Shown one piece after another: positions 1 to 51,611 of a DNA stretch of 51,611 nucleotides. Under the pieces are notes generated by a model. That model worked only from the letters and a program-made list of their open reading frames with translations. It was not told where the DNA came from and ran no database searches. Numbering within the stretch: the first letter of the stretch is position 1; every line of letters starts with the position of its first letter. Position numbers and translations under genes: made by a program. The stretch is from a virus: IMG/VR virus record IMGVR_UViG_3300021976_000021, positions 1-51,611 of that record; one strand, written 5' to 3'.

Positions 1-70
1 ATGCAGAAGGGGGGTAGGAGAGAGAGACCCCTCCCCCCGTCTGGCTTTTTATCTCCCCAAGTCTTAGGCT
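1..70. other. Left terminal gene-free stretch
   Basis: The first 70 bases hold no gene. They contain a purine-rich run (agaaggggggtaggagagagag) followed by a C-rich run that could fold back weakly. No sequence identical to the right end was found, so a terminal repeat is not supported; a cohesive end is possible but cannot be shown here. Confidence 0.3.
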
Positions 71-337
71 TCAGAGTTGTTTAACATCTGAAATGTCTTC
101 GACCTCTCTTGTTACTTTTCGATGAACTCCTGAGACATTCTCGCTGACAATTTCGTCAATTGCCTGCGCTATCCCGAGTAGGTAGTCAGCTTCTGACAAT
201 TCATCTGAAACCTTTGCGATTCGAGCAAGAAGTCCAGAAGAGTTGTAGCCAGAAGCTGTGTCCCAAACGAGCCAGGAGTCCCAATCATCAAAGGGGGAGT
301 AGGGGTTGTCAACAGTTGTCAACATTGCACGCAGCAT
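71..337 (-). CDS. Hypothetical protein, last gene of the leftward operon
   Basis: An 88-residue acidic protein that I do not recognise. It has no membrane span and no clear motif; the middle (SDELSEADYLLGIAQAIDEI) looks helical. A GGAAG ribosome site lies 8 bases before the chosen ATG. It follows the RNA-polymerase-like gene (369-3110) after a 31-base gap and is the last gene before the left end of the window, so it is probably co-transcribed with that gene. About 70 bases of C- and G-rich sequence with no gene follow. Confidence 0.6.
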   Translation of the reverse strand: MLRAMLTTVDNPYSPFDDWDSWLVWDTASGYNSSGLLARIAKVSDELSEADYLLGIAQAIDEIVSENVSGVHRKVTREVEDISDVKQL

Positions 338-368
338 AAGTTGTACTTCCTTTCCATTACGTTGGCCC

Positions 369-3110
369 CTAATCTTCTCCAGTATTTTGTTGCTCAGAAT
401 TCAAGGCACGATCGAGTGTGCTTGATGTCACACCAAGTTGTGCTTCAATTTCTCCACGTGTGTAGCCCAATTCAACCATGGCACGAGCCCTATTAGTTAG
501 GGCGGAGGTCATGATCGGTTGAACACGGGGCGTAGCAAAAGCACGAACTACATCCATGTCTGCGTTGCGCAAGATGGCGGACAATTTTGTGTCACTAATT
601 GCACCAGCTTGAATAGCATTCCATTCCTCTTGTGTGATCACAATTCTTGTACGCTGAGCTCCTGTCCTACGGCGAGCCTCTTCTAATGCCTGGAACTCAA
701 TCTTCCTACGTGTCTCAACATCCATGTTAGGGTTGGCGTCACGGCGTTGCTGGGAGATTGCATTAGCCAGTACTTGTGCATTCCGTTCAAGAGGCCGGTT
801 CCGAATGGCCAGGTCTAATTTGGCGTTCAATACCCCCACCTCATGACTGTATGTAACAGCAGCAGAGGCCGACTTAGTAGCGCGTGGGGTATTAAGCGCA
901 GCAAGCCTAGCCTGATTAGCTAGATCTTTTAGCCTGTTCGAATGACCGACATAGATCCTCTCCATTGGTGTGCCAGATGAAAGGGTAGCAGCATCGTCTG
1001 TGTCATCAAGGCGCTTAACCTTTGTGACACTCGGTACTGTTTCGCCCTTCTTGTTCACATAGGTACGACCGCTATACTCATAGACACGCCTACCGGTAAC
1101 TGGATCTACTGGGCCGCCTAGTGATGCACGACGGAGGGTTCTTTCAGGAACACGTATAGGAGACTCTGCTCTTGAGATGAGAGTAGCTGCTCCAGAACGA
1201 GCTGAGCCCTGATACTTAGCCTTCAGATCCCTGATACCGTTGTCAATAGCGCTCTGTCTATAGTTAAGATTGTGCTTCTCAGCGTCAATCACAACCATCG
1301 AATGACGCACAGCACGAGCGATTTCGGCATGTGTGGCGCCTTTGATTGTCATGTCTGTGATCAGATTAGAAACGTCGCCCATCTCTCGTTGTTTACGATC
1401 CTCTGAAATCTTTGGCATACCTGGGTACGCTTTGTATTCCGAACGTGGATCGTAACCCTTAAGCGCCTGAAGTGCTCCTGTTGTACGAATACGGTTATTG
1501 TTGTTTGGTATTACAAGAACCGTGTCACCGTCGAAGTCTGCGCCGGACAAACGTTCTGCTGTCTTAGAGTTAATCCCAATTGCGTCTTTTGCTTCACGAC
1601 CAATAGTTCTGACCGAATCCCGGTGCTTGTTGTTAACAGTCAAGACTGGGATCTCAAAGGTACCACCATGTGGGTACCTGATCAATGCAACACTTTCACC
1701 ATCATTGAAGTTTGGAGCAAAGACTTCTGTGTCTTTAAGCGTGTCAATCGGAAGGATCACTTGCCAACGTTGTCTCGGAAGAGCAGCTGCGCTCAGATGC
1801 ACTGCAGCAGCATCCGTGCCATCAGCAAACTCTTCTAGTAACTTCTTACGAACTGTTGGGTTAGTAAGCGCTGTGATCTCTTTAAACTCTCGTTGACGAC
1901 GTTCCATCGTCATAGCAAGCTGTTGTCTAGCCAGCTCAGGGCTTTGTTTAGATAACACCTGAGACGCTATAGACTTTGACCAACCCGTATCAACTTTTCC
2001 AGTTTTGGGGTTTATCGATCCACCACCCCAGTTACCTTCCTCGTTAACGATGTTCATAGCCGAAGTTAAACGCTCTGTGCCATCAGCATCTTTTACGATG
2101 ATTTGCCGTTTGATATATGAACCAAACGGGTTATCCGGATCAATAATTCCGGCCTCATCACGCATATCTTTGAGGGCGTCCAACTTGTTTCCGGTGTCAC
2201 TCTTGGCCGTGTTGAACAACAAATCAACACCATCCGGCATGTCATCTTTGTAGATTGCCATACCTTTTATGTAGTGATTTTCGCCAACTCTAATGCGAAC
2301 CTGCGCATAAGTCGATCCGCCTAAAGAAACGTCGTCGACACCTCTACGGACAAAGATAACGCCATCCGACACTCCACCACCATCTTCCCCATATCGAATT
2401 CCAACGCGATTTGGGTTGATAGCAAGAGGATCAAGAATTCCAAAGAAAGTTCTACCACCGTCTTCAGAATAGTCGCTAATGGATCGCACTTGAAAGCGGT
2501 TAGCGTATGCTTCTTTCGAAGTCATGCCTGGTGGGCCCAAAACTCGTTGAGTTGTGTCTTTTCCTGTACCACCAAGTTGAGGAACCTTGAAATAATGATT
2601 GGTGTATCCTTCTTCCATCAGCAAAGCAATCGCTGTATCTTTGCGCTCTTTGCTAACTCCAATGTGATTTTCCACACCACTACCAACATCAAGTAGACCT
2701 TTTTCATCAACTTGTGCTCGAAGCATATCTGCCGTTGTTCGAATCACATTAGCTTTATCCTCTGCGCCTGGTGCTAACAGAGTTCGAACTGTGGATTCAT
2801 TGAGACCCATTCTCTGGCCAACAGCAACGTTAGAATGCCCATTATCCTTCAAACGTTGTGCTTGAGAAATTTGGGATGCCTTTTGTTCTTCTTTAGCGAT
2901 GGAACGAAGTTGCCGAAGTTGAGTGGTCGAAATATCGAGATACTCAGCAACCTGAGGATCACCGAGACCAAGTCGGCGCTTTAGGTCTTCTACAAAGTCA
3001 AGAAAAGTCTTGCTTCTTTGGCCTGGAGATTCACTTCCAGATCCATACGGATATCGCCCAGACTTTCTGAGGATCCCATAATGCACCAAGTCTTTCTCTT
3101 CTATGATCAC
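369..3110 (-). CDS. Single-chain DFDGD-type RNA polymerase-like protein with HTH segments
   Basis: A 913-residue protein. Residues 524-529 read ADFDGD, the metal-binding loop of the beta-prime double-psi barrel of cellular RNA polymerases and of single-chain phage enzymes such as SPbeta YonO and the crAss-like phage polymerase. About 50 residues before it is VALIRYPHGG (474-483), similar to the RxP segment that precedes the catalytic loop in beta-prime. After it come a helix-rich part (GDVSNLITDMTIKGATHAEI, 578-597) and HSMVVIDAEKH (603-613). Two helix-turn-helix-like segments lie at about 50-75 and 84-112, and a third close to the C terminus (GYTRGEIEAQLGVTSSTLDR). The start is GTG and overlaps the stop of the upstream nuclease gene (TGGTGA). 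The motif is seen and its family role known; template, promoter and sigma independence are inferred. It could also be a diverged, inactive relative. Confidence 0.72.
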   Translation of the reverse strand: MIIEEKDLVHYGILRKSGRYPYGSGSESPGQRSKTFLDFVEDLKRRLGLGDPQVAEYLDISTTQLRQLRSIAKEEQKASQISQAQRLKDNGHSNVAVGQRMGLNESTVRTLLAPGAEDKANVIRTTADMLRAQVDEKGLLDVGSGVENHIGVSKERKDTAIALLMEEGYTNHYFKVPQLGGTGKDTTQRVLGPPGMTSKEAYANRFQVRSISDYSEDGGRTFFGILDPLAINPNRVGIRYGEDGGGVSDGVIFVRRGVDDVSLGGSTYAQVRIRVGENHYIKGMAIYKDDMPDGVDLLFNTAKSDTGNKLDALKDMRDEAGIIDPDNPFGSYIKRQIIVKDADGTERLTSAMNIVNEEGNWGGGSINPKTGKVDTGWSKSIASQVLSKQSPELARQQLAMTMERRQREFKEITALTNPTVRKKLLEEFADGTDAAAVHLSAAALPRQRWQVILPIDTLKDTEVFAPNFNDGESVALIRYPHGGTFEIPVLTVNNKHRDSVRTIGREAKDAIGINSKTAERLSGADFDGDTVLVIPNNNNRIRTTGALQALKGYDPRSEYKAYPGMPKISEDRKQREMGDVSNLITDMTIKGATHAEIARAVRHSMVVIDAEKHNLNYRQSAIDNGIRDLKAKYQGSARSGAATLISRAESPIRVPERTLRRASLGGPVDPVTGRRVYEYSGRTYVNKKGETVPSVTKVKRLDDTDDAATLSSGTPMERIYVGHSNRLKDLANQARLAALNTPRATKSASAAVTYSHEVGVLNAKLDLAIRNRPLERNAQVLANAISQQRRDANPNMDVETRRKIEFQALEEARRRTGAQRTRIVITQEEWNAIQAGAISDTKLSAILRNADMDVVRAFATPRVQPIMTSALTNRARAMVELGYTRGEIEAQLGVTSSTLDRALNSEQQNTGED

Positions 3111-3667
3111 CAGGACCCCCCTTCCTTCATCTCTTCAATAACTTGGTCGAACACGACGATCTTTTCCATGATCATCGCAATCGTTTCTGGGTATGGTTTA
3201 AACACTCGAACCTCATCGCTTTGATAAATACGAAGCTCAATATCAATTTCAAACGGAGTTAAGACATACTCGAGACAAAATAACGCAGCGTAAACCTCGA
3301 GTTGATGCTCGGAACCGTCAATAACTCCTGTTTTCAAATCATGAACACGCAGTAGTTGCTGTCGAAAGCAAATAGTATCCGCATGCCCATAACAGTTGTC
3401 CGAATAGTAGAGCGGTTGTTCTACATTCATCTTGAACCCAATAGCATCATTCACATACATGCTCAGGGTCTCTGGAACGTCTGGGAGGTGTATTCCTAGC
3501 ATAATAGCTCTATGAGCCAGCTCGTGGAGCTCTGTGCCCCTCTGAGCGGCTCTGGAGGCCTTATACCGCTCTTCTAACTTCTCGTCTGAGTAGTTTATCC
3601 AGTGGTAGTTGCTTGGGCTAAGAAAGGCGTGTTTACCTTCTAGCACCGAATGATCGTTGAAGCGCAT
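3107..3667 (-). CDS. Cas4/RecB-type PD-(D/E)XK nuclease
   Basis: A 186-residue protein with the ordered motifs of RecB/Cas4-family exonucleases: GTELHELAH (44-52), GHAD (94-97), the core HDLKTG with D110 and K112, and QLEVYAAL (Q122, Y126), the QxxxY helix typical of this branch. There is no four-cysteine iron-sulfur cluster as in full Cas4. The start MRFND was chosen over longer ones because GAAGAGG lies 9 bases before it; this leaves a 35-base overlap with the VRR-NUC gene upstream. It is translationally coupled to the polymerase-like gene downstream. The likely role is DNA end processing in recombination, replication or host DNA breakdown; the exact substrate is unknown. Confidence 0.75.
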   Translation of the reverse strand: MRFNDHSVLEGKHAFLSPSNYHWINYSDEKLEERYKASRAAQRGTELHELAHRAIMLGIHLPDVPETLSMYVNDAIGFKMNVEQPLYYSDNCYGHADTICFRQQLLRVHDLKTGVIDGSEHQLEVYAALFCLEYVLTPFEIDIELRIYQSDEVRVFKPYPETIAMIMEKIVVFDQVIEEMKEGGSW

Positions 3668-3929
3668 ACAGAACATCCTCTTCATTATCAGGATTAATGA
3701 ACGCAGCGAACGACATTTCGTCGAACATTCGAATATAATGCTGCTGATTTGGCTGGACTGAAGACAAAGCATCCATTTTTACTTCGAGCATAGCCCATCG
3801 ATCTTCCCAAAGAACAATGAGATCTGGAACTCCCTGAATATAGCTTGAATCATTTTTAAGAACGAAACAACCTGGGAGTTTCTCTTTAAGCTTCTTAATC
3901 AGCTCGAGTTGGAATTTTGCTTCTCTCAC
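3633..3929 (-). CDS. VRR-NUC domain endonuclease
   Basis: A 98-residue stand-alone VRR-NUC protein, about the usual length for the phage form. The motif set is an N-terminal acidic helix (REAKFQLELIKKLKE), GVPDLIVL with the catalytic Asp near residue 34, LEVK with Glu and Lys, and QPNQQHYI, the Q-rich helix that ends the fold. Family members are PD-(D/E)XK nucleases, often described as Holliday-junction or flap processing, and are commonly found near phage replication genes. It overlaps the collagen-like gene upstream by 4 bases and the Cas4-like nuclease downstream by 35, so the two nucleases are probably made together. Confidence 0.82.
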   Translation of the reverse strand: MREAKFQLELIKKLKEKLPGCFVLKNDSSYIQGVPDLIVLWEDRWAMLEVKMDALSSVQPNQQHYIRMFDEMSFAAFINPDNEEDVLYALQRSFGARR

Positions 3930-4810
3930 CCGTATACCACCTGACTAGTGCAAGAAATTGGACCGACTGCCGGTGCATCAAGAGTACAATTCACAATAAC
4001 ATCAACAACAAGAGGTGCATCCTGACCTGGTTCACCTTGCAAACCCTGAGGTCCTGTACATCCGTTGTTAGTGCAGTATTGAGAAACTGCCTCGTTGATC
4101 TGTTCTTGTGTCGGAACTGGTCCGATTGGTCCTTGAATACCTTGTTCACCTTGTGGGCCAGTACAACCACCATTGGAACAATACGAATCGATGGCGGCGG
4201 CTACTTCTTCCGCTGTAGGCGGTCTGCCTTGTGGGCCAATGGGCCCGGTTGGTCCGCTATCACCAACACACCCAGCCTCTGAACAATAAGCAGCAACGGC
4301 AGCGAGCAATTGATTGTGAGTTGGCCCAGGAGCTATTTCGCCCTGTTCTCCTTGTGGCCCACTATCTCCAGTGCTTCCATCATTACCTTGAGGACCGGCA
4401 TCACCAGAACAACGATTATTAACAGAACAATAACTGTCGACGGCTTCCTGAATTTGTTCGCTTGTTGGGCCTGGACCAGTTTCGCCTATTGGGCCAGCTT
4501 CACCACGTTCGCCTTGTGGCCCAGTTGGGGTTGGAGCTAGTTCTTCTACATCGACACCAATATCTTCTGCCACTGCTTCAGCAATTTCTTCTGGTGTTTC
4601 CAGATTTGACGTCGGATTCTCTGCCAACAAAGCATCATAACCAACAGTCATTCTATCTATGAATTGATCGACAGCAGCATCGTTTCTCTCGACTACTTCA
4701 AGTCTTTCTCTAAGAGCGTGGCCAAAAGCAAGTAAAACTATTGCAAGAATTGAGAAAGCAATAACTTCAAGGTTGCGTCGAATGGGTTTATTTAGGGTCG
4801 GGATCCGCAT
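3926..4810 (-). CDS. Membrane-anchored collagen-like protein with Cys-paired modules
   Basis: A 294-residue protein. Residues 14-32 form one hydrophobic span after a basic start (RIPTLNKPIRR), suggesting a type II membrane anchor with the C terminus outside. A helical linker follows, then four repeating modules. Each has a short collagen-like Gly-X-Y stretch (such as GPQGERGEAGPIGETGP) followed by a helix of the type PTxEQIxEAVxxYC and a second cysteine 4-6 residues on. Four cysteine pairs result. The gene sits between membrane proteins and the nuclease genes and overlaps its upstream neighbour by 19 bases. Collagen-like phage proteins are usually virion fibres; the membrane anchor makes a cell-surface or spanin-like role conceivable, but that is inference. 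Confidence 0.6.
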   Translation of the reverse strand: MRIPTLNKPIRRNLEVIAFSILAIVLLAFGHALRERLEVVERNDAAVDQFIDRMTVGYDALLAENPTSNLETPEEIAEAVAEDIGVDVEELAPTPTGPQGERGEAGPIGETGPGPTSEQIQEAVDSYCSVNNRCSGDAGPQGNDGSTGDSGPQGEQGEIAPGPTHNQLLAAVAAYCSEAGCVGDSGPTGPIGPQGRPPTAEEVAAAIDSYCSNGGCTGPQGEQGIQGPIGPVPTQEQINEAVSQYCTNNGCTGPQGLQGEPGQDAPLVVDVIVNCTLDAPAVGPISCTSQVVYG

Positions 4811-5190
4811 TTCCCCTCCACTGTTTCAAACGGGCGTAGTTCATTAGCACGAGCAGTAACCTCTTCTAAATCTTCGGCATTCAGAAAAGGACTAACGAGT
4901 TCAACTACAAATTCACGGTCATCATTATGTACATCAACCTCGTCTTCACAATCACGCCACTCAAGCAAACGGTCCCGATAATCGATATCTGCTTGACGCC
5001 ACCACCAAGCTGCGGCCTGGCCAACGCCAAGGATAACTATTACAGCAATTATCCAAGCCATGAACACATTGACTTTGCGGTCCAATGATTCTTTGAAGGC
5101 GATCAGTCCTTCTTCTCGGGACGACTTCCCGTTTCCTTCGTTCGTTGTCTGCACTGGTCCGGTAGCTTTGCCCTTTCGGCTTAGTACCAT
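4792..5190 (-). CDS. Small membrane protein in putative lysis cluster
   Basis: A 132-residue protein with a charged N-terminal third, one strong hydrophobic span (VFMAWIIAVIVILGVGQAAAW, about residues 43-63) and an acidic C-terminal domain. The ATG at 5190 has AGGAGG 8 bases before it, a much better site than the ATG at 5223. The first 230 bases lie inside the out-of-frame holin-like gene 4961-5407. One hydrophobic span with an acidic outer domain is compatible with a spanin-like or accessory lysis protein, but no family was recognised. Confidence 0.6.
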   Translation of the reverse strand: MVLSRKGKATGPVQTTNEGNGKSSREEGLIAFKESLDRKVNVFMAWIIAVIVILGVGQAAAWWWRQADIDYRDRLLEWRDCEDEVDVHNDDREFVVELVSPFLNAEDLEEVTARANELRPFETVEGKCGSRP

Positions 5191-5407
5191 TTCGTTGATC
5201 CTCCTGTTGAGTCTTACTCTCAATAAATTTCAGACCAGCATGTGCTGCGGCGCTTGACGCAAGCAGTGTTGTGATGATCGTGATATCCCCAGGTTCAATT
5301 TTTCTTCCAGTGAAGTAAATCCAAAGAACGATCAACGGAACTATAGCCGTACAAATCGCTTGGCCCCATTGAATAAGGGATCTGGGTGTTAGCCCTTTGG
5401 AAGACAT
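4961..5407 (-). CDS. Holin-like protein with two membrane spans
   Basis: A 148-residue frame. Two hydrophobic segments (SLIQWGQAICTAIVPLIVLW and ITIITTLLASSAAAHAGLKF, residues 10-29 and 43-62) precede a charged tail, the layout of many small phage holins. GAGAGG lies 6 bases before the ATG at 5407. The last 75 or so residues overlap the gene 4792-5190 in another frame and have the Arg/Ser-rich look of sequence shaped by the other frame, so the functional part is probably the first 75 residues. Another clear holin candidate, r1t-like, is at 28013-28393. Confidence 0.5.
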   Translation of the reverse strand: MSSKGLTPRSLIQWGQAICTAIVPLIVLWIYFTGRKIEPGDITIITTLLASSAAAHAGLKFIESKTQQEDQRNGTKPKGQSYRTSADNERRKREVVPRRRTDRLQRIIGPQSQCVHGLDNCCNSYPWRWPGRSLVVASSRYRLSGPFA

Positions 5408-5439
5408 TTTCATCCTCTCGGGTTATCGTAGTGCATTGT

Positions 5440-5520
5440 TTATCCTCTTCGTATCTCAGGAAAGACAATAATCAAAACGCACCGCCGTGCCAAAAACAAA
5501 ACCAATGGGACATATCTCAT
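5440..5520 (-). CDS. Very small hydrophobic peptide (26 residues)
   Basis: A 26-residue frame, MRYVPLVLFLARRCVLIIVF and a short basic end, placed directly after AGGAGG although the spacing is short. An alternative ATG at 5513, in another frame, gives a 13-residue peptide with better spacing. A further 8-codon frame follows, and its stop lies close to the holin-like start. Whether any of these is translated is open; the strong ribosome site and the hydrophobic character are what is seen. Confidence 0.35.
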   Translation of the reverse strand: MRYVPLVLFLARRCVLIIVFPEIRRG

Positions 5521-5522
5521 TC

Positions 5523-5550
5523 CCTCCTATTATAAGCATTGTTTTACCTA
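5523..5550 (-). promoter_or_regulatory. Degenerate copy of the TATAAT repeat element
   Basis: The minus strand reads AACAATGCTTATAATAGGAGG here, nearly the same as the 3' half of the element at 26651-26680. The TCGCA half is not conserved. It precedes the 26-residue frame and the holin-like genes and is the only candidate start signal in this gap. Confidence 0.35.
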
Positions 5551-5553
5551 CGT

Positions 5554-5569
5554 CTTTGTACATGAATAT
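5554..5569. repeat. 16-base direct repeat, copy 1
   Basis: ctttgtacatgaatat, identical to 6225-6240. The two copies bracket the NUMOD4/HNH-like gene (5574-6065), with this copy directly after its stop codon. Related sequences (tgtacactaatat, atgtattaatat) occur near the second copy. Confidence 0.7.
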
Positions 5570-5573
5570 TTAT

Positions 5574-6065
5574 TTACGCTAATGCGTACACACAGCCCGT
5601 CGGATACACCGGTCGAGAGCTCAGAACCGACTCCCAAAGATACTCCCAAATGATTCCGTCATTTATCCCGGCTTCCATCACGGAAGGATATGTGATATCA
5701 GTATGAAGATTCCGGACGTTACTATGGTAGAAGACTGGTATCTCCTGATGAAATTGCCTGGCGTATTTCCAAGCGAACCAACGAGGACGCCAAGCCAAGT
5801 TAAAGTAGTTATTGTTAGTTGGGTCACCATCTAAATTGATAGGTGTGTCACATTCAGGATTAGGGTCGTCTAAGAACGCTTGCGCTACAAGAAGCCTCAC
5901 CGACTTCGTGTACATCTTCTTATCACGAAACAAATTCACTTTCACAACACCATGCGCATTTTGAGTCAGCGATAATACTCCACCGTGACGTTCGCTGTGT
6001 ACTTGACCACGATCGCTTATGCTATACGACCGAAAACCGATGATCGGATGCCATCTTTCTTCCAT
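5574..6065 (-). CDS. NUMOD4/HNH-like protein with altered active site
   Basis: A 163-residue protein. The N terminus (ERWHPIIGFRSYSISDRGQV) is a typical NUMOD4 domain. The following part (RLLVAQAFLDDPNPECD, then INLDGDPTNNNYFNLAW) matches the HNH_3 fold of homing endonucleases and AP2/HNH-type phage proteins. The usual VNHIDGD is INLDGD here, so the first catalytic histidine is missing; the NN and NLxW positions remain. It may therefore bind DNA without cutting. GAGG lies 5 bases before the chosen ATG at 6065; a longer frame from 6164 reads through a palindrome and is less likely. It is a free-standing gene flanked by a 16-base direct repeat, as expected for a mobile or formerly mobile gene. 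Confidence 0.65.
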   Translation of the reverse strand: MEERWHPIIGFRSYSISDRGQVHSERHGGVLSLTQNAHGVVKVNLFRDKKMYTKSVRLLVAQAFLDDPNPECDTPINLDGDPTNNNYFNLAWRPRWFAWKYARQFHQEIPVFYHSNVRNLHTDITYPSVMEAGINDGIIWEYLWESVLSSRPVYPTGCVYALA

Positions 6066-6099
6066 TTTGTCCTCATTTCGTGTGTTTTGTGGAAATGGC

Positions 6100-6119
6100 C
6101 ACTTTTGCGGCCAAAAGTG
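6100..6119. promoter_or_regulatory. Perfect palindrome, likely operator
   Basis: cacttttgcggccaaaagtg is an 8-base inverted repeat with a 4-base centre, 35 bases upstream of the HNH-like start. A second small dyad (ccactaaaaagtgg) lies about 90 bases further upstream. The layout suits binding of a dimeric regulator or an RNA hairpin. Confidence 0.45.
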
Positions 6120-6224
6120 TTTTCGCAATTCTTTCTGGAGAATTTCACCTTGGTACATGCTCACATGTATTAATATCGATTTTTAAATATTAACAATAGG
6201 GGGTTTTGTCCACTAAAAAGTGGG

Positions 6225-6240
6225 CTTTGTACATGAATAT
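6225..6240. repeat. 16-base direct repeat, copy 2
   Basis: Second perfect copy of ctttgtacatgaatat, in the AT-rich space between the helicase gene and the HNH-like gene. It could be an operator shared by the two flanks or a trace of gene insertion. Confidence 0.7.
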
Positions 6241-6254
6241 AGGGGGTATGTACA

Positions 6255-7430
6255 CTAATATTCGAACTTTTTTTTCATGTTTTCGAAATCTCTCTCGTTA
6301 AAATTCTTCTTATTTTTCAGAGATTTTCGAATTGCTTGGTCAATCGGAGCAAAACTGACTAAAATGTAATAATAAAGATCTGTGTACAAAGTGTCCATTC
6401 GGTCAATTCTGCCCTGCGATTGCATGAAATTTTTGTAAGAATAGGTAAGACTGTACATGATTATTGCGTCCGTAGACGTGCATTCCCATGCCTCCGCTCC
6501 AGCCACATATTGAACCAAATACACCCAAGAATCACCCTCAGGAATCGGGTTTTTACGGTGTCCATTCCATTCTGCTACCGTAATTTCGTCCGCCAACGTC
6601 CGGAGAATGTCGAGCTCATAGTTAAAGTTATAGAAGATAATCACCTTAGGATGCACCTTCATCAACTGCCTAACCGTCTCCAGACGTGACGTGTCTGAGT
6701 TCACAATCTTCCGCATCACACGGAATAACTCACCCACATCCTTAATCGGACGGTTCTCATAAACATGCCAACGATCCTTCACAGCCCTATCCCACAGGTG
6801 CTGATCGTACGCAGTCTCCAGCCAGTTCATATGCCTGATGGTGTGCTTCTCATACGGCATCTCAACCAAGATGTTGTTCCGCAATCGATGCAGTTTATCC
6901 GTCCCCATGTAGTGCGTGATCTTCGGGAACTTCACATGAGGCGCATACACAACATGCTGAACCTTGAAGTCTGTTATGTTTCGGTACCATCCGTTGGCCA
7001 CGAAGACTGGGGCGTAGTCAATCCAGGTATCCCCAGGGGTGGCGGAAAGGAGAATCCAGTGGTTACGTTTGGCGATGGCAATGAAGGATCTGACCCAAAC
7101 TCCACTACCAACAAGACGCTGTTCATCGAAGATGAAGAACCCATTATCAACGTCACGGTATCGCCCAATGTTATTCCAGGAATCAATTGTAATTGTTCCT
7201 TGAGTTGTGCAATCTCGGCGAGTAGAGATACCGAATCTTGCAGCCTCTCCTTCCCAATCAAGAGAGTCACGCTTTTTAGCTGTAGTGATGACATAAATAT
7301 CCTTTGGTGCTTCTGACTGTATGTAGTATCCAAGTGCTGTAGCTGACTTACCGCTTCCGACCCCGCCGTAGAGGATCTTCCCGTTGCCGAGCTGAGCTAT
7401 CGCGTCCTTCTGGTGCTCTCTTAATTCCAT
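6255..7430 (-). CDS. SF2 DEAD/SNF2-like helicase
   Basis: A 391-residue protein with superfamily 2 motifs in order: Q-like LREHQKDAI (3-11), Walker A GGVGSGKS (22-29), Walker B FDEQR (101-105), motif III SATPG (129-133), and motif VI QGRIDRMDT near the C terminus. It is shorter than full SNF2 enzymes and close to the single-module phage helicases found next to replication or recombination nucleases. The start at 7430 has GGAGG five bases upstream; a longer frame to 7487 lacks this. Its first 83 bases overlap the Cys-rich gene 7348-7614. The likely role is DNA unwinding or branch migration in phage replication or recombination. Confidence 0.8.
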   Translation of the reverse strand: MELREHQKDAIAQLGNGKILYGGVGSGKSATALGYYIQSEAPKDIYVITTAKKRDSLDWEGEAARFGISTRRDCTTQGTITIDSWNNIGRYRDVDNGFFIFDEQRLVGSGVWVRSFIAIAKRNHWILLSATPGDTWIDYAPVFVANGWYRNITDFKVQHVVYAPHVKFPKITHYMGTDKLHRLRNNILVEMPYEKHTIRHMNWLETAYDQHLWDRAVKDRWHVYENRPIKDVGELFRVMRKIVNSDTSRLETVRQLMKVHPKVIIFYNFNYELDILRTLADEITVAEWNGHRKNPIPEGDSWVYLVQYVAGAEAWECTSTDAIIMYSLTYSYKNFMQSQGRIDRMDTLYTDLYYYILVSFAPIDQAIRKSLKNKKNFNERDFENMKKKFEY

Positions 7431-7614
7431 CAGATCCTCCTTCCTTTGGGGCTCGTTTACGGAGGTATTGTTTGTTGGCCTCTGCATTCGCCATGTCTAA
7501 CATTTCACACAGTTTCGCTACCGTGCAGACCATGCATGAGTGGCAGTAGTAACTGAATGAGCCTGTGGATTTTTCGTGCTCAATACAAGGAGTCCATGCG
7601 TCTTTGTATTTCAT
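7348..7614 (-). CDS. Small Cys-rich protein
   Basis: An 88-residue protein with cysteines in CIEHEKSTGSFSYYCHSCMVC, a pattern that could bind one zinc ion, followed by a helix and a basic, Arg/Lys-rich tail. The tail is read out of frame over the helicase start, so its composition may be constrained. The ATG overlaps the stop of the previous gene (ATGA), which supports the start. It may be a small nucleic-acid-binding protein; no family recognised. Confidence 0.5.
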   Translation of the reverse strand: MKYKDAWTPCIEHEKSTGSFSYYCHSCMVCTVAKLCEMLDMANAEANKQYLRKRAPKEGGSDGIKRAPEGRDSSARQREDPLRRGRKR

Positions 7615-7763
7615 GATTTGTCTACACCGGCACAATAGCCCATATACATATGTCCTTCGTATTGTCCAGGAGGGCCGTAGTAAAAGAAATGGCCTTTATG
7701 TGGGCCATCGTATATCGGTTCGGCTTTCCACCGCTTTCCTCTACACTCTTTTTTGTAACTCAC
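7611..7763 (-). CDS. Hypothetical 50-residue protein (GTG start)
   Basis: The frame opens further upstream, but the GTG at 7763 fits best: it forms a GTGA overlap with the stop of the gene before it, as do the other genes of this run. The protein is basic at its start (SYKKECRGKRWK) and rich in Gly, Tyr and His afterwards (GHFFYYGPPGQYEGHMYMGY). Unknown function; coupled on both sides by 4-base overlaps. Confidence 0.5.
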   Translation of the reverse strand: MSYKKECRGKRWKAEPIYDGPHKGHFFYYGPPGQYEGHMYMGYCAGVDKS

Positions 7764-7903
7764 GTTCTTACCGCCAGCCGAACGATCCACGAGCGCTTTC
7801 CCATATACACGACGGCTCCGAATGCGAACACTCGAAAGCCGAAGTATCGACGCGTCGTTGTGATTTCTTCTTCGATCGATGGACACCAGTAGTACTTATT
7901 CAT
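7760..7903 (-). CDS. Hypothetical 47-residue protein
   Basis: Starts at MNKYYWCPS. The middle, FGFRVFAFGAVVYMG, is aromatic and hydrophobic and could form a strand pair or a marginal membrane segment. It shares one base with the preceding stop (TGATG) and overlaps the next gene by 4 bases, so it is part of a tightly coupled run from 8671 to 6255. Not recognised. Confidence 0.45.
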   Translation of the reverse strand: MNKYYWCPSIEEEITTTRRYFGFRVFAFGAVVYMGKRSWIVRLAVRT

Positions 7904-8142
7904 CAGTCCTTCTCCTCTCCTCCAGATAATGGATATTTCGGCGTCGGCTGCATAGGTTCTCCTGGCATCCCGCCGTAAACTGGCGCTTCCGTTCTCCTTT
8001 GCTGCAGGTAGTTGTAGAGCGTCCAAACAGCATCAATGCATTTGTTGAATCCTCTGGCGTCCTGAGACTCCATGTCCTTACTTGGAACAGCTGCGAAGGC
8101 TCTACCAAGTAATTCAAATTCTTCAGGTGTTCCTTTAAACAT
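7903..8142 (-). CDS. Hypothetical 79-residue protein
   Basis: MFKGTPEEFELLGRAFAAVP begins a helical domain of about 50 residues with conserved-looking acidic and Trp/Tyr positions (CIDAVWTLYNYLQQR), followed by a Pro/Gly-rich end. Two ATGs stand side by side; the second, 4 bases after AGAGG, is preferred. Soluble, unknown function. Confidence 0.5.
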   Translation of the reverse strand: MFKGTPEEFELLGRAFAAVPSKDMESQDARGFNKCIDAVWTLYNYLQQRRTEAPVYGGMPGEPMQPTPKYPLSGGEEKD

Positions 8143-8318
8143 CATCCCTCTTCTTTGTATTCACCGCATCGATGAACAGCGTCCGGATACACCTGATTCA
8201 CTTCACCATCTATTTGGAGCAAACTCGGCGGGTATCTGCGGCACTTTACGTTTGGTATACCATCGTCTCCAACGGTAGGTAACGCATAGAAGCAATTGTC
8301 GCAGTTCGTGTCTTTCAT
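8142..8318 (-). CDS. Small zinc-ribbon-like protein
   Basis: A 58-residue protein with CDNC at 6-9, C26 and C51, enough ligands for one structural zinc. This form (CxxC, CRRYPP, a terminal C) is common among small phage proteins of unknown role. AAGGAG lies 7 bases before the ATG; the frame can be read from 8363, but that would ignore this site. Confidence 0.55.
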   Translation of the reverse strand: MKDTNCDNCFYALPTVGDDGIPNVKCRRYPPSLLQIDGEVNQVYPDAVHRCGEYKEEG

Positions 8319-8329
8319 TAGAACTCTCC

Positions 8330-8671
8330 TTAGTCTCGTTTCGCTAGAAAATCTAATACACAAGATGCAACCCTATTTGCATCTTCTCCGAGATCGGATA
8401 CGACGTTCAACAACTCAGTCAACGTCACTAAACGATCTGCATCAGGCTCTACGAACCTGGTTACGACCCAAATAGCGTTTGGATCTAGGGCACAGAAACA
8501 AACAGGACAAAGAATTCCTGCATGGCTGCCTGTCAACTGCACCCACTCTGGCGAATGCCATGAGTGAACGTTTTGTCTACCGCATTGATGACAGTAATCT
8601 TCTGGGTGGAAGTCAGGCCATCCTAATTTTCGTTGTTCTACGATTTCTTCCGGATTTACTTGTGTACTCAT
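8330..8671 (-). CDS. Zinc-binding hypothetical protein
   Basis: A 113-residue protein starting MSTQVNPEEI, with AAGGAA 5 bases upstream. Two pairs, CHQC and CPVC, about 30 residues apart look like one treble-clef or zinc-ribbon knuckle; the rest is a helical C terminus ending in VLDFLAKRD. It is the first gene after the terminator at 8699-8728 and starts the run down to the helicase. It may bind nucleic acid; no family recognised. Confidence 0.55.
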   Translation of the reverse strand: MSTQVNPEEIVEQRKLGWPDFHPEDYCHQCGRQNVHSWHSPEWVQLTGSHAGILCPVCFCALDPNAIWVVTRFVEPDADRLVTLTELLNVVSDLGEDANRVASCVLDFLAKRD

Positions 8672-8698
8672 TTCGATTCCTTTCATGTACAATGTGTC

Positions 8699-8728
8699 AA
8701 AAAGAAAGGACCGGCTAAAGTCCTTTCT
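8699..8728 (-). terminator. Rho-independent terminator
   Basis: On the minus strand a perfect 9-base stem (AGAAAGGAC / GTCCTTTCT) with an 8-base loop is followed by TTTTTG. It lies 5 bases after the stop of the small membrane gene 8734-8943 and closes that single-gene unit. Confidence 0.8.
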
Positions 8729-8733
8729 CTTGA

Positions 8734-8943
8734 TCACTTCGGGATGGTGTAGATCTGACCGCTCAGATCCCGTACACGAGCAAGTCCTTCTTCGTTGTAG
8801 CCAACCGGACGGCATGTGATGTAGCCTTTGTCAGCTAAGCGGTTGTTGTGCTTGTGACTCAGTAGCTCCATGACAGCCAGTCCTGTGACGGCGCCAACGG
8901 CAAATTTGTGCTCGTTGTACAGTTTCTTGATTCGTTCTTTCAT
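8734..8943 (-). CDS. Small one-span membrane protein (cassette gene)
   Basis: A 69-residue protein with a basic start (MKERIKKLYNEHK) and one hydrophobic segment (FAVGAVTGLAVMELL, residues 14-28), then a polar C-terminal half. AAGGAG stands 5 bases before the ATG at 8943; a longer frame runs through the repeat element and is not credible. With the element at 8962-8990 before it and a strong terminator after it, the gene forms an isolated transcription unit like those between 23.5 and 27.9 kb. Confidence 0.65.
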   Translation of the reverse strand: MKERIKKLYNEHKFAVGAVTGLAVMELLSHKHNNRLADKGYITCRPVGYNEEGLARVRDLSGQIYTIPK

Positions 8944-8961
8944 CATTACTCCTTTGTAGTA

Positions 8962-8990
8962 TCTCATTACAGGGCTTGTAGAAGCTGCGA
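8962..8990 (-). promoter_or_regulatory. TCGCA-N14-TRTAAT element (8.97 kb)
   Basis: The minus strand carries TCGCA, 14 bases, then TGTAATGAGA. The element begins one base after the stop of gene 8991-9260 and ends about 18 bases before the next start, so an RNA beginning just after TGTAAT would have a short leader holding only the ribosome site. The ACA-AGCCC-TGT core is a partial palindrome. Confidence 0.65.
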
Positions 8991-9260
8991 TCACTCCCAG
9001 GTAGTACGTCCGTTGGCGTGCATACCCATGTGCTTCCCAGTCACCTGATCGACCTCACGCTCACAGCGGACCTCAATCAAGATCTTCTTCATAGGGTCAC
9101 CATTCACCACCGTCCTGGCAGCGCAGACCTTCTTCTCAGCAAGACATGCGAAAAGCAAGTCAACAGGCACGGCTACATACGGAATACGCAACTCTTGAGC
9201 GTCCAAAGCTCGAGCTGTCATTTCATCTCGAGGGTCTGTGTAGTTAACACCGTTATACAT
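8991..9260 (-). CDS. Hypothetical protein (89 residues)
   Basis: Starts MYNGVNYTDPRDEMTARALD, with GGAAGG 8 bases upstream. An alpha/beta domain is likely (IPYVAVPVDLLFACLAEKKV, then ILIEVRCEREVDQ). Not recognised. It ends in TGA directly beside the repeat element at 8962-8990. A strong hairpin at 9302-9324 lies 42 bases upstream of the start. Confidence 0.5.
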   Translation of the reverse strand: MYNGVNYTDPRDEMTARALDAQELRIPYVAVPVDLLFACLAEKKVCAARTVVNGDPMKKILIEVRCEREVDQVTGKHMGMHANGRTTWE

Positions 9261-9301
9261 TCGTTTTTCCTTCCAATTTTTTATAAACATAGTAAGGTTG
9301 C

Positions 9302-9324
9302 CTCCGGGCTTGCCAGGCCCGGAG
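9302..9324. other. Strong GC hairpin in leader
   Basis: ctccgggc and gcccggag form a perfect 8-base stem with a 7-base loop. No T-run follows on the minus strand, so it is more likely a leader hairpin or RNA stabiliser for gene 8991-9260 than a terminator. The surrounding 9261-9392 holds no convincing gene. Confidence 0.4.
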
Positions 9325-9392
9325 TAGCGTCTACTTTTTGGCACCCCGCAAGGTGTAGACATTGGAGCAACCCCTCATCCTCAGACGAGATC

Positions 9393-9569
9393 TTACAACT
9401 TGTCCCCGGATAGAGTTCGGCCATCTATCACGAAGAAATCAGACATTGCGAACAGTCCTGGGAACTCCCCATGTTCTGATCTGTAATGCCGATACATCCA
9501 ATCGTTGGCGTTCGTAGCCGAGTAAAACGCCTTTTCTGATGTGCATGCTTTGCATGTGACGACGGTCAT
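9393..9569 (-). CDS. Small CxxC protein (58 residues)
   Basis: MTVVTCKACTSEKAFYSATN starts a 58-residue protein with one CxxC near the N terminus and an aromatic middle (NDWMYRHYRSEHG). It overlaps the stop of the preceding gene by ATGA and has GGGGA just upstream. The histidines after the CxxC (RHYRSEH) suggest a single C2H2-like zinc site. Function unknown. Confidence 0.55.
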   Translation of the reverse strand: MTVVTCKACTSEKAFYSATNANDWMYRHYRSEHGEFPGLFAMSDFFVIDGRTLSGDKL

Positions 9570-9865
9570 TTCGTCCCCAGATAGCTAAGCCACGAAATTG
9601 TTCGATAGTACTGAGAAACGACCTCTTTCGCTGCGTTTCGACTATATCCGTAGTGTCCTTGGCTCATTCCGTTTTTGGCGTACGGAGACGACTGAGGCGC
9701 ATACATAGTTAATCGCAACGTTCTATACTGCCGGCGAGCAGCACACTTGTCCTCAACCGATAGATCGGTATCGAAGAGGTTGAGCTTGTTGCGGAAGTCT
9801 CCGGTGGGAAGACTCTTGGACGTCTTGATACCAGAGAAATCCACTTTGATTCTTTCGTCTGCCAT
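9566..9865 (-). CDS. Hypothetical basic protein (99 residues)
   Basis: MADERIKVDFSGIKTSKSLP begins a soluble basic protein with a helical, Arg/Tyr-rich middle (KCAARRQYRTLRLTMY). The ATG shares its A with the stop of the preceding gene. It may be DNA-binding by charge, but no motif was recognised. Confidence 0.5.
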   Translation of the reverse strand: MADERIKVDFSGIKTSKSLPTGDFRNKLNLFDTDLSVEDKCAARRQYRTLRLTMYAPQSSPYAKNGMSQGHYGYSRNAAKEVVSQYYRTISWLSYLGTK

Positions 9866-10065
9866 CACTTGATTCCCTCGATCTCGAAACACCGACAACG
9901 ATTCGGATTGTGGTTCAGCAGATCATGAAGCTGCCGGCGACCAGGTGTCAACCGACTGAGTCGATCCTGTAGAAGCAAACGCTCTTGCTCCTTGACGATC
10001 GCACGAGACTCTTCGTCAAGCATTCTCTGCTTCTGCTCCCAAGAGATGTTGTGTTGCTGTTTCAT
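9865..10065 (-). CDS. Small helical protein (66 residues)
   Basis: MKQQHNISWEQKQRMLDEES starts a highly charged, probably coiled-coil protein (EQERLLLQDRLSRLTPGRRQL) that ends in a short Cys pair (CRCFEIEG). AAGGAG stands before the ATG. It is the first gene after the RNA-rich stretch at 10.1-10.77 kb and heads a coupled run of three genes. Confidence 0.5.
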   Translation of the reverse strand: MKQQHNISWEQKQRMLDEESRAIVKEQERLLLQDRLSRLTPGRRQLHDLLNHNPNRCRCFEIEGIK

Positions 10066-10419
10066 TATTTCTCCTTTTTATTAGTTGGGTCGATTGGTAG
10101 GGCGGCCTGACGCACCGGGGAGTGCTACAGACTGTAAGAGCTCAAACACGCAGGGTATGGCGAGTAGCCTGCTGCGAATCATTAGCGCCCTAAAGAAATT
10201 GCTGGAAAAGAGTGCAGAAAGTCTAGTCCCTCTAAACTCTCTCCCAGCGTCCTTCGTTCTCAGATCTCACCTGAGATTGGCTCATGGAATGTGAGATACA
10301 TCCACGTCCTCCTTCCGGACCACGGGGCCGAAGACTAACACGAAGCGGTTTTTTATTTGGCTGCCAATCATCTTGTAGATCAGTCTAGATGAAGTTCTGT
10401 GTTATCCTTCACAGTTCAC
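10066..10419. other. Gene-poor stretch
   Basis: No gene of ordinary length on either strand. A 13-codon frame at 10260-10301 (minus) has an excellent AGGAGG 6 bases before its ATG and could be a leader peptide. Around 10322-10365 the plus strand has a T-run after a GC-rich patch, without a good stem. Nothing else was recognised. Confidence 0.35.
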
Positions 10420-10501
10420 GTAGTGGATAGGTGGGAATCGAACCCCACATTACCATAATACCGTCGTATCATGCAGAGCTTGTCCAAAAGCTATCCACTA
10501 C
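10420..10501 (-). ncRNA. tRNA-like cloverleaf
   Basis: The minus strand begins GTAGTGGATAG and ends CTATCCACTAC, a perfect 11-base closing stem. Inside are three hairpins: a D-arm-like CTT/AAG, an anticodon-arm-like arm with an 8-base or shorter loop (ATGAT...ATTAT), and a T-arm-like GTGGG/CCCAC whose loop carries GTTCGATT, matching the tRNA B-box GGTTCGATTCC. It departs from real tRNA in the long acceptor, the missing bases 8-9, an 8-base T loop and no readable anticodon. It may be a degenerate tRNA, a tRNA mimic or a recombination remnant. It directly follows the 20-base repeat at 10502. Confidence 0.5.
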
Positions 10502-10521
10502 CGCTCTGAGCCTAAGGGCTA
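10502..10521 (-). repeat. 20-base repeat, copy 1
   Basis: cgctctgagcctaagggcta, identical to 10692-10711. With cgctcagacga at 10530-10540 it can form the stem CTGAGC/GCTCAG in the minus-strand RNA, and it contains the smaller hairpin AGCC-CTTA-GGCT. It overlaps the stop codon of the 29-residue frame. Confidence 0.65.
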
Positions 10522-10608
10522 TTTAACGTCGCTCAGACGACGAGGCCTTTTTTGGTTAATGTCTATCTTGCCTAGGACAGGTCTTGGGGTCTTTAGCCCC
10601 ATCCGCAT
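10519..10608 (-). CDS. Small basic peptide (29 residues)
   Basis: A 29-codon frame, MRMGLKTPRPVLGKIDINQK and a basic end, preceded by GGGAGGTGATC 4 bases before the ATG, an almost perfect match to the 3' end of 16S rRNA. The stop falls in the 20-base repeat. The ribosome site is the best in this stretch, so translation is plausible. The product is strongly basic and may bind RNA or DNA; no homologue known to me. Confidence 0.45.
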   Translation of the reverse strand: MRMGLKTPRPVLGKIDINQKRPRRLSDVK

Positions 10609-10621
10609 TTAGATCACCTCC

Positions 10622-10691
10622 CTTTCACATAAGCACCACAGTGGTACACACGGCCACTGTCTGCTCCTACTTGGGCGTTCACACCGCCCAA
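10622..10691 (-). ncRNA. Two-hairpin leader RNA
   Basis: On the minus strand TTGGGCG-GTGTGAA-CGCCCAA (7-base stem) and CAGTGG-CCGTGTGTA-CCACTG (6-base stem) follow each other, then the GGAGGTGATC ribosome site of the 29-residue frame. The layout is that of a structured 5' leader that could control access to the ribosome site; ligand or partner unknown. Confidence 0.4.
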
Positions 10692-10711
10692 CGCTCTGAG
10701 CCTAAGGGCTA
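10692..10711 (-). repeat. 20-base repeat, copy 2
   Basis: Second copy of cgctctgagcctaagggcta. Its partner cgctcagacga is at 10756-10766, just after the stop of the lysozyme-like gene. Between them the minus strand holds two more stems (CCGTG/CACGG and ACGTGTCA/TGACACGT). Both copies thus sit at the 3' end of a reading frame. Confidence 0.65.
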
Positions 10712-10769
10712 CGTGTCATTGACACGTCCGTGCACTTCACACCACGGTTTATACTCGCTCAGACGAGTT

Positions 10770-11252
10770 CTACCCAAACACCCCAGGCGGCAGCCCCATC
10801 ACTGATCGATACGACCGCATTCCGTCAAAGCATGTCTTGATGAATTTGTCGTAGGCACCGGATGTGTATCCCGTCCAGAGCTCCCAGTTATACTGCCACC
10901 CAATGTCGACACGATTAATGATCTTCCACACATGTTCCCATGCTTCGAACGGATCGAAACAATCCTTGCGTGAGATTGTTCCGATACCCGGATATGGCTC
11001 GTTGTCCACATTCGCATACTCGTTGAGTTGGAACATACCGAGATCAATCGTCAAGTGGTAACTCTGGTTAGCTGGGTTCCAATTCGCATCACTGCATCGT
11101 CGAGGTTTTGCCCCTGACTCAGCGAACACAACAGCGGCACCAGTGATGGGCCGCCAATCATCCGGAGACATGTAGCCCGGCTGACACAACAAGGCAATGA
11201 CGTTCTCAGGTGTCCATGTAGCAACGTCTGAGGCCGGGAATGAATATGGCAT
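10770..11252 (-). CDS. Lysozyme-like transglycosylase
   Basis: A 160-residue protein of the lysozyme/SLT fold: AVVFAESGAKP with the catalytic Glu at 45, then DLGMFQLNE, the active-site strand of transglycosylases, and a helical remainder with WEHVWKI and WTGYTSGAY. No signal peptide or cell-wall-binding module. AGGAG is placed 5 bases before the ATG. It lies in an envelope-directed group with a surface protein and an SGNH hydrolase, so it may act in lysis next to the M15 endolysin (46271-46990), or locally in wall remodelling. Family assignment is good; the role is inferred. Confidence 0.75.
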   Translation of the reverse strand: MPYSFPASDVATWTPENVIALLCQPGYMSPDDWRPITGAAVVFAESGAKPRRCSDANWNPANQSYHLTIDLGMFQLNEYANVDNEPYPGIGTISRKDCFDPFEAWEHVWKIINRVDIGWQYNWELWTGYTSGAYDKFIKTCFDGMRSYRSVMGLPPGVFG

Positions 11253-11270
11253 TATGTCTCCTGATTGGTT

Positions 11271-12008
11271 CTAGCGCTTGTTGTTATGAGAAATCACGAA
11301 GCAAAGCCCGCCCAAGAAGAGAGCGACACAACCGAGGTAGACAACCATCCACGTCGGCAGACCCGTCTCAGGAAGACTCTCCGCCATTGGCAGAACGCAG
11401 CCGTCCTCAGACTCTGTGCCGGGTGGAGCATCACAAGGATTACTCGGCGTCTCTGGCGTGGGCGACGAGAGTCCTGGCAGCACGGATGACTGTGGCGCTG
11501 GTGGTGTGCTTGTATCGGTCAAGGTAGTCGAGGGCGCTGACAAGATCGTCGAAGTCGTGTCGAGCGACAAGCTTGTCGTGGGATCGCTTTGGGGTACGGA
11601 GGACGTGCTTGACGTCGTCTCCGGGGTTGTCGTCGAAGACGTTGTGCTTGTTGATGTCGTTGCCTCCGTAGTAGTGGTGGTCGGTTCCTCGATAACACAG
11701 TCTCCTGTGCCTGAGAATGGACCGGTGTTGCCGTTCTCCCACATCGCAGTACCACTCAGATCCTCACCTGCGTAGTCAACCTCAACGTGAGGAGTGCCGA
11801 GACCGCCGATGACGGTTGCCCCAGCCTGATCGAAGCTGACGATGCTTGTGATCGCGAGCTCCGGATCCCAGCTGACGATGACCCACGTGTTGGAGGCAGC
11901 GCCAGTCGAGACACAGAAAGCATCTGCGTGATGTGCAGAAGCCTTGTTGGAGATGACTCCAACGGTGATCACCACAAGAGTGGCGATGAGTAGCAATTTC
12001 TTTTTCAT
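11271..12008 (-). CDS. LPXTG-anchored surface protein
   Basis: A 245-residue protein with all parts of a sortase substrate: signal peptide (1-25, cleavage after KASA), a folded region (26-108) with Cys at 32 and 104, a Ser/Thr/Pro-rich stalk (109-190), LPETG at 212-216, a membrane span (219-240) and the basic tail SHNNKR. Host sortase would link it to the peptidoglycan of the infected cell. Phage genes of this kind are uncommon; superinfection exclusion, receptor masking or altered adhesion are possible roles but are inference. It stands between the lysozyme-like gene and the secreted SGNH hydrolase. The Thr-rich codons give a repetitive DNA stretch. Confidence 0.8.
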   Translation of the reverse strand: MKKKLLLIATLVVITVGVISNKASAHHADAFCVSTGAASNTWVIVSWDPELAITSIVSFDQAGATVIGGLGTPHVEVDYAGEDLSGTAMWENGNTGPFSGTGDCVIEEPTTTTTEATTSTSTTSSTTTPETTSSTSSVPQSDPTTSLSLDTTSTILSAPSTTLTDTSTPPAPQSSVLPGLSSPTPETPSNPCDAPPGTESEDGCVLPMAESLPETGLPTWMVVYLGCVALFLGGLCFVISHNNKR

Positions 12009-12019
12009 TTCATTTCTTT

Positions 12020-12637
12020 CTAGTTGTTTGTTGTTGTGTAAATCATTGAGGCAAGCACAGCCGCCCCAGTTTCGTTCGGATGCACTCCATCAGTCGTCAG
12101 AGTCGTCGACGCTGCCGATACGACAGAGCCCCACTCAATCAACTGATGACACGGCTGTTGTGGCACAATATCACGCAGAACCTGCACGACAGCGTCCGTA
12201 ACCGTTTGATAATCGCCACCAACCCAAGGAATAACCCAGGCGAGGCAACGATCGTCCGGCAACATCTCAACCGTTGTCAAAACGAAGGCTTTGTAGTCCT
12301 CGATTGACACGGCTGAGACGATATCGTTTGTACCGATCTCCATGACCAACCACCCATCGACAGGGATTGACGGAGCGAACTGTGTGACGGCCTCGAGACC
12401 AGTCCCATAGTCACCCCAACCCTCGACGTACCAGTCAGGAGTGCCGTAGCCAGCAATCACGCTGCCACGGCCGTTGTGTGCGTTCACGATGCCGTTGGGA
12501 TAGAACCCTCGAGCGTTGTGAATGATTGAATCGCCTATGATGACGATCGACGCAGCTTGAGGTGCCGCATGAGATCTCGATGCGAAGAAGGCCAAGGTGG
12601 TAAGGATCACCGAGAGCATTAACATTATTTTCTTCAT
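12020..12637 (-). CDS. Secreted SGNH hydrolase
   Basis: A 205-residue protein with an N-terminal signal peptide (MKKIMLMLSVILTTLAFFAS) and the SGNH/GDSL blocks: GDS with nucleophile Ser37, a Gly block, GTND (102-105) and DGVHP with Asp183 and His186. Such enzymes cleave ester bonds, for example acetyl groups on surface glycans or lipids. The start at 12637 is set by AAAGGAAAG upstream and by the TAATG overlap with the preceding small gene. It is predicted to be exported to the envelope of the infected cell, unlike the SGNH domain in the tail fibre, which acts from the virion. Confidence 0.78.
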   Translation of the reverse strand: MKKIMLMLSVILTTLAFFASRSHAAPQAASIVIIGDSIIHNARGFYPNGIVNAHNGRGSVIAGYGTPDWYVEGWGDYGTGLEAVTQFAPSIPVDGWLVMEIGTNDIVSAVSIEDYKAFVLTTVEMLPDDRCLAWVIPWVGGDYQTVTDAVVQVLRDIVPQQPCHQLIEWGSVVSAASTTLTTDGVHPNETGAAVLASMIYTTTNN

Positions 12638-12765
12638 TACTTTCCTTTGGTTTGATTCAGTTCTTTGAGACACGCCTTCATACCGAAGTATGAGATAGCT
12701 GCAATGCTTCCTACGAAGGAAACGAACATACCGAGGCCCAGTGCTATTCCAATTGCAACATCCAT
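12637..12765 (-). CDS. Small membrane protein (42 residues)
   Basis: MDVAIGIALGLGMFVSFVGS begins a 42-residue protein with one membrane span over residues 2-27 and a basic tail. AAAGGAG lies before the ATG, and its stop overlaps the start of the SGNH hydrolase (TAATG), so the two are translationally coupled. It may be a holin-like or partner membrane protein of the envelope module. Confidence 0.6.
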   Translation of the reverse strand: MDVAIGIALGLGMFVSFVGSIAAISYFGMKACLKELNQTKGK

Positions 12766-12820
12766 TATTTCTCCTTTGTTATGAGGGTTCCACTCTCGCA
12801 GTCACCCACAACCATCGATC

Positions 12821-12909
12821 ACAAAAACAAAATGAGAAGGATTAGTCTTTTCTCGTTAATACGAGGTCTTGACTGGTTTGTAGCTCGAGAGCCATTACCT
12901 TCCTTCTCA
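12821..12909 (-). ncRNA. Structured small RNA A
   Basis: Immediately after the TGTAAT of the element at 12905, the minus strand starts TGAGAAGG, which pairs with CCTTCTCA about 60 bases on; this is followed by TTTTGTTTTT. The RNA would thus be closed by a stem whose 3' arm is also a terminator. A 5-base hairpin (CTCGT/ACGAG) lies inside. A 17-codon frame (12842-12895) with GAAGGAAGG before its ATG ends just before the 3' arm, so a peptide is an alternative reading. Confidence 0.5.
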
Positions 12910-12934
12910 TTACAGGGCTTGTAATTCTTGCGAG
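12905..12934 (-). promoter_or_regulatory. TCGCA-N14-TRTAAT element (12.92 kb)
   Basis: Minus strand CTCGCAAGAATTACAAGCCC then TGTAATGAGA. ATTACA-AGCCC-TGTAAT is a perfect 6-base palindrome around a 5-base centre. The element contains the last codons and stop of gene 12910-13149 and precedes small RNA A. Confidence 0.7.
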
Positions 12935-13149
12935 CCTTCGGGTTTCGATGGTTTGGTTCTCACCCAGATCGGACCATCAACTGTTTCTATTACAGCACCA
13001 TGGTCATCTATCTCTAGGACTGGTAAAGAATCGACATCTATCTTTCCGCAGTCACACTGATGAAACGAACTATGCCCTGCTTCTTTGTTGCATACATGCC
13101 CAGAATGCCATTGACGATGGCAACCGCATTTCGACGTTGAATTATTCAT
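12910..13149 (-). CDS. Cys/His-rich hypothetical protein
   Basis: A 79-residue protein from MNNSTSKCGCH, coupled by ATGA to the gene before it. The first half has C8, C10, C20 and later CDC with several His (CHRQWHSGHVC, GHSSFHQCDC), compatible with one or two zinc sites; the second half looks like a small beta domain. The last seven residues are encoded by the repeat element, so the C terminus may be dictated by that element. Confidence 0.5.
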   Translation of the reverse strand: MNNSTSKCGCHRQWHSGHVCNKEAGHSSFHQCDCGKIDVDSLPVLEIDDHGAVIETVDGPIWVRTKPSKPEGSQELQAL

Positions 13150-13436
13150 CCTTCGATCCACCCGAGTCGGAGATCTTTGTCTTGTGTGCACACATGCCCG
13201 TTCGGACACTTTGGGATGGCAAACATATATAGAGGGAAGTCTGCTTTCATACCAGTCCATTCTCCATTGACGCAGGTAACTTTGGCAAAACGATCTCCGA
13301 TGTTGAACAATACGACCTTCATGGAAACATCGAGTGGTTCATGCGGAAACATTTTGCTTCGAGCATCAAGCGCGTCGATAATCATCGCTGCATCCTCGAG
13401 ACGTAACGCCGTCCCTGGTTCTGGATTCGTGGTCAT
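13146..13436 (-). CDS. Hypothetical protein (96 residues)
   Basis: MTTNPEPGTALRLEDAAMII begins a soluble protein with a predicted beta-rich centre (DVSMKVVLFNIGDRFAKVTC) and two cysteines near the end (CPNGHVC). It overlaps both neighbours by 4 bases. Not recognised. Confidence 0.5.
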   Translation of the reverse strand: MTTNPEPGTALRLEDAAMIIDALDARSKMFPHEPLDVSMKVVLFNIGDRFAKVTCVNGEWTGMKADFPLYMFAIPKCPNGHVCTQDKDLRLGWIEG

Positions 13437-13792
13437 GACTCTACTGCGACCTCCACGAAAGTCTTTGCGTCAGGATGCTCGAATAGCAAATCCGGTTCGC
13501 CGGCGTTCACGAATTCAACCCACGTGCTGAGCTGCGGTGTTAACTTGGTGAATTGCTCGGCAAAAAGCTTCGGCGTGTAGCAACGAAGATGATCTCCCAT
13601 CCGGGTGAAGAAATACCCGGGGAAGACTCGATACACACTCGGGACGAGCTTTCGATCGACTAGAATAAACGGCGTACCATCGCCCTTCGCCTTCAACTCT
13701 CCTACATGCTTGGCGATCTCTCCGATGTTTTCGGTTGTGATCTCGATTGCCTCTACCACGAATGGCTTACGGACAAATTTCTGAAATTCCAT
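13433..13792 (-). CDS. PGDYG-like small phage protein, paralogue 1
   Basis: A 119-residue protein. The pattern KPFVVEAIEITTENIGEIAK at the start, then a beta stretch and an ending FAEQFTKLTPQL, resembles the phage family with the order VEA..., GD-W-I..., F...F (PGDYG-like). The paralogue at 14239-14577 fits this family better. Function is unknown; such genes are widespread in phage early regions. Confidence 0.5.
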   Translation of the reverse strand: MEFQKFVRKPFVVEAIEITTENIGEIAKHVGELKAKGDGTPFILVDRKLVPSVYRVFPGYFFTRMGDHLRCYTPKLFAEQFTKLTPQLSTWVEFVNAGEPDLLFEHPDAKTFVEVAVES

Positions 13793-13797
13793 TTTGA

Positions 13798-14016
13798 TTA
13801 CTTCCTTTTGTTATTCGAGGCGTTAGCAAGAAGCCTTCGCACATCTTTTGCTAGTTCCACGTATCCGTCGCTCTCGACCGTGTTAGCCCAAACTAACAAG
13901 GCCGGCCAAGAGTTAGGATCGTCGAATGGGAGAACTACACATCCTTGTGGTATGCTCTTTCCATCTTTCCGAAAGACTTCGTACTTCGGGTACAGACCGA
14001 GTTCTTTGTCATCCAT
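13798..14016 (-). CDS. Hypothetical protein (72 residues)
   Basis: MDDKELGLYPKYEVFRKDGK, then CVVLPFDDPNSWPALLVWAN, gives a small domain often seen in phages (a Y-V-x-R-x-DG strand, VL-x-D-P and a helical end). The role is unknown. It is separated from its neighbours by only 5 and 26 bases. Confidence 0.5.
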   Translation of the reverse strand: MDDKELGLYPKYEVFRKDGKSIPQGCVVLPFDDPNSWPALLVWANTVESDGYVELAKDVRRLLANASNNKRK

Positions 14017-14042
14017 TAATATTATTCCTTTTTGTTATGTCT

Positions 14043-14246
14043 CTACCAAAGGGTAGGGGCGGCGTTGACTGGTACTACCATCTCAGGCATGATGACAAAA
14101 GCGCTTGCGCGCAGCTCATCAACAGCCAAAGCAAGAGTGGTATTTGTGATCGCCCCAGATAACTTTCCACCATCCACTTCGACAGTTCCGACTAGTCTTC
14201 GTTCACCATTTGAGTCGTACATGACTAGTGGGACTTGCTTACTCAT
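14043..14246 (-). CDS. Hypothetical protein (67 residues)
   Basis: MSKQVPLVMYDSNGERRLVG starts a small beta-rich protein resembling the short sequences in phages that follow a modified-residue pattern (VGTVEVDGGKLSGAI). No function known. It overlaps the gene before it by 8 bases. Confidence 0.5.
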   Translation of the reverse strand: MSKQVPLVMYDSNGERRLVGTVEVDGGKLSGAITNTTLALAVDELRASAFVIMPEMVVPVNAAPTLW

Positions 14247-14577
14247 TTATGACTCCCGTACTAGACTCCTGCACGAAATGTTCTTTGAACGCCTCATCTG
14301 ACATATAGCCAAGTTTCCCATCTTCTCCTTTGATGATCCACTCTCCGTGATCAACTCGCATGAGACCATCTTCGGCTTTCACCACAAGATACGACCGGGC
14401 TGTATCAAGGAGATGACCGTTACTTCTGTCAAATTCGTTCTCGTATCGAAGATCGTGTTCGTATCCGGGTGGCACAAAATACACACTATCGTTTAGATTC
14501 ATGAACTCTATGGCATCGCCCCAACCTTTGAACTGATAGGCCTCCAGTTCAATCTGTCTGGACATGTATTTCTTCAT
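14239..14577 (-). CDS. PGDYG-like small phage protein, paralogue 2
   Basis: A 112-residue protein with the family signature: IELEAYQFKGWGDAIEF at the start, then DGLMRVDHGEWIIKGEDGKL and DEAFKEHF. It is a tandem relative of 13433-13792 about 450 bases away. The family is common in phages but of unknown function; early expression would fit the position beside replication genes. Confidence 0.6.
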   Translation of the reverse strand: MKKYMSRQIELEAYQFKGWGDAIEFMNLNDSVYFVPPGYEHDLRYENEFDRSNGHLLDTARSYLVVKAEDGLMRVDHGEWIIKGEDGKLGYMSDEAFKEHFVQESSTGVINE

Positions 14578-14915
14578 TCGTCTACCACCGGCGCCATCTC
14601 AGCAATCGCCTTGTTCGCCCACATGCATGACTCCTCGAGCTGAACAATCGCCTGGAACTTCGCCCGACCATTCGGCAGCATCCGATCCAAGACTGTTGCC
14701 ACATCGAGCATCAGCCCACGTACAGCTTGGTGCATAGGCGCTGTCGTCTCCGTTGCCTTGTGGTAACCGAAGCGTTCACGAAGAGCATTGACGCCTACTG
14801 AACTGCGGTCAGCTTTCAACTCTTCAAGGAGTGCTCTACCAAGTTCGTTCTTTTCGTGCTCGATCTGTGCTTCTTCATAGAGAAGTCGTTGCATTTCTGG
14901 GTCATTGTTGTTCAT
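14574..14915 (-). CDS. Hypothetical helical protein (113 residues)
   Basis: A mainly helical, acidic protein (MNNNDPEMQRLLYEEAQIEH, then a C-terminal helix with CMWANKAIAEMAP). This final pattern, LEESCMWANKAIA, is seen in small phage proteins near replication genes (Acb2/DUF7681-like in my memory, not verified). Overlaps: 4 bases downstream, 1 base upstream. Confidence 0.5.
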   Translation of the reverse strand: MNNNDPEMQRLLYEEAQIEHEKNELGRALLEELKADRSSVGVNALRERFGYHKATETTAPMHQAVRGLMLDVATVLDRMLPNGRAKFQAIVQLEESCMWANKAIAEMAPVVDE

Positions 14916-15169
14916 TATTTGCCTTCGCTCTCGTGTGTGATGGATCCGTTGTTGAACGTTGTCCAGCCGGCGTCGAAACCCTGTTCGCCAAAGTCACCGG
15001 TATAGTGAACCTCGAATCCGTTATCTCTCATAGACACGGAAAGACGTTCGCCTTGTTCAGTGACAAATGAGACACCTAGATATGCTTCACGAATCTCAAT
15101 ATTCATTGCGTCTGTATCGATTGTAGGTTTGTATGGCCCATTCGGTTGCTTTAGTTTGATTATTGCCAT
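14915..15169 (-). CDS. Hypothetical protein (84 residues)
   Basis: MAIIKLKQPNGPYKPTIDTD opens a small beta-rich protein without cysteines. The stretch LSVSMRDNGFEVHYTGD looks like paired strands. It shares single bases with both neighbours, so translation is coupled. Not recognised. Confidence 0.5.
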   Translation of the reverse strand: MAIIKLKQPNGPYKPTIDTDAMNIEIREAYLGVSFVTEQGERLSVSMRDNGFEVHYTGDFGEQGFDAGWTTFNNGSITHESEGK

Positions 15170-15519
15170 TACTTCACTATCGCTTTCTTTGTTGATTTAA
15201 CAGCTTTCGCTGTATCACCCATCGCTCTGCCTACCCCATTGAGAAGCGGGTCGTAGCGTTTCGGTTTGTAGCCCGAGTCGTCGAGCTCTTGAATTCTGTC
15301 GTATCGGAGTTGTCGAGCGGCCTCAACCCCCAACCGAGCACAATCCTGTTCGAACCACATACGCTCGATAACGTCTGCGATGTCTTCCTCAGAATATCCC
15401 CTACTTCTGAGTTTTTTTCGCATTCTGTTACGAGCAACCGAGTGTGTTCTTGGGTTTGTGCTGGTTGGAGGTTGAGTGCCTACTTGGTCACTCCGATACT
15501 GGCGTTTATTACTGCTCAT
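15169..15519 (-). CDS. Basic helical protein, possibly DNA-binding
   Basis: A 116-residue protein starting MSSNKRQYRSDQVG. The centre, RMRKKLRSRGYSEEDIADVI, is a basic helix followed by an acidic helix, and the C terminus is basic (KSTKKAIVK). The ATG at 15519 lies 11 bases inside the preceding gene. Together with the putative single-strand-binding gene it sits directly after the replicase, so a DNA-related role is likely but unproven. Confidence 0.5.
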   Translation of the reverse strand: MSSNKRQYRSDQVGTQPPTSTNPRTHSVARNRMRKKLRSRGYSEEDIADVIERMWFEQDCARLGVEAARQLRYDRIQELDDSGYKPKRYDPLLNGVGRAMGDTAKAVKSTKKAIVK

Positions 15520-16027
15520 CCAAAGGAACTGGGTCATCTCCGTAGCTCGGCATGATTGGAGGAGATACCTCATCACCATCGATTCCATACTTCCGCTCGA
15601 GGTAGTCCTCTTCGATCGTGATGAACAGCGTCTTGAGGTAGGCCTTGACACCAGTCTTCCCATTGACAGTCCACATATATGGATTGACAATGAGATCAGC
15701 GATCCGAATCTCGACCCAGTCCAAGATCTCAAGCGTTGATTCGTCCAGAGTCGTCCTGCCACGTGAAGTGATCAACACAACTCGAGGCGGCCTGACCTTG
15801 TAGCCGATCTCAACAGAGAGATAAGGCTGCCCAACGTCTCCTTCTTCTTGCACCTTGGTCGTACGAACATTCCAGCCGTCCGTAGCCATTTGATCCGCCG
15901 TCTCCTGATCGAGAATAACGCAGAAGTTGCGACTGCCAGCTCGGTTATACTGACCTTCCTTCCCTGCGAAGTTTCGATAGATGATCTGTGCGTCCTCTAT
16001 CGTAACGGTCCTATTTTCTTCACTCAT
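15509..16027 (-). CDS. Putative single-strand DNA-binding protein
   Basis: A 172-residue protein with a beta-rich core (IIYRNFAGKEGQYNRAGSRN, YLSVEIGYKVRPPRVVLITS, WVEIRIADLIVNPYMW) and a short acidic, Pro-rich tail ending DDPVPLDEQ, as many phage SSB proteins have to recruit partners. It lies 5 bases downstream of the helicase-primase-polymerase gene. No sequence signature proves the assignment; the fold order, tail and position support it. Confidence 0.4.
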   Translation of the reverse strand: MSEENRTVTIEDAQIIYRNFAGKEGQYNRAGSRNFCVILDQETADQMATDGWNVRTTKVQEEGDVGQPYLSVEIGYKVRPPRVVLITSRGRTTLDESTLEILDWVEIRIADLIVNPYMWTVNGKTGVKAYLKTLFITIEEDYLERKYGIDGDEVSPPIMPSYGDDPVPLDEQ

Positions 16028-16032
16028 TTTTA

Positions 16033-19000
16033 TTACCTTTCCACGAACTCATCGAAGGAGCCGTGTTTATTAATGGCCTCAATGGCCTGTTGTCTGAGAT
16101 GCTCGAAATATGACATGTCAATGTCGATTGGTTCGTTCAGTTCGTCACGCAACGCAGCGACCTCACGAATAACCCACTTGTATCCCTTTGTGCCTGATAC
16201 GGCGTAGGGCTTTCCTTCCTTGATCCTCCATAGAGTCCCTCCACCCTGGGTGACAGGGACGAAACTTCCGGTGCGACCAACGTGAACCATCGTTGAGGTG
16301 TCCTCTGGGTTGCCGTCGAAATCCAAATACATGGCGCCCTGAGTAACACTGCGAGTCTCACAGTAATCGTTAAACGTCAGCTCTTCATGAGAGAACAACT
16401 GCTTGTACACGAACGGGTGTTGGAACTGAGCTCCAACCGCTGTCCACTTGTCACCCTCTCGAGCAATATAAACAGCGTCGTTCACCAAGCAGAACTTCTC
16501 ATACGTGGCTTCGTGCTCGAAGTCATACCCATACTCACGCCCGAACTCCATCACAAACTCGATGATCTCTTCTGTTGCGTGAGGGATCTTGATCGAGTCA
16601 GTCTTGATGTGTGCTACCGTGAAGCCTAGGTCTTGGACCGCCTCCTTGAGGTCCACCATGAACAAGGCTCCTCGCTTAGCGACGATGTTGTCCTTGTTAC
16701 GGTTATCCCGGAATTGGTTGTCAAACTTTGCACTAGTGAGTCCATAGACGATGTTGATGACGATCTTGAGAGCATACGAAAGAGCTTCAGCGTTTTCGGG
16801 AGAATCTTCAGCATCCACAAGAAACTTCTCGAGCTTACCGTCAAGGAGAGCTCTGGCTTTCTCGTAGTCCTTACGCTTAATCGCCAACCGAGCCTCTTTG
16901 AGCGCAGAGAAGTTTTCGGTGTAGGGACCGAATAGTTCCAATTCCTCAATACTGGTCGGATGCATACTCGCAACGTCCAAAACGGCAACGTCTGTGTAAA
17001 TCCCAGGTTCGGCGTAGACGTATCCACCTTCTCCGACGATTTCGTCATGGTACTTACTTTCCTTGCCGTCGAACACATACCCTGGGAATCTCTGACTCAA
17101 ATCCGTGTACACAAACTGAGCCTGAGGGTTCTTGTTCACACCAAATATGATCCGTGCAGTGTGGTTCTGCGTTGTGTGGTTAACAGACAGACCAGAGATC
17201 TCTGCCAGGATCTGACGAGCCACGAAGTCCTGCCGGCGTGACTGGAACGTTGCATCCGTACCAATGACGTCGTTGCAGCAATAGTCAACAACCTTCTGCC
17301 ACAGCTCCTCAGGCACCGGTTCGTCCCAAGGAAGGTCGAGCTCCATGTGATGGAGACCCAACTCGATCATGAACTTCTTCAGACCCTGCTTCTTTGAGCT
17401 GAAGTCGTAAATATCGGCATAGGACAGATTGTAAGCTTCGCCATACAACGCAGACTGCTTATTATCGATAAGCCCCTGGCTAACGTGAAACAACGCAAGA
17501 TTGTCCAACCCAAGGAATCTCGCATAGAGAATATGGTTATCGTACCGACGGTTGTTGAACCCCACCAACTTCAGATTGAACAAAGGCTCGATCTCTTGAG
17601 ATGATGGGTTGATCATCTTGACGATTGAGCTATCTGGCGCTCCTTCTGCTTTCCAGCAGACAACAAAGAGGTTTGGGTATACCTCAACGTCGAAGAACAC
17701 AAGAGGACTATCGTCTTCTGAGGCTGGCGCTGGCATGTCGTTCTTACCGACGAACTGCATCGTCTGGACAAGTTTGATACACGTCATTGCCTGGTTCGAG
17801 CTTTTAGCAGCGAATGCCAAGATCTTTGGCCGTAGGTCCAAGAGGTTGTAATTCAGATTCGCATTATACGCATCCTCTAGGATATGGTGAATGAAGTCCA
17901 CCGAGGGCTTTGTGCCTGGGTGGATCTCTTTGCGGAGGTTGCGCTCGATGAGTTCTCTGAGTGCTTTCTCGCTTTTGATGCTCTTTTCATCGATCATCTT
18001 TTGCTCCTTCTTGGGCAGCCCACTACTGATCGTGGCAATATCCAGATCGTTGCATTGGGTCAATTGTCTACGAAGTGCACTGTCTCCGAGGAGTGTTTTC
18101 ACTTCGATACCCACTTCGTAAATTTGTGCGAGCTCGTGTACATTTCCAGCGTAAATATAGTGGAGGTGTACGCCCTTGCCACTCTTAGAAAGCTCTGTGT
18201 ATGTCGGAGGCCATTTAGCAGCCTCTTCTAGATTCTTGTTGAGGTCCTTTTCTCCGTCTTCGTCGGTGAGGTCAAAGTCAATGACGATGTGCTGCTCGGG
18301 AACCTTTACGTAATGCAACAGTGTTGGGTCTAAATTCTCCAGGGTGGTGGTAACATTTTCCCACTTCTTACCAGGAAACCCACTTTCCTTTGCGTACTGA
18401 GCCGGCTGATCAGGATATGCAGTCTTGAACGCCGAGGTCCCGTCGTACTCATGAAGAGCGATTTGGTACACGTCCTGTTCCTCCTTTTCAATTGGTCGAC
18501 TCATGATGTCTTTGTACCCCGAGTAGTAATTCCTCACTCTTTCTCCCTCGAACACGGCACGATCTTCCACGGTCTCGAAGTAGTTCTCCAATTCAGAACG
18601 AAACTTATACAAAGGAAAACGCTGAACACCAGACTCATCGCAGTACTGCTTATAGAGCTCCCATGCCTGCTTCAGAGTTGCTCCGTCCTGAGCCTTGAAT
18701 ACGTCGTGGACAGATTCGACATAGTTGTAGAAGAAGTCGGTTTGAAACTGCATACGCACCGGCGTGTAGTCGATGTAGTAGTTCTTCCCCATCTTCTTGT
18801 ACTTCTGCAAACAGTGATATGCGATGCCGCCAAGTTCGAATTTGATCTTATCCCTGAGATCATGGTATCGACCGTTCTGAATGAGATTCCCAGAAGGAGT
18901 CACATCAATAAGTCGACGAATAATACCAGCCTTGGCATTACGGATCTTCACCGGTTCGTTCGTACCCATGAACAAGAATGCTTTCGGCTCGATCGGAATC

Positions 19001-19788
19001 GGCTTCATGTACTTCTCGTTCACGAATATCTCTTCGTGTGCAGTGATCGTGTTTAGAAGGGTGTTGTCCTCAATCTTTGAGAGATCTCCGTCGTGCTGAA
19101 TCGCTACGAGTGGGTTGTGCTTGAATGGGGCTGTTGAGAAAGCGCTGTTGTTTCCTGTTAGCGCCTTTGCGTCGAAGATTGTTGTGTATCCCTTGAAAAG
19201 CTGTCCGATAATATCGAGAACCGTGCTTTTTCCGCTTCCTGGTTTTCCGTAGAATACGAGAAACTTTTGGATGGATACAGAGTCGCCAGCAACAATCGCT
19301 CCAATGGCCCACTCAATCTTCGCCCGCTCTGTCTCGGAATATAAAGTGCCAACGATTTCATCCCATGCTTCATAGCTTCCAGGCTCAAGTGAGTAAGGAA
19401 GTCGCTTTGTTGCGTAATCGCTTTTGACGATTTCGGTGTTTTGGAATATGAGTTTGGCATCGAGATCCTTTCGATTCTCTGGCAACGTTTGAACGAAACG
19501 TTGAAACCCAGACCAAGCCCCAGAGGCCCAGTTTGTCAAATATCGAACGAATGTGATTGCGCCAGTCTTGTCCACGTACTCGGCATTGAACTTATGAAGA
19601 TCGCTGTCGACCAACCGCTGTACGTCATACTCATCCGTTGACCACATGCCAGCCGCTTCATCCCAGATCGCCTGGAACGAATTGTGGTTGACAAGAAGGT
19701 CTGTGATCCGCCTGTTGACATGCCACTCGACATAGACGGTATGGGTTCCATCTTTCTCGCGATTAACACGAATTGAATAGAAATCCAA
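16033..19788 (-). CDS. SF3 helicase - primase - family B DNA polymerase fusion
   Basis: A 1251-residue replicase. Residues 100-350 are a D5-like SF3 helicase: Walker A GKPGSGKST (181-189), a Walker B-like strand near 226-240 and MGTNEPVKI. Residues 480-600 resemble an archaeo-eukaryotic primase: VIDFDLTDED (502-511) and SGKGVHLHY (536-544). Residues 695-850 are a 3'-5' exonuclease: DVE (700-702), GFNNRRYD (743-750) and YCCND. The rest is a polymerase: motif A DVASMHPTS (938-946), motif B KIVINIVYG (1008-1016), and motif C KTDS (1062-1065) instead of DTDS. One polypeptide thus carries unwinding, priming, synthesis and proofreading. The Lys for Asp change in motif C is notable. A frameshift or assembly fusion is unlikely, as the frame is open throughout. 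Confidence 0.85.
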   Translation of the reverse strand: MDFYSIRVNREKDGTHTVYVEWHVNRRITDLLVNHNSFQAIWDEAAGMWSTDEYDVQRLVDSDLHKFNAEYVDKTGAITFVRYLTNWASGAWSGFQRFVQTLPENRKDLDAKLIFQNTEIVKSDYATKRLPYSLEPGSYEAWDEIVGTLYSETERAKIEWAIGAIVAGDSVSIQKFLVFYGKPGSGKSTVLDIIGQLFKGYTTIFDAKALTGNNSAFSTAPFKHNPLVAIQHDGDLSKIEDNTLLNTITAHEEIFVNEKYMKPIPIEPKAFLFMGTNEPVKIRNAKAGIIRRLIDVTPSGNLIQNGRYHDLRDKIKFELGGIAYHCLQKYKKMGKNYYIDYTPVRMQFQTDFFYNYVESVHDVFKAQDGATLKQAWELYKQYCDESGVQRFPLYKFRSELENYFETVEDRAVFEGERVRNYYSGYKDIMSRPIEKEEQDVYQIALHEYDGTSAFKTAYPDQPAQYAKESGFPGKKWENVTTTLENLDPTLLHYVKVPEQHIVIDFDLTDEDGEKDLNKNLEEAAKWPPTYTELSKSGKGVHLHYIYAGNVHELAQIYEVGIEVKTLLGDSALRRQLTQCNDLDIATISSGLPKKEQKMIDEKSIKSEKALRELIERNLRKEIHPGTKPSVDFIHHILEDAYNANLNYNLLDLRPKILAFAAKSSNQAMTCIKLVQTMQFVGKNDMPAPASEDDSPLVFFDVEVYPNLFVVCWKAEGAPDSSIVKMINPSSQEIEPLFNLKLVGFNNRRYDNHILYARFLGLDNLALFHVSQGLIDNKQSALYGEAYNLSYADIYDFSSKKQGLKKFMIELGLHHMELDLPWDEPVPEELWQKVVDYCCNDVIGTDATFQSRRQDFVARQILAEISGLSVNHTTQNHTARIIFGVNKNPQAQFVYTDLSQRFPGYVFDGKESKYHDEIVGEGGYVYAEPGIYTDVAVLDVASMHPTSIEELELFGPYTENFSALKEARLAIKRKDYEKARALLDGKLEKFLVDAEDSPENAEALSYALKIVINIVYGLTSAKFDNQFRDNRNKDNIVAKRGALFMVDLKEAVQDLGFTVAHIKTDSIKIPHATEEIIEFVMEFGREYGYDFEHEATYEKFCLVNDAVYIAREGDKWTAVGAQFQHPFVYKQLFSHEELTFNDYCETRSVTQGAMYLDFDGNPEDTSTMVHVGRTGSFVPVTQGGGTLWRIKEGKPYAVSGTKGYKWVIREVAALRDELNEPIDIDMSYFEHLRQQAIEAINKHGSFDEFVER

Positions 19789-19801
19789 TGGAGCCCCCTT
19801 T

Positions 19802-20335
19802 CTAAAGTGGCCAGTTTATATCAACCAAGTACTCACAAAACTGATACCAGACCTCGACTTCTTTCTGATTATGATCAGGATTGCTCATGGGGAAAAGCCC
19901 TCCACGACCGTGGTCGTCGTACATCCTCCAAACAAACTCATATAGAATCTTGTCGATTTCCTCGTCTGATACATACGACGCATCGTTTACCTCTTGTAGA
20001 TCAAGGTTAGTCACTAAATGCCAAAACCAAAAGGCTAGGCTCTCTCCGGCATTGAACTCAGCTCTACGTGCGAAAGCAATAAGCATTTCAAATATAGAGC
20101 ATCCAGTATCATGCCAAAGCGGATCACCTGGAAAATTTGATTCGAGTAGAAACTCTTCACGAAGTTCCAACCCGTCTTCGGCCCTATTATCGTCGCCCGA
20201 AATCAACCACACGTATTCCGTACTGTGTAGAATTTTGAACAAACGCCAATAAGTCAAAGACGGAGTTGGAACTTCAATGTGAAATACTTTTGCACAGAGC
20301 CAGTTGAAGTACAGATTCTCCAGTGGCTCGTCCAC
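19802..20335 (-). CDS. Hypothetical acidic protein (177 residues)
   Basis: MDEPLENLYFNWLCAKVFHI starts an aromatic, acidic, mainly helical protein (YWRLFKILHSTEYVW, WFWHLVTNLDLQEV, WYQFCEYLVDINWPL). I recall similar proteins of unknown function in other Gram-positive phages next to a membrane-protein set like this one. It lies 2 bases after the gene before it and 13 before the replicase. Confidence 0.55.
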   Translation of the reverse strand: MDEPLENLYFNWLCAKVFHIEVPTPSLTYWRLFKILHSTEYVWLISGDDNRAEDGLELREEFLLESNFPGDPLWHDTGCSIFEMLIAFARRAEFNAGESLAFWFWHLVTNLDLQEVNDASYVSDEEIDKILYEFVWRMYDDHGRGGLFPMSNPDHNQKEVEVWYQFCEYLVDINWPL

Positions 20336-20337
20336 GG

Positions 20338-21324
20338 TTAGTCGTCCCGGAATCGACGATGCTGCGAATGTTTGAGATCTGAAGAACGTCCTTGCTCTTC
20401 AATTTTCTCTCCGAGCACGATCTCTTGATAGGAACCTTCGTCCCTCAAGACTTCGTACTCAGCCTGCAGCCTCGTATTACGAATATAAACGATGTTCGGG
20501 TCTTGTGAACCGTGTCCGAACCTGAGCTCTCCGACCGTAGACACAGGGTCATAGATCGGAGTGTCGTGGGAGTCAGTCAGAATCTGGTCCTTCTCGTACC
20601 AAGTCAACGTGGACTGTGAGTCCCAGCCACTTTCATCGTTGACGAATTCGTCAACGTGAATAATGTACGGTCTGTCGTCCCGTCGAGATTCCAGTTCTTC
20701 CTTGTAGTCCCACTCATCTCCGGCAGAGTCGAAGACATTGACTCTATTCGCAACGCGATGTTGAATTTCTTCCTCTGACATCAAAGCTACAGACTCCAAA
20801 ATCTCGCCCTTGACCAAAATGTTTCCATCTTCGTCACGAGACATACTTGTGATATGCCCCATAGGCTCTCCTTCGTCCCTAACTGATCGAAGAGGTCGTC
20901 TCTTTGATGAAAACGATGGGTGATCCTCCCGCAACGATTCGACTGCTTGTTCGTCGAACACATTCGCATCGTCGTAGCCTTGAGCCTTGGTGATAGTCTT
21001 CGCTGTCAGATATTCAACACCTTCGAGCATATCTTCTCCTGCCGCCTTCAATTGGTCAGCAACCATCTTTACCTGCCCGATTGTCTTGTTGAACTCAGAA
21101 AGCATCTCGGCCTTCTCGTAGTCCAGTTCGATTTGACTAGATCCAATCTCGAGCTCGATCTGGTCTGTCTGAGAATTGACATACTCAAGACTCTTCTCGA
21201 TCCGATCGTACTGAGACTTCGTTCGCCAATAACCGGCCATCATTCCAGCGGTGAAACCTATAACAGTTGTAGCTGAATACTTGGTCACAGGGTGTCGGAG
21301 AACGTTCCAAATTCGTTCGTTCAT
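20338..21324 (-). CDS. Membrane protein with coiled coil
   Basis: A 328-residue protein: one membrane span (about 16-33, YSATTVIGFTAGMMAGYW), a long coiled coil (35-110), and an acidic C-terminal domain with RPYIIHVDEF and YEKDQILTDS. It is in an operon with two other membrane-associated genes (21334-22188, 22189-22839). This set precedes the replicase, which suggests a membrane-bound complex, possibly for replication or DNA handling; that is inference. Confidence 0.55.
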   Translation of the reverse strand: MNERIWNVLRHPVTKYSATTVIGFTAGMMAGYWRTKSQYDRIEKSLEYVNSQTDQIELEIGSSQIELDYEKAEMLSEFNKTIGQVKMVADQLKAAGEDMLEGVEYLTAKTITKAQGYDDANVFDEQAVESLREDHPSFSSKRRPLRSVRDEGEPMGHITSMSRDEDGNILVKGEILESVALMSEEEIQHRVANRVNVFDSAGDEWDYKEELESRRDDRPYIIHVDEFVNDESGWDSQSTLTWYEKDQILTDSHDTPIYDPVSTVGELRFGHGSQDPNIVYIRNTRLQAEYEVLRDEGSYQEIVLGEKIEEQGRSSDLKHSQHRRFRDD

Positions 21325-21333
21325 GATTCCTTC

Positions 21334-22188
21334 CTAGATCTTGTCGATGATGAGGCCGTCGACGTTAAAATCGAGCAGAATAGTCGGTTCGTTACCGTTG
21401 ATGAAATCGGAATTGCGGACCTCGAACATGCCGAAGTCCACAAAGTTATCGCCATCACCGTTCAGAAACCATCCGACATTCTGACCTGCTGCAGAAATAT
21501 CGAGCCCCAACGAATCGTAGACTTCATTCAGGAACAAATACCCACGAGCAAGTAGGCGCTGGTTTGCATAGTTCTGCTGGCACTGAATGAAAAGACGGTT
21601 CATTTCCGCATTCTTCTTCCAAGCAGGACACCCCTGATCGAAGAATCGAGCGTACTCAGACGTCTTGTTCGGGTCAACGACCTTCACAACCTGCTTCTTA
21701 CCGTCTTCTCCGACAACCGTTTCCTCAGTCATGCCAAGATATAGGTCTCGTTCCTTCTCCTCACCCAGTTCCTCACGGACACGAGCACGGTACTCAGAAT
21801 ATGCCTTGTGCAGAGCGGCGTAGCCGACGGTCAAAGCCGTGTTACGACGGGTGAGCTGAACGTGGGCTCCAGTCAACGCCGCAATACCAGCTCCACCAAC
21901 GATCAACGCCGGAATATAAGGCTTGGTAATCAACGCTGCGCTTCGTGCATACGTGTATGCAACATCTCGCTGGTGACTGGGCTGATCAACAAGCTCGTTC
22001 TTGACGGCATTGATGTCTTCCTTAACTTCGTCGAGAAGCGGCTCGACTTTCAGCGTGGCCTTGCACGCCAAAACAGTGCCGGCGATGACGCACCCGATAC
22101 CCCCAACAAACAAGATGTGGGGGGAGTTCTGCTTGAGCTTGAAACTCGAGGTTGCGAGCTTCTTCGTAATTGCATTTTTAATATTCAT
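21334..22188 (-). CDS. Two-span membrane protein, phage family, paralogue 1
   Basis: A 284-residue protein. Hydrophobic segments at about 25-43 (ILFVGGIGCVIAGTVLA) and 90-110 (LITKPYIPALIVGGAGIAAL) are followed by a region with AYSEYRARVREELGEEKERD, then a C-terminal domain (LNEVYDSLGL, GWFLNGDGDNFVDFG). It is clearly related to the 242-residue protein at 24154-24882 (same AYSEYR.KV.EE.GE block). I associate this with a phage family of unknown function, perhaps DUF6353, unverified. Confidence 0.6.
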   Translation of the reverse strand: MNIKNAITKKLATSSFKLKQNSPHILFVGGIGCVIAGTVLACKATLKVEPLLDEVKEDINAVKNELVDQPSHQRDVAYTYARSAALITKPYIPALIVGGAGIAALTGAHVQLTRRNTALTVGYAALHKAYSEYRARVREELGEEKERDLYLGMTEETVVGEDGKKQVVKVVDPNKTSEYARFFDQGCPAWKKNAEMNRLFIQCQQNYANQRLLARGYLFLNEVYDSLGLDISAAGQNVGWFLNGDGDNFVDFGMFEVRNSDFINGNEPTILLDFNVDGLIIDKI

Positions 22189-22839
22189 TCAGATTTCCTC
22201 TGTTGGTGGAAGGTCAAGCACATACCCGTCACGGGCTTGCCTGATCTCGGCGTTGACCAAACTGATCCAACCCCATTTGTTGTCGATTGCTGATGTGGGC
22301 AGACCCATCAGTTGGTAAAGATCTGCCAAAGATGCGATCTCGTACTTGTCAACGATGTCATTAAGACGCTCGAGCACTAGCTCAGCTTCTTCTCTCGATG
22401 CAAGAACGAATTCGTTCGTATCCCTTCGTACCTGTCGCATTGTTGAATGCGCAGGCTGGTTTGGCAAATATGCATGATCTCGCCGAGCTATTGGGTTGTT
22501 GTACTGGATTCGAGACCCGTAGCCCACCGTCCGGCGGCGCTGAGCCGACGATTCACCGTAGACCACTCGCTCGATGCCTTTGGACGTTGTGTCCACGAGC
22601 AAATTCCGAAGAGCCGGCAAAAGCACATCTGCTGCGATATACCTTGCCGCTCCTTTGAGCTCTCCTCCAAAGAAAATGCCCTTGAACTTCTGCCCAACAG
22701 ACTTCTTCTTTTGAACGACTTCTCCAGTCACAACCTTTTCGATGGTCTTGTTAGCCAGAGCTTCTGCCTTCTCTTTTTGCTTATGGCTATTGCCGTGGGT
22801 GCTTTGATACTTGAGTGGATCACGTTCGTCGGGCATCAA
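22189..22839 (-). CDS. Hypothetical protein of the membrane set
   Basis: A 216-residue protein with a basic N-terminal half (KKKSVGQKFKGIFFGGELKG, an amphipathic helix with AARYIAADVLLPALRNLL), a basic linker and a C-terminal helical domain (EEAELVLERLNDIVDKYEIA, LADLYQLMG). It shares no base with the following membrane gene but abuts it. Families with this architecture occur in Gram-positive phages next to the same neighbours; function unknown. Confidence 0.55.
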   Translation of the reverse strand: MMPDERDPLKYQSTHGNSHKQKEKAEALANKTIEKVVTGEVVQKKKSVGQKFKGIFFGGELKGAARYIAADVLLPALRNLLVDTTSKGIERVVYGESSAQRRRTVGYGSRIQYNNPIARRDHAYLPNQPAHSTMRQVRRDTNEFVLASREEAELVLERLNDIVDKYEIASLADLYQLMGLPTSAIDNKWGWISLVNAEIRQARDGYVLDLPPTEEI

Positions 22840-23447
22840 CCCTCCATTCCTGCATCAGAGCGAGGCACAAGAGTCACGCCAGGAGGCGCAACTTGTGGCA
22901 CGAACGCGGTTGACGGTCCTTGAGGACCAGCTCCATGGTCAAATCCACCAGGGGTAGTCTGTGGTCCAACCGGTCCTTGAACGCCGAGACCCCACTCAGA
23001 TCCCTGTTGGGAACGGAGATTCTCTGCCGGCTGAATATTCGGAGGCGTGAGAAGCGCAGTTTTGTCAGCCTGAGCGATCGCTTCCTGCATGTCCTTTGGC
23101 ATGATACCCTTGACGAACGTGACAAGAACGTCTTGGTTCGACATCATCTCAATCAGAAGCGAATCGAACGCCGCCGTTTGTGAAAATGCTTCACGAGCTT
23201 CAGGGGATTTGATGAACCGCTTCCCATCTTCAGACTTCTCACCGTACGAAAGCAAGACGATTCGCTTGAACTCTTCGTAGATGGCTTCGTTGTCCTGGGT
23301 CTTGGAGACCTTCTTGATCCAACCGTCGAGCCCACCGTCGTGGCCGAGCTCTAGTTTGACGATCTCAGACTTCATGAGGTTGAAGTAGAAAGTTTCAGTA
23401 ACCTCGTTGTCGTCGAAATCCGTGTATGTAATTGGTCGCTTGAGCAT
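22836..23447 (-). CDS. Tail-assembly-chaperone-like protein
   Basis: A 203-residue protein. The N-terminal two thirds (ITYTDFDDNEVTETFYFNLM, then EAFSQTAAFDSLLIEMM) match a phage protein type often annotated as tail assembly chaperone. The C-terminal third is Gly/Pro-rich and collagen-like (GVQGPVGPQTTPGGFD). It sits far from the tail genes, and a separate chaperone candidate is at 37479-38027, so its true role may differ. AAGGAAAG lies before the ATG. Confidence 0.5.
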   Translation of the reverse strand: MLKRPITYTDFDDNEVTETFYFNLMKSEIVKLELGHDGGLDGWIKKVSKTQDNEAIYEEFKRIVLLSYGEKSEDGKRFIKSPEAREAFSQTAAFDSLLIEMMSNQDVLVTFVKGIMPKDMQEAIAQADKTALLTPPNIQPAENLRSQQGSEWGLGVQGPVGPQTTPGGFDHGAGPQGPSTAFVPQVAPPGVTLVPRSDAGMEG

Positions 23448-23470
23448 TTTTCTTTCCTTTTAATTGAATT

Positions 23471-23504
23471 GGACAAAGAGAAAGCCCTTGTGGGGGCCTT
23501 CTCT
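23471..23504 (-). terminator. Rho-independent terminator
   Basis: Minus strand AGAGAAGGCCC - CCACAA - GGGCTTTCTCT, an 11-base stem with one G-T pair, then TTGTCC. It closes the one-gene unit 23509-23685. Confidence 0.8.
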
Positions 23505-23508
23505 CTTA

Positions 23509-23685
23509 CTACTGCTCGTTCGCAGTGGTGTTGATGGTCTGTGCACGCGCCTTTGCGCTGTAGTACCCCTTCTCGACGAGGGTGCCCACCACCAAACCAG
23601 CGATTGCGCTGATAACGGTGACGGCGAACCTGTCCTTCAGGGATGGCACAACGGGGGCGTGTGTGACTTCGACTGTATCTTCCAT
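23509..23685 (-). CDS. Small one-span membrane protein (cassette gene)
   Basis: A 58-residue protein: polar N terminus, hydrophobic span FAVTVISAIAGLVVGTLV (20-37), short polar tail. AAGGAG lies just before the ATG. The repeat element at 23706-23735 is 20 bases upstream and the terminator is right after the stop, so it is an independent unit. Confidence 0.6.
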   Translation of the reverse strand: MEDTVEVTHAPVVPSLKDRFAVTVISAIAGLVVGTLVEKGYYSAKARAQTINTTANEQ

Positions 23686-23705
23686 TGTCTTCTCCTTGAG
23701 TAGTA

Positions 23706-23735
23706 TCTCATTACAGGGCTTGTTTTTCTTGCGAG
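23706..23735 (-). promoter_or_regulatory. TCGCA-N14-TRTAAT element (23.7 kb)
   Basis: Minus strand CTCGCAAGAAAAACAAGCCC then TGTAATGAGA. It begins directly after the stop of gene 23736-24134 and precedes the 58-residue membrane gene. Confidence 0.7.
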
Positions 23736-24134
23736 CTAGTCGAGAAAACCAAGTCTTTCGAAATGATACCCACCAGCATTATCAAGGATACCATTGAGAT
23801 GTCTTGACATAACCGTTTTGTGAATACCAAAGTTCGTTGCCGCTTCTCCTTGAGACAGAAAGAAATCGCCTGTTTCCAAACAACGAATAATATAGCCCGG
23901 ATGGCCTCGGCCTTCTCGTTGGATAACAGTGACAACGGTTTGTTTGTTAGACAAAATTGAAAGAGGGCGCACGGTAACTTTTTCAAGTCCATCCGAAGCG
24001 GCATCGCCTACTCCGGCGTGTCGCCCTCTCATTATAAGCACAGTAATTCCTGCGACTACAACTCCTGTAGCGACACAAGAATATGTAATTTTGTGCTCTC
24101 GCAGGTGTTGTTTAACGGACTGAACCTTACTCAT
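23736..24134 (-). CDS. Membrane-tethered NUMOD1-like protein, copy 1
   Basis: A 132-residue protein: one hydrophobic span near the N terminus (YSCVATGVVVAGITVLIM, 18-35) and, at the C-terminal end, a NUMOD1-like DNA-binding module (LSQGEAATNFGIHKTVMSRH). NUMOD1 normally belongs to homing endonucleases, but no nuclease domain is present. A related protein with the same layout is at 25664-26002. A copy of the repeat element (24027-24055) falls inside the coding sequence of the span. Confidence 0.55.
   Translation of the reverse strand: MSKVQSVKQHLREHKITYSCVATGVVVAGITVLIMRGRHAGVGDAASDGLEKVTVRPLSILSNKQTVVTVIQREGRGHPGYIIRCLETGDFFLSQGEAATNFGIHKTVMSRHLNGILDNAGGYHFERLGFLD
24027..24055 (-). promoter_or_regulatory. 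TCGCA-N14-TRTAAT element inside a gene (24.04 kb)
   Basis: Minus strand TCGCAGGAATTACTGTGCT then TATAATGAGAG, within codons for VAGITVLIMRGR of gene 23736-24134. The spacing is the same as in the intergenic copies. If active, it would start an RNA at or near an internal ATG and could give a soluble form without the membrane span; chance similarity through coding is the alternative. Confidence 0.45.
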
Positions 24135-24153
24135 TACTTCCTTTATTGAATAT

Positions 24154-24882
24154 CTATCGCACGCCGTCGTATAACGGTCGATGGTAGTTGTAGTTGAACG
24201 AAAGGCATGGACGTCCGTCTTCTGCCAATACTGTCGAAAACTCCAACTCCATGAGTTTGTCTGAGTTCCAACCGTAGTCAGAGGAGAACTCTGTCGGTTG
24301 AAGACTAATCATGTAGTACCATTCTTCGAATGACACCCAATCCTGTCTCAGAAGCATTGCGTTGAGTTCGTTCTGAGCCTTTCGAAGCGACTCCATGTCA
24401 CTCTGGAAATATCGACCTGTGTACAACTCACAACAAAGCACGTTGCCCGGACCAACGATCACGACCTCTGACGATGGCGGATTCGCTCGCACTCGATCCT
24501 GGGCAATGGACGCTCTGATCTTTTCGTCCTTCTTCTCACCGAATTCCTCGATGACCTTGTCTCGGTATTCGGAATATGCACGTTCGGTCAAGACGAAGGC
24601 TGCTTGTGCCGCCATTGCCCGCTTGTTACCGACCTTCGCAATGCCGATAATGCATGCAGAAGTTACTACTCCTGAAGCAATCGCTGGAATATAGAGTTTC
24701 CAGACACGCTTCGCCTGTTCTTTTAGTGGCTCATCTCGATGGCCAAACAGTTCTTCGTGGGCGTTGACTGCTGCTTTGCCAGTCAAAAACGCGGTGGCTG
24801 CAACTCCGGATATAGCCGTCGAAGACAGAATCGTCGTTGAATTCTTCTTCACCGTGTGCAGGATGGTATTAACCAACTTCAC
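24154..24882 (-). CDS. Two-span membrane protein, phage family, paralogue 2
   Basis: A 242-residue protein with spans at about 16-35 (STTILSSTAISGVAATAFLT) and 64-85 (YIPAIASGVVTSACIIGIAK), then AYSEYRDKVIEEFGEKKDEK and a C-terminal domain (EEWYYMISLQPTEFSSDYGW). It has the same domain order as 21334-22188 and is shorter by about 40 residues. It overlaps the preceding gene by 14 bases. Function unknown; duplication within the phage is likely. Confidence 0.6.
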   Translation of the reverse strand: MKLVNTILHTVKKNSTTILSSTAISGVAATAFLTGKAAVNAHEELFGHRDEPLKEQAKRVWKLYIPAIASGVVTSACIIGIAKVGNKRAMAAQAAFVLTERAYSEYRDKVIEEFGEKKDEKIRASIAQDRVRANPPSSEVVIVGPGNVLCCELYTGRYFQSDMESLRKAQNELNAMLLRQDWVSFEEWYYMISLQPTEFSSDYGWNSDKLMELEFSTVLAEDGRPCLSFNYNYHRPLYDGVR

Positions 24883-25207
24883 TGAAACCCACCCTTGCTT
24901 CCATAGCAGCCATATGCGGACGTGTTACGCCGGCAGCATATGAGATACGCACCATAGGCACGTCGGTCTGCTGCCAATCCGATCCGTGATGTTCGTTCCA
25001 ACCAGTAAATACCTTTGTCTGATTCTCTGGCTTGCTCAGCCACTTGTAGATATTATGCAGATCCCCCTGATTCAGATCACCGTAGCCGAAGGACGTCCTG
25101 TCATAATCGAATGACCACCACAGATTCTTGTAGACATAGCCGCTTCGGATCTGGCTGGTCTTGAAGCCAAACTGCAGACACAGTTCCTTGTCAGTCTTGT
25201 GAATCAC
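24869..25207 (-). CDS. Hypothetical protein (112 residues)
   Basis: MIHKTDKELCLQFGFKTSQI starts a soluble, aromatic protein (YKNLWWSFDYDRTSFGYGDL). It overlaps the preceding zinc-finger gene by 4 bases and the following membrane gene by 14. Not recognised. Confidence 0.5.
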   Translation of the reverse strand: MIHKTDKELCLQFGFKTSQIRSGYVYKNLWWSFDYDRTSFGYGDLNQGDLHNIYKWLSKPENQTKVFTGWNEHHGSDWQQTDVPMVRISYAAGVTRPHMAAMEARVGFSEVG

Positions 25208-25380
25208 GCGTTTGCTCCTGACTCAAATACGAAATGCTTATTAAGAATGTGTTGAACAGGAAATTCTTTCTCTTGTATCGGAAGGTGATGCTTTCGATAG
25301 TGATGCTCAGCAGACGCCTTTGCGTCTAGGTCTCGACTAGCTTTGTCAAACCACCCGCAATGCTTGCATGTAACTCTCAT
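25204..25380 (-). CDS. Small C2H2-type zinc finger protein
   Basis: A 58-residue protein with CKHCGWF at the start and HHYRKHH about 16 residues later, a C2H2-like arrangement that could bind one zinc ion and DNA or RNA. The ATG at 25380 overlaps the preceding stop (TAATG). A longer frame to 25428 has no ribosome site. Confidence 0.55.
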   Translation of the reverse strand: MRVTCKHCGWFDKASRDLDAKASAEHHYRKHHLPIQEKEFPVQHILNKHFVFESGANA

Positions 25381-25502
25381 TATTGCCTCATTTCCCTTAC
25401 ATATATCCAAATTAGCCAGAACCCGCATGTGAAGATCGTCATGAGGACGTCCACAATGAAGTTCATGGCGCCGTACCGCCTTGGGTATCGGTTAGTATAC
25501 AT
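25380..25502 (-). CDS. Small membrane protein (40 residues)
   Basis: Begins MYTNRYPRRYGAMNFIVDVL and carries one span over about residues 15-35 (FIVDVLMTIFTCGFWLIWIY). AAGGAG is 4 bases before the ATG. Its stop overlaps the next start by one base. It directly follows small RNA B and its T-rich tail. Confidence 0.55.
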   Translation of the reverse strand: MYTNRYPRRYGAMNFIVDVLMTIFTCGFWLIWIYVREMRQ

Positions 25503-25577
25503 TATTCTCCTTGATTAGATGCTGAAAAGAAAATGAGAAGATACTTGTCAGTCTCCGCATAACGGTGGCTGAGCCGG

Positions 25578-25594
25578 TCTCCCCTAACAGGGTG
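25578..25594. repeat. 17-base direct repeat in RNA B, copy 1
   Basis: tctcccctaacagggtg; identical to 25605-25621. Each copy is a self-complementary hairpin in the RNA. Confidence 0.7.
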
Positions 25595-25604
25595 GCCATG
25601 CAAA

Positions 25605-25621
25605 TCTCCCCTAACAGGGTG
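25605..25621. repeat. 17-base direct repeat in RNA B, copy 2
   Basis: Second copy of tctcccctaacagggtg, exactly 27 bases after the first. It may be a tandem binding site for a protein or RNA. Confidence 0.7.
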
Positions 25622-25633
25622 ATCCAAATATCT

Positions 25634-25663
25634 TCTCATTACAGGGCTTGTTTTTCTTGCGAG
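25634..25663 (-). promoter_or_regulatory. TCGCA-N14-TRTAAT element (25.65 kb)
   Basis: Minus strand CTCGCAAGAAAAACAAGCCC then TGTAATGAGA, identical to the copy at 23706 over its whole length. It lies directly after the stop of gene 25664-26002 and runs into small RNA B. Confidence 0.7.
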
Positions 25664-26002
25664 CTATGCGGGTTGAAGAGTTTCGAAGATATCTCCATGT
25701 ACATTCGCGATATGCCCATTGACATTCTTCGAAATGCTGCTAAGACTATGGCCCGTCTTTCTCGCTGCATCGTGTAAACTGTCGAAATACAAATTAGTAC
25801 CGACAAGATGCACGGGTTTACTTGGCGTGGACTTCTCTACCAAATTGATGATCATCTGGTTCGATTCATTCCGGAATCCGATCTGCCTGACGCTTTGCAT
25901 ACTTCCCTTATCGTTTCGACCGAGGATGACCCCGATCACAAGACATGATCCACAAGCAATGTAGACACGCTTGTGCTTCTTGATGTGTCCTTTGATGTTC
26001 AT
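25664..26002 (-). CDS. Membrane-tethered NUMOD1-like protein, copy 2
   Basis: A 112-residue protein: basic start (MNIKGHIKKHKR), one span (VYIACGSCLVIGVILG), a strand (QMIINLVEKST) and a C-terminal NUMOD1-like helix pair (SLHDAARKTGHSLSSISKNV). Same layout as 23736-24134, 1.9 kb away. The ATG at 26002 overlaps the stop of the preceding gene (ATGA); an ATG two codons earlier is also possible. Confidence 0.55.
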   Translation of the reverse strand: MNIKGHIKKHKRVYIACGSCLVIGVILGRNDKGSMQSVRQIGFRNESNQMIINLVEKSTPSKPVHLVGTNLYFDSLHDAARKTGHSLSSISKNVNGHIANVHGDIFETLQPA

Positions 26003-26280
26003 CGACATTCCCGTTCCATGATGTCGATCTTGGCGAGAGTCAGACCAGCACTGTCTCGTACTTCACCATCTTGCATCAATTCGAACGCCTCCGCATGATC
26101 ATCGACCATGAGGAATACGTCACAAATGAGATCTTTCTCCTCAGGGGAAAGTTCTCGCCAGTCTTCTTGCGCTTGCTCGTCTTCCTCGATCGTAGGACGT
26201 GCACCATTGTCAAGCGACAAGATCACGAACGTGATCATTGCCGCAAACGCCAAAGCCAAAGCTATAGCTAACTTATTCAT
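25999..26280 (-). CDS. Small membrane or secreted acidic protein
   Basis: A 93-residue protein with a hydrophobic N-terminal segment (MNKLAIALALAFAAMITFVI) that is a signal anchor or signal peptide, followed by an acidic helical domain (EEDEQAQEDWRELSPEEKDL, DDHAEAFELM). AAGGAG lies before the ATG. It is the first gene after small RNA C. Not recognised. Confidence 0.55.
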   Translation of the reverse strand: MNKLAIALALAFAAMITFVILSLDNGARPTIEEDEQAQEDWRELSPEEKDLICDVFLMVDDHAEAFELMQDGEVRDSAGLTLAKIDIMERECR

Positions 26281-26300
26281 TATTGCTCCTTGTTTGTTGA

Positions 26301-26400
26301 AAGAAAAAAATGAGAAGCTGGGCCAAGATCAACTGTATTGCTACCAGCCTCGTTGGTAGTTAGCGATTGATCTCCGTGTTCTGTTAGAACCTTCTTCTCA
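26301..26400 (-). ncRNA. Structured small RNA C
   Basis: After TATAG of the element at 26396, the minus strand runs TGAGAAG ... CTTCTCA then TTTTTTTC (7-base closing stem). Inside: GTTCT-AAC-AGAAC, AGATCAA/TTGATCT, and within the latter CTACCA/TGGTAG, all perfect stems. There is no ATG or GTG frame, so the RNA is non-coding. It is not a tRNA, since no T-loop is present. It lies between two coding cassettes and is terminated by its own 3' arm. Confidence 0.6.
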
Positions 26401-26425
26401 CTATAGCCCTAGTAATTCCTGCGAG
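26396..26425 (-). promoter_or_regulatory. TCGCA-N14-TRTAAT element (26.41 kb)
   Basis: Minus strand CTCGCAGGAATTACTAGGGC then TATAGTGAGA; the last hexamer has one change (TATAGT). It follows the terminator of the next unit and drives into small RNA C. Confidence 0.65.
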
Positions 26426-26428
26426 GAG

Positions 26429-26461
26429 ACAAAGAGAAAGGCACAACGCTGTGTCTTTCTC
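26429..26461 (-). terminator. Rho-independent terminator
   Basis: Minus strand GAGAAAGACAC - AGCGTT - GTGCCTTTCTC, 11-base stem with one mismatch, then TTTGTC. Closes the unit 26469-26642. Confidence 0.75.
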
Positions 26462-26468
26462 AGTTGGG

Positions 26469-26642
26469 TTAACGGTGATTGACTTTGTAGTCGATCTGCC
26501 GTGCGTAAGCCCGACGACCCTGTGCCGCACTCATCGCATCGATCAGCTTCGCTGCAGCTGTAACTGCTAACGTGCCGACGATGATGGTCGTCACGGGATC
26601 TTCGTTGAACTTCCGCTTGAGCTTTTCAATTCCTTGTTTCAT
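26469..26642 (-). CDS. Small one-span membrane protein (cassette gene)
   Basis: A 57-residue protein starting MKQGIEKLKRKFNEDPVTTI; span VTTIIVGTLAVTAAAKLI (17-34); basic tail. AGGAGG lies 7 bases before the ATG at 26642, and the TATAAT of the element is adjacent to AGGAGG, giving a leader of only about 15 bases. A longer frame from 26696 would read through the element and is rejected. Confidence 0.6.
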   Translation of the reverse strand: MKQGIEKLKRKFNEDPVTTIIVGTLAVTAAAKLIDAMSAAQGRRAYARQIDYKVNHR

Positions 26643-26650
26643 TTCGTTTC

Positions 26651-26680
26651 CTCCTATTATAAGGGTTGTAATTTTTGCGA
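26651..26680 (-). promoter_or_regulatory. TCGCA-N14-TRTAAT element (26.67 kb)
   Basis: Minus strand TCGCAAAAATTACAACCCT then TATAATAGGAGG: the element runs directly into the ribosome site of the next gene. The TCGCA starts where the T-run of the previous terminator ends. Confidence 0.7.
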
Positions 26681-26709
26681 CAAAACTCAAACCCATTGTT
26701 GGGCTTGAG
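26681..26709 (-). terminator. Rho-independent terminator
   Basis: Minus strand CTCAAGCCCA - ACAA - TGGGTTTGAG, 10-base stem, then TTTTG. It lies 8 bases after the stop of gene 26718-26915. Confidence 0.8.
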
Positions 26710-26717
26710 CTAATTGA

Positions 26718-26915
26718 TCAGTATTTTCCGTCGTAGTTGTTCTTCACAATGCCGACGAATTGTTCATCGATCACGCTCTTGTTGTGAATATCGACCAGCT
26801 TTTGTACCGTGTCATTGACTTTCCCAATTTTCCAATTGAGTTCAGCGTATTTCATGGCAACGTAGCTTGCCGTCATCACACCCATAAGGGCGATGATCTT
26901 TTGCTTTTCGTTCAT
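26718..26915 (-). CDS. Small one-span membrane protein (cassette gene)
   Basis: A 65-residue protein; MNEKQKIIALMGVMTASYVA gives a short span (7-22), followed by a helical amphipathic part (WKIGKVNDTVQKLVDIH). AAGGA stands before the ATG, and the element at 26942-26970 is about 30 bases upstream. Function unknown. Confidence 0.55.
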   Translation of the reverse strand: MNEKQKIIALMGVMTASYVAMKYAELNWKIGKVNDTVQKLVDIHNKSVIDEQFVGIVKNNYDGKY

Positions 26916-26941
26916 TTATAAGAATCCTTTCGTTCATTACT

Positions 26942-26970
26942 TCTCATTACAGGGCTTGTCAGATATGCGA
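26942..26970 (-). promoter_or_regulatory. TCGCA-N14-TRTAAT element (26.96 kb)
   Basis: Minus strand CTCGCATATCTGACAAGCCC then TGTAATGAGA. Same spacing as the other copies; only the middle TTACA is changed to TGACA. Confidence 0.65.
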
Positions 26971-26971
26971 G

Positions 26972-27003
26972 GAGAAAGAGAAAGCACTCGTGTGCTCTCT
27001 CCT
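26972..27003 (-). terminator. Rho-independent terminator
   Basis: Minus strand AGAGAGCAC - ACGAG - TGCTTTCTCT, then TTCTCC leading straight into the TCGCA of the next element. Closes unit 27009-27224. Confidence 0.7.
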
Positions 27004-27008
27004 GTGGT

Positions 27009-27224
27009 TTACGCTTGTGGGTTCTTTGCGTTCTCGATCATTACCTGACGGACCGTGTCCAGCACCACGAAGGCAGCAACTGCGATTGCAACGTTGCGAA
27101 CCACTGCCTTCAAATGGAACGATGTGACGTTCATTTTCTGGGCGAATGTTTCGCGCGGTGTGTTTTCACTGTCCTGCGACTTCGGGGGCTTGACAAGGCC
27201 AATCTGAATCTTTCGATTAAACAT
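27009..27224 (-). CDS. Small one-span membrane protein (cassette gene)
   Basis: A 71-residue protein: basic start (MFNRKIQIGLVKPPKSQD), a helical linker, span VAIAVAAFVVLDTVRQVM near the C terminus. AAGGAG lies before the ATG. It is followed by a terminator and preceded by the element at 27245-27273. Confidence 0.55.
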   Translation of the reverse strand: MFNRKIQIGLVKPPKSQDSENTPRETFAQKMNVTSFHLKAVVRNVAIAVAAFVVLDTVRQVMIENAKNPQA

Positions 27225-27244
27225 TATTATCTCCTTGTAGTATT

Positions 27245-27273
27245 CCTCATTATAAGCCCTGTAATTTATGCGA
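27245..27273 (-). promoter_or_regulatory. TCGCA-N14-TRTAAT element (27.26 kb)
   Basis: Minus strand TCGCATAAATTACAGGGCT then TATAATGAGG. The centre AATTACAGGGCTTATAAT is a near palindrome. It lies 20 bases upstream of the start of 27009-27224. Confidence 0.7.
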
Positions 27274-27483
27274 ATTGTTTGTGGGAATCTTCCTCCCGGG
27301 CAATTTTTGGGTCAAAAAGGCCTATTTTACACGAATTGGCCCTTCTGCTTCGTTCTGAGACGTTTACCCCCTATTCCGGTATAAAGATACCATTTGGCAT
27401 CTGAACAACGCTTAGAGCGAACCACAGACACTAGTTTTTTTCTAAAAAGGCAAAATTTTAGTAGCACTTGTAAAATATGCGAG
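27274..27483 (-). ncRNA. Gene-free interval with a possible fourth small RNA
   Basis: About 210 bases without a gene. At its upstream end (27462-27483) a degenerate element reads TCGCATATTTTACAAGTGCT without a good TRTAAT. Downstream are the hairpin GGTAT-CTTT-ATACC and AAGGGCC...GGCCTTTTTG, a weak terminator. An RNA of roughly 140 bases is possible; evidence is weaker than for RNAs A to C. Confidence 0.3.
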
Positions 27484-27532
27484 GACAAACAGAGAGGCCA
27501 CACGGATTGTTAGTCCTATGTAGCCTCTCTGC
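27484..27532 (-). terminator. Long-stem terminator
   Basis: Minus strand CAGAGAGGC...GCCTCTCTG, an extended stem of about 16 bases with a few mismatches, then TTTGTCC before the TCGCA of the degenerate element. It lies about 30 bases after the stop of gene 27563-27850. Confidence 0.75.
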
Positions 27533-27562
27533 CTTCGTTACACACTCGGTTAGTGTGAACGG

Positions 27563-27850
27563 CTATTTCGCTCTGAGAATGAACCCCATTGCCTTCGACG
27601 TCATGACATGCCTCTGTTCGTATGCGACGATCACGAGGATGCCGAACAAGTTCCCCAGAACCATGGCCATCGTATCTGGGCTAACTCGATCTTGGCTCGT
27701 TAAAACCTTCATCTTCGTCAGCCTGTCCAGATAGTCCATTGCTGCTGCGAACTCACTCGCATCCACGCTGTATTCGCGCAACTCGTCCAGAACCTTGTCA
27801 ATCGGTTCGTCGTACTTGGCGTGCTCATTCCTTCGGTTTATGCCGAACAT
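27563..27850 (-). CDS. Small membrane protein (cassette gene, 95 residues)
   Basis: Starts MFGINRRNEHAKYDEPIDKV; a soluble helical part (ELREYSVDASEFAAAMDYLD) and a C-terminal hydrophobic span (MAMVLGNLFGILVIVAY). AAAGGG lies before the ATG at 27850; the frame is open to 27919, but that would read through the element. Confidence 0.55.
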   Translation of the reverse strand: MFGINRRNEHAKYDEPIDKVLDELREYSVDASEFAAAMDYLDRLTKMKVLTSQDRVSPDTMAMVLGNLFGILVIVAYEQRHVMTSKAMGFILRAK

Positions 27851-27870
27851 GATTACCCTTTCGTAGTGTT

Positions 27871-27899
27871 TCTCATTATAGGGCCTGTAGTTCGTGCGA
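27871..27899 (-). promoter_or_regulatory. TCGCA-N14-TRTAAT element (27.88 kb)
   Basis: Minus strand GTCGCACGAACTACAGGCCC then TATAATGAGA. It begins immediately after the TAG of the gene 27900-28016 and marks the border between the late structural operon and the cassette region. Confidence 0.7.
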
Positions 27900-28016
27900 C
27901 TACTTGATGTAGAGACCAACCACGTAGATCACTGGAATCAACGTGGCAAATAGAACGCCTCGACGTAGAAATCTGTGCAGCTCTTTGTCAGCCTGCTCAA
28001 GACTCTCTTTGTTCAT
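27900..28016 (-). CDS. Small membrane protein downstream of the holin (38 residues)
   Basis: Begins MNKESLEQADKELHRFLRRG and ends in a span (VLFATLIPVIYVVGLYI). The ATG overlaps the stop of the holin gene (ATGA), so it is translationally coupled to it. It could be a holin partner or antiholin; that is inference from size and position. Confidence 0.5.
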   Translation of the reverse strand: MNKESLEQADKELHRFLRRGVLFATLIPVIYVVGLYIK

Positions 28017-28393
28017 GCTGCGACTTTGTGAACTTTGAACGTGATCTTCTCTTGATTGGCAAGTTGTTCGGGGTCGGCGTTCAGCACAAGTCGATAACCA
28101 GAAGCACCTCCACCATCTTCGGTCACAACAAACTCACCGCTTGTACCAGCATCAGATGATGCGTAACGAGCTCCTGTGATTCCAATGAGCACACCCAAGA
28201 AGGTAGTGAGAAGCGCAACGCTACCTACAACTTTCTCTGCTGCAGGGAACCCCCAAAGTTCGGAGAGACCAAGATATAGAACAGAGAACGCCGGCAGAAC
28301 GATCTGCACGAGCTTCTTGATGAAGTTGTACACCTGAGGCGTGAGAACAACAGTCTCGGCTCCTGCGGTGTCAACCGTATTTGTTACTTTCAT
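28013..28393 (-). CDS. r1t-type holin
   Basis: A 126-residue protein with two spans: VQIVLPAFSVLYLGLSELWG (30-49) and VGSVALLTTFLGVLIGITGA (56-75). The pattern LPA..LY.GL..LWG.P..E.V.G....TFLGVL is typical of the lactococcal r1t holin family, here with an extended polar C terminus (RLVLNADPEQLANQEKITFK). AAGGAG lies before the ATG. It would permeabilise the membrane so that the endolysin can reach the wall. Note the distance from the endolysin gene (46 kb). Confidence 0.75.
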   Translation of the reverse strand: MKVTNTVDTAGAETVVLTPQVYNFIKKLVQIVLPAFSVLYLGLSELWGFPAAEKVVGSVALLTTFLGVLIGITGARYASSDAGTSGEFVVTEDGGGASGYRLVLNADPEQLANQEKITFKVHKVAA

Positions 28394-28402
28394 AATTACT
28401 CC

Positions 28403-29512
28403 TTAAGGAAGAAATTCCAGGGTTGGTTGGGCGCTTACACCATTCTCATCTTCAATCTCGGCGTACTCAACTACCCGCATTGAGGCCACAGGGCCATAAC
28501 TGCCATCAATAGAGACAATGTCTCCAATGTTGTAGTCAACGCGGTATTGATGCGTCGGGACATCTGACATATCGATTCGTGAAAGCGCAACTTGTTTCTG
28601 GGCTGTCAAAGCTTGTGCGCCTCGAACAGCCATCTGTGCACGTATCGCCGTCAAATCACCACCAGTCGGGATTGTCTCGAGAGAGCCATCCAAATCGCTG
28701 GCGTCCACAAGCATTACGCGTCTTTCGAGTCCTGTCTCTGGACCGTGCACCATCGTCTCGACAAACTTCCCTGTTACCAGAGCTGATGTCTTCAATTTCT
28801 TAATCGACCACAGGTAATCCGCAGCATCGATATCACCATTCTCAGTTGAGAACACAACGCTGTTACGTTTGTCTACACCGGCATGAATTAGTAATAAAGT
28901 CGGGAAATCAGGGTATGGCAGATCAAAATTATGTCGTCTCACTACCTTAATGCCAAGATCCTCTATCTCAAGTACTTCTTTTATCCGCTCTAAGACGTTT
29001 CCGCGTTTGATCGTTCTTGCCTCACTAATGCCCACCGCTGCGCCCATATCGTATGCGCCAAGAATAAACGGAATGGCGTCTCCAGGCATGATAACTTGTC
29101 CAGTTCGAATATGATCATTAATCATCTTCTCAGCTTGTGCCCATGTGTACTCTGCGACAAGATTATAAGCAGATGCGTTCAGGTCGGCTGGTGGTACTGC
29201 CCAGTTCCAGTTCTGGCCTATGATCCTCTCCTCTAGAACAACCTCAAGAGTACGACCCGTAATTGTGATTAACGGGTCTGTGTCATCCTCTTCGGTAATT
29301 TGGTGACTCTCGACGATCATTATATCAAAGGTTCTTAAATGAGATATCAAAGATCCTTCTGGTAAAGACGTCCTGAGACCAGAACTAAGTCTGGCTACAA
29401 TCTCGAATTCACCAGGATCTCGGTATCGTTCAACCCATCGGAGCGAGTCCCAACCTTTAACCGCTTCTCCATTGAGGAAGAGATTTGGGTTGTTGTACTT
29501 GAACAACTCCAT
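28403..29512 (-). CDS. ReqiPepy6 gp37-like tail protein
   Basis: A 369-residue protein. The start (LFLNGEAVKGWDSLRWVERY, RDPGEFEIVA, and later LITITGRTLEVVLEERII) matches the siphovirus gp37/gp68-like family found just after the tape measure and distal tail protein in actinophages; it acts in the baseplate or tail tip. Length is typical. It lies 2 bases after the gene before it and next to the holin. Confidence 0.75.
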   Translation of the reverse strand: MELFKYNNPNLFLNGEAVKGWDSLRWVERYRDPGEFEIVARLSSGLRTSLPEGSLISHLRTFDIMIVESHQITEEDDTDPLITITGRTLEVVLEERIIGQNWNWAVPPADLNASAYNLVAEYTWAQAEKMINDHIRTGQVIMPGDAIPFILGAYDMGAAVGISEARTIKRGNVLERIKEVLEIEDLGIKVVRRHNFDLPYPDFPTLLLIHAGVDKRNSVVFSTENGDIDAADYLWSIKKLKTSALVTGKFVETMVHGPETGLERRVMLVDASDLDGSLETIPTGGDLTAIRAQMAVRGAQALTAQKQVALSRIDMSDVPTHQYRVDYNIGDIVSIDGSYGPVASMRVVEYAEIEDENGVSAQPTLEFLP

Positions 29513-29514
29513 GA

Positions 29515-30360
29515 CTACACACCCCAGTACGCTGGGAAATACGAGATCCCAGCCCAGGAGAATGAAGCAGCTCCTGGGAAGTAGAACTCATTGTTGCCTG
29601 GGAATATGATCGGCCAAACTGACTCTGGATCTATCCGATCTAAGAGGTGTGTCACCACAGCCCCTCGAATCATGAATAGTTGGCGATCGTTAAAATCGCT
29701 TACCAGTATGATTTGGTCTCCAGCAATGAAGTCCGACTCAGGCACCACGAGGAATTCCCATTCTGGATTTGGGTTCTGATCAGCAATTACTAAGGTGCTG
29801 AGCGTAGCGTCTAGTGTCATCCACATAGTGCAACCATGTGGCGCAGTCGACAAACTGTCAGGCACTGTGATGTTAGTGCCTGCTGACAGATCTCCCGGAC
29901 CCATCACGACAGGATTGATGCCCCTGAACATTGATACTTCACAGTGAATTGTGATTTGCAGCTCTGGCGTCTTCGAGAAATATGGAACCTCGAACTTGGT
30001 CATGCGACCATAAATCCGAGCAACCGTCGAAGCGCCAGAGTTAAACTGCAACTCAAGCTCACCAGATCTCGTTGCCGAGATCATCTTGTACAAAGAATCC
30101 CGAATATACGAAGTAGACTCATCTATGTTATACCGAGGGTTCAACACAATTCGCATCACAATGTCTCTAGGCTTCATCTTGAAGTCATGGAATTTCTTTG
30201 TGCCGTCTTTGCTGAATCCGTAAAATTTCGAAATGAGTTCTTCCGCATCCAGACCGATTATGGTTCGTACCATGTATGGAGATTGGGACTCCACATTTCG
30301 AAGGTCGAACCGAATGCCTTCTGTCTCGTTCGAGAGTACACTAACACTGGTTAGTTTCAT
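29515..30360 (-). CDS. Distal tail protein
   Basis: A 281-residue protein following the tape measure, in the usual place of the distal tail (Dit-like) protein: a beta-rich N-terminal half (YMVRTIIGLDAEELISKFYG, KMKPRDIVMRIVLNPRYNID) and a C-terminal beta domain. It overlaps the tape-measure stop by 4 bases. Assignment rests on position and general pattern. Confidence 0.6.
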   Translation of the reverse strand: MKLTSVSVLSNETEGIRFDLRNVESQSPYMVRTIIGLDAEELISKFYGFSKDGTKKFHDFKMKPRDIVMRIVLNPRYNIDESTSYIRDSLYKMISATRSGELELQFNSGASTVARIYGRMTKFEVPYFSKTPELQITIHCEVSMFRGINPVVMGPGDLSAGTNITVPDSLSTAPHGCTMWMTLDATLSTLVIADQNPNPEWEFLVVPESDFIAGDQIILVSDFNDRQLFMIRGAVVTHLLDRIDPESVWPIIFPGNNEFYFPGAASFSWAGISYFPAYWGV

Positions 30361-33300
30361 GGGATACTCAACTCCTCTTTAGCCAATGCAATTTGATTAC
30401 GAGTATTCTTGTAAATATCCCCGGTGGAAAGCTGCTTAGGTGCGTTGATGATCTGCTCGAACTTGATTTCTGACGGTCCGGTCTGAGCATTCGACAACGC
30501 TGTCGGATCCTCAATCGGTCGTGACGTGGAAGCAATTCCTGCTGCCTGAAGATACGACGAGTTCACCGGAAGCATTCCGGATAATGCTTTCGCACCGTTC
30601 CGAACCAACGTCAAGTCCAACACCGGCGTAATGGTCGGGTTGAACTCGGACATTCCATCCAAACTGCTAGCTGCTTGAGTTATAACACTGACCATTCTAT
30701 CAGAATAACTCTGCATTGCGGTTACAGGATCGAGATTGTTCAACCATTTATCAACCGTTTTCCACTGGTCTTTCATACCAATATAAAGACCTTCGACGAG
30801 GTATTCTCCGATTTCCATCGTAACTCTGGACGGTGAGAAAAGATCCCAAACTTTTCTCAGAATATTCGTAACACCACCAGCAGCGTTACCTACCCATCCA
30901 GTCATCTGGTCCCAAACAGTCTTTATACCATTCCATAGTCCTTGAATCAGATCTTTACCAATTTGGAATAAAGTGTGGTTACTAAGGTTGACCCAGTCCA
31001 CAATTTTTCCAGGCATTCCGCTTAACCACGGAATTAAATTCGAGTTAATCGACCCAATGATTCCATTCAAAAGACCTACGATAAGGTTTGCACCTCTAAG
31101 GCCAAGAGTACCAATTGTGTCCCCAACCCAACCGAATATCTTACCTGGTAGAGAACCAAGCCAAGGAATAAGACTTGAGCTCACGTAACTACTCGCAGCA
31201 TTTAAGAACCCAATAATAAGATTCGTACCACGAACAGACAACGTAGAAATCGTGTCCCCAATCCATGAGAACATCTTTCCTGGTAGAGAGCCAAGCCAAG
31301 GGATAAGACTCGACGTTACATAGCTGCTTGCGGCATTTAAGAACCCAATAATAAGATTCGTGCCACGAACAGACAACGTAGAAATCGTGTCTCCAATCCA
31401 TGAGAACATGTTCCCAGGCAAATCGCTTAGCCATGGAACAAGAGTTCCTGTGACAAAATCCGATGCAGCGTTGTACAATCCGGCAATAAGATCAACACCA
31501 GTGCTGACAAGCCACGTTAACGCATTCCCAATCCAACCAAGAATCAATCCTGGTAGTCTTAGGAAGAAGTTCCCGATCTCGTCTTTGCTATCGTCCAGTC
31601 CCTTGAGTAGACCTTGGATTAATTCGAGGCCCTTCGGTACCAGAATTTGGCCAACGTCAACAAGCTTGGCGGCAACGCCTTCGATCACAGCGACGAAGAA
31701 GTTGTACATCGAGTCGATCACTTCAGGAATCTTGACCGTCATAGCGTCCAAGAAATTCGTGATGATGTCGGCCACGAGTGTAACAATCTCTCCAATGTTG
31801 TCTCGGACTCCCGTCAGGAATGCAGTGATGAGTTCGAATCCCGTCTCCACAAATTGCGGGAACAGTTCTCGGATCGTCGAGAGCATCTCTGTGACTAAGG
31901 TTCTGACAAGCTCAGCCGCTTTCGGAACGAGATCAATGAGCGCGTCCAGAATCTTGCCGACAACTATTCCGAGCTCTTCTATGACCGGGCCCATGCCCTT
32001 CAGGAATTCCTGAATCATCTCAGTTACGCCTTTGGCAATGGACTTCAAGAATTCTGGAAGATTCTCAGCGACAGCCTTCATAGCATCGCCGATAGCTTTC
32101 GCTCCGGCTTTACCGACTCTCGCCAATATCTCAAAGCCCTTGGCCACTGCCATAACGCCTGCGCCAAACAGAGCGAATCCTGCGCCAATAAGTGTCAAAG
32201 CTGCTCCAAGGAGGAACAACGACGGGAGAACTGGAGACAACGCCAAAGCAGCGAGACCCAGAACGGCGAGACCGCCAGCAATAGCGACGAACCCCTTGAG
32301 CAGATCGCCCCAAGACAACGCAGACACATCCTTTAGGACATCTACAAGCATGCGAATAGCAAAGACCATAACGGTCAATGCTGCAGCTCCAAGAAGTCCT
32401 TGAGATGCAATAGCCATTGCAATGCCGATACCAATTAATGCTCCTGAGATACCAACTAAGCCTTTAGCAATTTCTCCCCATGAGAGTTGAGAAATGTTCT
32501 CCATTGCTTTACCGATGATCAACAGAGCTCCACTGACCATGAGAAGTCCGAGACCAATCAAAGGCATCGTTGCCGGCATCAGACGCATAGCAATACCAAT
32601 GCCAACTAAAGCACCGGAAACTCCAACGAGTCCTTTTGCCATATCTTTCCATGACATATCTGCGAATGATTTCACAGCAAGCACGATGATGTTGAGAGCC
32701 GCACCAACAAGAATAAGACCCGCGCCTTGCGCCAGCATTCCCTTTGGCATGAGGTTCATACCTATAGCTAAGGCAACAAGTGCTCCTCCGACGCCAGCGA
32801 GTCCCTTGAGCAATTCATCCCACTCCATCATGGAAAACAGCTTCACAGCTCCAGCCATAATGCCTAAAGCGAGGGCAACAGCCATGAGACCAATACCAAT
32901 GCGGATCATGCTTCCACTCGTCTTCGACAATATAAACGCAGCACCGACAAGGAGAAGCAATGCTCCTCCGACACCGACTAGTCCCTTGGACAGCTCTTCC
33001 CAACTCATAGTCGATAACAATTTCATCGCTACAGAAAGGATCAACACTGATCCAGCGAGAAGAATAAGAGAGCCGGCAACAAGAGCGATTGACGCCGCTT
33101 GTCTCGGACCGGTTATGATTTGGTCAAGAAGCCCGATTACAGCAACCAACTGCCCAAAGCCTACACCCATAGCAGTAAGTGCTCTTGTAAGCGCTTCGGA
33201 GTCCATTGTGGCCAGAAGAATCAACGAGACAGCAAGAATACCGATTGCGCCTGCGATTTTCAGCAGAGCATTAGCCTTCAAATCCATCTGCATTGCTTTG

Positions 33301-35381
33301 AGCGTTCCTGAAAGCTCGCCTAAAACATCCGAAATATTCTTGAAGAATCCACCACCGAAATCGAAGTTTATTCCGCCCTTCAAGAACTTCGCTATGAGAA
33401 GCAGAATGCCTCCGAATAGACCAGTATTGATCGTGTCAAGCGTAGAATCAAAATCTCCTGTAGAGAAGACACCAGCGAGTGCTTCCCCAAGACCTCCGAA
33501 CCAATCTTTCAGAGTGTCCCAAACGTTGTCGAGAATATCGCCGATTCCACCGAGAGCCTTCTTGAGCGGCTCCCAAATGTTACCAACTTGTCCTAAACGT
33601 TCTCTGAGTCCTGCGAATTTATCGCTGAAACTACCGACAGCATCACCGGCAGCATCCAATCCGCCGCCTCTGAGATCACTGAAGAAATCTTTGACTGCGG
33701 ACCCAAGTCCCTTGATGAACTCGAGGACCGCTTTCGCCTTCTCGATAACATCGAGACCCTTGACGAACTCGATTACGGCTGCAACGGCGGCCTTGAGCCA
33801 CACGACTGCTGGTTGAATTTTTGCTGCCAGGTCGTCAAAGAAAGCTGCGATACCACCTTCGAGAATCAGAGATACATTGAGATATGTGAGCATATCACCA
33901 AGGCGCTTAAGGAAGTCAAATATAGCACTACCGCTGCCTGCGGTAAAGCTCGAGAAGAGGTCCTTGATGAACCCGACTCCTTCTTTGATTACAGTCCAGC
34001 CAATCTCCAAAGCACTGAATAGACCTCGGAATACAGCACGCACTTTGTCAATAGTTGGTTGACTTATAATGAGGCTTTCGGTGAACTCGTGAAACCTTAC
34101 ACTCAAAGACAGGAGGTCTCCGGACGTTTTTGCCGGGAAAATATCCCTGAAGGCGTCCTTAATCGGCCTTACTATGTTACCAAGTGCGTACCAAGCGTTC
34201 TTCAATCCTTCAATGATGAGAACACGACCGCCCATGTCAGCCCAGCCCTGAAGGAGAGCATTTCGAGCATTGGCAGAATTACCGAACATCTCACCGAGAG
34301 CATTGCTCATACCGGTAAAGAGCTCAGTTGCTTCATCAAAGTCGCCAAATATCAATCTGAACGACGAGGCCCAGCCAGAACTGATCGATTCTTTGACTGT
34401 GGTCATCAACTGTGAAAGGGTTCTTACCTTTGTCGCTGAGTCAACGCCAAGCTCACCAAGCCTGATCATTTCTGCAGCTTGTTGCTGAGAGAATCCAAGT
34501 GCGGTCAGCTGTGCTTCTGTCATCTCTCCAGTGAACCCCTGAAGAGTTGTTGTCAGAACTTCGGCGGTCAACCAGCCCTCATCGAGAGACGTACGGAAGA
34601 TGTTACCTGCGGCGGTCCATTCTTCGAATGTCTGACCCATCGGGGAGTTAGTGATCGTCCCCATTGCTTGTCCGGTTGCAAACAGAGCTTTCTGGAAAAC
34701 CTCACCGCCCATACCAGCGTTGACAACCGAGTTCCAGTCCATCAAGCGTACGGAGCCTGTTGAGATTGCTTGAGATAGCTGATACATCGCTGTCGACGCT
34801 TGTTCAGATGTCGACCCGGATATAGCGGCCAAGTTGGCGATACCCTTGATCGACTGAACAGACAAATCCAGACCCACACCGGCTGCCGTAAAGGTGCCAA
34901 TGCTCCTGGTCATGTCAGCGAAGTTGTAGATCGTCTGGTCGGCGTACGTGTTCAGCTGGTCCAAAGCAGCACTTACCTGCTCGAGGTTCGTACCATCTGC
35001 GGAGGTGTTGGCCAGGATTGTCTGAATCGATCCAATCTGGAGCTCGTACTCACCGAAGCCACCAGTAACCTGATCCAAACTCAGTGCCTTTGTCATCTGA
35101 ATACCAGCTGTTACAGCTCGGTTTACAATGTTCGAAAGCGCTGTGATGGCAATAGTAGACATAGCAAGGAATCGTCCACTGATTCCATCGATAGACGCAG
35201 ACAAACTCCCAAGAGAGAAGTTTTTGACAGAATCAGCTACGTTTTGGAGTCCGTTTTTGGCCCCTGCGTTCGAAAGCGTTGCGTTCAGTTTGTCAATACT
35301 TTGGACTGTGGTTGACAACTTACGCTCAAAAGCGGCGTTGTCAAACTGCATTTGAACAATGCGATTGTCAATACTAGCCAC
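30357..35381 (-). CDS. Tape measure protein
   Basis: A 1674-residue protein, the largest in the window, so a tail of roughly 250 nm would be expected by the usual relation. The N-terminal part is helical and conserved (FAAGVGLDLSVQSIKGIANL and neighbours). The centre holds about five hydrophobic units of the type LAKGLVGVSGALVGIGIAM with SWGEIAKGL borders, which may form membrane-inserting helices. Towards the C terminus lie tandem 45-residue units (SWIGDTISTLSVRGTNLIIG). It determines tail length and probably assists DNA entry. Overlaps: 8 bases upstream, 4 bases downstream. Confidence 0.9.
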   Translation of the reverse strand: MASIDNRIVQMQFDNAAFERKLSTTVQSIDKLNATLSNAGAKNGLQNVADSVKNFSLGSLSASIDGISGRFLAMSTIAITALSNIVNRAVTAGIQMTKALSLDQVTGGFGEYELQIGSIQTILANTSADGTNLEQVSAALDQLNTYADQTIYNFADMTRSIGTFTAAGVGLDLSVQSIKGIANLAAISGSTSEQASTAMYQLSQAISTGSVRLMDWNSVVNAGMGGEVFQKALFATGQAMGTITNSPMGQTFEEWTAAGNIFRTSLDEGWLTAEVLTTTLQGFTGEMTEAQLTALGFSQQQAAEMIRLGELGVDSATKVRTLSQLMTTVKESISSGWASSFRLIFGDFDEATELFTGMSNALGEMFGNSANARNALLQGWADMGGRVLIIEGLKNAWYALGNIVRPIKDAFRDIFPAKTSGDLLSLSVRFHEFTESLIISQPTIDKVRAVFRGLFSALEIGWTVIKEGVGFIKDLFSSFTAGSGSAIFDFLKRLGDMLTYLNVSLILEGGIAAFFDDLAAKIQPAVVWLKAAVAAVIEFVKGLDVIEKAKAVLEFIKGLGSAVKDFFSDLRGGGLDAAGDAVGSFSDKFAGLRERLGQVGNIWEPLKKALGGIGDILDNVWDTLKDWFGGLGEALAGVFSTGDFDSTLDTINTGLFGGILLLIAKFLKGGINFDFGGGFFKNISDVLGELSGTLKAMQMDLKANALLKIAGAIGILAVSLILLATMDSEALTRALTAMGVGFGQLVAVIGLLDQIITGPRQAASIALVAGSLILLAGSVLILSVAMKLLSTMSWEELSKGLVGVGGALLLLVGAAFILSKTSGSMIRIGIGLMAVALALGIMAGAVKLFSMMEWDELLKGLAGVGGALVALAIGMNLMPKGMLAQGAGLILVGAALNIIVLAVKSFADMSWKDMAKGLVGVSGALVGIGIAMRLMPATMPLIGLGLLMVSGALLIIGKAMENISQLSWGEIAKGLVGISGALIGIGIAMAIASQGLLGAAALTVMVFAIRMLVDVLKDVSALSWGDLLKGFVAIAGGLAVLGLAALALSPVLPSLFLLGAALTLIGAGFALFGAGVMAVAKGFEILARVGKAGAKAIGDAMKAVAENLPEFLKSIAKGVTEMIQEFLKGMGPVIEELGIVVGKILDALIDLVPKAAELVRTLVTEMLSTIRELFPQFVETGFELITAFLTGVRDNIGEIVTLVADIITNFLDAMTVKIPEVIDSMYNFFVAVIEGVAAKLVDVGQILVPKGLELIQGLLKGLDDSKDEIGNFFLRLPGLILGWIGNALTWLVSTGVDLIAGLYNAASDFVTGTLVPWLSDLPGNMFSWIGDTISTLSVRGTNLIIGFLNAASSYVTSSLIPWLGSLPGKMFSWIGDTISTLSVRGTNLIIGFLNAASSYVSSSLIPWLGSLPGKIFGWVGDTIGTLGLRGANLIVGLLNGIIGSINSNLIPWLSGMPGKIVDWVNLSNHTLFQIGKDLIQGLWNGIKTVWDQMTGWVGNAAGGVTNILRKVWDLFSPSRVTMEIGEYLVEGLYIGMKDQWKTVDKWLNNLDPVTAMQSYSDRMVSVITQAASSLDGMSEFNPTITPVLDLTLVRNGAKALSGMLPVNSSYLQAAGIASTSRPIEDPTALSNAQTGPSEIKFEQIINAPKQLSTGDIYKNTRNQIALAKEELSIP
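31198..31467 (-). repeat. 135-base tandem repeat in tape measure gene
   Basis: Two units 135 bases (45 codons) apart; about the first 88 bases (starting gcatttaagaacccaataat at 31198 and 31333) differ at only a few positions. More diverged units flank them (about 31060-31600). In-frame, so unit number would change tail length by 45 residues each. Confidence 0.75.
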
Positions 35382-35751
35382 TTGTCACCTTCCTCCATAC
35401 ATCTTGTGCGATCTGATCGAATATAGGCCTTAACGCCGGGTTAATATAGTCGTTCTCAACAACGTATCCGCCGGTTCCGGTTCCGTGCCCATACTGAATA
35501 AGGATCGCTACTTTAGCTCCGTAAGGAGTGTGGGTATTGTCCCAGGAAATCGTTGTACTACCCTTGCTATTATTGACGGTATATGTCCAAGATTGAGCTG
35601 TTTCACCGCTGTCCCTTGGGGTTGCCGCCGCTAAAGCTTCTACACCAAGTCGACCGTATCGGTCGAGGTCGGAAAGTAAGGATTTCTTTTTAGCGTTCTC
35701 TAGAAAGGACCTTGTTTTCCTGAAATCTCCGGCGGAGCTAACTCGGATCAT
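35374..35751 (-). CDS. gp10-like head-tail or tail completion protein
   Basis: A 125-residue protein with the pattern LAAATPRDSGETAQSW, then GTGGYVVENDYINPALRPIF, as in the HK97 gp10/minor capsid family. It overlaps the tape-measure start by 8 bases, a place where actinophages sometimes carry such a gene. Role inferred. Confidence 0.55.
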   Translation of the reverse strand: MIRVSSAGDFRKTRSFLENAKKKSLLSDLDRYGRLGVEALAAATPRDSGETAQSWTYTVNNSKGSTTISWDNTHTPYGAKVAILIQYGHGTGTGGYVVENDYINPALRPIFDQIAQDVWRKVTSG

Positions 35752-35769
35752 ATTTACTCCTAAACAAGC

Positions 35770-36651
35770 TCAGTATCGGATGAAGTAGTTGACTCTCAGA
35801 GCTGCTTGTTCGACATTGACTGGAGTTGATGTGCCAGGGCCGTTACCAGTATTGGCAGCTGTTGCAGCACCAGAAGAACCGATGTAGTTCGGAATATCAA
35901 CATTGTGATAATGGCCAACGTTTTCTCCACCAGAGTTACCAGAGAAGAATGGTACATCAACATTGTGTTGATGATTGCCACCACCAGGGAACGTCGTCGA
36001 CCCAATAAAACTGAATCCAGCCTCTCCTTGATCGAGAGCCAAGAATCTTCCTGCACCAGTACCAGCCTGATGTGCAACAAACTTGCTTTGGTGATCGTGG
36101 CCACCACCCAATGCTGTCACGAAATTTGGATGATCATGCGCGATCGAATGAACGTGCGCTGCTGATCGGTCGCTGGATGCAACCTGCGGGTGGTCATGGT
36201 CAATTGTATGTGTATGAGCTGGACCAGCGTGAGCATGCGGCGGTAAATTTGCGCCAGTTATCACACTTGTATTCGAGCCTGTTACTGCCCCAACTGTTCC
36301 GCCGCCTTCGGTGATACGGTTGGTCATGTCAGGAAGAGTTAAAGTTGTCCCGAACTTCCAAGCTGGTGGAGCGACGGCCCACAGATCGGCATACGAAACA
36401 TTAGCGCCTGCAATCGCTTGGCCATTCAGAATAAGGTACCCTGGAATCGAAGAACGAATACTTGTCTTGATATCGCCAACATCGCCGGCTGGTCCTTGCG
36501 GCCCGATCGGACCTCGCACGTCACCTGCGTTGACCTCAGTGGCATCATGAAGCACGAGAATGAGATCGTCACCAGTGATGTGTGCGCTGACAACAGTCGC
36601 GTCGATGATCTCTTGCATTCTTGCGGCGGTTAAGCCGGTAACAGTAGCCAT
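35770..36651 (-). CDS. Tail collar / receptor-binding-type protein
   Basis: A 293-residue protein. An N-terminal helix and collagen-like GPIGPQGPAGDVG lead to a phage tail-collar domain (SSIPGYLILNGQAIAGANVS, then FGTTLTLPDMTNRITEGGG), followed by a His/Gly-rich region with repeated H-x-H pairs (HAGPAHTHTIDHDHP, GGHDHQSK). Such domains occur in tail fibres and receptor-binding proteins; the His pairs may bind metal as in T4 gp12. Its place between tail tube and tape measure is unusual. Confidence 0.65.
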   Translation of the reverse strand: MATVTGLTAARMQEIIDATVVSAHITGDDLILVLHDATEVNAGDVRGPIGPQGPAGDVGDIKTSIRSSIPGYLILNGQAIAGANVSYADLWAVAPPAWKFGTTLTLPDMTNRITEGGGTVGAVTGSNTSVITGANLPPHAHAGPAHTHTIDHDHPQVASSDRSAAHVHSIAHDHPNFVTALGGGHDHQSKFVAHQAGTGAGRFLALDQGEAGFSFIGSTTFPGGGNHQHNVDVPFFSGNSGGENVGHYHNVDIPNYIGSSGAATAANTGNGPGTSTPVNVEQAALRVNYFIRY

Positions 36652-37469
36652 TAAATGTCCTCCTCGTTCTTTTCAGTGCTGCTGATTTCGTAAGTGTCTG
36701 CGTCCAGAAATATAGCTGTATCAGCTGTGATCTCAAATGTAACTGCGTCCAGCATCTCGATGAAACCAGGAAGCATTGCCGTTGCAGTCCATGTACCGTC
36801 ACCGTTATCCGTGATAATAAGACGATTCCACTTACGGACATAACTGATAAATCCTTTGAGCGACGGCATCGTCGGCTCAACCGCAGGATCTTCTCCTACT
36901 GCGTCTTGTCCATATAAAACAGATTCAATATCTTCAAGAAGAAACGCATCTAATTTCCGACTGTCCAATATAACGTGAGACGTAGGTCTGTAGTTATCGA
37001 TCGGCTCTGGAACTGACGTGATAGACCACTCAAACTCCAACGGAGCTGGTTCCAACGAGAGCGTTTGATAACTCTTCGTTGAGGGGATCGCCGTCAAGTT
37101 CCACAAAAGGTGAATCTTATAGCCCTCTTCGCCTCCTCCAACTGCCGTACGATACGACATGTGAAAGATTCGCTGTTGCTGATCGGCAATGTAAAGTCCA
37201 GCTTGCTCCTCAAGAATACCTTCGTATTCGAGAAACTCATCGGGATAGGTGTATGCCTTGAGTGTCGCCGAGTAATCCCCGGCAATGATAATGTCGTTGT
37301 ACTTCACGCCATCAAAGTAAACGGGTTCGACAGTACTTGACGGTTGTTCATCAACAGACAAAAGACCATTCCAAGAAACGCCGCCACCATCGGGAAAGTA
37401 CAAAACACCTCGATCAACACCGGTTTCGTAAATTCGATCTTCGGGCCGATCCCATAAAAGAGCAGACAT
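36651..37469 (-). CDS. Major tail (tube) protein paralogue with C-terminal extension
   Basis: A 272-residue protein. The first 200 residues parallel the tail-tube protein at 38061-38714: DRIYETGVDRGVLYFPDGGG, GVSWNGLLSV, LKAYTYPDEF, MSYRTAV and YRPTSHVILDSR all have counterparts. About 70 extra residues at the C terminus form another beta domain. It could be a decorated tube subunit or a tail terminator. It shares one base with the next gene. Confidence 0.65.
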   Translation of the reverse strand: MSALLWDRPEDRIYETGVDRGVLYFPDGGGVSWNGLLSVDEQPSSTVEPVYFDGVKYNDIIIAGDYSATLKAYTYPDEFLEYEGILEEQAGLYIADQQQRIFHMSYRTAVGGGEEGYKIHLLWNLTAIPSTKSYQTLSLEPAPLEFEWSITSVPEPIDNYRPTSHVILDSRKLDAFLLEDIESVLYGQDAVGEDPAVEPTMPSLKGFISYVRKWNRLIITDNGDGTWTATAMLPGFIEMLDAVTFEITADTAIFLDADTYEISSTEKNEEDI

Positions 37470-37478
37470 AGAACCTCC

Positions 37479-38027
37479 TTAACCGGTCGTATTCAGTTGT
37501 GCTTTACGCTGAGCGTTGAGATCACGATTTCGCTGAGCAAGATCATTTCGAGACATCTTCCTAGGCTTCGAATTCTTGATGTTGCAAATCCTGATCAACG
37601 AGAAGAGTCGATTCAGGTGCCATTGCTCACATTCGAAGGGGATATTGAAAGCGACCATCCAGTAGTAAATCAATTCTGATGTAATCGTCTCTTGTTTACC
37701 ACGAGTTTTGTGTGTGGGCATCGCACCAAACGTTGTCGCCGATTGTTTAGATTCGATGTATTCATTGATGTCATCCATGTTCTTTTGTGAAATTCGATCC
37801 CACAAATTTTCTGGATAAACCTGGGAGAGAATCATGGCGTCCACATACCATAGAATCTCATTGGAAGTTTTTGTCTCTAAACCGAGGAACGGTTTTTCAA
37901 ATTTGGACTCCCATTTTGACAGTGAGAGCAGAGAATGTTCAAGGTGAAGGACGAAGTCATTTACACTACCGAACTCTTCGGTTTCTTCGTTATAGACTTC
38001 TTCTCCAGTAACAAGTAGCTTAAGCAT
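37479..38027 (-). CDS. Tail assembly chaperone
   Basis: A 182-residue protein starting MLKLLVTGEEVYNEETEEFG, with HSLLSLSKWESKFEKPFLGL, the typical core of tail assembly chaperones in Gram-positive siphoviruses, and a basic C terminus. It lies between the two tail-tube genes, upstream of the tape measure. I see no second overlapping frame with a classic slippery site, so the usual frameshift product was not identified. Confidence 0.7.
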   Translation of the reverse strand: MLKLLVTGEEVYNEETEEFGSVNDFVLHLEHSLLSLSKWESKFEKPFLGLETKTSNEILWYVDAMILSQVYPENLWDRISQKNMDDINEYIESKQSATTFGAMPTHKTRGKQETITSELIYYWMVAFNIPFECEQWHLNRLFSLIRICNIKNSKPRKMSRNDLAQRNRDLNAQRKAQLNTTG

Positions 38028-38060
38028 TCTCTGCTCTCCTCTATCAGTGCCGAAAGTTGA

Positions 38061-38714
38061 TCACGGAGCGAACAACGTGACCACGGCGTCAGGGGTCGGA
38101 AGCTGAGCCTCCGCTGCAACGGCTCCGTAAAGAAGCACTTCCAACGCTGCGAGATTCGTCGGATCGGCAGTGCGGGAGTCGAGGGTGATCAGCGAAGTAG
38201 GCCTGAACCCAGTGATCGGCGCCGGGGTGGTGGAGACCTCCCAGCTAAACGTAATCGCTTCTGGGGTGTCGTTGACCGTGTTGTACGCCTTTTCAGACGG
38301 GCTGGCCTGACAACCATAAACGAGGTGCAACTTGTACCCGTGGTCATCGCCCTCGAGGTCATTACCGATACGAGTCCGGTACGACAGACCGAAGGTTTTG
38401 CGAACCTGCTGTCCGATGGTGAGCCCTGGTTGAGGCACGCCCAAGCCGTCGAACTGAGCGAACTCGTCCGGGTAGGTATACGCCTCAATAGTGGCCCCGA
38501 ATTCCTCGGCGGAGAACAGGTTGAGGTACTTGATGTTGTCGGCATAGGTAGCCGTCGGTTCCGCTCCAGTAGGCGTCTCGGTAACAGACGTGAGTCCATT
38601 CCAAGAAACGCCAGTAGTGTAAACCCCGGCAACATCCGGGATGTAAAGAACACCATGATCAACGCCGGTCTCGTAGAACCGGTCGCCAATGGCGTCCCAT
38701 GTGAGTTGAGGCAT
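38061..38714 (-). CDS. Major tail (tube) protein
   Basis: A 217-residue protein with GDRFYETGVDHGVLYIPDVA, GVSWNGLTSV, IEAYTYPDEF, LSYRTRIGND and FRPTSLITLDSR, a pattern typical of major tail proteins of actinophages. Its codon use is more GC-rich than the neighbouring copy 36651-37469, consistent with higher expression. It forms the stacked hexamer rings of the tail. Confidence 0.8.
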   Translation of the reverse strand: MPQLTWDAIGDRFYETGVDHGVLYIPDVAGVYTTGVSWNGLTSVTETPTGAEPTATYADNIKYLNLFSAEEFGATIEAYTYPDEFAQFDGLGVPQPGLTIGQQVRKTFGLSYRTRIGNDLEGDDHGYKLHLVYGCQASPSEKAYNTVNDTPEAITFSWEVSTTPAPITGFRPTSLITLDSRTADPTNLAALEVLLYGAVAAEAQLPTPDAVVTLFAP

Positions 38715-38726
38715 GTCTTTTTCTCC

Positions 38727-39032
38727 TTAAAAGAAAAGTCTGTAGACGTCGTGGTTGAGGTTGTCAGCCGTGAAGAAACGATCATAAGAACTCAGAGAGA
38801 GTTCTCCGACAGCTTCGTGGATCACACTGTCAGGATTCGGATCGATAACAGTTATCTGATATCGCTTTGTCCTGGTGTACGGCTTGTCGTTTGCATATTC
38901 AGTCTGCACATCGTCTCTTTTGTAGATGATGCACGGATATCGAAGTTGCACGGTCGGTGGTGGTTGGAAATATACATTATTGGACCCAAGAATCGCCACC
39001 AAAATCGCATGGAGGTCAAGGCGTGGGGCCAT
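38727..39032 (-). CDS. Tail completion / terminator protein
   Basis: A 101-residue protein from MAPRLDLHAILVAIL, with CIIYKRDDVQTEYAN and YQITVIDPNPDSV, matching the small minor protein (tail terminator type) that stands between head-closure and tail-tube genes. GGAAG lies 8 bases before the ATG at 39032, inside the preceding gene by 17 bases. Confidence 0.65.
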   Translation of the reverse strand: MAPRLDLHAILVAILGSNNVYFQPPPTVQLRYPCIIYKRDDVQTEYANDKPYTRTKRYQITVIDPNPDSVIHEAVGELSLSSYDRFFTADNLNHDVYRLFF

Positions 39033-39345
39033 TGTAAACACTTCCGAGGTTAAGGATAAGACGGGGACTCCGAACTTCAACACTGGTTACAGTCCAAAGA
39101 GTCCCCGCCCATCTTACGTACTTGATCAGATGGAAATGTTCGACGGCGTATTGACTTGCAACGATACTAATCGAGTTACCGACCGAAATATCGTTGTTCA
39201 GGCCTTCTCCAGCCTCTAACTTCCTGGTGTTCCGAATCACGTCGCCGAAATATTCGACTTCGGTCATCTGATCCACCCAAATGCCAGAGTTTGGCGGAGT
39301 CTCCAGTGTTTCTCCGTACCCTACTGTGTCATGAAATCTTGCCAT
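39016..39345 (-). CDS. Head closure protein
   Basis: A 109-residue beta-rich protein (MARFHDTVGYGETLETPPNS, VRWAGTLWTVTSVEVRSPRL). Size, composition and place between capsid and tail terminator match head-tail connector/closure proteins. No catalytic motif. Confidence 0.6.
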   Translation of the reverse strand: MARFHDTVGYGETLETPPNSGIWVDQMTEVEYFGDVIRNTRKLEAGEGLNNDISVGNSISIVASQYAVEHFHLIKYVRWAGTLWTVTSVEVRSPRLILNLGSVYNGPTP

Positions 39346-39363
39346 CGTAACTCCCTTATTTGA

Positions 39364-41376
39364 TCAGGCTCGGTTGCGGAACGTCCAACTGGTGTTGGTC
39401 GACACGGCGAAGTAACGACCGGCAGCAGCCTCTGCGGTAATTGTCTCAGCTTCACCAGCCGGGACGGCATACGGAGAACCAACATTGGTCACAACGGCTC
39501 CGCTGCTATCCTTGTAGACAACTCCCGTGGTGTTGACGATTGTGATCTGTCCGAGCTCGGCATCATAGGTCGGAGCAGCCGGGACAACAGGCGTGTCCGC
39601 ACCAGCAGCCGCAGCCTTCACAACCAGAGCGCTCTTCAGCTTCACGAGTGCACCGGAAACCCGGGTCTCGATCAGGTACTTCTGCTGGTTGTAGTCGATG
39701 TCGAAATCGTCGAACATCGAGACGTTTCCGCCCTTGTCAGCACCGATGACGTAGTCATTGAGATTAACAAGGATCGCAAGCGTGCTCGGATCTTCCTCCA
39801 TGACCTCGACCGGAACGACCGCCGCAACACGAAGCTCTGCAGCCAGCTCGTCAAGCGAGCGGTACAGACGACGATCCATACCATCGTTCAACAGCATGAA
39901 TTGTGCGATGACAGTCTCCGTCGTGTACATCGTCGGGAGCCCGCTGCCCTTGTACTCCTTGCGGTTAAGGATGAGGGCGTCGATGATCTCACGATATGAC
40001 GAGGTGGCGTCAAGAAGGTTGACGGTGATGTACGTCGTGTAGAGGATGTGATCCTTGGCAATGGGCCGGATGTTCTGCTCGTTGATCTTGTCGTCAGCAG
40101 AAACGTCACGACCATCACCGATGAGAACCGCGCGAGCGAGTTCCTCGTCGAGCATGATCCGCATTTCGGCCTTCAGCCACGCCACGACATCGAAGTCAGT
40201 GATGTCGATCATGTCGTCACGATCAAGCTTCTGCTTCTTGTAGATGGTCGTCGGGGTAGTGATGCGCTTGGACACGCTGAAGAATTCTTCCTTCTTCAGA
40301 TCGCCAGTCACATAACCCTTGGCCCGTGCTTCATCCATCGTGATGTCGGCGGACAAGGTCTTCACTCGGCTGAACGGGCTCTTACGAGTACCCGTCAGAA
40401 CGGAGTTCACCCACTCAGTACGACGCTTGTTCCACTCCGGAGAATCGGCCAGGGCCCGAGCTTCGGGGAAAAGCGTGTCGATGTCGTCGATGCCGTGGGC
40501 GATAGCGTGCTTGTCAACGGCGTCCTTGAGAGACCCCATCTTGTCCGCATCGTCCATGATGGCCTTGATGTCGGCGTGGGAAAGAACTGAGCCCGTTCCT
40601 TCCAACAGCGAGGTAGCACCCTCTCCCTTGGCCTTTTCGAACACGTTTGTATGAGCCATTTCGTTATTGTCCTTGTCTTTGTTGTCGGCTTCGCCGAGAC
40701 TGTCTTGCTGAAGGTCGGGCTTGACGGACTCGAGAGCCTCGCCAATCATGTAGTGGACGACCTGTTTTTGCTCGTCCGTCAGTGAGTCGTAGACGTCTTG
40801 AACCGTGTCATTGTTCGAGTCGTCATCATTGTCGTCATCGCCGGCGGCGTGATCGAGTGTGGAGTCGTCCGTGGACTCATCCTTGGGTTCATCTTCCGTC
40901 TCATCCTTCATGGTCTCATGCTCAAGCTCGAGGCCTGTGTGGATGATCACTTCATCATCGAGGACGTCTGTCGAATCGTCGGAATGACGAATCGTCACAT
41001 TCTCGATGAGAGCTCCTGGGTTTGCGCCGGCGAGAACCAGACTGACCTCACGGATTGCTCCATGAAGGACTCTCTGCGCTCGTTCGACGAGTTGATTGGC
41101 CCAAATCGACATCGCATTGATGTCTCCGTGCTCGAGAAGTTCGTGAGCCTGCTTAGCTTTGGCCGACTTGTTGAAGAAGCCGTAAGCGTAAACACCCTCT
41201 TTCCGTTCCTCGAGAATCGCATGCCCGAGAACGTTCTCGGGATCTGAGTGACCGTGCTGCCACACCAACGGGACTCGCCCTCGGTCCTGATGGCTGAAAG
41301 CTCCGGACATGATGGTACGACCATCAGTGCATTTGATGCCTGACTTTGTGGCCCATCCGCTAAAATCGGGTTCCAT
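39364..41376 (-). CDS. Prohead protease - major capsid protein fusion
   Basis: A 670-residue fusion. Residues 1-135 resemble an S78-type prohead protease: VWQHGHSDPENVLGHA with the catalytic His, INAMSIWANQLV with Ser, and REVSLVLAGANPGALIE. A very acidic Asp/Glu linker (150-215) follows as scaffold, then from about 240 an HK97-fold capsid protein (SRVKTLSADITMDEARAKGY, SYREIIDALILNRKEYKGSG) with a small beta domain at the end (ITIVNTTGVVYKDSSGAVV). An internal ATG (MAHTNVFEKA) has AAGGA 10 bases upstream and could make capsid protein alone; otherwise cleavage frees it. Confidence 0.82.
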   Translation of the reverse strand: MEPDFSGWATKSGIKCTDGRTIMSGAFSHQDRGRVPLVWQHGHSDPENVLGHAILEERKEGVYAYGFFNKSAKAKQAHELLEHGDINAMSIWANQLVERAQRVLHGAIREVSLVLAGANPGALIENVTIRHSDDSTDVLDDEVIIHTGLELEHETMKDETEDEPKDESTDDSTLDHAAGDDDNDDDSNNDTVQDVYDSLTDEQKQVVHYMIGEALESVKPDLQQDSLGEADNKDKDNNEMAHTNVFEKAKGEGATSLLEGTGSVLSHADIKAIMDDADKMGSLKDAVDKHAIAHGIDDIDTLFPEARALADSPEWNKRRTEWVNSVLTGTRKSPFSRVKTLSADITMDEARAKGYVTGDLKKEEFFSVSKRITTPTTIYKKQKLDRDDMIDITDFDVVAWLKAEMRIMLDEELARAVLIGDGRDVSADDKINEQNIRPIAKDHILYTTYITVNLLDATSSYREIIDALILNRKEYKGSGLPTMYTTETVIAQFMLLNDGMDRRLYRSLDELAAELRVAAVVPVEVMEEDPSTLAILVNLNDYVIGADKGGNVSMFDDFDIDYNQQKYLIETRVSGALVKLKSALVVKAAAAGADTPVVPAAPTYDAELGQITIVNTTGVVYKDSSGAVVTNVGSPYAVPAGEAETITAEAAAGRYFAVSTNTSWTFRNRA

Positions 41377-41398
41377 TTTGACTGTTCCTTTCCAAAGA

Positions 41399-42613
41399 CT
41401 AAGTCCCTGTTTCTTCTTCTTGTTCTTCTGGTTGTGGCATGTTGCTGTTGACTAGTTTGTCGGCCTTCGGATCCTTTGAGGGAGGAAGACCCATAAACGC
41501 TCGGATCTCATTCGCCGAAAGAATCTCATTACGAGAGAACTTGTCGGCGATGTTGGCGAGGTCGTTCACAGGGACAAGCCTGAATGGGTTCTGGAAGTAT
41601 TTGATTCGCTCCTTCTTGGACGTGCCGATCCTTCCTAGAAAGGCGCGTTGCATCGCTTCGATCATTGACGCAATGATGGGCTCGACAGTGCGGTTAAAGT
41701 AGTTAAGCATCGCTTTTTCATCAGCGGTGCCATTCATAACGTCTTCGGTAATGCCGAGCTGTCCGTACAACATGTCGATGAGGAACTTAACTTGCGCAAG
41801 AAGGTTGTTCTCAGCAGGTCGGTTCAACTGAGTGATCTTCTCAGTTCCATCGATGTATGCGATGCCGTACTGACTACCCTTCAATTGGAGCTCGATGTCT
41901 GTACGACGTTTAGCAGCCTGTTCACGACGTGATTCAGATTTGATTACATAAGGAAGCTGAATGATCATGTCCAACTTGCCGGAACTCGATTGTTCGTCAA
42001 CTGCATCAAGAAGATTCAATTTCCTAATCAATCGTTGAAGTGTCGAGTTCGGCTCGTTCATAACTGCGTACAACGGATTCTCGACGATAGCGACCCAACG
42101 CTTTGGAAGAGTGATCTCTTCTCGTTGCCCTCGTTCGATGTTGTACAGATTCACCCTGACATGACGTGGATACCAATAGGTGATGTCTCCGACACGAAGA
42201 GTTTCGATGTCAAATGCTTCATCAGTATCTGGATCATTCAGCATGTCAACAGGAACGAGTGCTGCCGAACCTTTGTCGAACAATGTCATGCACACATCTT
42301 GTCGAAAAGCTCGAGGCCCTTGGTCGATGTTTGCTTGCAGCGTAAAACACTCGTTCAAATGGCTACTCATGTCTTCGAAGTAACGACCTTGGTCGTCCAA
42401 CAACACGTGTCGAATGTCAATAGCAGCGACGTCAATACTGATTCGAGTGAATATAGCGGCGATGATAGATCGTTCATTTGAGAAACGGAGTCGTGCTCGA
42501 TCTGGTCTACTGCTTGTACTCGGCCCGATAGAATATGAGCTATACGGCTCAACCACTCGATCGTTGTACCGGAAGGCGTTCCAAATGGTTTTAATGCGGC
42601 TTAGAAATGCCAT
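41399..42613 (-). CDS. Portal protein
   Basis: A 404-residue HK97-type portal: N-terminal RASIDVAAIDIRHVLLD-like strand (here ISIDVAAIDIRHVLL), AALVPVDMLNDPDT, a wing region and LGITEDVMNGTADEKAMLNY near 290, with a short acidic end. It is in the normal place between terminase and capsid. It forms the dodecameric DNA channel at the head vertex. Confidence 0.85.
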   Translation of the reverse strand: MAFLSRIKTIWNAFRYNDRVVEPYSSYSIGPSTSSRPDRARLRFSNERSIIAAIFTRISIDVAAIDIRHVLLDDQGRYFEDMSSHLNECFTLQANIDQGPRAFRQDVCMTLFDKGSAALVPVDMLNDPDTDEAFDIETLRVGDITYWYPRHVRVNLYNIERGQREEITLPKRWVAIVENPLYAVMNEPNSTLQRLIRKLNLLDAVDEQSSSGKLDMIIQLPYVIKSESRREQAAKRRTDIELQLKGSQYGIAYIDGTEKITQLNRPAENNLLAQVKFLIDMLYGQLGITEDVMNGTADEKAMLNYFNRTVEPIIASMIEAMQRAFLGRIGTSKKERIKYFQNPFRLVPVNDLANIADKFSRNEILSANEIRAFMGLPPSKDPKADKLVNSNMPQPEEQEEETGT

Positions 42614-42625
42614 GGGCTACCTCCT

Positions 42626-44368
42626 TTATTCGAACGCATCTTTATTCGCTTTAAACGCAACATACGCATCCATCATAGCAGAAACGTTGTCGATCTTTTC
42701 TTCTGCTCGCTTCTTAAGAAGCTTCCTGTTGCCATTTGTGTCCTCCAAAGTAACTGCGTTACCCATCGCAAACGACATTAGTCGTTGGTCAAAGATTAGT
42801 TTTCGTTCTTCGGCCAAGATCTTTAATTCGCCAAGAGGAACTGATTCAGTTCTAGCGCCTTGAATTACCTTTTCTACTCCAAAAGGTCCATTCTCAGCTT
42901 CCCATCTTGTTACAAACTCTTTTGCATTGTATGGGTCATATCCAAAACAACGAACGTCGTATTGGTTGACATCGATAAACGCATCCAAATCATCGTAGAC
43001 TTCCATCATGTCTAGAACTGTTCCTTCTAAGACATGAAGACTTCCCTCTTTAATAAACTCATCATACTTATGCCGCATAGCTCCGGGGAGTTTCATGAGT
43101 GTTAAGTTTGTGATGTAACTCCTGGTTTTTACACCAAAGGAGTAGTCTGTAACTGGAAACAAAAGAGTAAAAGCACAGAAGTCGTCACCCTGTGAAAGGT
43201 CAGCACCTAAAGCGCACGGAAGACCGTTAAACGACCTAGATAGATGTGGTTCCGTCTCTTCATACGTGAAGAAGTAGGTAAAACCCTCCATCGGAATGCC
43301 AAAACGCTTGGCGAGAATGTCGTTACGAGAAGCGGGAGCCTTTTCGGCTCTTTCGACGTCCAAATGGTACGTATCGTATGTAACGGTCTTTCCGAGGTTT
43401 GGGTTTGCCTTTATCCACGTCGACGGGTCACCTACTTCTGTCAAATCGTCCAATTTGTAGTGCCAAATGGAAACGTGAGGTGCTTGATACTCTCCACGAA
43501 GTATAGTAGCAAGTTCCATTTTGATTGTGTCGCCAGAACCATTCCTAACTGTTCCTTCAGAACTGATAGCGACGATCAAATAGTCGTCCATCTTCGAAGC
43601 GCCCTGCTCAATGGCGCCAACAACGTCTTCTCTGATGTCACCAGACAACCATTCGTCGACTGTGGAGCATGCTGGTCGCAACCCCTGAAGCTTATTGATC
43701 GACATAGGTCTAACTTCAAGCAAGGAACCAGTAAGAAAGTTCTCTACACCCTTCTTAGTGGACGCCAGCTTCACCCGTTTAGCCCTAGAGCCTGTTGTGT
43801 TCTGTAGCGATCCCTCAGTGAGGAACTTGAACAAAGGTCCTCGAGCCCTAGTGATAGCCGTCCGGAAAGGTGCCATCACTTCTTCCGCCTGCTTCATCGT
43901 TGGAGCAGTTGTGATTTGGTGGGTGGTCTGAGTATTGACGTTCATAAAGAACGCCTGGATGGTGAACGCATACATCGACTTAGCGGCGCCACGAGCAATG
44001 ATCAAATACTGCTTTGTTGTGAGACGCTTTTTGATAGTCTTCTCGACGAAGTGGCCGCCACCTTCTTCTAATGGCTCCCACACACTTCGTGTTACGAAGT
44101 AATACCAAGAGAAGATTTGCTCTGCCCATAGTTTAAATGTATCGAGAAGATGGAGATCGCTACCATCGGTTAAAGTCAGTTCATTTTCGCAGTATTTAAC
44201 GTACCCGTCAATCGCTCGGTCGTCGTAGTAGATGTTCGGGTTAGCGACGAGTTCGTCAATTCGGTTCATCTCCATAGAGATTTCCCTGTTGACAACTATT
44301 TCGCCCCGAAGAACTGCTTCTCTGAATTTACCGTAGTAGATTGGGGTCGCTGTGTTCGACAAAGACAT
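42626..44368 (-). CDS. Terminase large subunit
   Basis: A 580-residue protein with an ATPase domain (a Walker A-like ARGAAKS at 125-131, PTMKQAEEV, and the Walker B STVDEW ending at 240) and a nuclease domain starting at GADLSQGDDFCAFTLL, with further acidic residues (CFGYDPYNAKEF). It packages DNA and cuts the concatemer. The closest general pattern is the terminases of HK97-like, cos-type phages, which would fit cohesive ends. Confidence 0.88.
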   Translation of the reverse strand: MSLSNTATPIYYGKFREAVLRGEIVVNREISMEMNRIDELVANPNIYYDDRAIDGYVKYCENELTLTDGSDLHLLDTFKLWAEQIFSWYYFVTRSVWEPLEEGGGHFVEKTIKKRLTTKQYLIIARGAAKSMYAFTIQAFFMNVNTQTTHQITTAPTMKQAEEVMAPFRTAITRARGPLFKFLTEGSLQNTTGSRAKRVKLASTKKGVENFLTGSLLEVRPMSINKLQGLRPACSTVDEWLSGDIREDVVGAIEQGASKMDDYLIVAISSEGTVRNGSGDTIKMELATILRGEYQAPHVSIWHYKLDDLTEVGDPSTWIKANPNLGKTVTYDTYHLDVERAEKAPASRNDILAKRFGIPMEGFTYFFTYEETEPHLSRSFNGLPCALGADLSQGDDFCAFTLLFPVTDYSFGVKTRSYITNLTLMKLPGAMRHKYDEFIKEGSLHVLEGTVLDMMEVYDDLDAFIDVNQYDVRCFGYDPYNAKEFVTRWEAENGPFGVEKVIQGARTESVPLGELKILAEERKLIFDQRLMSFAMGNAVTLEDTNGNRKLLKKRAEEKIDNVSAMMDAYVAFKANKDAFE

Positions 44369-44383
44369 TAAGCGACCTCCTTA

Positions 44384-44764
44384 CTACCCAAGTCGACGAA
44401 GCCTAGAAACGGCAGCCTCTCTTGCTGTTCTTGTTGCAATGGCTCTTCCAACTCTTTGATTCGTTTGTGTTTGAATCTGGGATCGAAGCGTATTCATAGC
44501 AATGCCACCAAGAAAACTGCTACCAACAGCAATCGCTGTTCGATTCCTACCAGAACCGCTTCCAGAAGACAAACGAGAATATTGCTGCTCCATGTTCATT
44601 CGGTTCACCGCAGTACGAAGTTCTTCATCCGTCATATCTTTAGCTGATCGGCCTTTGACACCGGCCGCTCGAGCTAGTTGACGTCTCGAACGACGTACAC
44701 CCCACTTCTGGCCTTTGATCCCGTGATGCTCGATGAAGTTCTTACCAATATCAGTTTTACTCAT
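44384..44764 (-). CDS. HGIKGQKWG-motif structural protein
   Basis: A 126-residue basic protein whose N terminus reads IEHHGIKGQKWGVRRSRRQL. The motif HGIKGQKWG-RR is widespread in structural or capsid-morphogenesis proteins of phages of Gram-positive bacteria, though its biochemical role is not known to me. It lies directly upstream of terminase; the start at 44764 overlaps the preceding gene by 8 bases. Confidence 0.6.
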   Translation of the reverse strand: MSKTDIGKNFIEHHGIKGQKWGVRRSRRQLARAAGVKGRSAKDMTDEELRTAVNRMNMEQQYSRLSSGSGSGRNRTAIAVGSSFLGGIAMNTLRSQIQTQTNQRVGRAIATRTAREAAVSRLRRLG

Positions 44765-45122
44765 TTGGATATCCCTCCAACGGAAGCTCGAGCTCTCGAA
44801 ACTCTCGCAATCTCCACTCATGTTCGTCGATTTGTTTGTTCATGGCTTCGATCAAATATGACGTACCTGGCGGATCGAAAAGCATTCGTACTTTCAGATA
44901 CATATACGTGCGAATCATAGATCTTTGATTCGGTGGCACTACGATATCGTTCCATGTCGGGACGCTATTCTCAATGAAGAAACCGCCAACAGGTCCAACG
45001 CCGATCTGATCCAAGAGCGAAAACGTAGAGTTGATGTGCGTAATAATATCCATATCGAACGCGGTGTAGTCTACGGCTAGCCCGAGAATTTTCTTTGTGC
45101 TATTCAGGATGCTGTCCGGCAT
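44757..45122 (-). CDS. Head-tail connector / adaptor-like protein
   Basis: A 121-residue protein (DSILNSTKKILGLAVDYTAF, DIITHINSTFSLLDQIGVGP, SMIRTYMYLKVRMLFDPPGT) of the head-tail adaptor type seen in actinophages, unusually placed before terminase. A helical gp6-like fold is expected. Assignment by pattern and context. Confidence 0.65.
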   Translation of the reverse strand: MPDSILNSTKKILGLAVDYTAFDMDIITHINSTFSLLDQIGVGPVGGFFIENSVPTWNDIVVPPNQRSMIRTYMYLKVRMLFDPPGTSYLIEAMNKQIDEHEWRLREFRELELPLEGYPNE

Positions 45123-45150
45123 GTCTCACCTCCGTGTTCTTTGATTTGGA

Positions 45151-45504
45151 TCAGCTGTTTTGCGTAAGCTTCTCGCCCCGAATTCGAACGACCTCTTTAC
45201 GCACTGCTTCCGGATCGTATCCGGCCTTCTTGAGTGCTTCATCTCGCTCACGACCAGAGCCCCATCGACTTGAGTTTCGGCCATTGGAAACGATACCTTC
45301 AGCAACTTCAGTGACAGACGCGTCAACCGTCTTCGCCTTCGACTTACGGGTCCGCTTTGCCGATGAACGCTTCGCAGCAGCCTTCTTCGCCTTTGGCTTT
45401 GGCGGGTCGAGAGTGATCGGTTCGTTGGCCGGAGAAGTTGGCTCGGGCTGCGGAACTTGCTCCAGACCGTCTGGTTTCACTTCGTCAATGTTTTCGATTT
45501 GCAT
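45151..45504 (-). CDS. Lys/Ala-rich protein with CW_7-like motif
   Basis: A 117-residue protein: an acidic N terminus, a Pro/Lys/Ala-rich histone-like stretch (KPKAKKAAAKRSSAKRTRKS) and a C-terminal piece, SSRWGSGRERDEALKKAGYD followed by PEAVRKEV, that resembles the Cpl-7/CW_7 cell-wall-binding repeat WGNGxERxxxLxxAGYDYxxVQ. The same piece could act as a small helical DNA-binding tail. It lies between the HNH gene and the connector gene. Confidence 0.5.
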   Translation of the reverse strand: MQIENIDEVKPDGLEQVPQPEPTSPANEPITLDPPKPKAKKAAAKRSSAKRTRKSKAKTVDASVTEVAEGIVSNGRNSSRWGSGRERDEALKKAGYDPEAVRKEVVRIRGEKLTQNS

Positions 45505-45522
45505 GTCTTTCTCTCCTTCTTG

Positions 45523-45936
45523 TCACCAGAGTTTGGTGTCACCAGGTCGACGCGCAGCCACTACTCTTGGTAGTAGAGCGGCATCTCCGTAGTGAATTGC
45601 GTTGTGTGTTGTGTGTGTTGTCGTTATCAAGTATTCCGGATCAAAAATCCACAGCTCACCATGGACTATGTCCGACACGCCAACAGGATTTACATGATGA
45701 ACCAAAAGTTCCCCGTTGATCTCATAGCCAGATACACCCAGGTCACAGCCATCATCTCTTACGATAACGAAGTCCCGGGAGGACTTCCACTCCCGGGACC
45801 GATAAAATTGCTGGTTGATATAGCGATCAAACCCGAAGGTAGATCGCCCTACCGACCCATGCAATCTCAAATACTCGAATCGTTCTTCGAATGTGAGAAA
45901 CTTTGATAACTCAGTATACGTCTTCATCGTATGCAT
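45523..45936 (-). CDS. HNH endonuclease
   Basis: A 137-residue protein with INGELLVHHVNPV (the HH of the beta-beta-alpha metal fold), then FDPEYLITTTHTTHNAIHYG, the third H and the N. HNH nucleases next to the terminase genes assist DNA packaging in HK97-like phages. Start at 45936 with AGGA 8 bases upstream; it overlaps the small terminase gene by 26 bases. Confidence 0.8.
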   Translation of the reverse strand: MHTMKTYTELSKFLTFEERFEYLRLHGSVGRSTFGFDRYINQQFYRSREWKSSRDFVIVRDDGCDLGVSGYEINGELLVHHVNPVGVSDIVHGELWIFDPEYLITTTHTTHNAIHYGDAALLPRVVAARRPGDTKLW

Positions 45937-46252
45937 CTGATGGTTCCTCTTCTTGCCCAGAATAAGCGCGCATGGCGCTTAGAGCATCTCGATATAGCTC
46001 CTCAACTCGTTTAGCCGAAGCGAGATCTTCGCATTTCGCTTTCAATAAAGCATTTTCACTGCGAAGTTTATCTCGTTCAAGCTTTGCGGTTGACGAACCG
46101 AGTTTCAAATAATGCGTCATCACTTGAGACGAGGCTGTGCCATTGGCAATTTGTTCTTCGGCAAGGTCCATTGCCATGGAGACTATTTGGTTCTCACGAC
46201 CCTCTTCGGTCAATGCTGGACGTTTAGAACGTCTACTATTGCTAGAACCCAT
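45911..46252 (-). CDS. Terminase small subunit-like protein
   Basis: A 113-residue protein: RRPALTEEGRENQ-like start (RPALTEEGRENQIVSMAMDL), AEEQIANGTASSQVMTHYLK and a coiled coil (KLRSENALLKAKCEDLASAK), a common small-terminase type in Gram-positive phages. Position upstream of HNH and large terminase supports it. It would bind the packaging site. Confidence 0.7.
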   Translation of the reverse strand: MGSSNSRRSKRPALTEEGRENQIVSMAMDLAEEQIANGTASSQVMTHYLKLGSSTAKLERDKLRSENALLKAKCEDLASAKRVEELYRDALSAMRAYSGQEEEPSDAYDEDVY

Positions 46253-46270
46253 GTGGCCTCCTTATACGTT

Positions 46271-46990
46271 CTAGACCTTGTTAAGCGCCTCGAACGTCTT
46301 GGGGCCAACGCGTCCATCAACCTGGAGGCCGTTGCGCTCTTGGAAGGCCATGACTCGGTCCCTCGTCTGCCTCCCGAAGATGGTGTCGATAGAAATACTC
46401 AACCCGGAAGCACGAAGCTTTTGCTGTACCCAACCTACATCAGGGCCTCGCATCGTTGGCGCAGTGAGATACAGATCGCGTTGCGTTTGCGCCGGAGGAG
46501 CTGTCGGCGCGCCGCCCTTGATCGGGAAATTCCCATTGGGGTGCGGTCGACCGTTCTTGACCCACGTCGCCCAACCATCAACCTCGATGGCCTGAATATG
46601 CCACGGCTCACCAGCAACGTTCGCGTGAACACCATAGTCCGTGATTGCCGGGTGCTTGGTTCCCTGCTTTGGAACTTCATCCCATCGAGGAGCTCGGTGA
46701 ACACCAGCGCCATTTCGCTTGACAACGTCGAACGCTGCGTAAGCCTTCATTCCACTGTGGAATTCCTGAATCTGGTGGAACGACTTCCCATCCTCAGCAA
46801 ATCCAGGCTTATCCGGCTGAGTGAAGCGAACAGCACCGCCGATACCCATCTCTCCACCTTGAGAGACCAGATATGCTTCGATACGTTGCCACGTCTCAGG
46901 CTCACACAGATCAGCTCGAGCGAGTTCCTTGAGCCTCGACATCGTGACGAGCGCCTTCTGGTAACCCCATGGATAGAGAACTTCGGTCAT
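46271..46990 (-). CDS. Endolysin: M15 peptidase with peptidoglycan-binding domain
   Basis: A 239-residue protein. The first 150 residues form an M15-type (VanY-like) peptidase: SFHQIQEFHSGMKAYAAFDV with the metal His and Asp, and GEPWHIQAIE with the third His. The C-terminal 70 residues are a PG_binding_1 domain (LRASGLSISIDTIFGRQTRD, AFQERNGLQVDGRVGPKTFE). It cleaves peptide stems in the cell wall. No signal peptide, so it depends on a holin. The ATG overlaps the stop of the small acidic gene before it. Confidence 0.85.
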   Translation of the reverse strand: MTEVLYPWGYQKALVTMSRLKELARADLCEPETWQRIEAYLVSQGGEMGIGGAVRFTQPDKPGFAEDGKSFHQIQEFHSGMKAYAAFDVVKRNGAGVHRAPRWDEVPKQGTKHPAITDYGVHANVAGEPWHIQAIEVDGWATWVKNGRPHPNGNFPIKGGAPTAPPAQTQRDLYLTAPTMRGPDVGWVQQKLRASGLSISIDTIFGRQTRDRVMAFQERNGLQVDGRVGPKTFEALNKV

Positions 46991-47124
46991 GATTCGTCAT
47001 CCTCCGGAATCGGCTCATACTCAGCCGCCATTGCAGCGAAGGTCTCTTCGTCTACACTGTCGTCGGGAAGAGCAGTATCGATTGCCTGATCAGGATGATC
47101 CTTTTCTGGTTCTTGCTTTGCCAT
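46987..47124 (-). CDS. Small acidic protein (45 residues)
   Basis: MAKQEPEKDHPDQAIDTALP begins a 45-residue, very acidic protein without cysteines or spans. AAAGGAG is placed before the ATG and its stop overlaps the endolysin ATG by 4 bases, so the pair is coupled. It may be an endolysin partner; function unknown. Confidence 0.55.
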   Translation of the reverse strand: MAKQEPEKDHPDQAIDTALPDDSVDEETFAAMAAEYEPIPEDDES

Positions 47125-47166
47125 GATAGGCTCCTTTAGTTTGATTTGTTTGAATTGCGTTAACGT

Positions 47167-50100
47167 TTACGGGCGTAGGACCCAGATACCGACGTAACCG
47201 CCGCCACCTGCTCCACCTGCTCCAGATGGTTGGCCGTTTGAAGAAGCGCCACCGCCACCGCCACCGCCACCGGGATAACCACCTGCTCCACCTGCTCCAC
47301 CTGGGCCAGCTGTTGATGATGCTCCGCCACCGCCACCAGTGCCTCCAAGTGCTCCAGCCTCTCTATCATCAAGAGTGGGTGACCATCCGATGTTACCATT
47401 TGGTGATACAAGTGTTCCACCGAACACAAATTTCTCACGTGAGAATATATAACAACTCTGTCCACCAACACTAGCCACATTTGCTGCAGTCAACCCGCCA
47501 CCAGATCCACCACCAGATGCTACTCGATTGGCGTGTTGTCCGTAACCTCCTGCGCCACCTGCGGCAAAGCTCGCTACTCCGTTAAGTGTTATCTCTATTC
47601 CTTGATTGCCAGTACCACCAGCGCCGGCAACTCCCAACCCACCACCGACTGCGCCAGTACTTGCTCGTGCACGAGCAATTATACCACTCACAGAGGCTGT
47701 GACCGATGTAACCGCTGCAGCTGTGCCAACCAAACCATTCGTGGAATCAGTTGTGACCGCAGCGCCACCAGCACCTGCAGCGCCTACCACAACAGTAAAC
47801 GTCTCTGCAAGAACTGAACCACGAACAGGCATGAGTATTGTTGCGCCTGGAGCACCCGATCCCCCGCCACATCGAATCTCGGTAGTGAGACCTCTTCTAC
47901 CGGAGCCACCGCCAGAACCTCCTCCAACAACACGAATCTCAGCCTCGATAGTATCTGCCGGAAGCACAACTCCTGGCGTCGTACCCGGGGATGTGTACTC
48001 GGCGAACAACTCCCAATGCGGAGCTACTGCTGCAACAGCTGCGTCAGTGTATGCCTCACCATCGGTTTTTGCCTCAATGATTGCAGCTTGGACGTCTGTC
48101 GCTGCAATGCCGCTTTCTGGAGTGAACGTAATGTCGACTGCGTCAATCACTGGGGTTGGAGGCTCACCGCTTGCAAGTGACACAAGTGGGTCAAGCCAAT
48201 ACCATACCTGATCTGCTGTTGCGTCAGGTACTTCGTTATCGCCAGAATGCTTCGGCAGGTTGTACCAACCGGAAGGTGCAAGCGACGTAATGAGGCCATT
48301 AGGTAAGGTTGAACGAGGTTCTGGGAAATATGTAGCATCTCGAGCCAGATCAATATCAGCTTCGGTGGTGATCCACAGAACTCGTTCTTCGCCAGTCAGA
48401 ACCTCAATAGGCTCCGCAAACGAGATAGTTTCCCACCCATCTGAGCCCCACGTGGGTTCAGCAGCCATAGAAGCCAAGGCTGGTTCGTGTGGAATAGCGT
48501 CTCCAAGATGAAGCACCGGGTCAGATGCTGAGAATGTTGCTTTGCGATACCAACGTACACCGTGCACAAGAATATCAGAGTTAGCAACAAACCCTAGCCC
48601 AAACTTTGCGCCTGAGTTCCAATACTGAACGCTACCTGCGTATCCACCAGTACCTGTCTCAAACGAGTCGACTGTCGGATCGGTAGGAATCGACCCAGCC
48701 CTCTCCCACACAAGTTCTGTGCCAGCATACAGTCGGTCAATGATGTCAGCATTGACAATAATATACATAATGTCTGACTCAGGCGGATCAAGCAATTCAT
48801 AAGCAGACAGTGAGAGCTGAACCCACGTCGAATCAGGAGTATTCGGGATACTATGCGCGCCACTCGTTGACAACACATCTAATACGAGTTGTGCTATCGC
48901 TTCTTGCCCGTGCTTGCTGGCATGCGCGTCATCAACAGCAAAACTTGGAGATGCGGTAAACGAAGCCCAATCAACGAAATGATGTTGAAGATCGATCACA
49001 GGAACATTTAGTGTGTCTGCAATCAAGTAAATAGCAGCATCATGTTCTGGTTTACCCAAGAATAATGCCGGGTTAGCGGGCGATTCGACAACAAGAACAA
49101 CATCACTGTTCACCAAATACTCATTAACCGACGTCGTAACCCGACTAATAAACGTTGCTTCAGCAGTTGCCAAGTCGTTTATTTCAATCATGTAGAAGAC
49201 ACACTCTGGCGCTAAAGCCACAATAGCATCGAATGGGCCAGCATCTATACCCGGAAGATGCATAGCAGAGGTGGCGCCGCCCAATGAGACATTAGCTATC
49301 GATAATCCATCTGGTCCACGTACGCCGACCGCAGGAAGAAACGCGAATGCCGCATCAGCAACAATCTCAATCGTATGCGTTGTGTCTGCGATTGGCCCTA
49401 TAGGTAGAGCAAGCGTATCGCCGGAACCCGTTGGTACTACTGGGGCTGGTACGCCACCATCAATACTAACAGTGTATGATGCTCCAGCATCGAAGTAAAC
49501 AAGTTCAACAAACGTTCCTGCACGCACGCTCTGAAACACAGCGGTTGCTCCGCCAGCTGCTGAGATTTGGTATGGGATTTCGGGGTTTGTTGGTTGCCAG
49601 TTTGAATCCAGAGTCCATCTGGTATCTACCTCGTTGAAGCCGGCATTGTTGTTCGAAAACACCAATTCGCCAGCAATCTTGACGCCTTTATTCTCCAGGA
49701 GCTCAACCAATTTGTACGGCCAGGCATCCGCAAACGGATCAAGCGGGGGAACAGCTGCCGAAAGAGAATCACCAGCAACGGCAATTCTAGCTAGAAGGCC
49801 TTCGTTTACTGCAGCTAATGCTTTTCGCAATCTTGCCGTGTTCGATGGTTTCCAGTTATACAACGATAAACGAGGATCAAACTGCCTTCTAGTAGAAGAG
49901 ATTTCTGCAGCCGAAAGCACAGAATCAGAGACATTCCCTACTGTCCAAACCAAACCGCCATCGCTGACTGTTACGTCACCTTTATTACCATCAGCAAGAG
50001 CTGGACCAACAGGACCGGCGGGGCCAATTGCACCAGCAGGACCGGTTGCGCCAATGGGACCAACAGGACCAGTCGCACCAGTAGGGCCTGCGGCACCGTC

Positions 50101-50271
50101 AGCACCGTCAGCACCAGCGGGACCCTCAGGACCTTCTGGGCCTACGGGGCCACCTGAAGGACCAATCGGACCTGTTGGGCCCATCGGGCCGGCGTTGATA
50201 ACAGCAACAGCAGACGAAAACGGATTGACTATGATACGTTGAGTTCTTGCAATAACAGTTACATCGCTCAT
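47167..50271 (-). CDS. Collagen-like tail fibre with SGNH esterase and polyglycine tip
   Basis: A 1034-residue virion protein. A short N-terminal attachment domain (1-26) is followed by a collagen-like stalk (27-92, [17 protein letters not shown]). Then comes an SGNH hydrolase domain with AGDSLSAA (166-173), IEINDL instead of GxND, and DDAHASKHG with Asp and His. A beta-rich middle follows. The last 200 residues are very rich in glycine ([19 protein letters not shown]), as in gp38-type adhesins whose polyglycine helices present receptor-binding loops. It probably recognises and deacetylates a surface glycan. Confidence 0.8.
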
Positions 50272-50588
50272 TCCGTAACACTCCCCCTAAAGGTAACCTC
50301 GAGAGGACGATCGAACACGGCGATTGGCTCGCCACCTGAAACACGCTTCAAGTCCATGTAGCCACTATTCGCCGCAACACCAGCGGTGATAACATCGTCG
50401 ACAGTGAGCACAAGCTCTCCATCGGTGCCATCCGTGTCAAACGTGACATCCCACTCCATGAGGAGTGGTGCTGAAACATCGGGCTCAGATCGTACTTCGC
50501 TGGTTATCGTGTCAGCCGAGACATCGATGCCGAGGCTCACTGTGATGATGTTCGTTCTGCCCTTGTGGACAACTATTTCGCTGCTCAT
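50268..50588 (-). CDS. Tail-fibre-associated beta protein
   Basis: A 106-residue, beta-rich protein ([40 protein letters not shown]) resembling BppU-like N-terminal domains that hold receptor-binding proteins. It overlaps the tail-fibre start by 4 bases, so it is likely a fibre connector or accessory protein. Confidence 0.55.
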
Positions 50589-50833
50589 TGCGAGCCTCTT
50601 TGCTTCGTCGTCTTCTTTTCTGGCCAGATCAGACCCAACACCTTATGGTAAAAATCGTTCGCCGATTGACTGCTATCTACCAAAGTGAAAGCAAACCCTT
50701 GATTCGTGTGCACAACAAGAAAAGATCCTTGTTCGCCAGTTTCTAAGCGAACACACGAAACAATGTTGGCATCAACTCGGGCTGGATGAATCCCTGGAAG
50801 GTCGACAAGTCTTGTAACATCAGTTGTAGTCAT
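50585..50833 (-). CDS. Hypothetical protein (82 residues)
   Basis: A soluble beta-rich protein (DLPGIHPARVDANIVSCVRL, GSFLVVHTNQGFAFTLVDSS) with a helical C-terminal part. Coupled to the next gene by a 4-base overlap. Not recognised. Confidence 0.5.
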   Translation of the reverse strand: MTTTDVTRLVDLPGIHPARVDANIVSCVRLETGEQGSFLVVHTNQGFAFTLVDSSQSANDFYHKVLGLIWPEKKTTKQRGSQ

Positions 50834-50844
50834 TTGAAAACCTC

Positions 50845-51279
50845 CTACGGTCTTAACCAGAAATTCAGTTCTTCTTCGCCCCAGCTGAGCATAATACGGT
50901 CAAACGCTAGAGCCAACGGAAGAATACGACGTGACCCTTCCGGGCCGATTGTACAGTGAGGGTTAAACGGAAATTCGGATACACTCCACTCTGATACTCG
51001 TCTCTGGACTTCACGGAGAGTAGGGTTTGCCTGAAGTCTCAGGACATCAACTCGCTCGCCCTCTGGTCCAAAAACATCGAAACCGATGACGTTCAGTTGA
51101 ATCGGGGAAGTGTTCATTGCGATTGACGCAACAGTCTTTGCCAGATTATTGAAATCGGTCGGTTTGAGGTCGGCCTTATCCCCTGCGAAAACAAGAGTAA
51201 GGTGTGGTAAAGCGATTGCACACCAGTCAGAAGTAATCGGACGTAGTGCAACCATCACGTTTTGTTTGTGTTCATCCAT
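50845..51279 (-). CDS. 2H phosphoesterase (RNA ligase-like)
   Basis: A 144-residue protein with both HxT motifs of the 2H family, PHLTLVF (H26, T28) and NPHCTIG (H108, T110), at the expected distance. Family members hydrolyse 2',3'-cyclic or 2',5'-linked phosphates; in phages they often counter cyclic-oligonucleotide or 2-5A-type signals, or repair RNA. An ATG at 51279 was chosen; a TTG at 51294 is an alternative. The specific substrate is not known. Confidence 0.75.
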   Translation of the reverse strand: MDEHKQNVMVALRPITSDWCAIALPHLTLVFAGDKADLKPTDFNNLAKTVASIAMNTSPIQLNVIGFDVFGPEGERVDVLRLQANPTLREVQRRVSEWSVSEFPFNPHCTIGPEGSRRILPLALAFDRIMLSWGEEELNFWLRP

Positions 51280-51309
51280 AGCTACTACGTCCAATCACTA
51301 GTGAGACAC

Positions 51310-51525
51310 TCAGGCGTCTGGAATGATGCCGCTGTTTCGAAGCGCCGTCAGTATTGAAGCAATGGCTGTGCGCAATGCGACGACCTCTGCTTGCACATAT
51401 GACACTCCGGGCGAAGCCGGCGTTGCAATGGCAACGTTTTCGGCGTCGACTCCATCGAGTCGTTCGTCGACCACACCTTCCGTAGCATCCTGATGCAGAA
51501 TTGTGTCGTCATTGTCTTGGCTCAT
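51310..51525 (-). CDS. Hypothetical protein, first gene of the leftward series
   Basis: A 71-residue protein with an acidic start (MSQDNDDTILHQDATEGVVD) and a C-terminal helix (QAEVVALRTAIASILTALRN), a form often found in small head or tail assembly proteins. AAAGGA lies before the ATG. It is the first gene in transcription order. Confidence 0.5.
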   Translation of the reverse strand: MSQDNDDTILHQDATEGVVDERLDGVDAENVAIATPASPGVSYVQAEVVALRTAIASILTALRNSGIIPDA

Positions 51526-51611
51526 GGCTGTTTCCTTTGTTCATTGACCCTATTACGGGGTGTGGATTCCGAATTGTTATGTCAAAAGTCCCCCCGGGGA
51601 AAAAATATAGA
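51526..51611. other. Right terminal stretch
   Basis: 86 bases without a gene. The minus strand contains TTTTGACATAAC, a good -35-like hexamer, but no -10 at normal distance; further on is CCCCGTAATAGGG. The outermost bases are tccccccggggaaaaaatat. A start signal for the late genes would be expected here but is not convincing. Confidence 0.3.

Follow-up and report, generated by a model that had tools for sequence, protein, structure and literature searches.

A repeated one-strand element in a viral genome as the candidate promoter of a phage-encoded single-chain RNA polymerase

The repeated element and its neighbours

The window analysed here is the whole of IMG/VR record IMGVR_UViG_3300021976_000021, 51,611 nucleotides of viral DNA. 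Its minus strand carries a short element in ten strong copies and one weaker copy, together with the gene for a predicted single-chain RNA polymerase. The features discussed below are these:

369..3110, minus: predicted single-chain double-psi-beta-barrel RNA polymerase, 913 aa, PHROG 4291; GADFDGD motif, HTH/sigma-region-4-like domains
3107..3772, minus: Cas4/RecB-like exonuclease, immediately ahead of the polymerase gene
5523..5553, minus: weaker variant (eleventh site) ACGTAGGTAAAACAATGCTTATAAT then AGGAGG; lies ahead of the genes for the exonuclease and the RNA polymerase
8966..8990, minus: candidate promoter element TCGCAGCTTCTACAAGCCCTGTAAT then GAG; ORF 8734-8946 starts 19-22 nt downstream
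12822..12908, minus: predicted short RNA, closing stem GAGAAGGA...UCCUUCUC and U-tract; z -2.5
12909..12933, minus: candidate promoter element TCGCAAGAATTACAAGCCCTGTAAT then GAG; precedes a closed non-coding RNA
23710..23734, minus: candidate promoter element TCGCAAGAAAAACAAGCCCTGTAAT then GAG; small ORF starts 24 nt downstream (ATG at 23685)
23950..24030, minus: predicted closed hairpin RNA GAGAGGGCG...CGCCCUCUUU, from the first base past the box; z -4.5
24031..24055, minus: candidate promoter element TCGCAGGAATTACTGTGCTTATAAT then GAG; within ORF 23736-24134
25524..25637, minus: predicted short RNA, closing stem GAGAAGAUA...UAUCUUCUC and U-tract; z -3.45
25638..25662, minus: candidate promoter element TCGCAAGAAAAACAAGCCCTGTAAT then GAG; precedes a closed non-coding RNA
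26300..26399, minus: predicted short RNA, closing stem GAGAAG...CUUCUC and U-tract; z -3.0; next ORF 25999-26280
26400..26424, minus: candidate promoter element TCGCAGGAATTACTAGGGCTATAGT then GAG; precedes a closed non-coding RNA
26656..26680, minus: candidate promoter element TCGCAAAAATTACAACCCTTATAAT then AGGAGG; ORF 26469-26642 starts 13 nt downstream
26946..26970, minus: candidate promoter element TCGCATATCTGACAAGCCCTGTAAT then GAG; ORF 26718-26915 starts 30 nt downstream
27249..27273, minus: candidate promoter element TCGCATAAATTACAGGGCTTATAAT then GAG; ORF 27009-27224 starts 24 nt downstream
27875..27899, minus: candidate promoter element TCGCACGAACTACAGGCCCTATAAT then GAG; inferred RNA start 27874; ORF 27563-27850 starts 24 nt downstream

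The pattern TCGCA-N14-TRTAAT has nine exact matches on the minus strand, where 0.03 would be expected, and none of 100 shuffled sequences reached that number. Counting the TATAGT-boxed copy at 26400-26424 (minus), TCGCA-N14-TRTARt occurs ten times, always on the minus strand. The repeated, one-strand element of the original prediction is thus real, and so is the arrangement described between TCGCA and the box, since nearly every copy has ACA at element positions 12-14 and a G/C patch. The start coordinates first given are about 4 bases too low. The earlier description left out that conservation runs on 3' of the box as GAGA, that half of the boxes read TGTAAT, and that a weaker site lies at 5523-5553. 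The full consensus, TCGCA-RRAWWW-ACA-N-GSCY-TATAAT-GAGA, is asymmetric; a logo of 410 sites is biased at TCGCA, TATAAT and partly ACA/GAG by the initial regular expression and by the choice of loci on the pattern. A matrix scan of the window at a threshold of at least 15 bits returned 11 minus-strand sites and a single plus-strand match, within repeated coding sequence of the tape-measure gene. The structural genes carry no copies.

The product of 369-3110 (minus) is, as judged from its sequence and a predicted fold, a polymerase of the double-psi-beta-barrel class, YonO/QDE-1-like. GADFDGD, which has the form of the aspartate-triad motif DxDGD, is invariant in 38 polymerase sequences; the Pfam domain Sigma70_r4_2 is found in 37 of the 38 and RdRP in 15. 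Foldseek with a structure model of moderate quality (pLDDT 75, pTM 0.52) gave QDE-1 as the best match (E 1.3e-6, prob 1.00), followed by RDR2 and msRNAP beta', all at low TM-scores. The catalytic segment matches phrog_8308, the family of YonO, at E 1.2e-4, while an hhalign comparison with the single YonO sequence gave an uninformative 6% and a PDB sequence search returned zero matches. The record of phage ReqiPepy6 describes the polymerase there as similar to a phage 1706 "structural protein", and the phage 1706 record now reads RNA-dependent RNA polymerase.

Probable placement of the RNA start

Several features point to where transcripts from the element would begin. Of 390 sites, 32 have a terminator arm that pairs with the sequence beginning immediately 3' of TATAAT; for 7-base arms there are 21 such pairings, compared with 1.4 after random re-pairing of arms with downstream sequences (maximum 5 in 200). 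The predicted stems of four RNAs in the window close exactly at the base after the box. A Shine-Dalgarno sequence begins within 6 bases of the box at 11 sites, and at 26656..26680 (minus) it opens at the first base past it. Not only protein genes but also tRNA genes and non-coding RNAs lie downstream of the sites, and the tRNA leaders of ReqiPepy6 and P162 measure about 8 nt; that of P162, whose tRNA was found by Rfam and missed by ARAGORN, pairs with the tRNA trailer. Since the terminator arms pair right after TATAAT, the RNA probably starts there or one base earlier, and Shine-Dalgarno placement and tRNA leaders likewise suggest a start 0-1 base after the box. The start 4-8 bases after TRTAAT that had been expected is therefore probably wrong. 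An element with its start so placed would probably have a T7-like layout and not that of sigma-70. The distance from element to start codon is as short as 13 nt and can exceed 100 nt, with the Shine-Dalgarno sequence mostly separate from the element; at 257 of the 390 sites the element stands 20-34 nt before a start codon with a Shine-Dalgarno sequence.

Distribution of the element and the polymerase

A motif search in related phages had been proposed with the original prediction. Of 13 family genomes scanned, 12 carry the element on a single strand; the genomes are from phages of Gordonia, Rhodococcus, Streptomyces, Arthrobacter, Microbacterium, Curtobacterium and Lactococcus and a phage from saliva. 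Counted on the strand of the RNA polymerase gene and on the other strand, the sites number 16/0 in ReqiPepy6, 9/0 in P162, 25/0 in Qui, 12/0 in Kardashian, and 7/0 each in Pippin15, contig89 and phage 1706. The counts are 12/0 in Petito, 6/0 in Bilo, 8/0 in Cheesy and 8/0 in Camille; the last two had no sites with the initial pattern, and the later matrix scan revealed their lineage variants. Besides the TCGCA type there are a TCGCG type in Arthrobacter phages and a Lactococcus type. FP_oengus has the polymerase (43% identical), yet at most two weak variants of the element. The core ACA-N5-TATARt-RA is kept in the Lactococcus phages P162 (polymerase 36% identical) and 1706, and emerged there without a prior model as the commonest gapped word. 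The same de novo count did not recover the element in Bilo, because codon-driven words dominate there. In SPbeta, whose YonO start has been mapped, a matrix scan around and upstream of yonK did not find the element.

Larger collections gave a similar picture. The element lies on one strand in 28 of 36 records that encode the polymerase, and the reversed pattern in none. Among 50 IMG/VR contigs chosen by the motif alone, 40 encode the polymerase, and 6 of the remaining 10 encode the family DNA polymerase; IMG/VR as a whole holds at least 120 stretches with the element and none with the reversed pattern. By comparison, 85,000 prokaryote genomes (257 Gb) yielded 10 stretches, about the chance level. 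On these sequence comparisons, the element appears as common property of soil-actinobacteria phages and Lactococcus phages with the same polymerase. A co-occurrence comparison found the polymerase always inherited together with the family DNA polymerase (about 250 records each, with identical hosts), so the association alone would also fit some other conserved phage protein as the reader.

The element as a probable promoter, and the alternatives

Most probably the element is a promoter, and the protein that reads it is the single-chain double-psi-beta-barrel RNA polymerase which the phage itself encodes. A one-direction promoter contacted by one protein surface, as originally proposed, is the best-supported reading; the earlier proposal did not name the protein. 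The nearest precedent is YonO, the single-chain RNA polymerase of Bacillus phage SPbeta, which starts at phage-specific sites, with a mapped start just ahead of a non-coding RNA; its promoter sequence was not determined, and the promoter and self-sufficiency of the class were left open (Forrest et al. 2017, PMC5467207). Both are single-chain phage enzymes of the double-psi-beta-barrel class with the aspartate-triad motif, but YonO belongs to another sequence family and serves one late operon, whereas the window phage has many sites in its small-gene region. Promoters of the T7 type are likewise short, unidirectional, fixed in spacing and repeated before phage genes, with an AT-rich box immediately before the start (inferred, in the present case) and a purine-rich, GAGA-like initial sequence. 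They differ in sequence and length, the window element having TCGCA at about -25, and T7 polymerase is unrelated in fold to this PHROG 4291 member of the QDE-1/msRNAP superfamily. The crAss-like virion RNA polymerase, QDE-1 and RDR2 are also single-chain double-psi-beta-barrel polymerases; none of these three is known to have a sequence promoter of this layout.

Host promoters of the sigma-70 type would offer another explanation, with TATAAT, the SigA -10 consensus, as the -10 box and a phage activator on TCGCA that might stand in for the absent -35; first transcripts do need the host polymerase, unless the phage enzyme arrives with the virion. We regard this as unlikely. A -35 hexamer 16-18 nt before the box was not found, TCGCA being 14 nt away, and a sigma-70 scan gave 8 matches against 5.7, without excess, in line with the original rejection of sigma-70. 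The conserved GAGA apparently falls within the RNA, whereas a SigA start would come about 7 bases later. Half of the window sites have G (TGTAAT) in place of the A at -11 that sigma-70 needs most, and several sites of Pippin15 (TTTAAT in 3 of 7, plus TTTAGT) and Kardashian have T. Moreover, the element stays at chance level in host genomes yet is retained in Lactococcus phages, and the window proteins that were scanned included neither a sigma factor nor a known activator.

The element might also be a binding site unrelated to transcription start, used by another conserved protein such as a repressor, partition or replication factor. In other phages, repeated one-direction intergenic sites do act as operators or belong to the start-associated sequences, and co-inheritance of the family genes keeps the association from singling out the reader. 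Such a role seems improbable, given the promoter-like fixed leader at the 257 sites, terminators that pair exactly with bases past the box, and an asymmetric element found ahead of tRNA genes, non-coding RNAs and protein genes alike. The start-associated sequences (SAS) and other intergenic repeats of actinophages (PMC7302621) resemble the element in being short, one-directional and ahead of small genes, and differ in sequence and in phage cluster. That the element acts like SAS, in RNA or translation, is suggested by its position upstream of the start codons of small genes, and is nonetheless highly improbable: the distance to the start codon varies, the element mostly stands 20-34 nt from the start codon with a separate Shine-Dalgarno sequence instead of overlapping or abutting ribosome-binding site and start codon, and some sites precede tRNAs or non-coding RNAs. 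Moreover, with the RNA start predicted to lie 3' of the element, neither TCGCA nor TATAAT would be part of the transcript.

Under the promoter reading, the polymerase would recognize a site of about 30 bp, TCGCA-N6-ACA-N5-TATAAT-GAGA, its built-in HTH domains contacting TCGCA and ACA without need of a host sigma factor. It would then melt the TATAAT box and begin RNA at the G right after the box or one base earlier. Its transcripts would be short, covering one small gene, a tRNA or a closed non-coding RNA, and would often have a terminator of their own. Since the structural genes lack copies, the targets of the polymerase would be the small-gene and replication region. Conceivable, though we hold it only tentatively, is a sigma-independent promoter system. 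A single polypeptide from the QDE-1/msRNAP superfamily would read the 30-bp promoter through built-in sigma-region-4-like HTHs and start right after TATAAT; it would possibly arrive with the virion, transcribe the small-gene region first and then amplify its own operon.

No promoter is known to have been described for this polymerase, which is distantly related to cellular and RNA-silencing polymerases, and the literature on clusters AM, AU, EL and CC, as far as searchable, does not mention the element. With a defined candidate promoter, a predicted base for the start and natural sequence variants from about 12 cultured phages, the promoter question of the YonO class becomes directly testable. 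If the reading is true, it would provide a compact expression system of a single protein with no relation to that of T7, a model of sigma-free promoter finding by single-chain relatives of cellular RNA polymerase, and a regulon map for a large group of actinophages and for the lactococcal 1706-type phages.

The polymerase may also act on its own genes. Of 72 related loci, 30 have a variant element 864-907 bp ahead of the polymerase gene, and the weaker site at 5523..5553 (minus) is the counterpart of this conserved site before the operon in relatives. The recurrence of the variant suggests self-amplification, in which the polymerase would raise expression of its own operon from a variant copy of its promoter.

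A one-direction element in the window

The original prediction held that an element, TCGCA-N14-TRTAAT, is repeated nine times in one direction, and a pattern scan of the window bore this out. Nine exact matches were found against 0.03 expected, all on the minus strand, which also carries the genes of this 51.6-kb virus record with distant similarity to Gordonia phages; none of 100 shuffles of the window sequence reached nine. A tenth copy, with a TATAGT box, lies at 26400-26424 (minus strand). The sites themselves are real, though their starts had been placed about 4 bases too low. Six stand directly before small ORFs and four before closed short RNAs. The structural genes have none. One copy, 24031-24055, falls inside an ORF (23736-24134) that forms one small family, phrog_27818, with the ORF at 25664-26008. 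Two motif-like matches on the plus strand (31191-31217 and about 31326) are copies of a coding repeat within the tape-measure gene. A Pistol self-cleaving ribozyme is predicted at 10493-10542 (minus strand), with a score well over the Rfam gathering threshold.

The consensus from 410 sites, TCGCA RRAWWW ACA N GSCY TATAAT GAGA with a weaker CCCC next, is biased at four elements: the search itself set TCGCA and the box, and ACA and GAG were part of the pattern for many fetched loci. ACA and GAG are equally seen in records chosen by polymerase alone. No description of the element was found in the accessible papers, with few subscription journals among them, about phages of Gordonia, Arthrobacter, Microbacterium and Rhodococcus or about YonO, the single-chain RNA polymerase of Bacillus phage SPbeta (Forrest et al. 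2017, PMC5467207); a report elsewhere is possible.

The phage polymerase and its association with the element

The proposed reader of the element is a single-chain RNA polymerase:
369-3110, minus strand: polymerase gene, 913 aa, full-length match to PHROG 4291 'RNA-dependent RNA polymerase'

The protein contains DFDGD, and the longer motif GADFDGD shows no variation among 38 relatives. All 38 match a helix-turn-helix family, 37 match sigma-70 region 4 domain 2 and 15 match Pfam RdRP; the usual name in actinophage records is merely 'helix-turn-helix DNA binding domain protein'. The best PDB match of the predicted structure (pLDDT 75) is QDE-1; plant RDR2 comes next, ahead of beta' subunits from multisubunit polymerases.

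Among 36 records picked for encoding the polymerase, TCGCA-N14-TRTARTNRG occurs in 28, each time confined to a single strand; none of the records holds the reversed pattern. Two of the other eight, Cheesy (Arthrobacter) and Camille (Microbacterium), each carry eight one-strand copies of lineage variants (TCGCG...TATAAT; TCGCG...TATGGT/TATGAT). Searching IMG/VR with a 17-base form of the motif retrieved at least 120 stretches, and with its reverse none. When 50 of the longest contigs were picked by motif, 40 encoded the polymerase, and 6 of the remaining 10 encoded the family DNA primase/polymerase that is co-inherited with it in related phages. Copies number 16 in ReqiPepy6 (Rhodococcus), 25 within the scanned part of Arthrobacter phage Qui, 12 in Streptomyces phage Kardashian, and 7 each in Curtobacterium phage Pippin15 and a saliva phage, with none on the opposite strand in any of them. 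Kardashian and Pippin15 have degenerate boxes (TTTAAT, TTAGAT, TACTAT) but keep the purine-rich start after the box.

That the element follows the polymerase is suggested most tellingly by two Lactococcus phages, in which the commonest gapped word was taken from each genome and the actinophage model was not used: TTTTACA-N5-TATAAT-GARA in P162, whose polymerase is 36% identical, and TTTACA-N5-TATAGT-AGA in 1706, each in about 11 copies. Bacterial and archaeal genomes totalling 257 Gb gave 10 stretches for an 18-base form, where chance is estimated to give about 7; at least two of the matched genomes look phage-derived. An Acidobacteria MAG contig (QHXL01000552) with four same-strand copies looks like a phage contig binned into a bacterial genome, as do two motif contigs, with the family DNA polymerase, of an Alphaproteobacteria MAG.

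Probable position of the RNA start

At 32 of 390 sites, the bases from the G after the box pair with the 3' arm of an intrinsic terminator, which in most cases lies 33-117 nt downstream; arms pairing with bases that end just before the box amount to two cases at most. For 7-base arms there were 21 pairings; random re-pairing of the arms with the downstream sequences gave 1.4 on average and never more than 5. Because the stem sequences differ (GAGAAGATA, GAGAGAACTT, GAAAGGTATT, GACACGT), the pairing does not go back to one inherited copy. At 22 of these 32 sites the last T of the box has a possible partner in the following base too, and the start would therefore be that T or the G, a strong inference rather than proof, because read-through RNA could form the stems as well.

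Four window RNAs are predicted to fold with a closing stem starting exactly after the box (z -2.5 to -4.5). ReqiPepy6 has a tRNA that starts 8 nt after the box. In P162 the leader of a tRNA pairs with the trailer from the first base after the box; this P162 tRNA gene (18674-18740), driven by a promoter copy, is absent from the record annotation. A start codon with a Shine-Dalgarno sequence lies 20-34 nt downstream of 257 of the 390 sites, and at 11, including window 26656-26680, the Shine-Dalgarno begins within 6 bases of the box. In Qui (e.g. the CDS at 170) the annotated start codon is an ATG within the conserved leader GAGAACCCCTATGAAAGG, and the true start therefore probably lies downstream of the AAGG Shine-Dalgarno; similar misannotation is likely in related records.

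Alternative readings and the polymerase operon

A sigma-70 promoter, which the original prediction had already disfavored, fails as an explanation: the -35 spacing is wrong, the A at -11 is not conserved, the element is absent from host genomes and the inferred RNA start does not match. A sigma-70-type start would cost those 11 Shine-Dalgarno sequences some or all of their bases. The fixed leader length, the pairing with terminators, and the presence of tRNAs and non-coding RNAs among the targets make an operator or a translation element a poor fit. The main weakness of assigning the element to the polymerase lies in co-inheritance: the polymerase always comes with the remaining phage core, and because of this another conserved phage protein could aid or replace it as the reader.

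If the polymerase is the reader, it may also act on its own operon. In 30 of 72 related loci a variant element, AAAACATGGATTATAATAGAAGGG, lies 864-907 bp upstream of the polymerase gene, and the window has an equivalent:
5523-5553, window: counterpart of the AAAACATGGATTATAATAGAAGGG variant

The two together suggest self-amplification, in which polymerase already present would boost its own operon. The initial molecules would have to be made by host transcription or be brought in with the virion. A collagen-like fibre gene (3926-4810, minus strand) separates this weak promoter at 5523-5553 from the exonuclease and polymerase genes, an insertion relative to related phages. In SPbeta, yonN and yonK are separated by about 1.6 kb (about 29153-30840) that is non-coding and looks hairpin-rich; this stretch probably contains the mapped start of YonO transcription.
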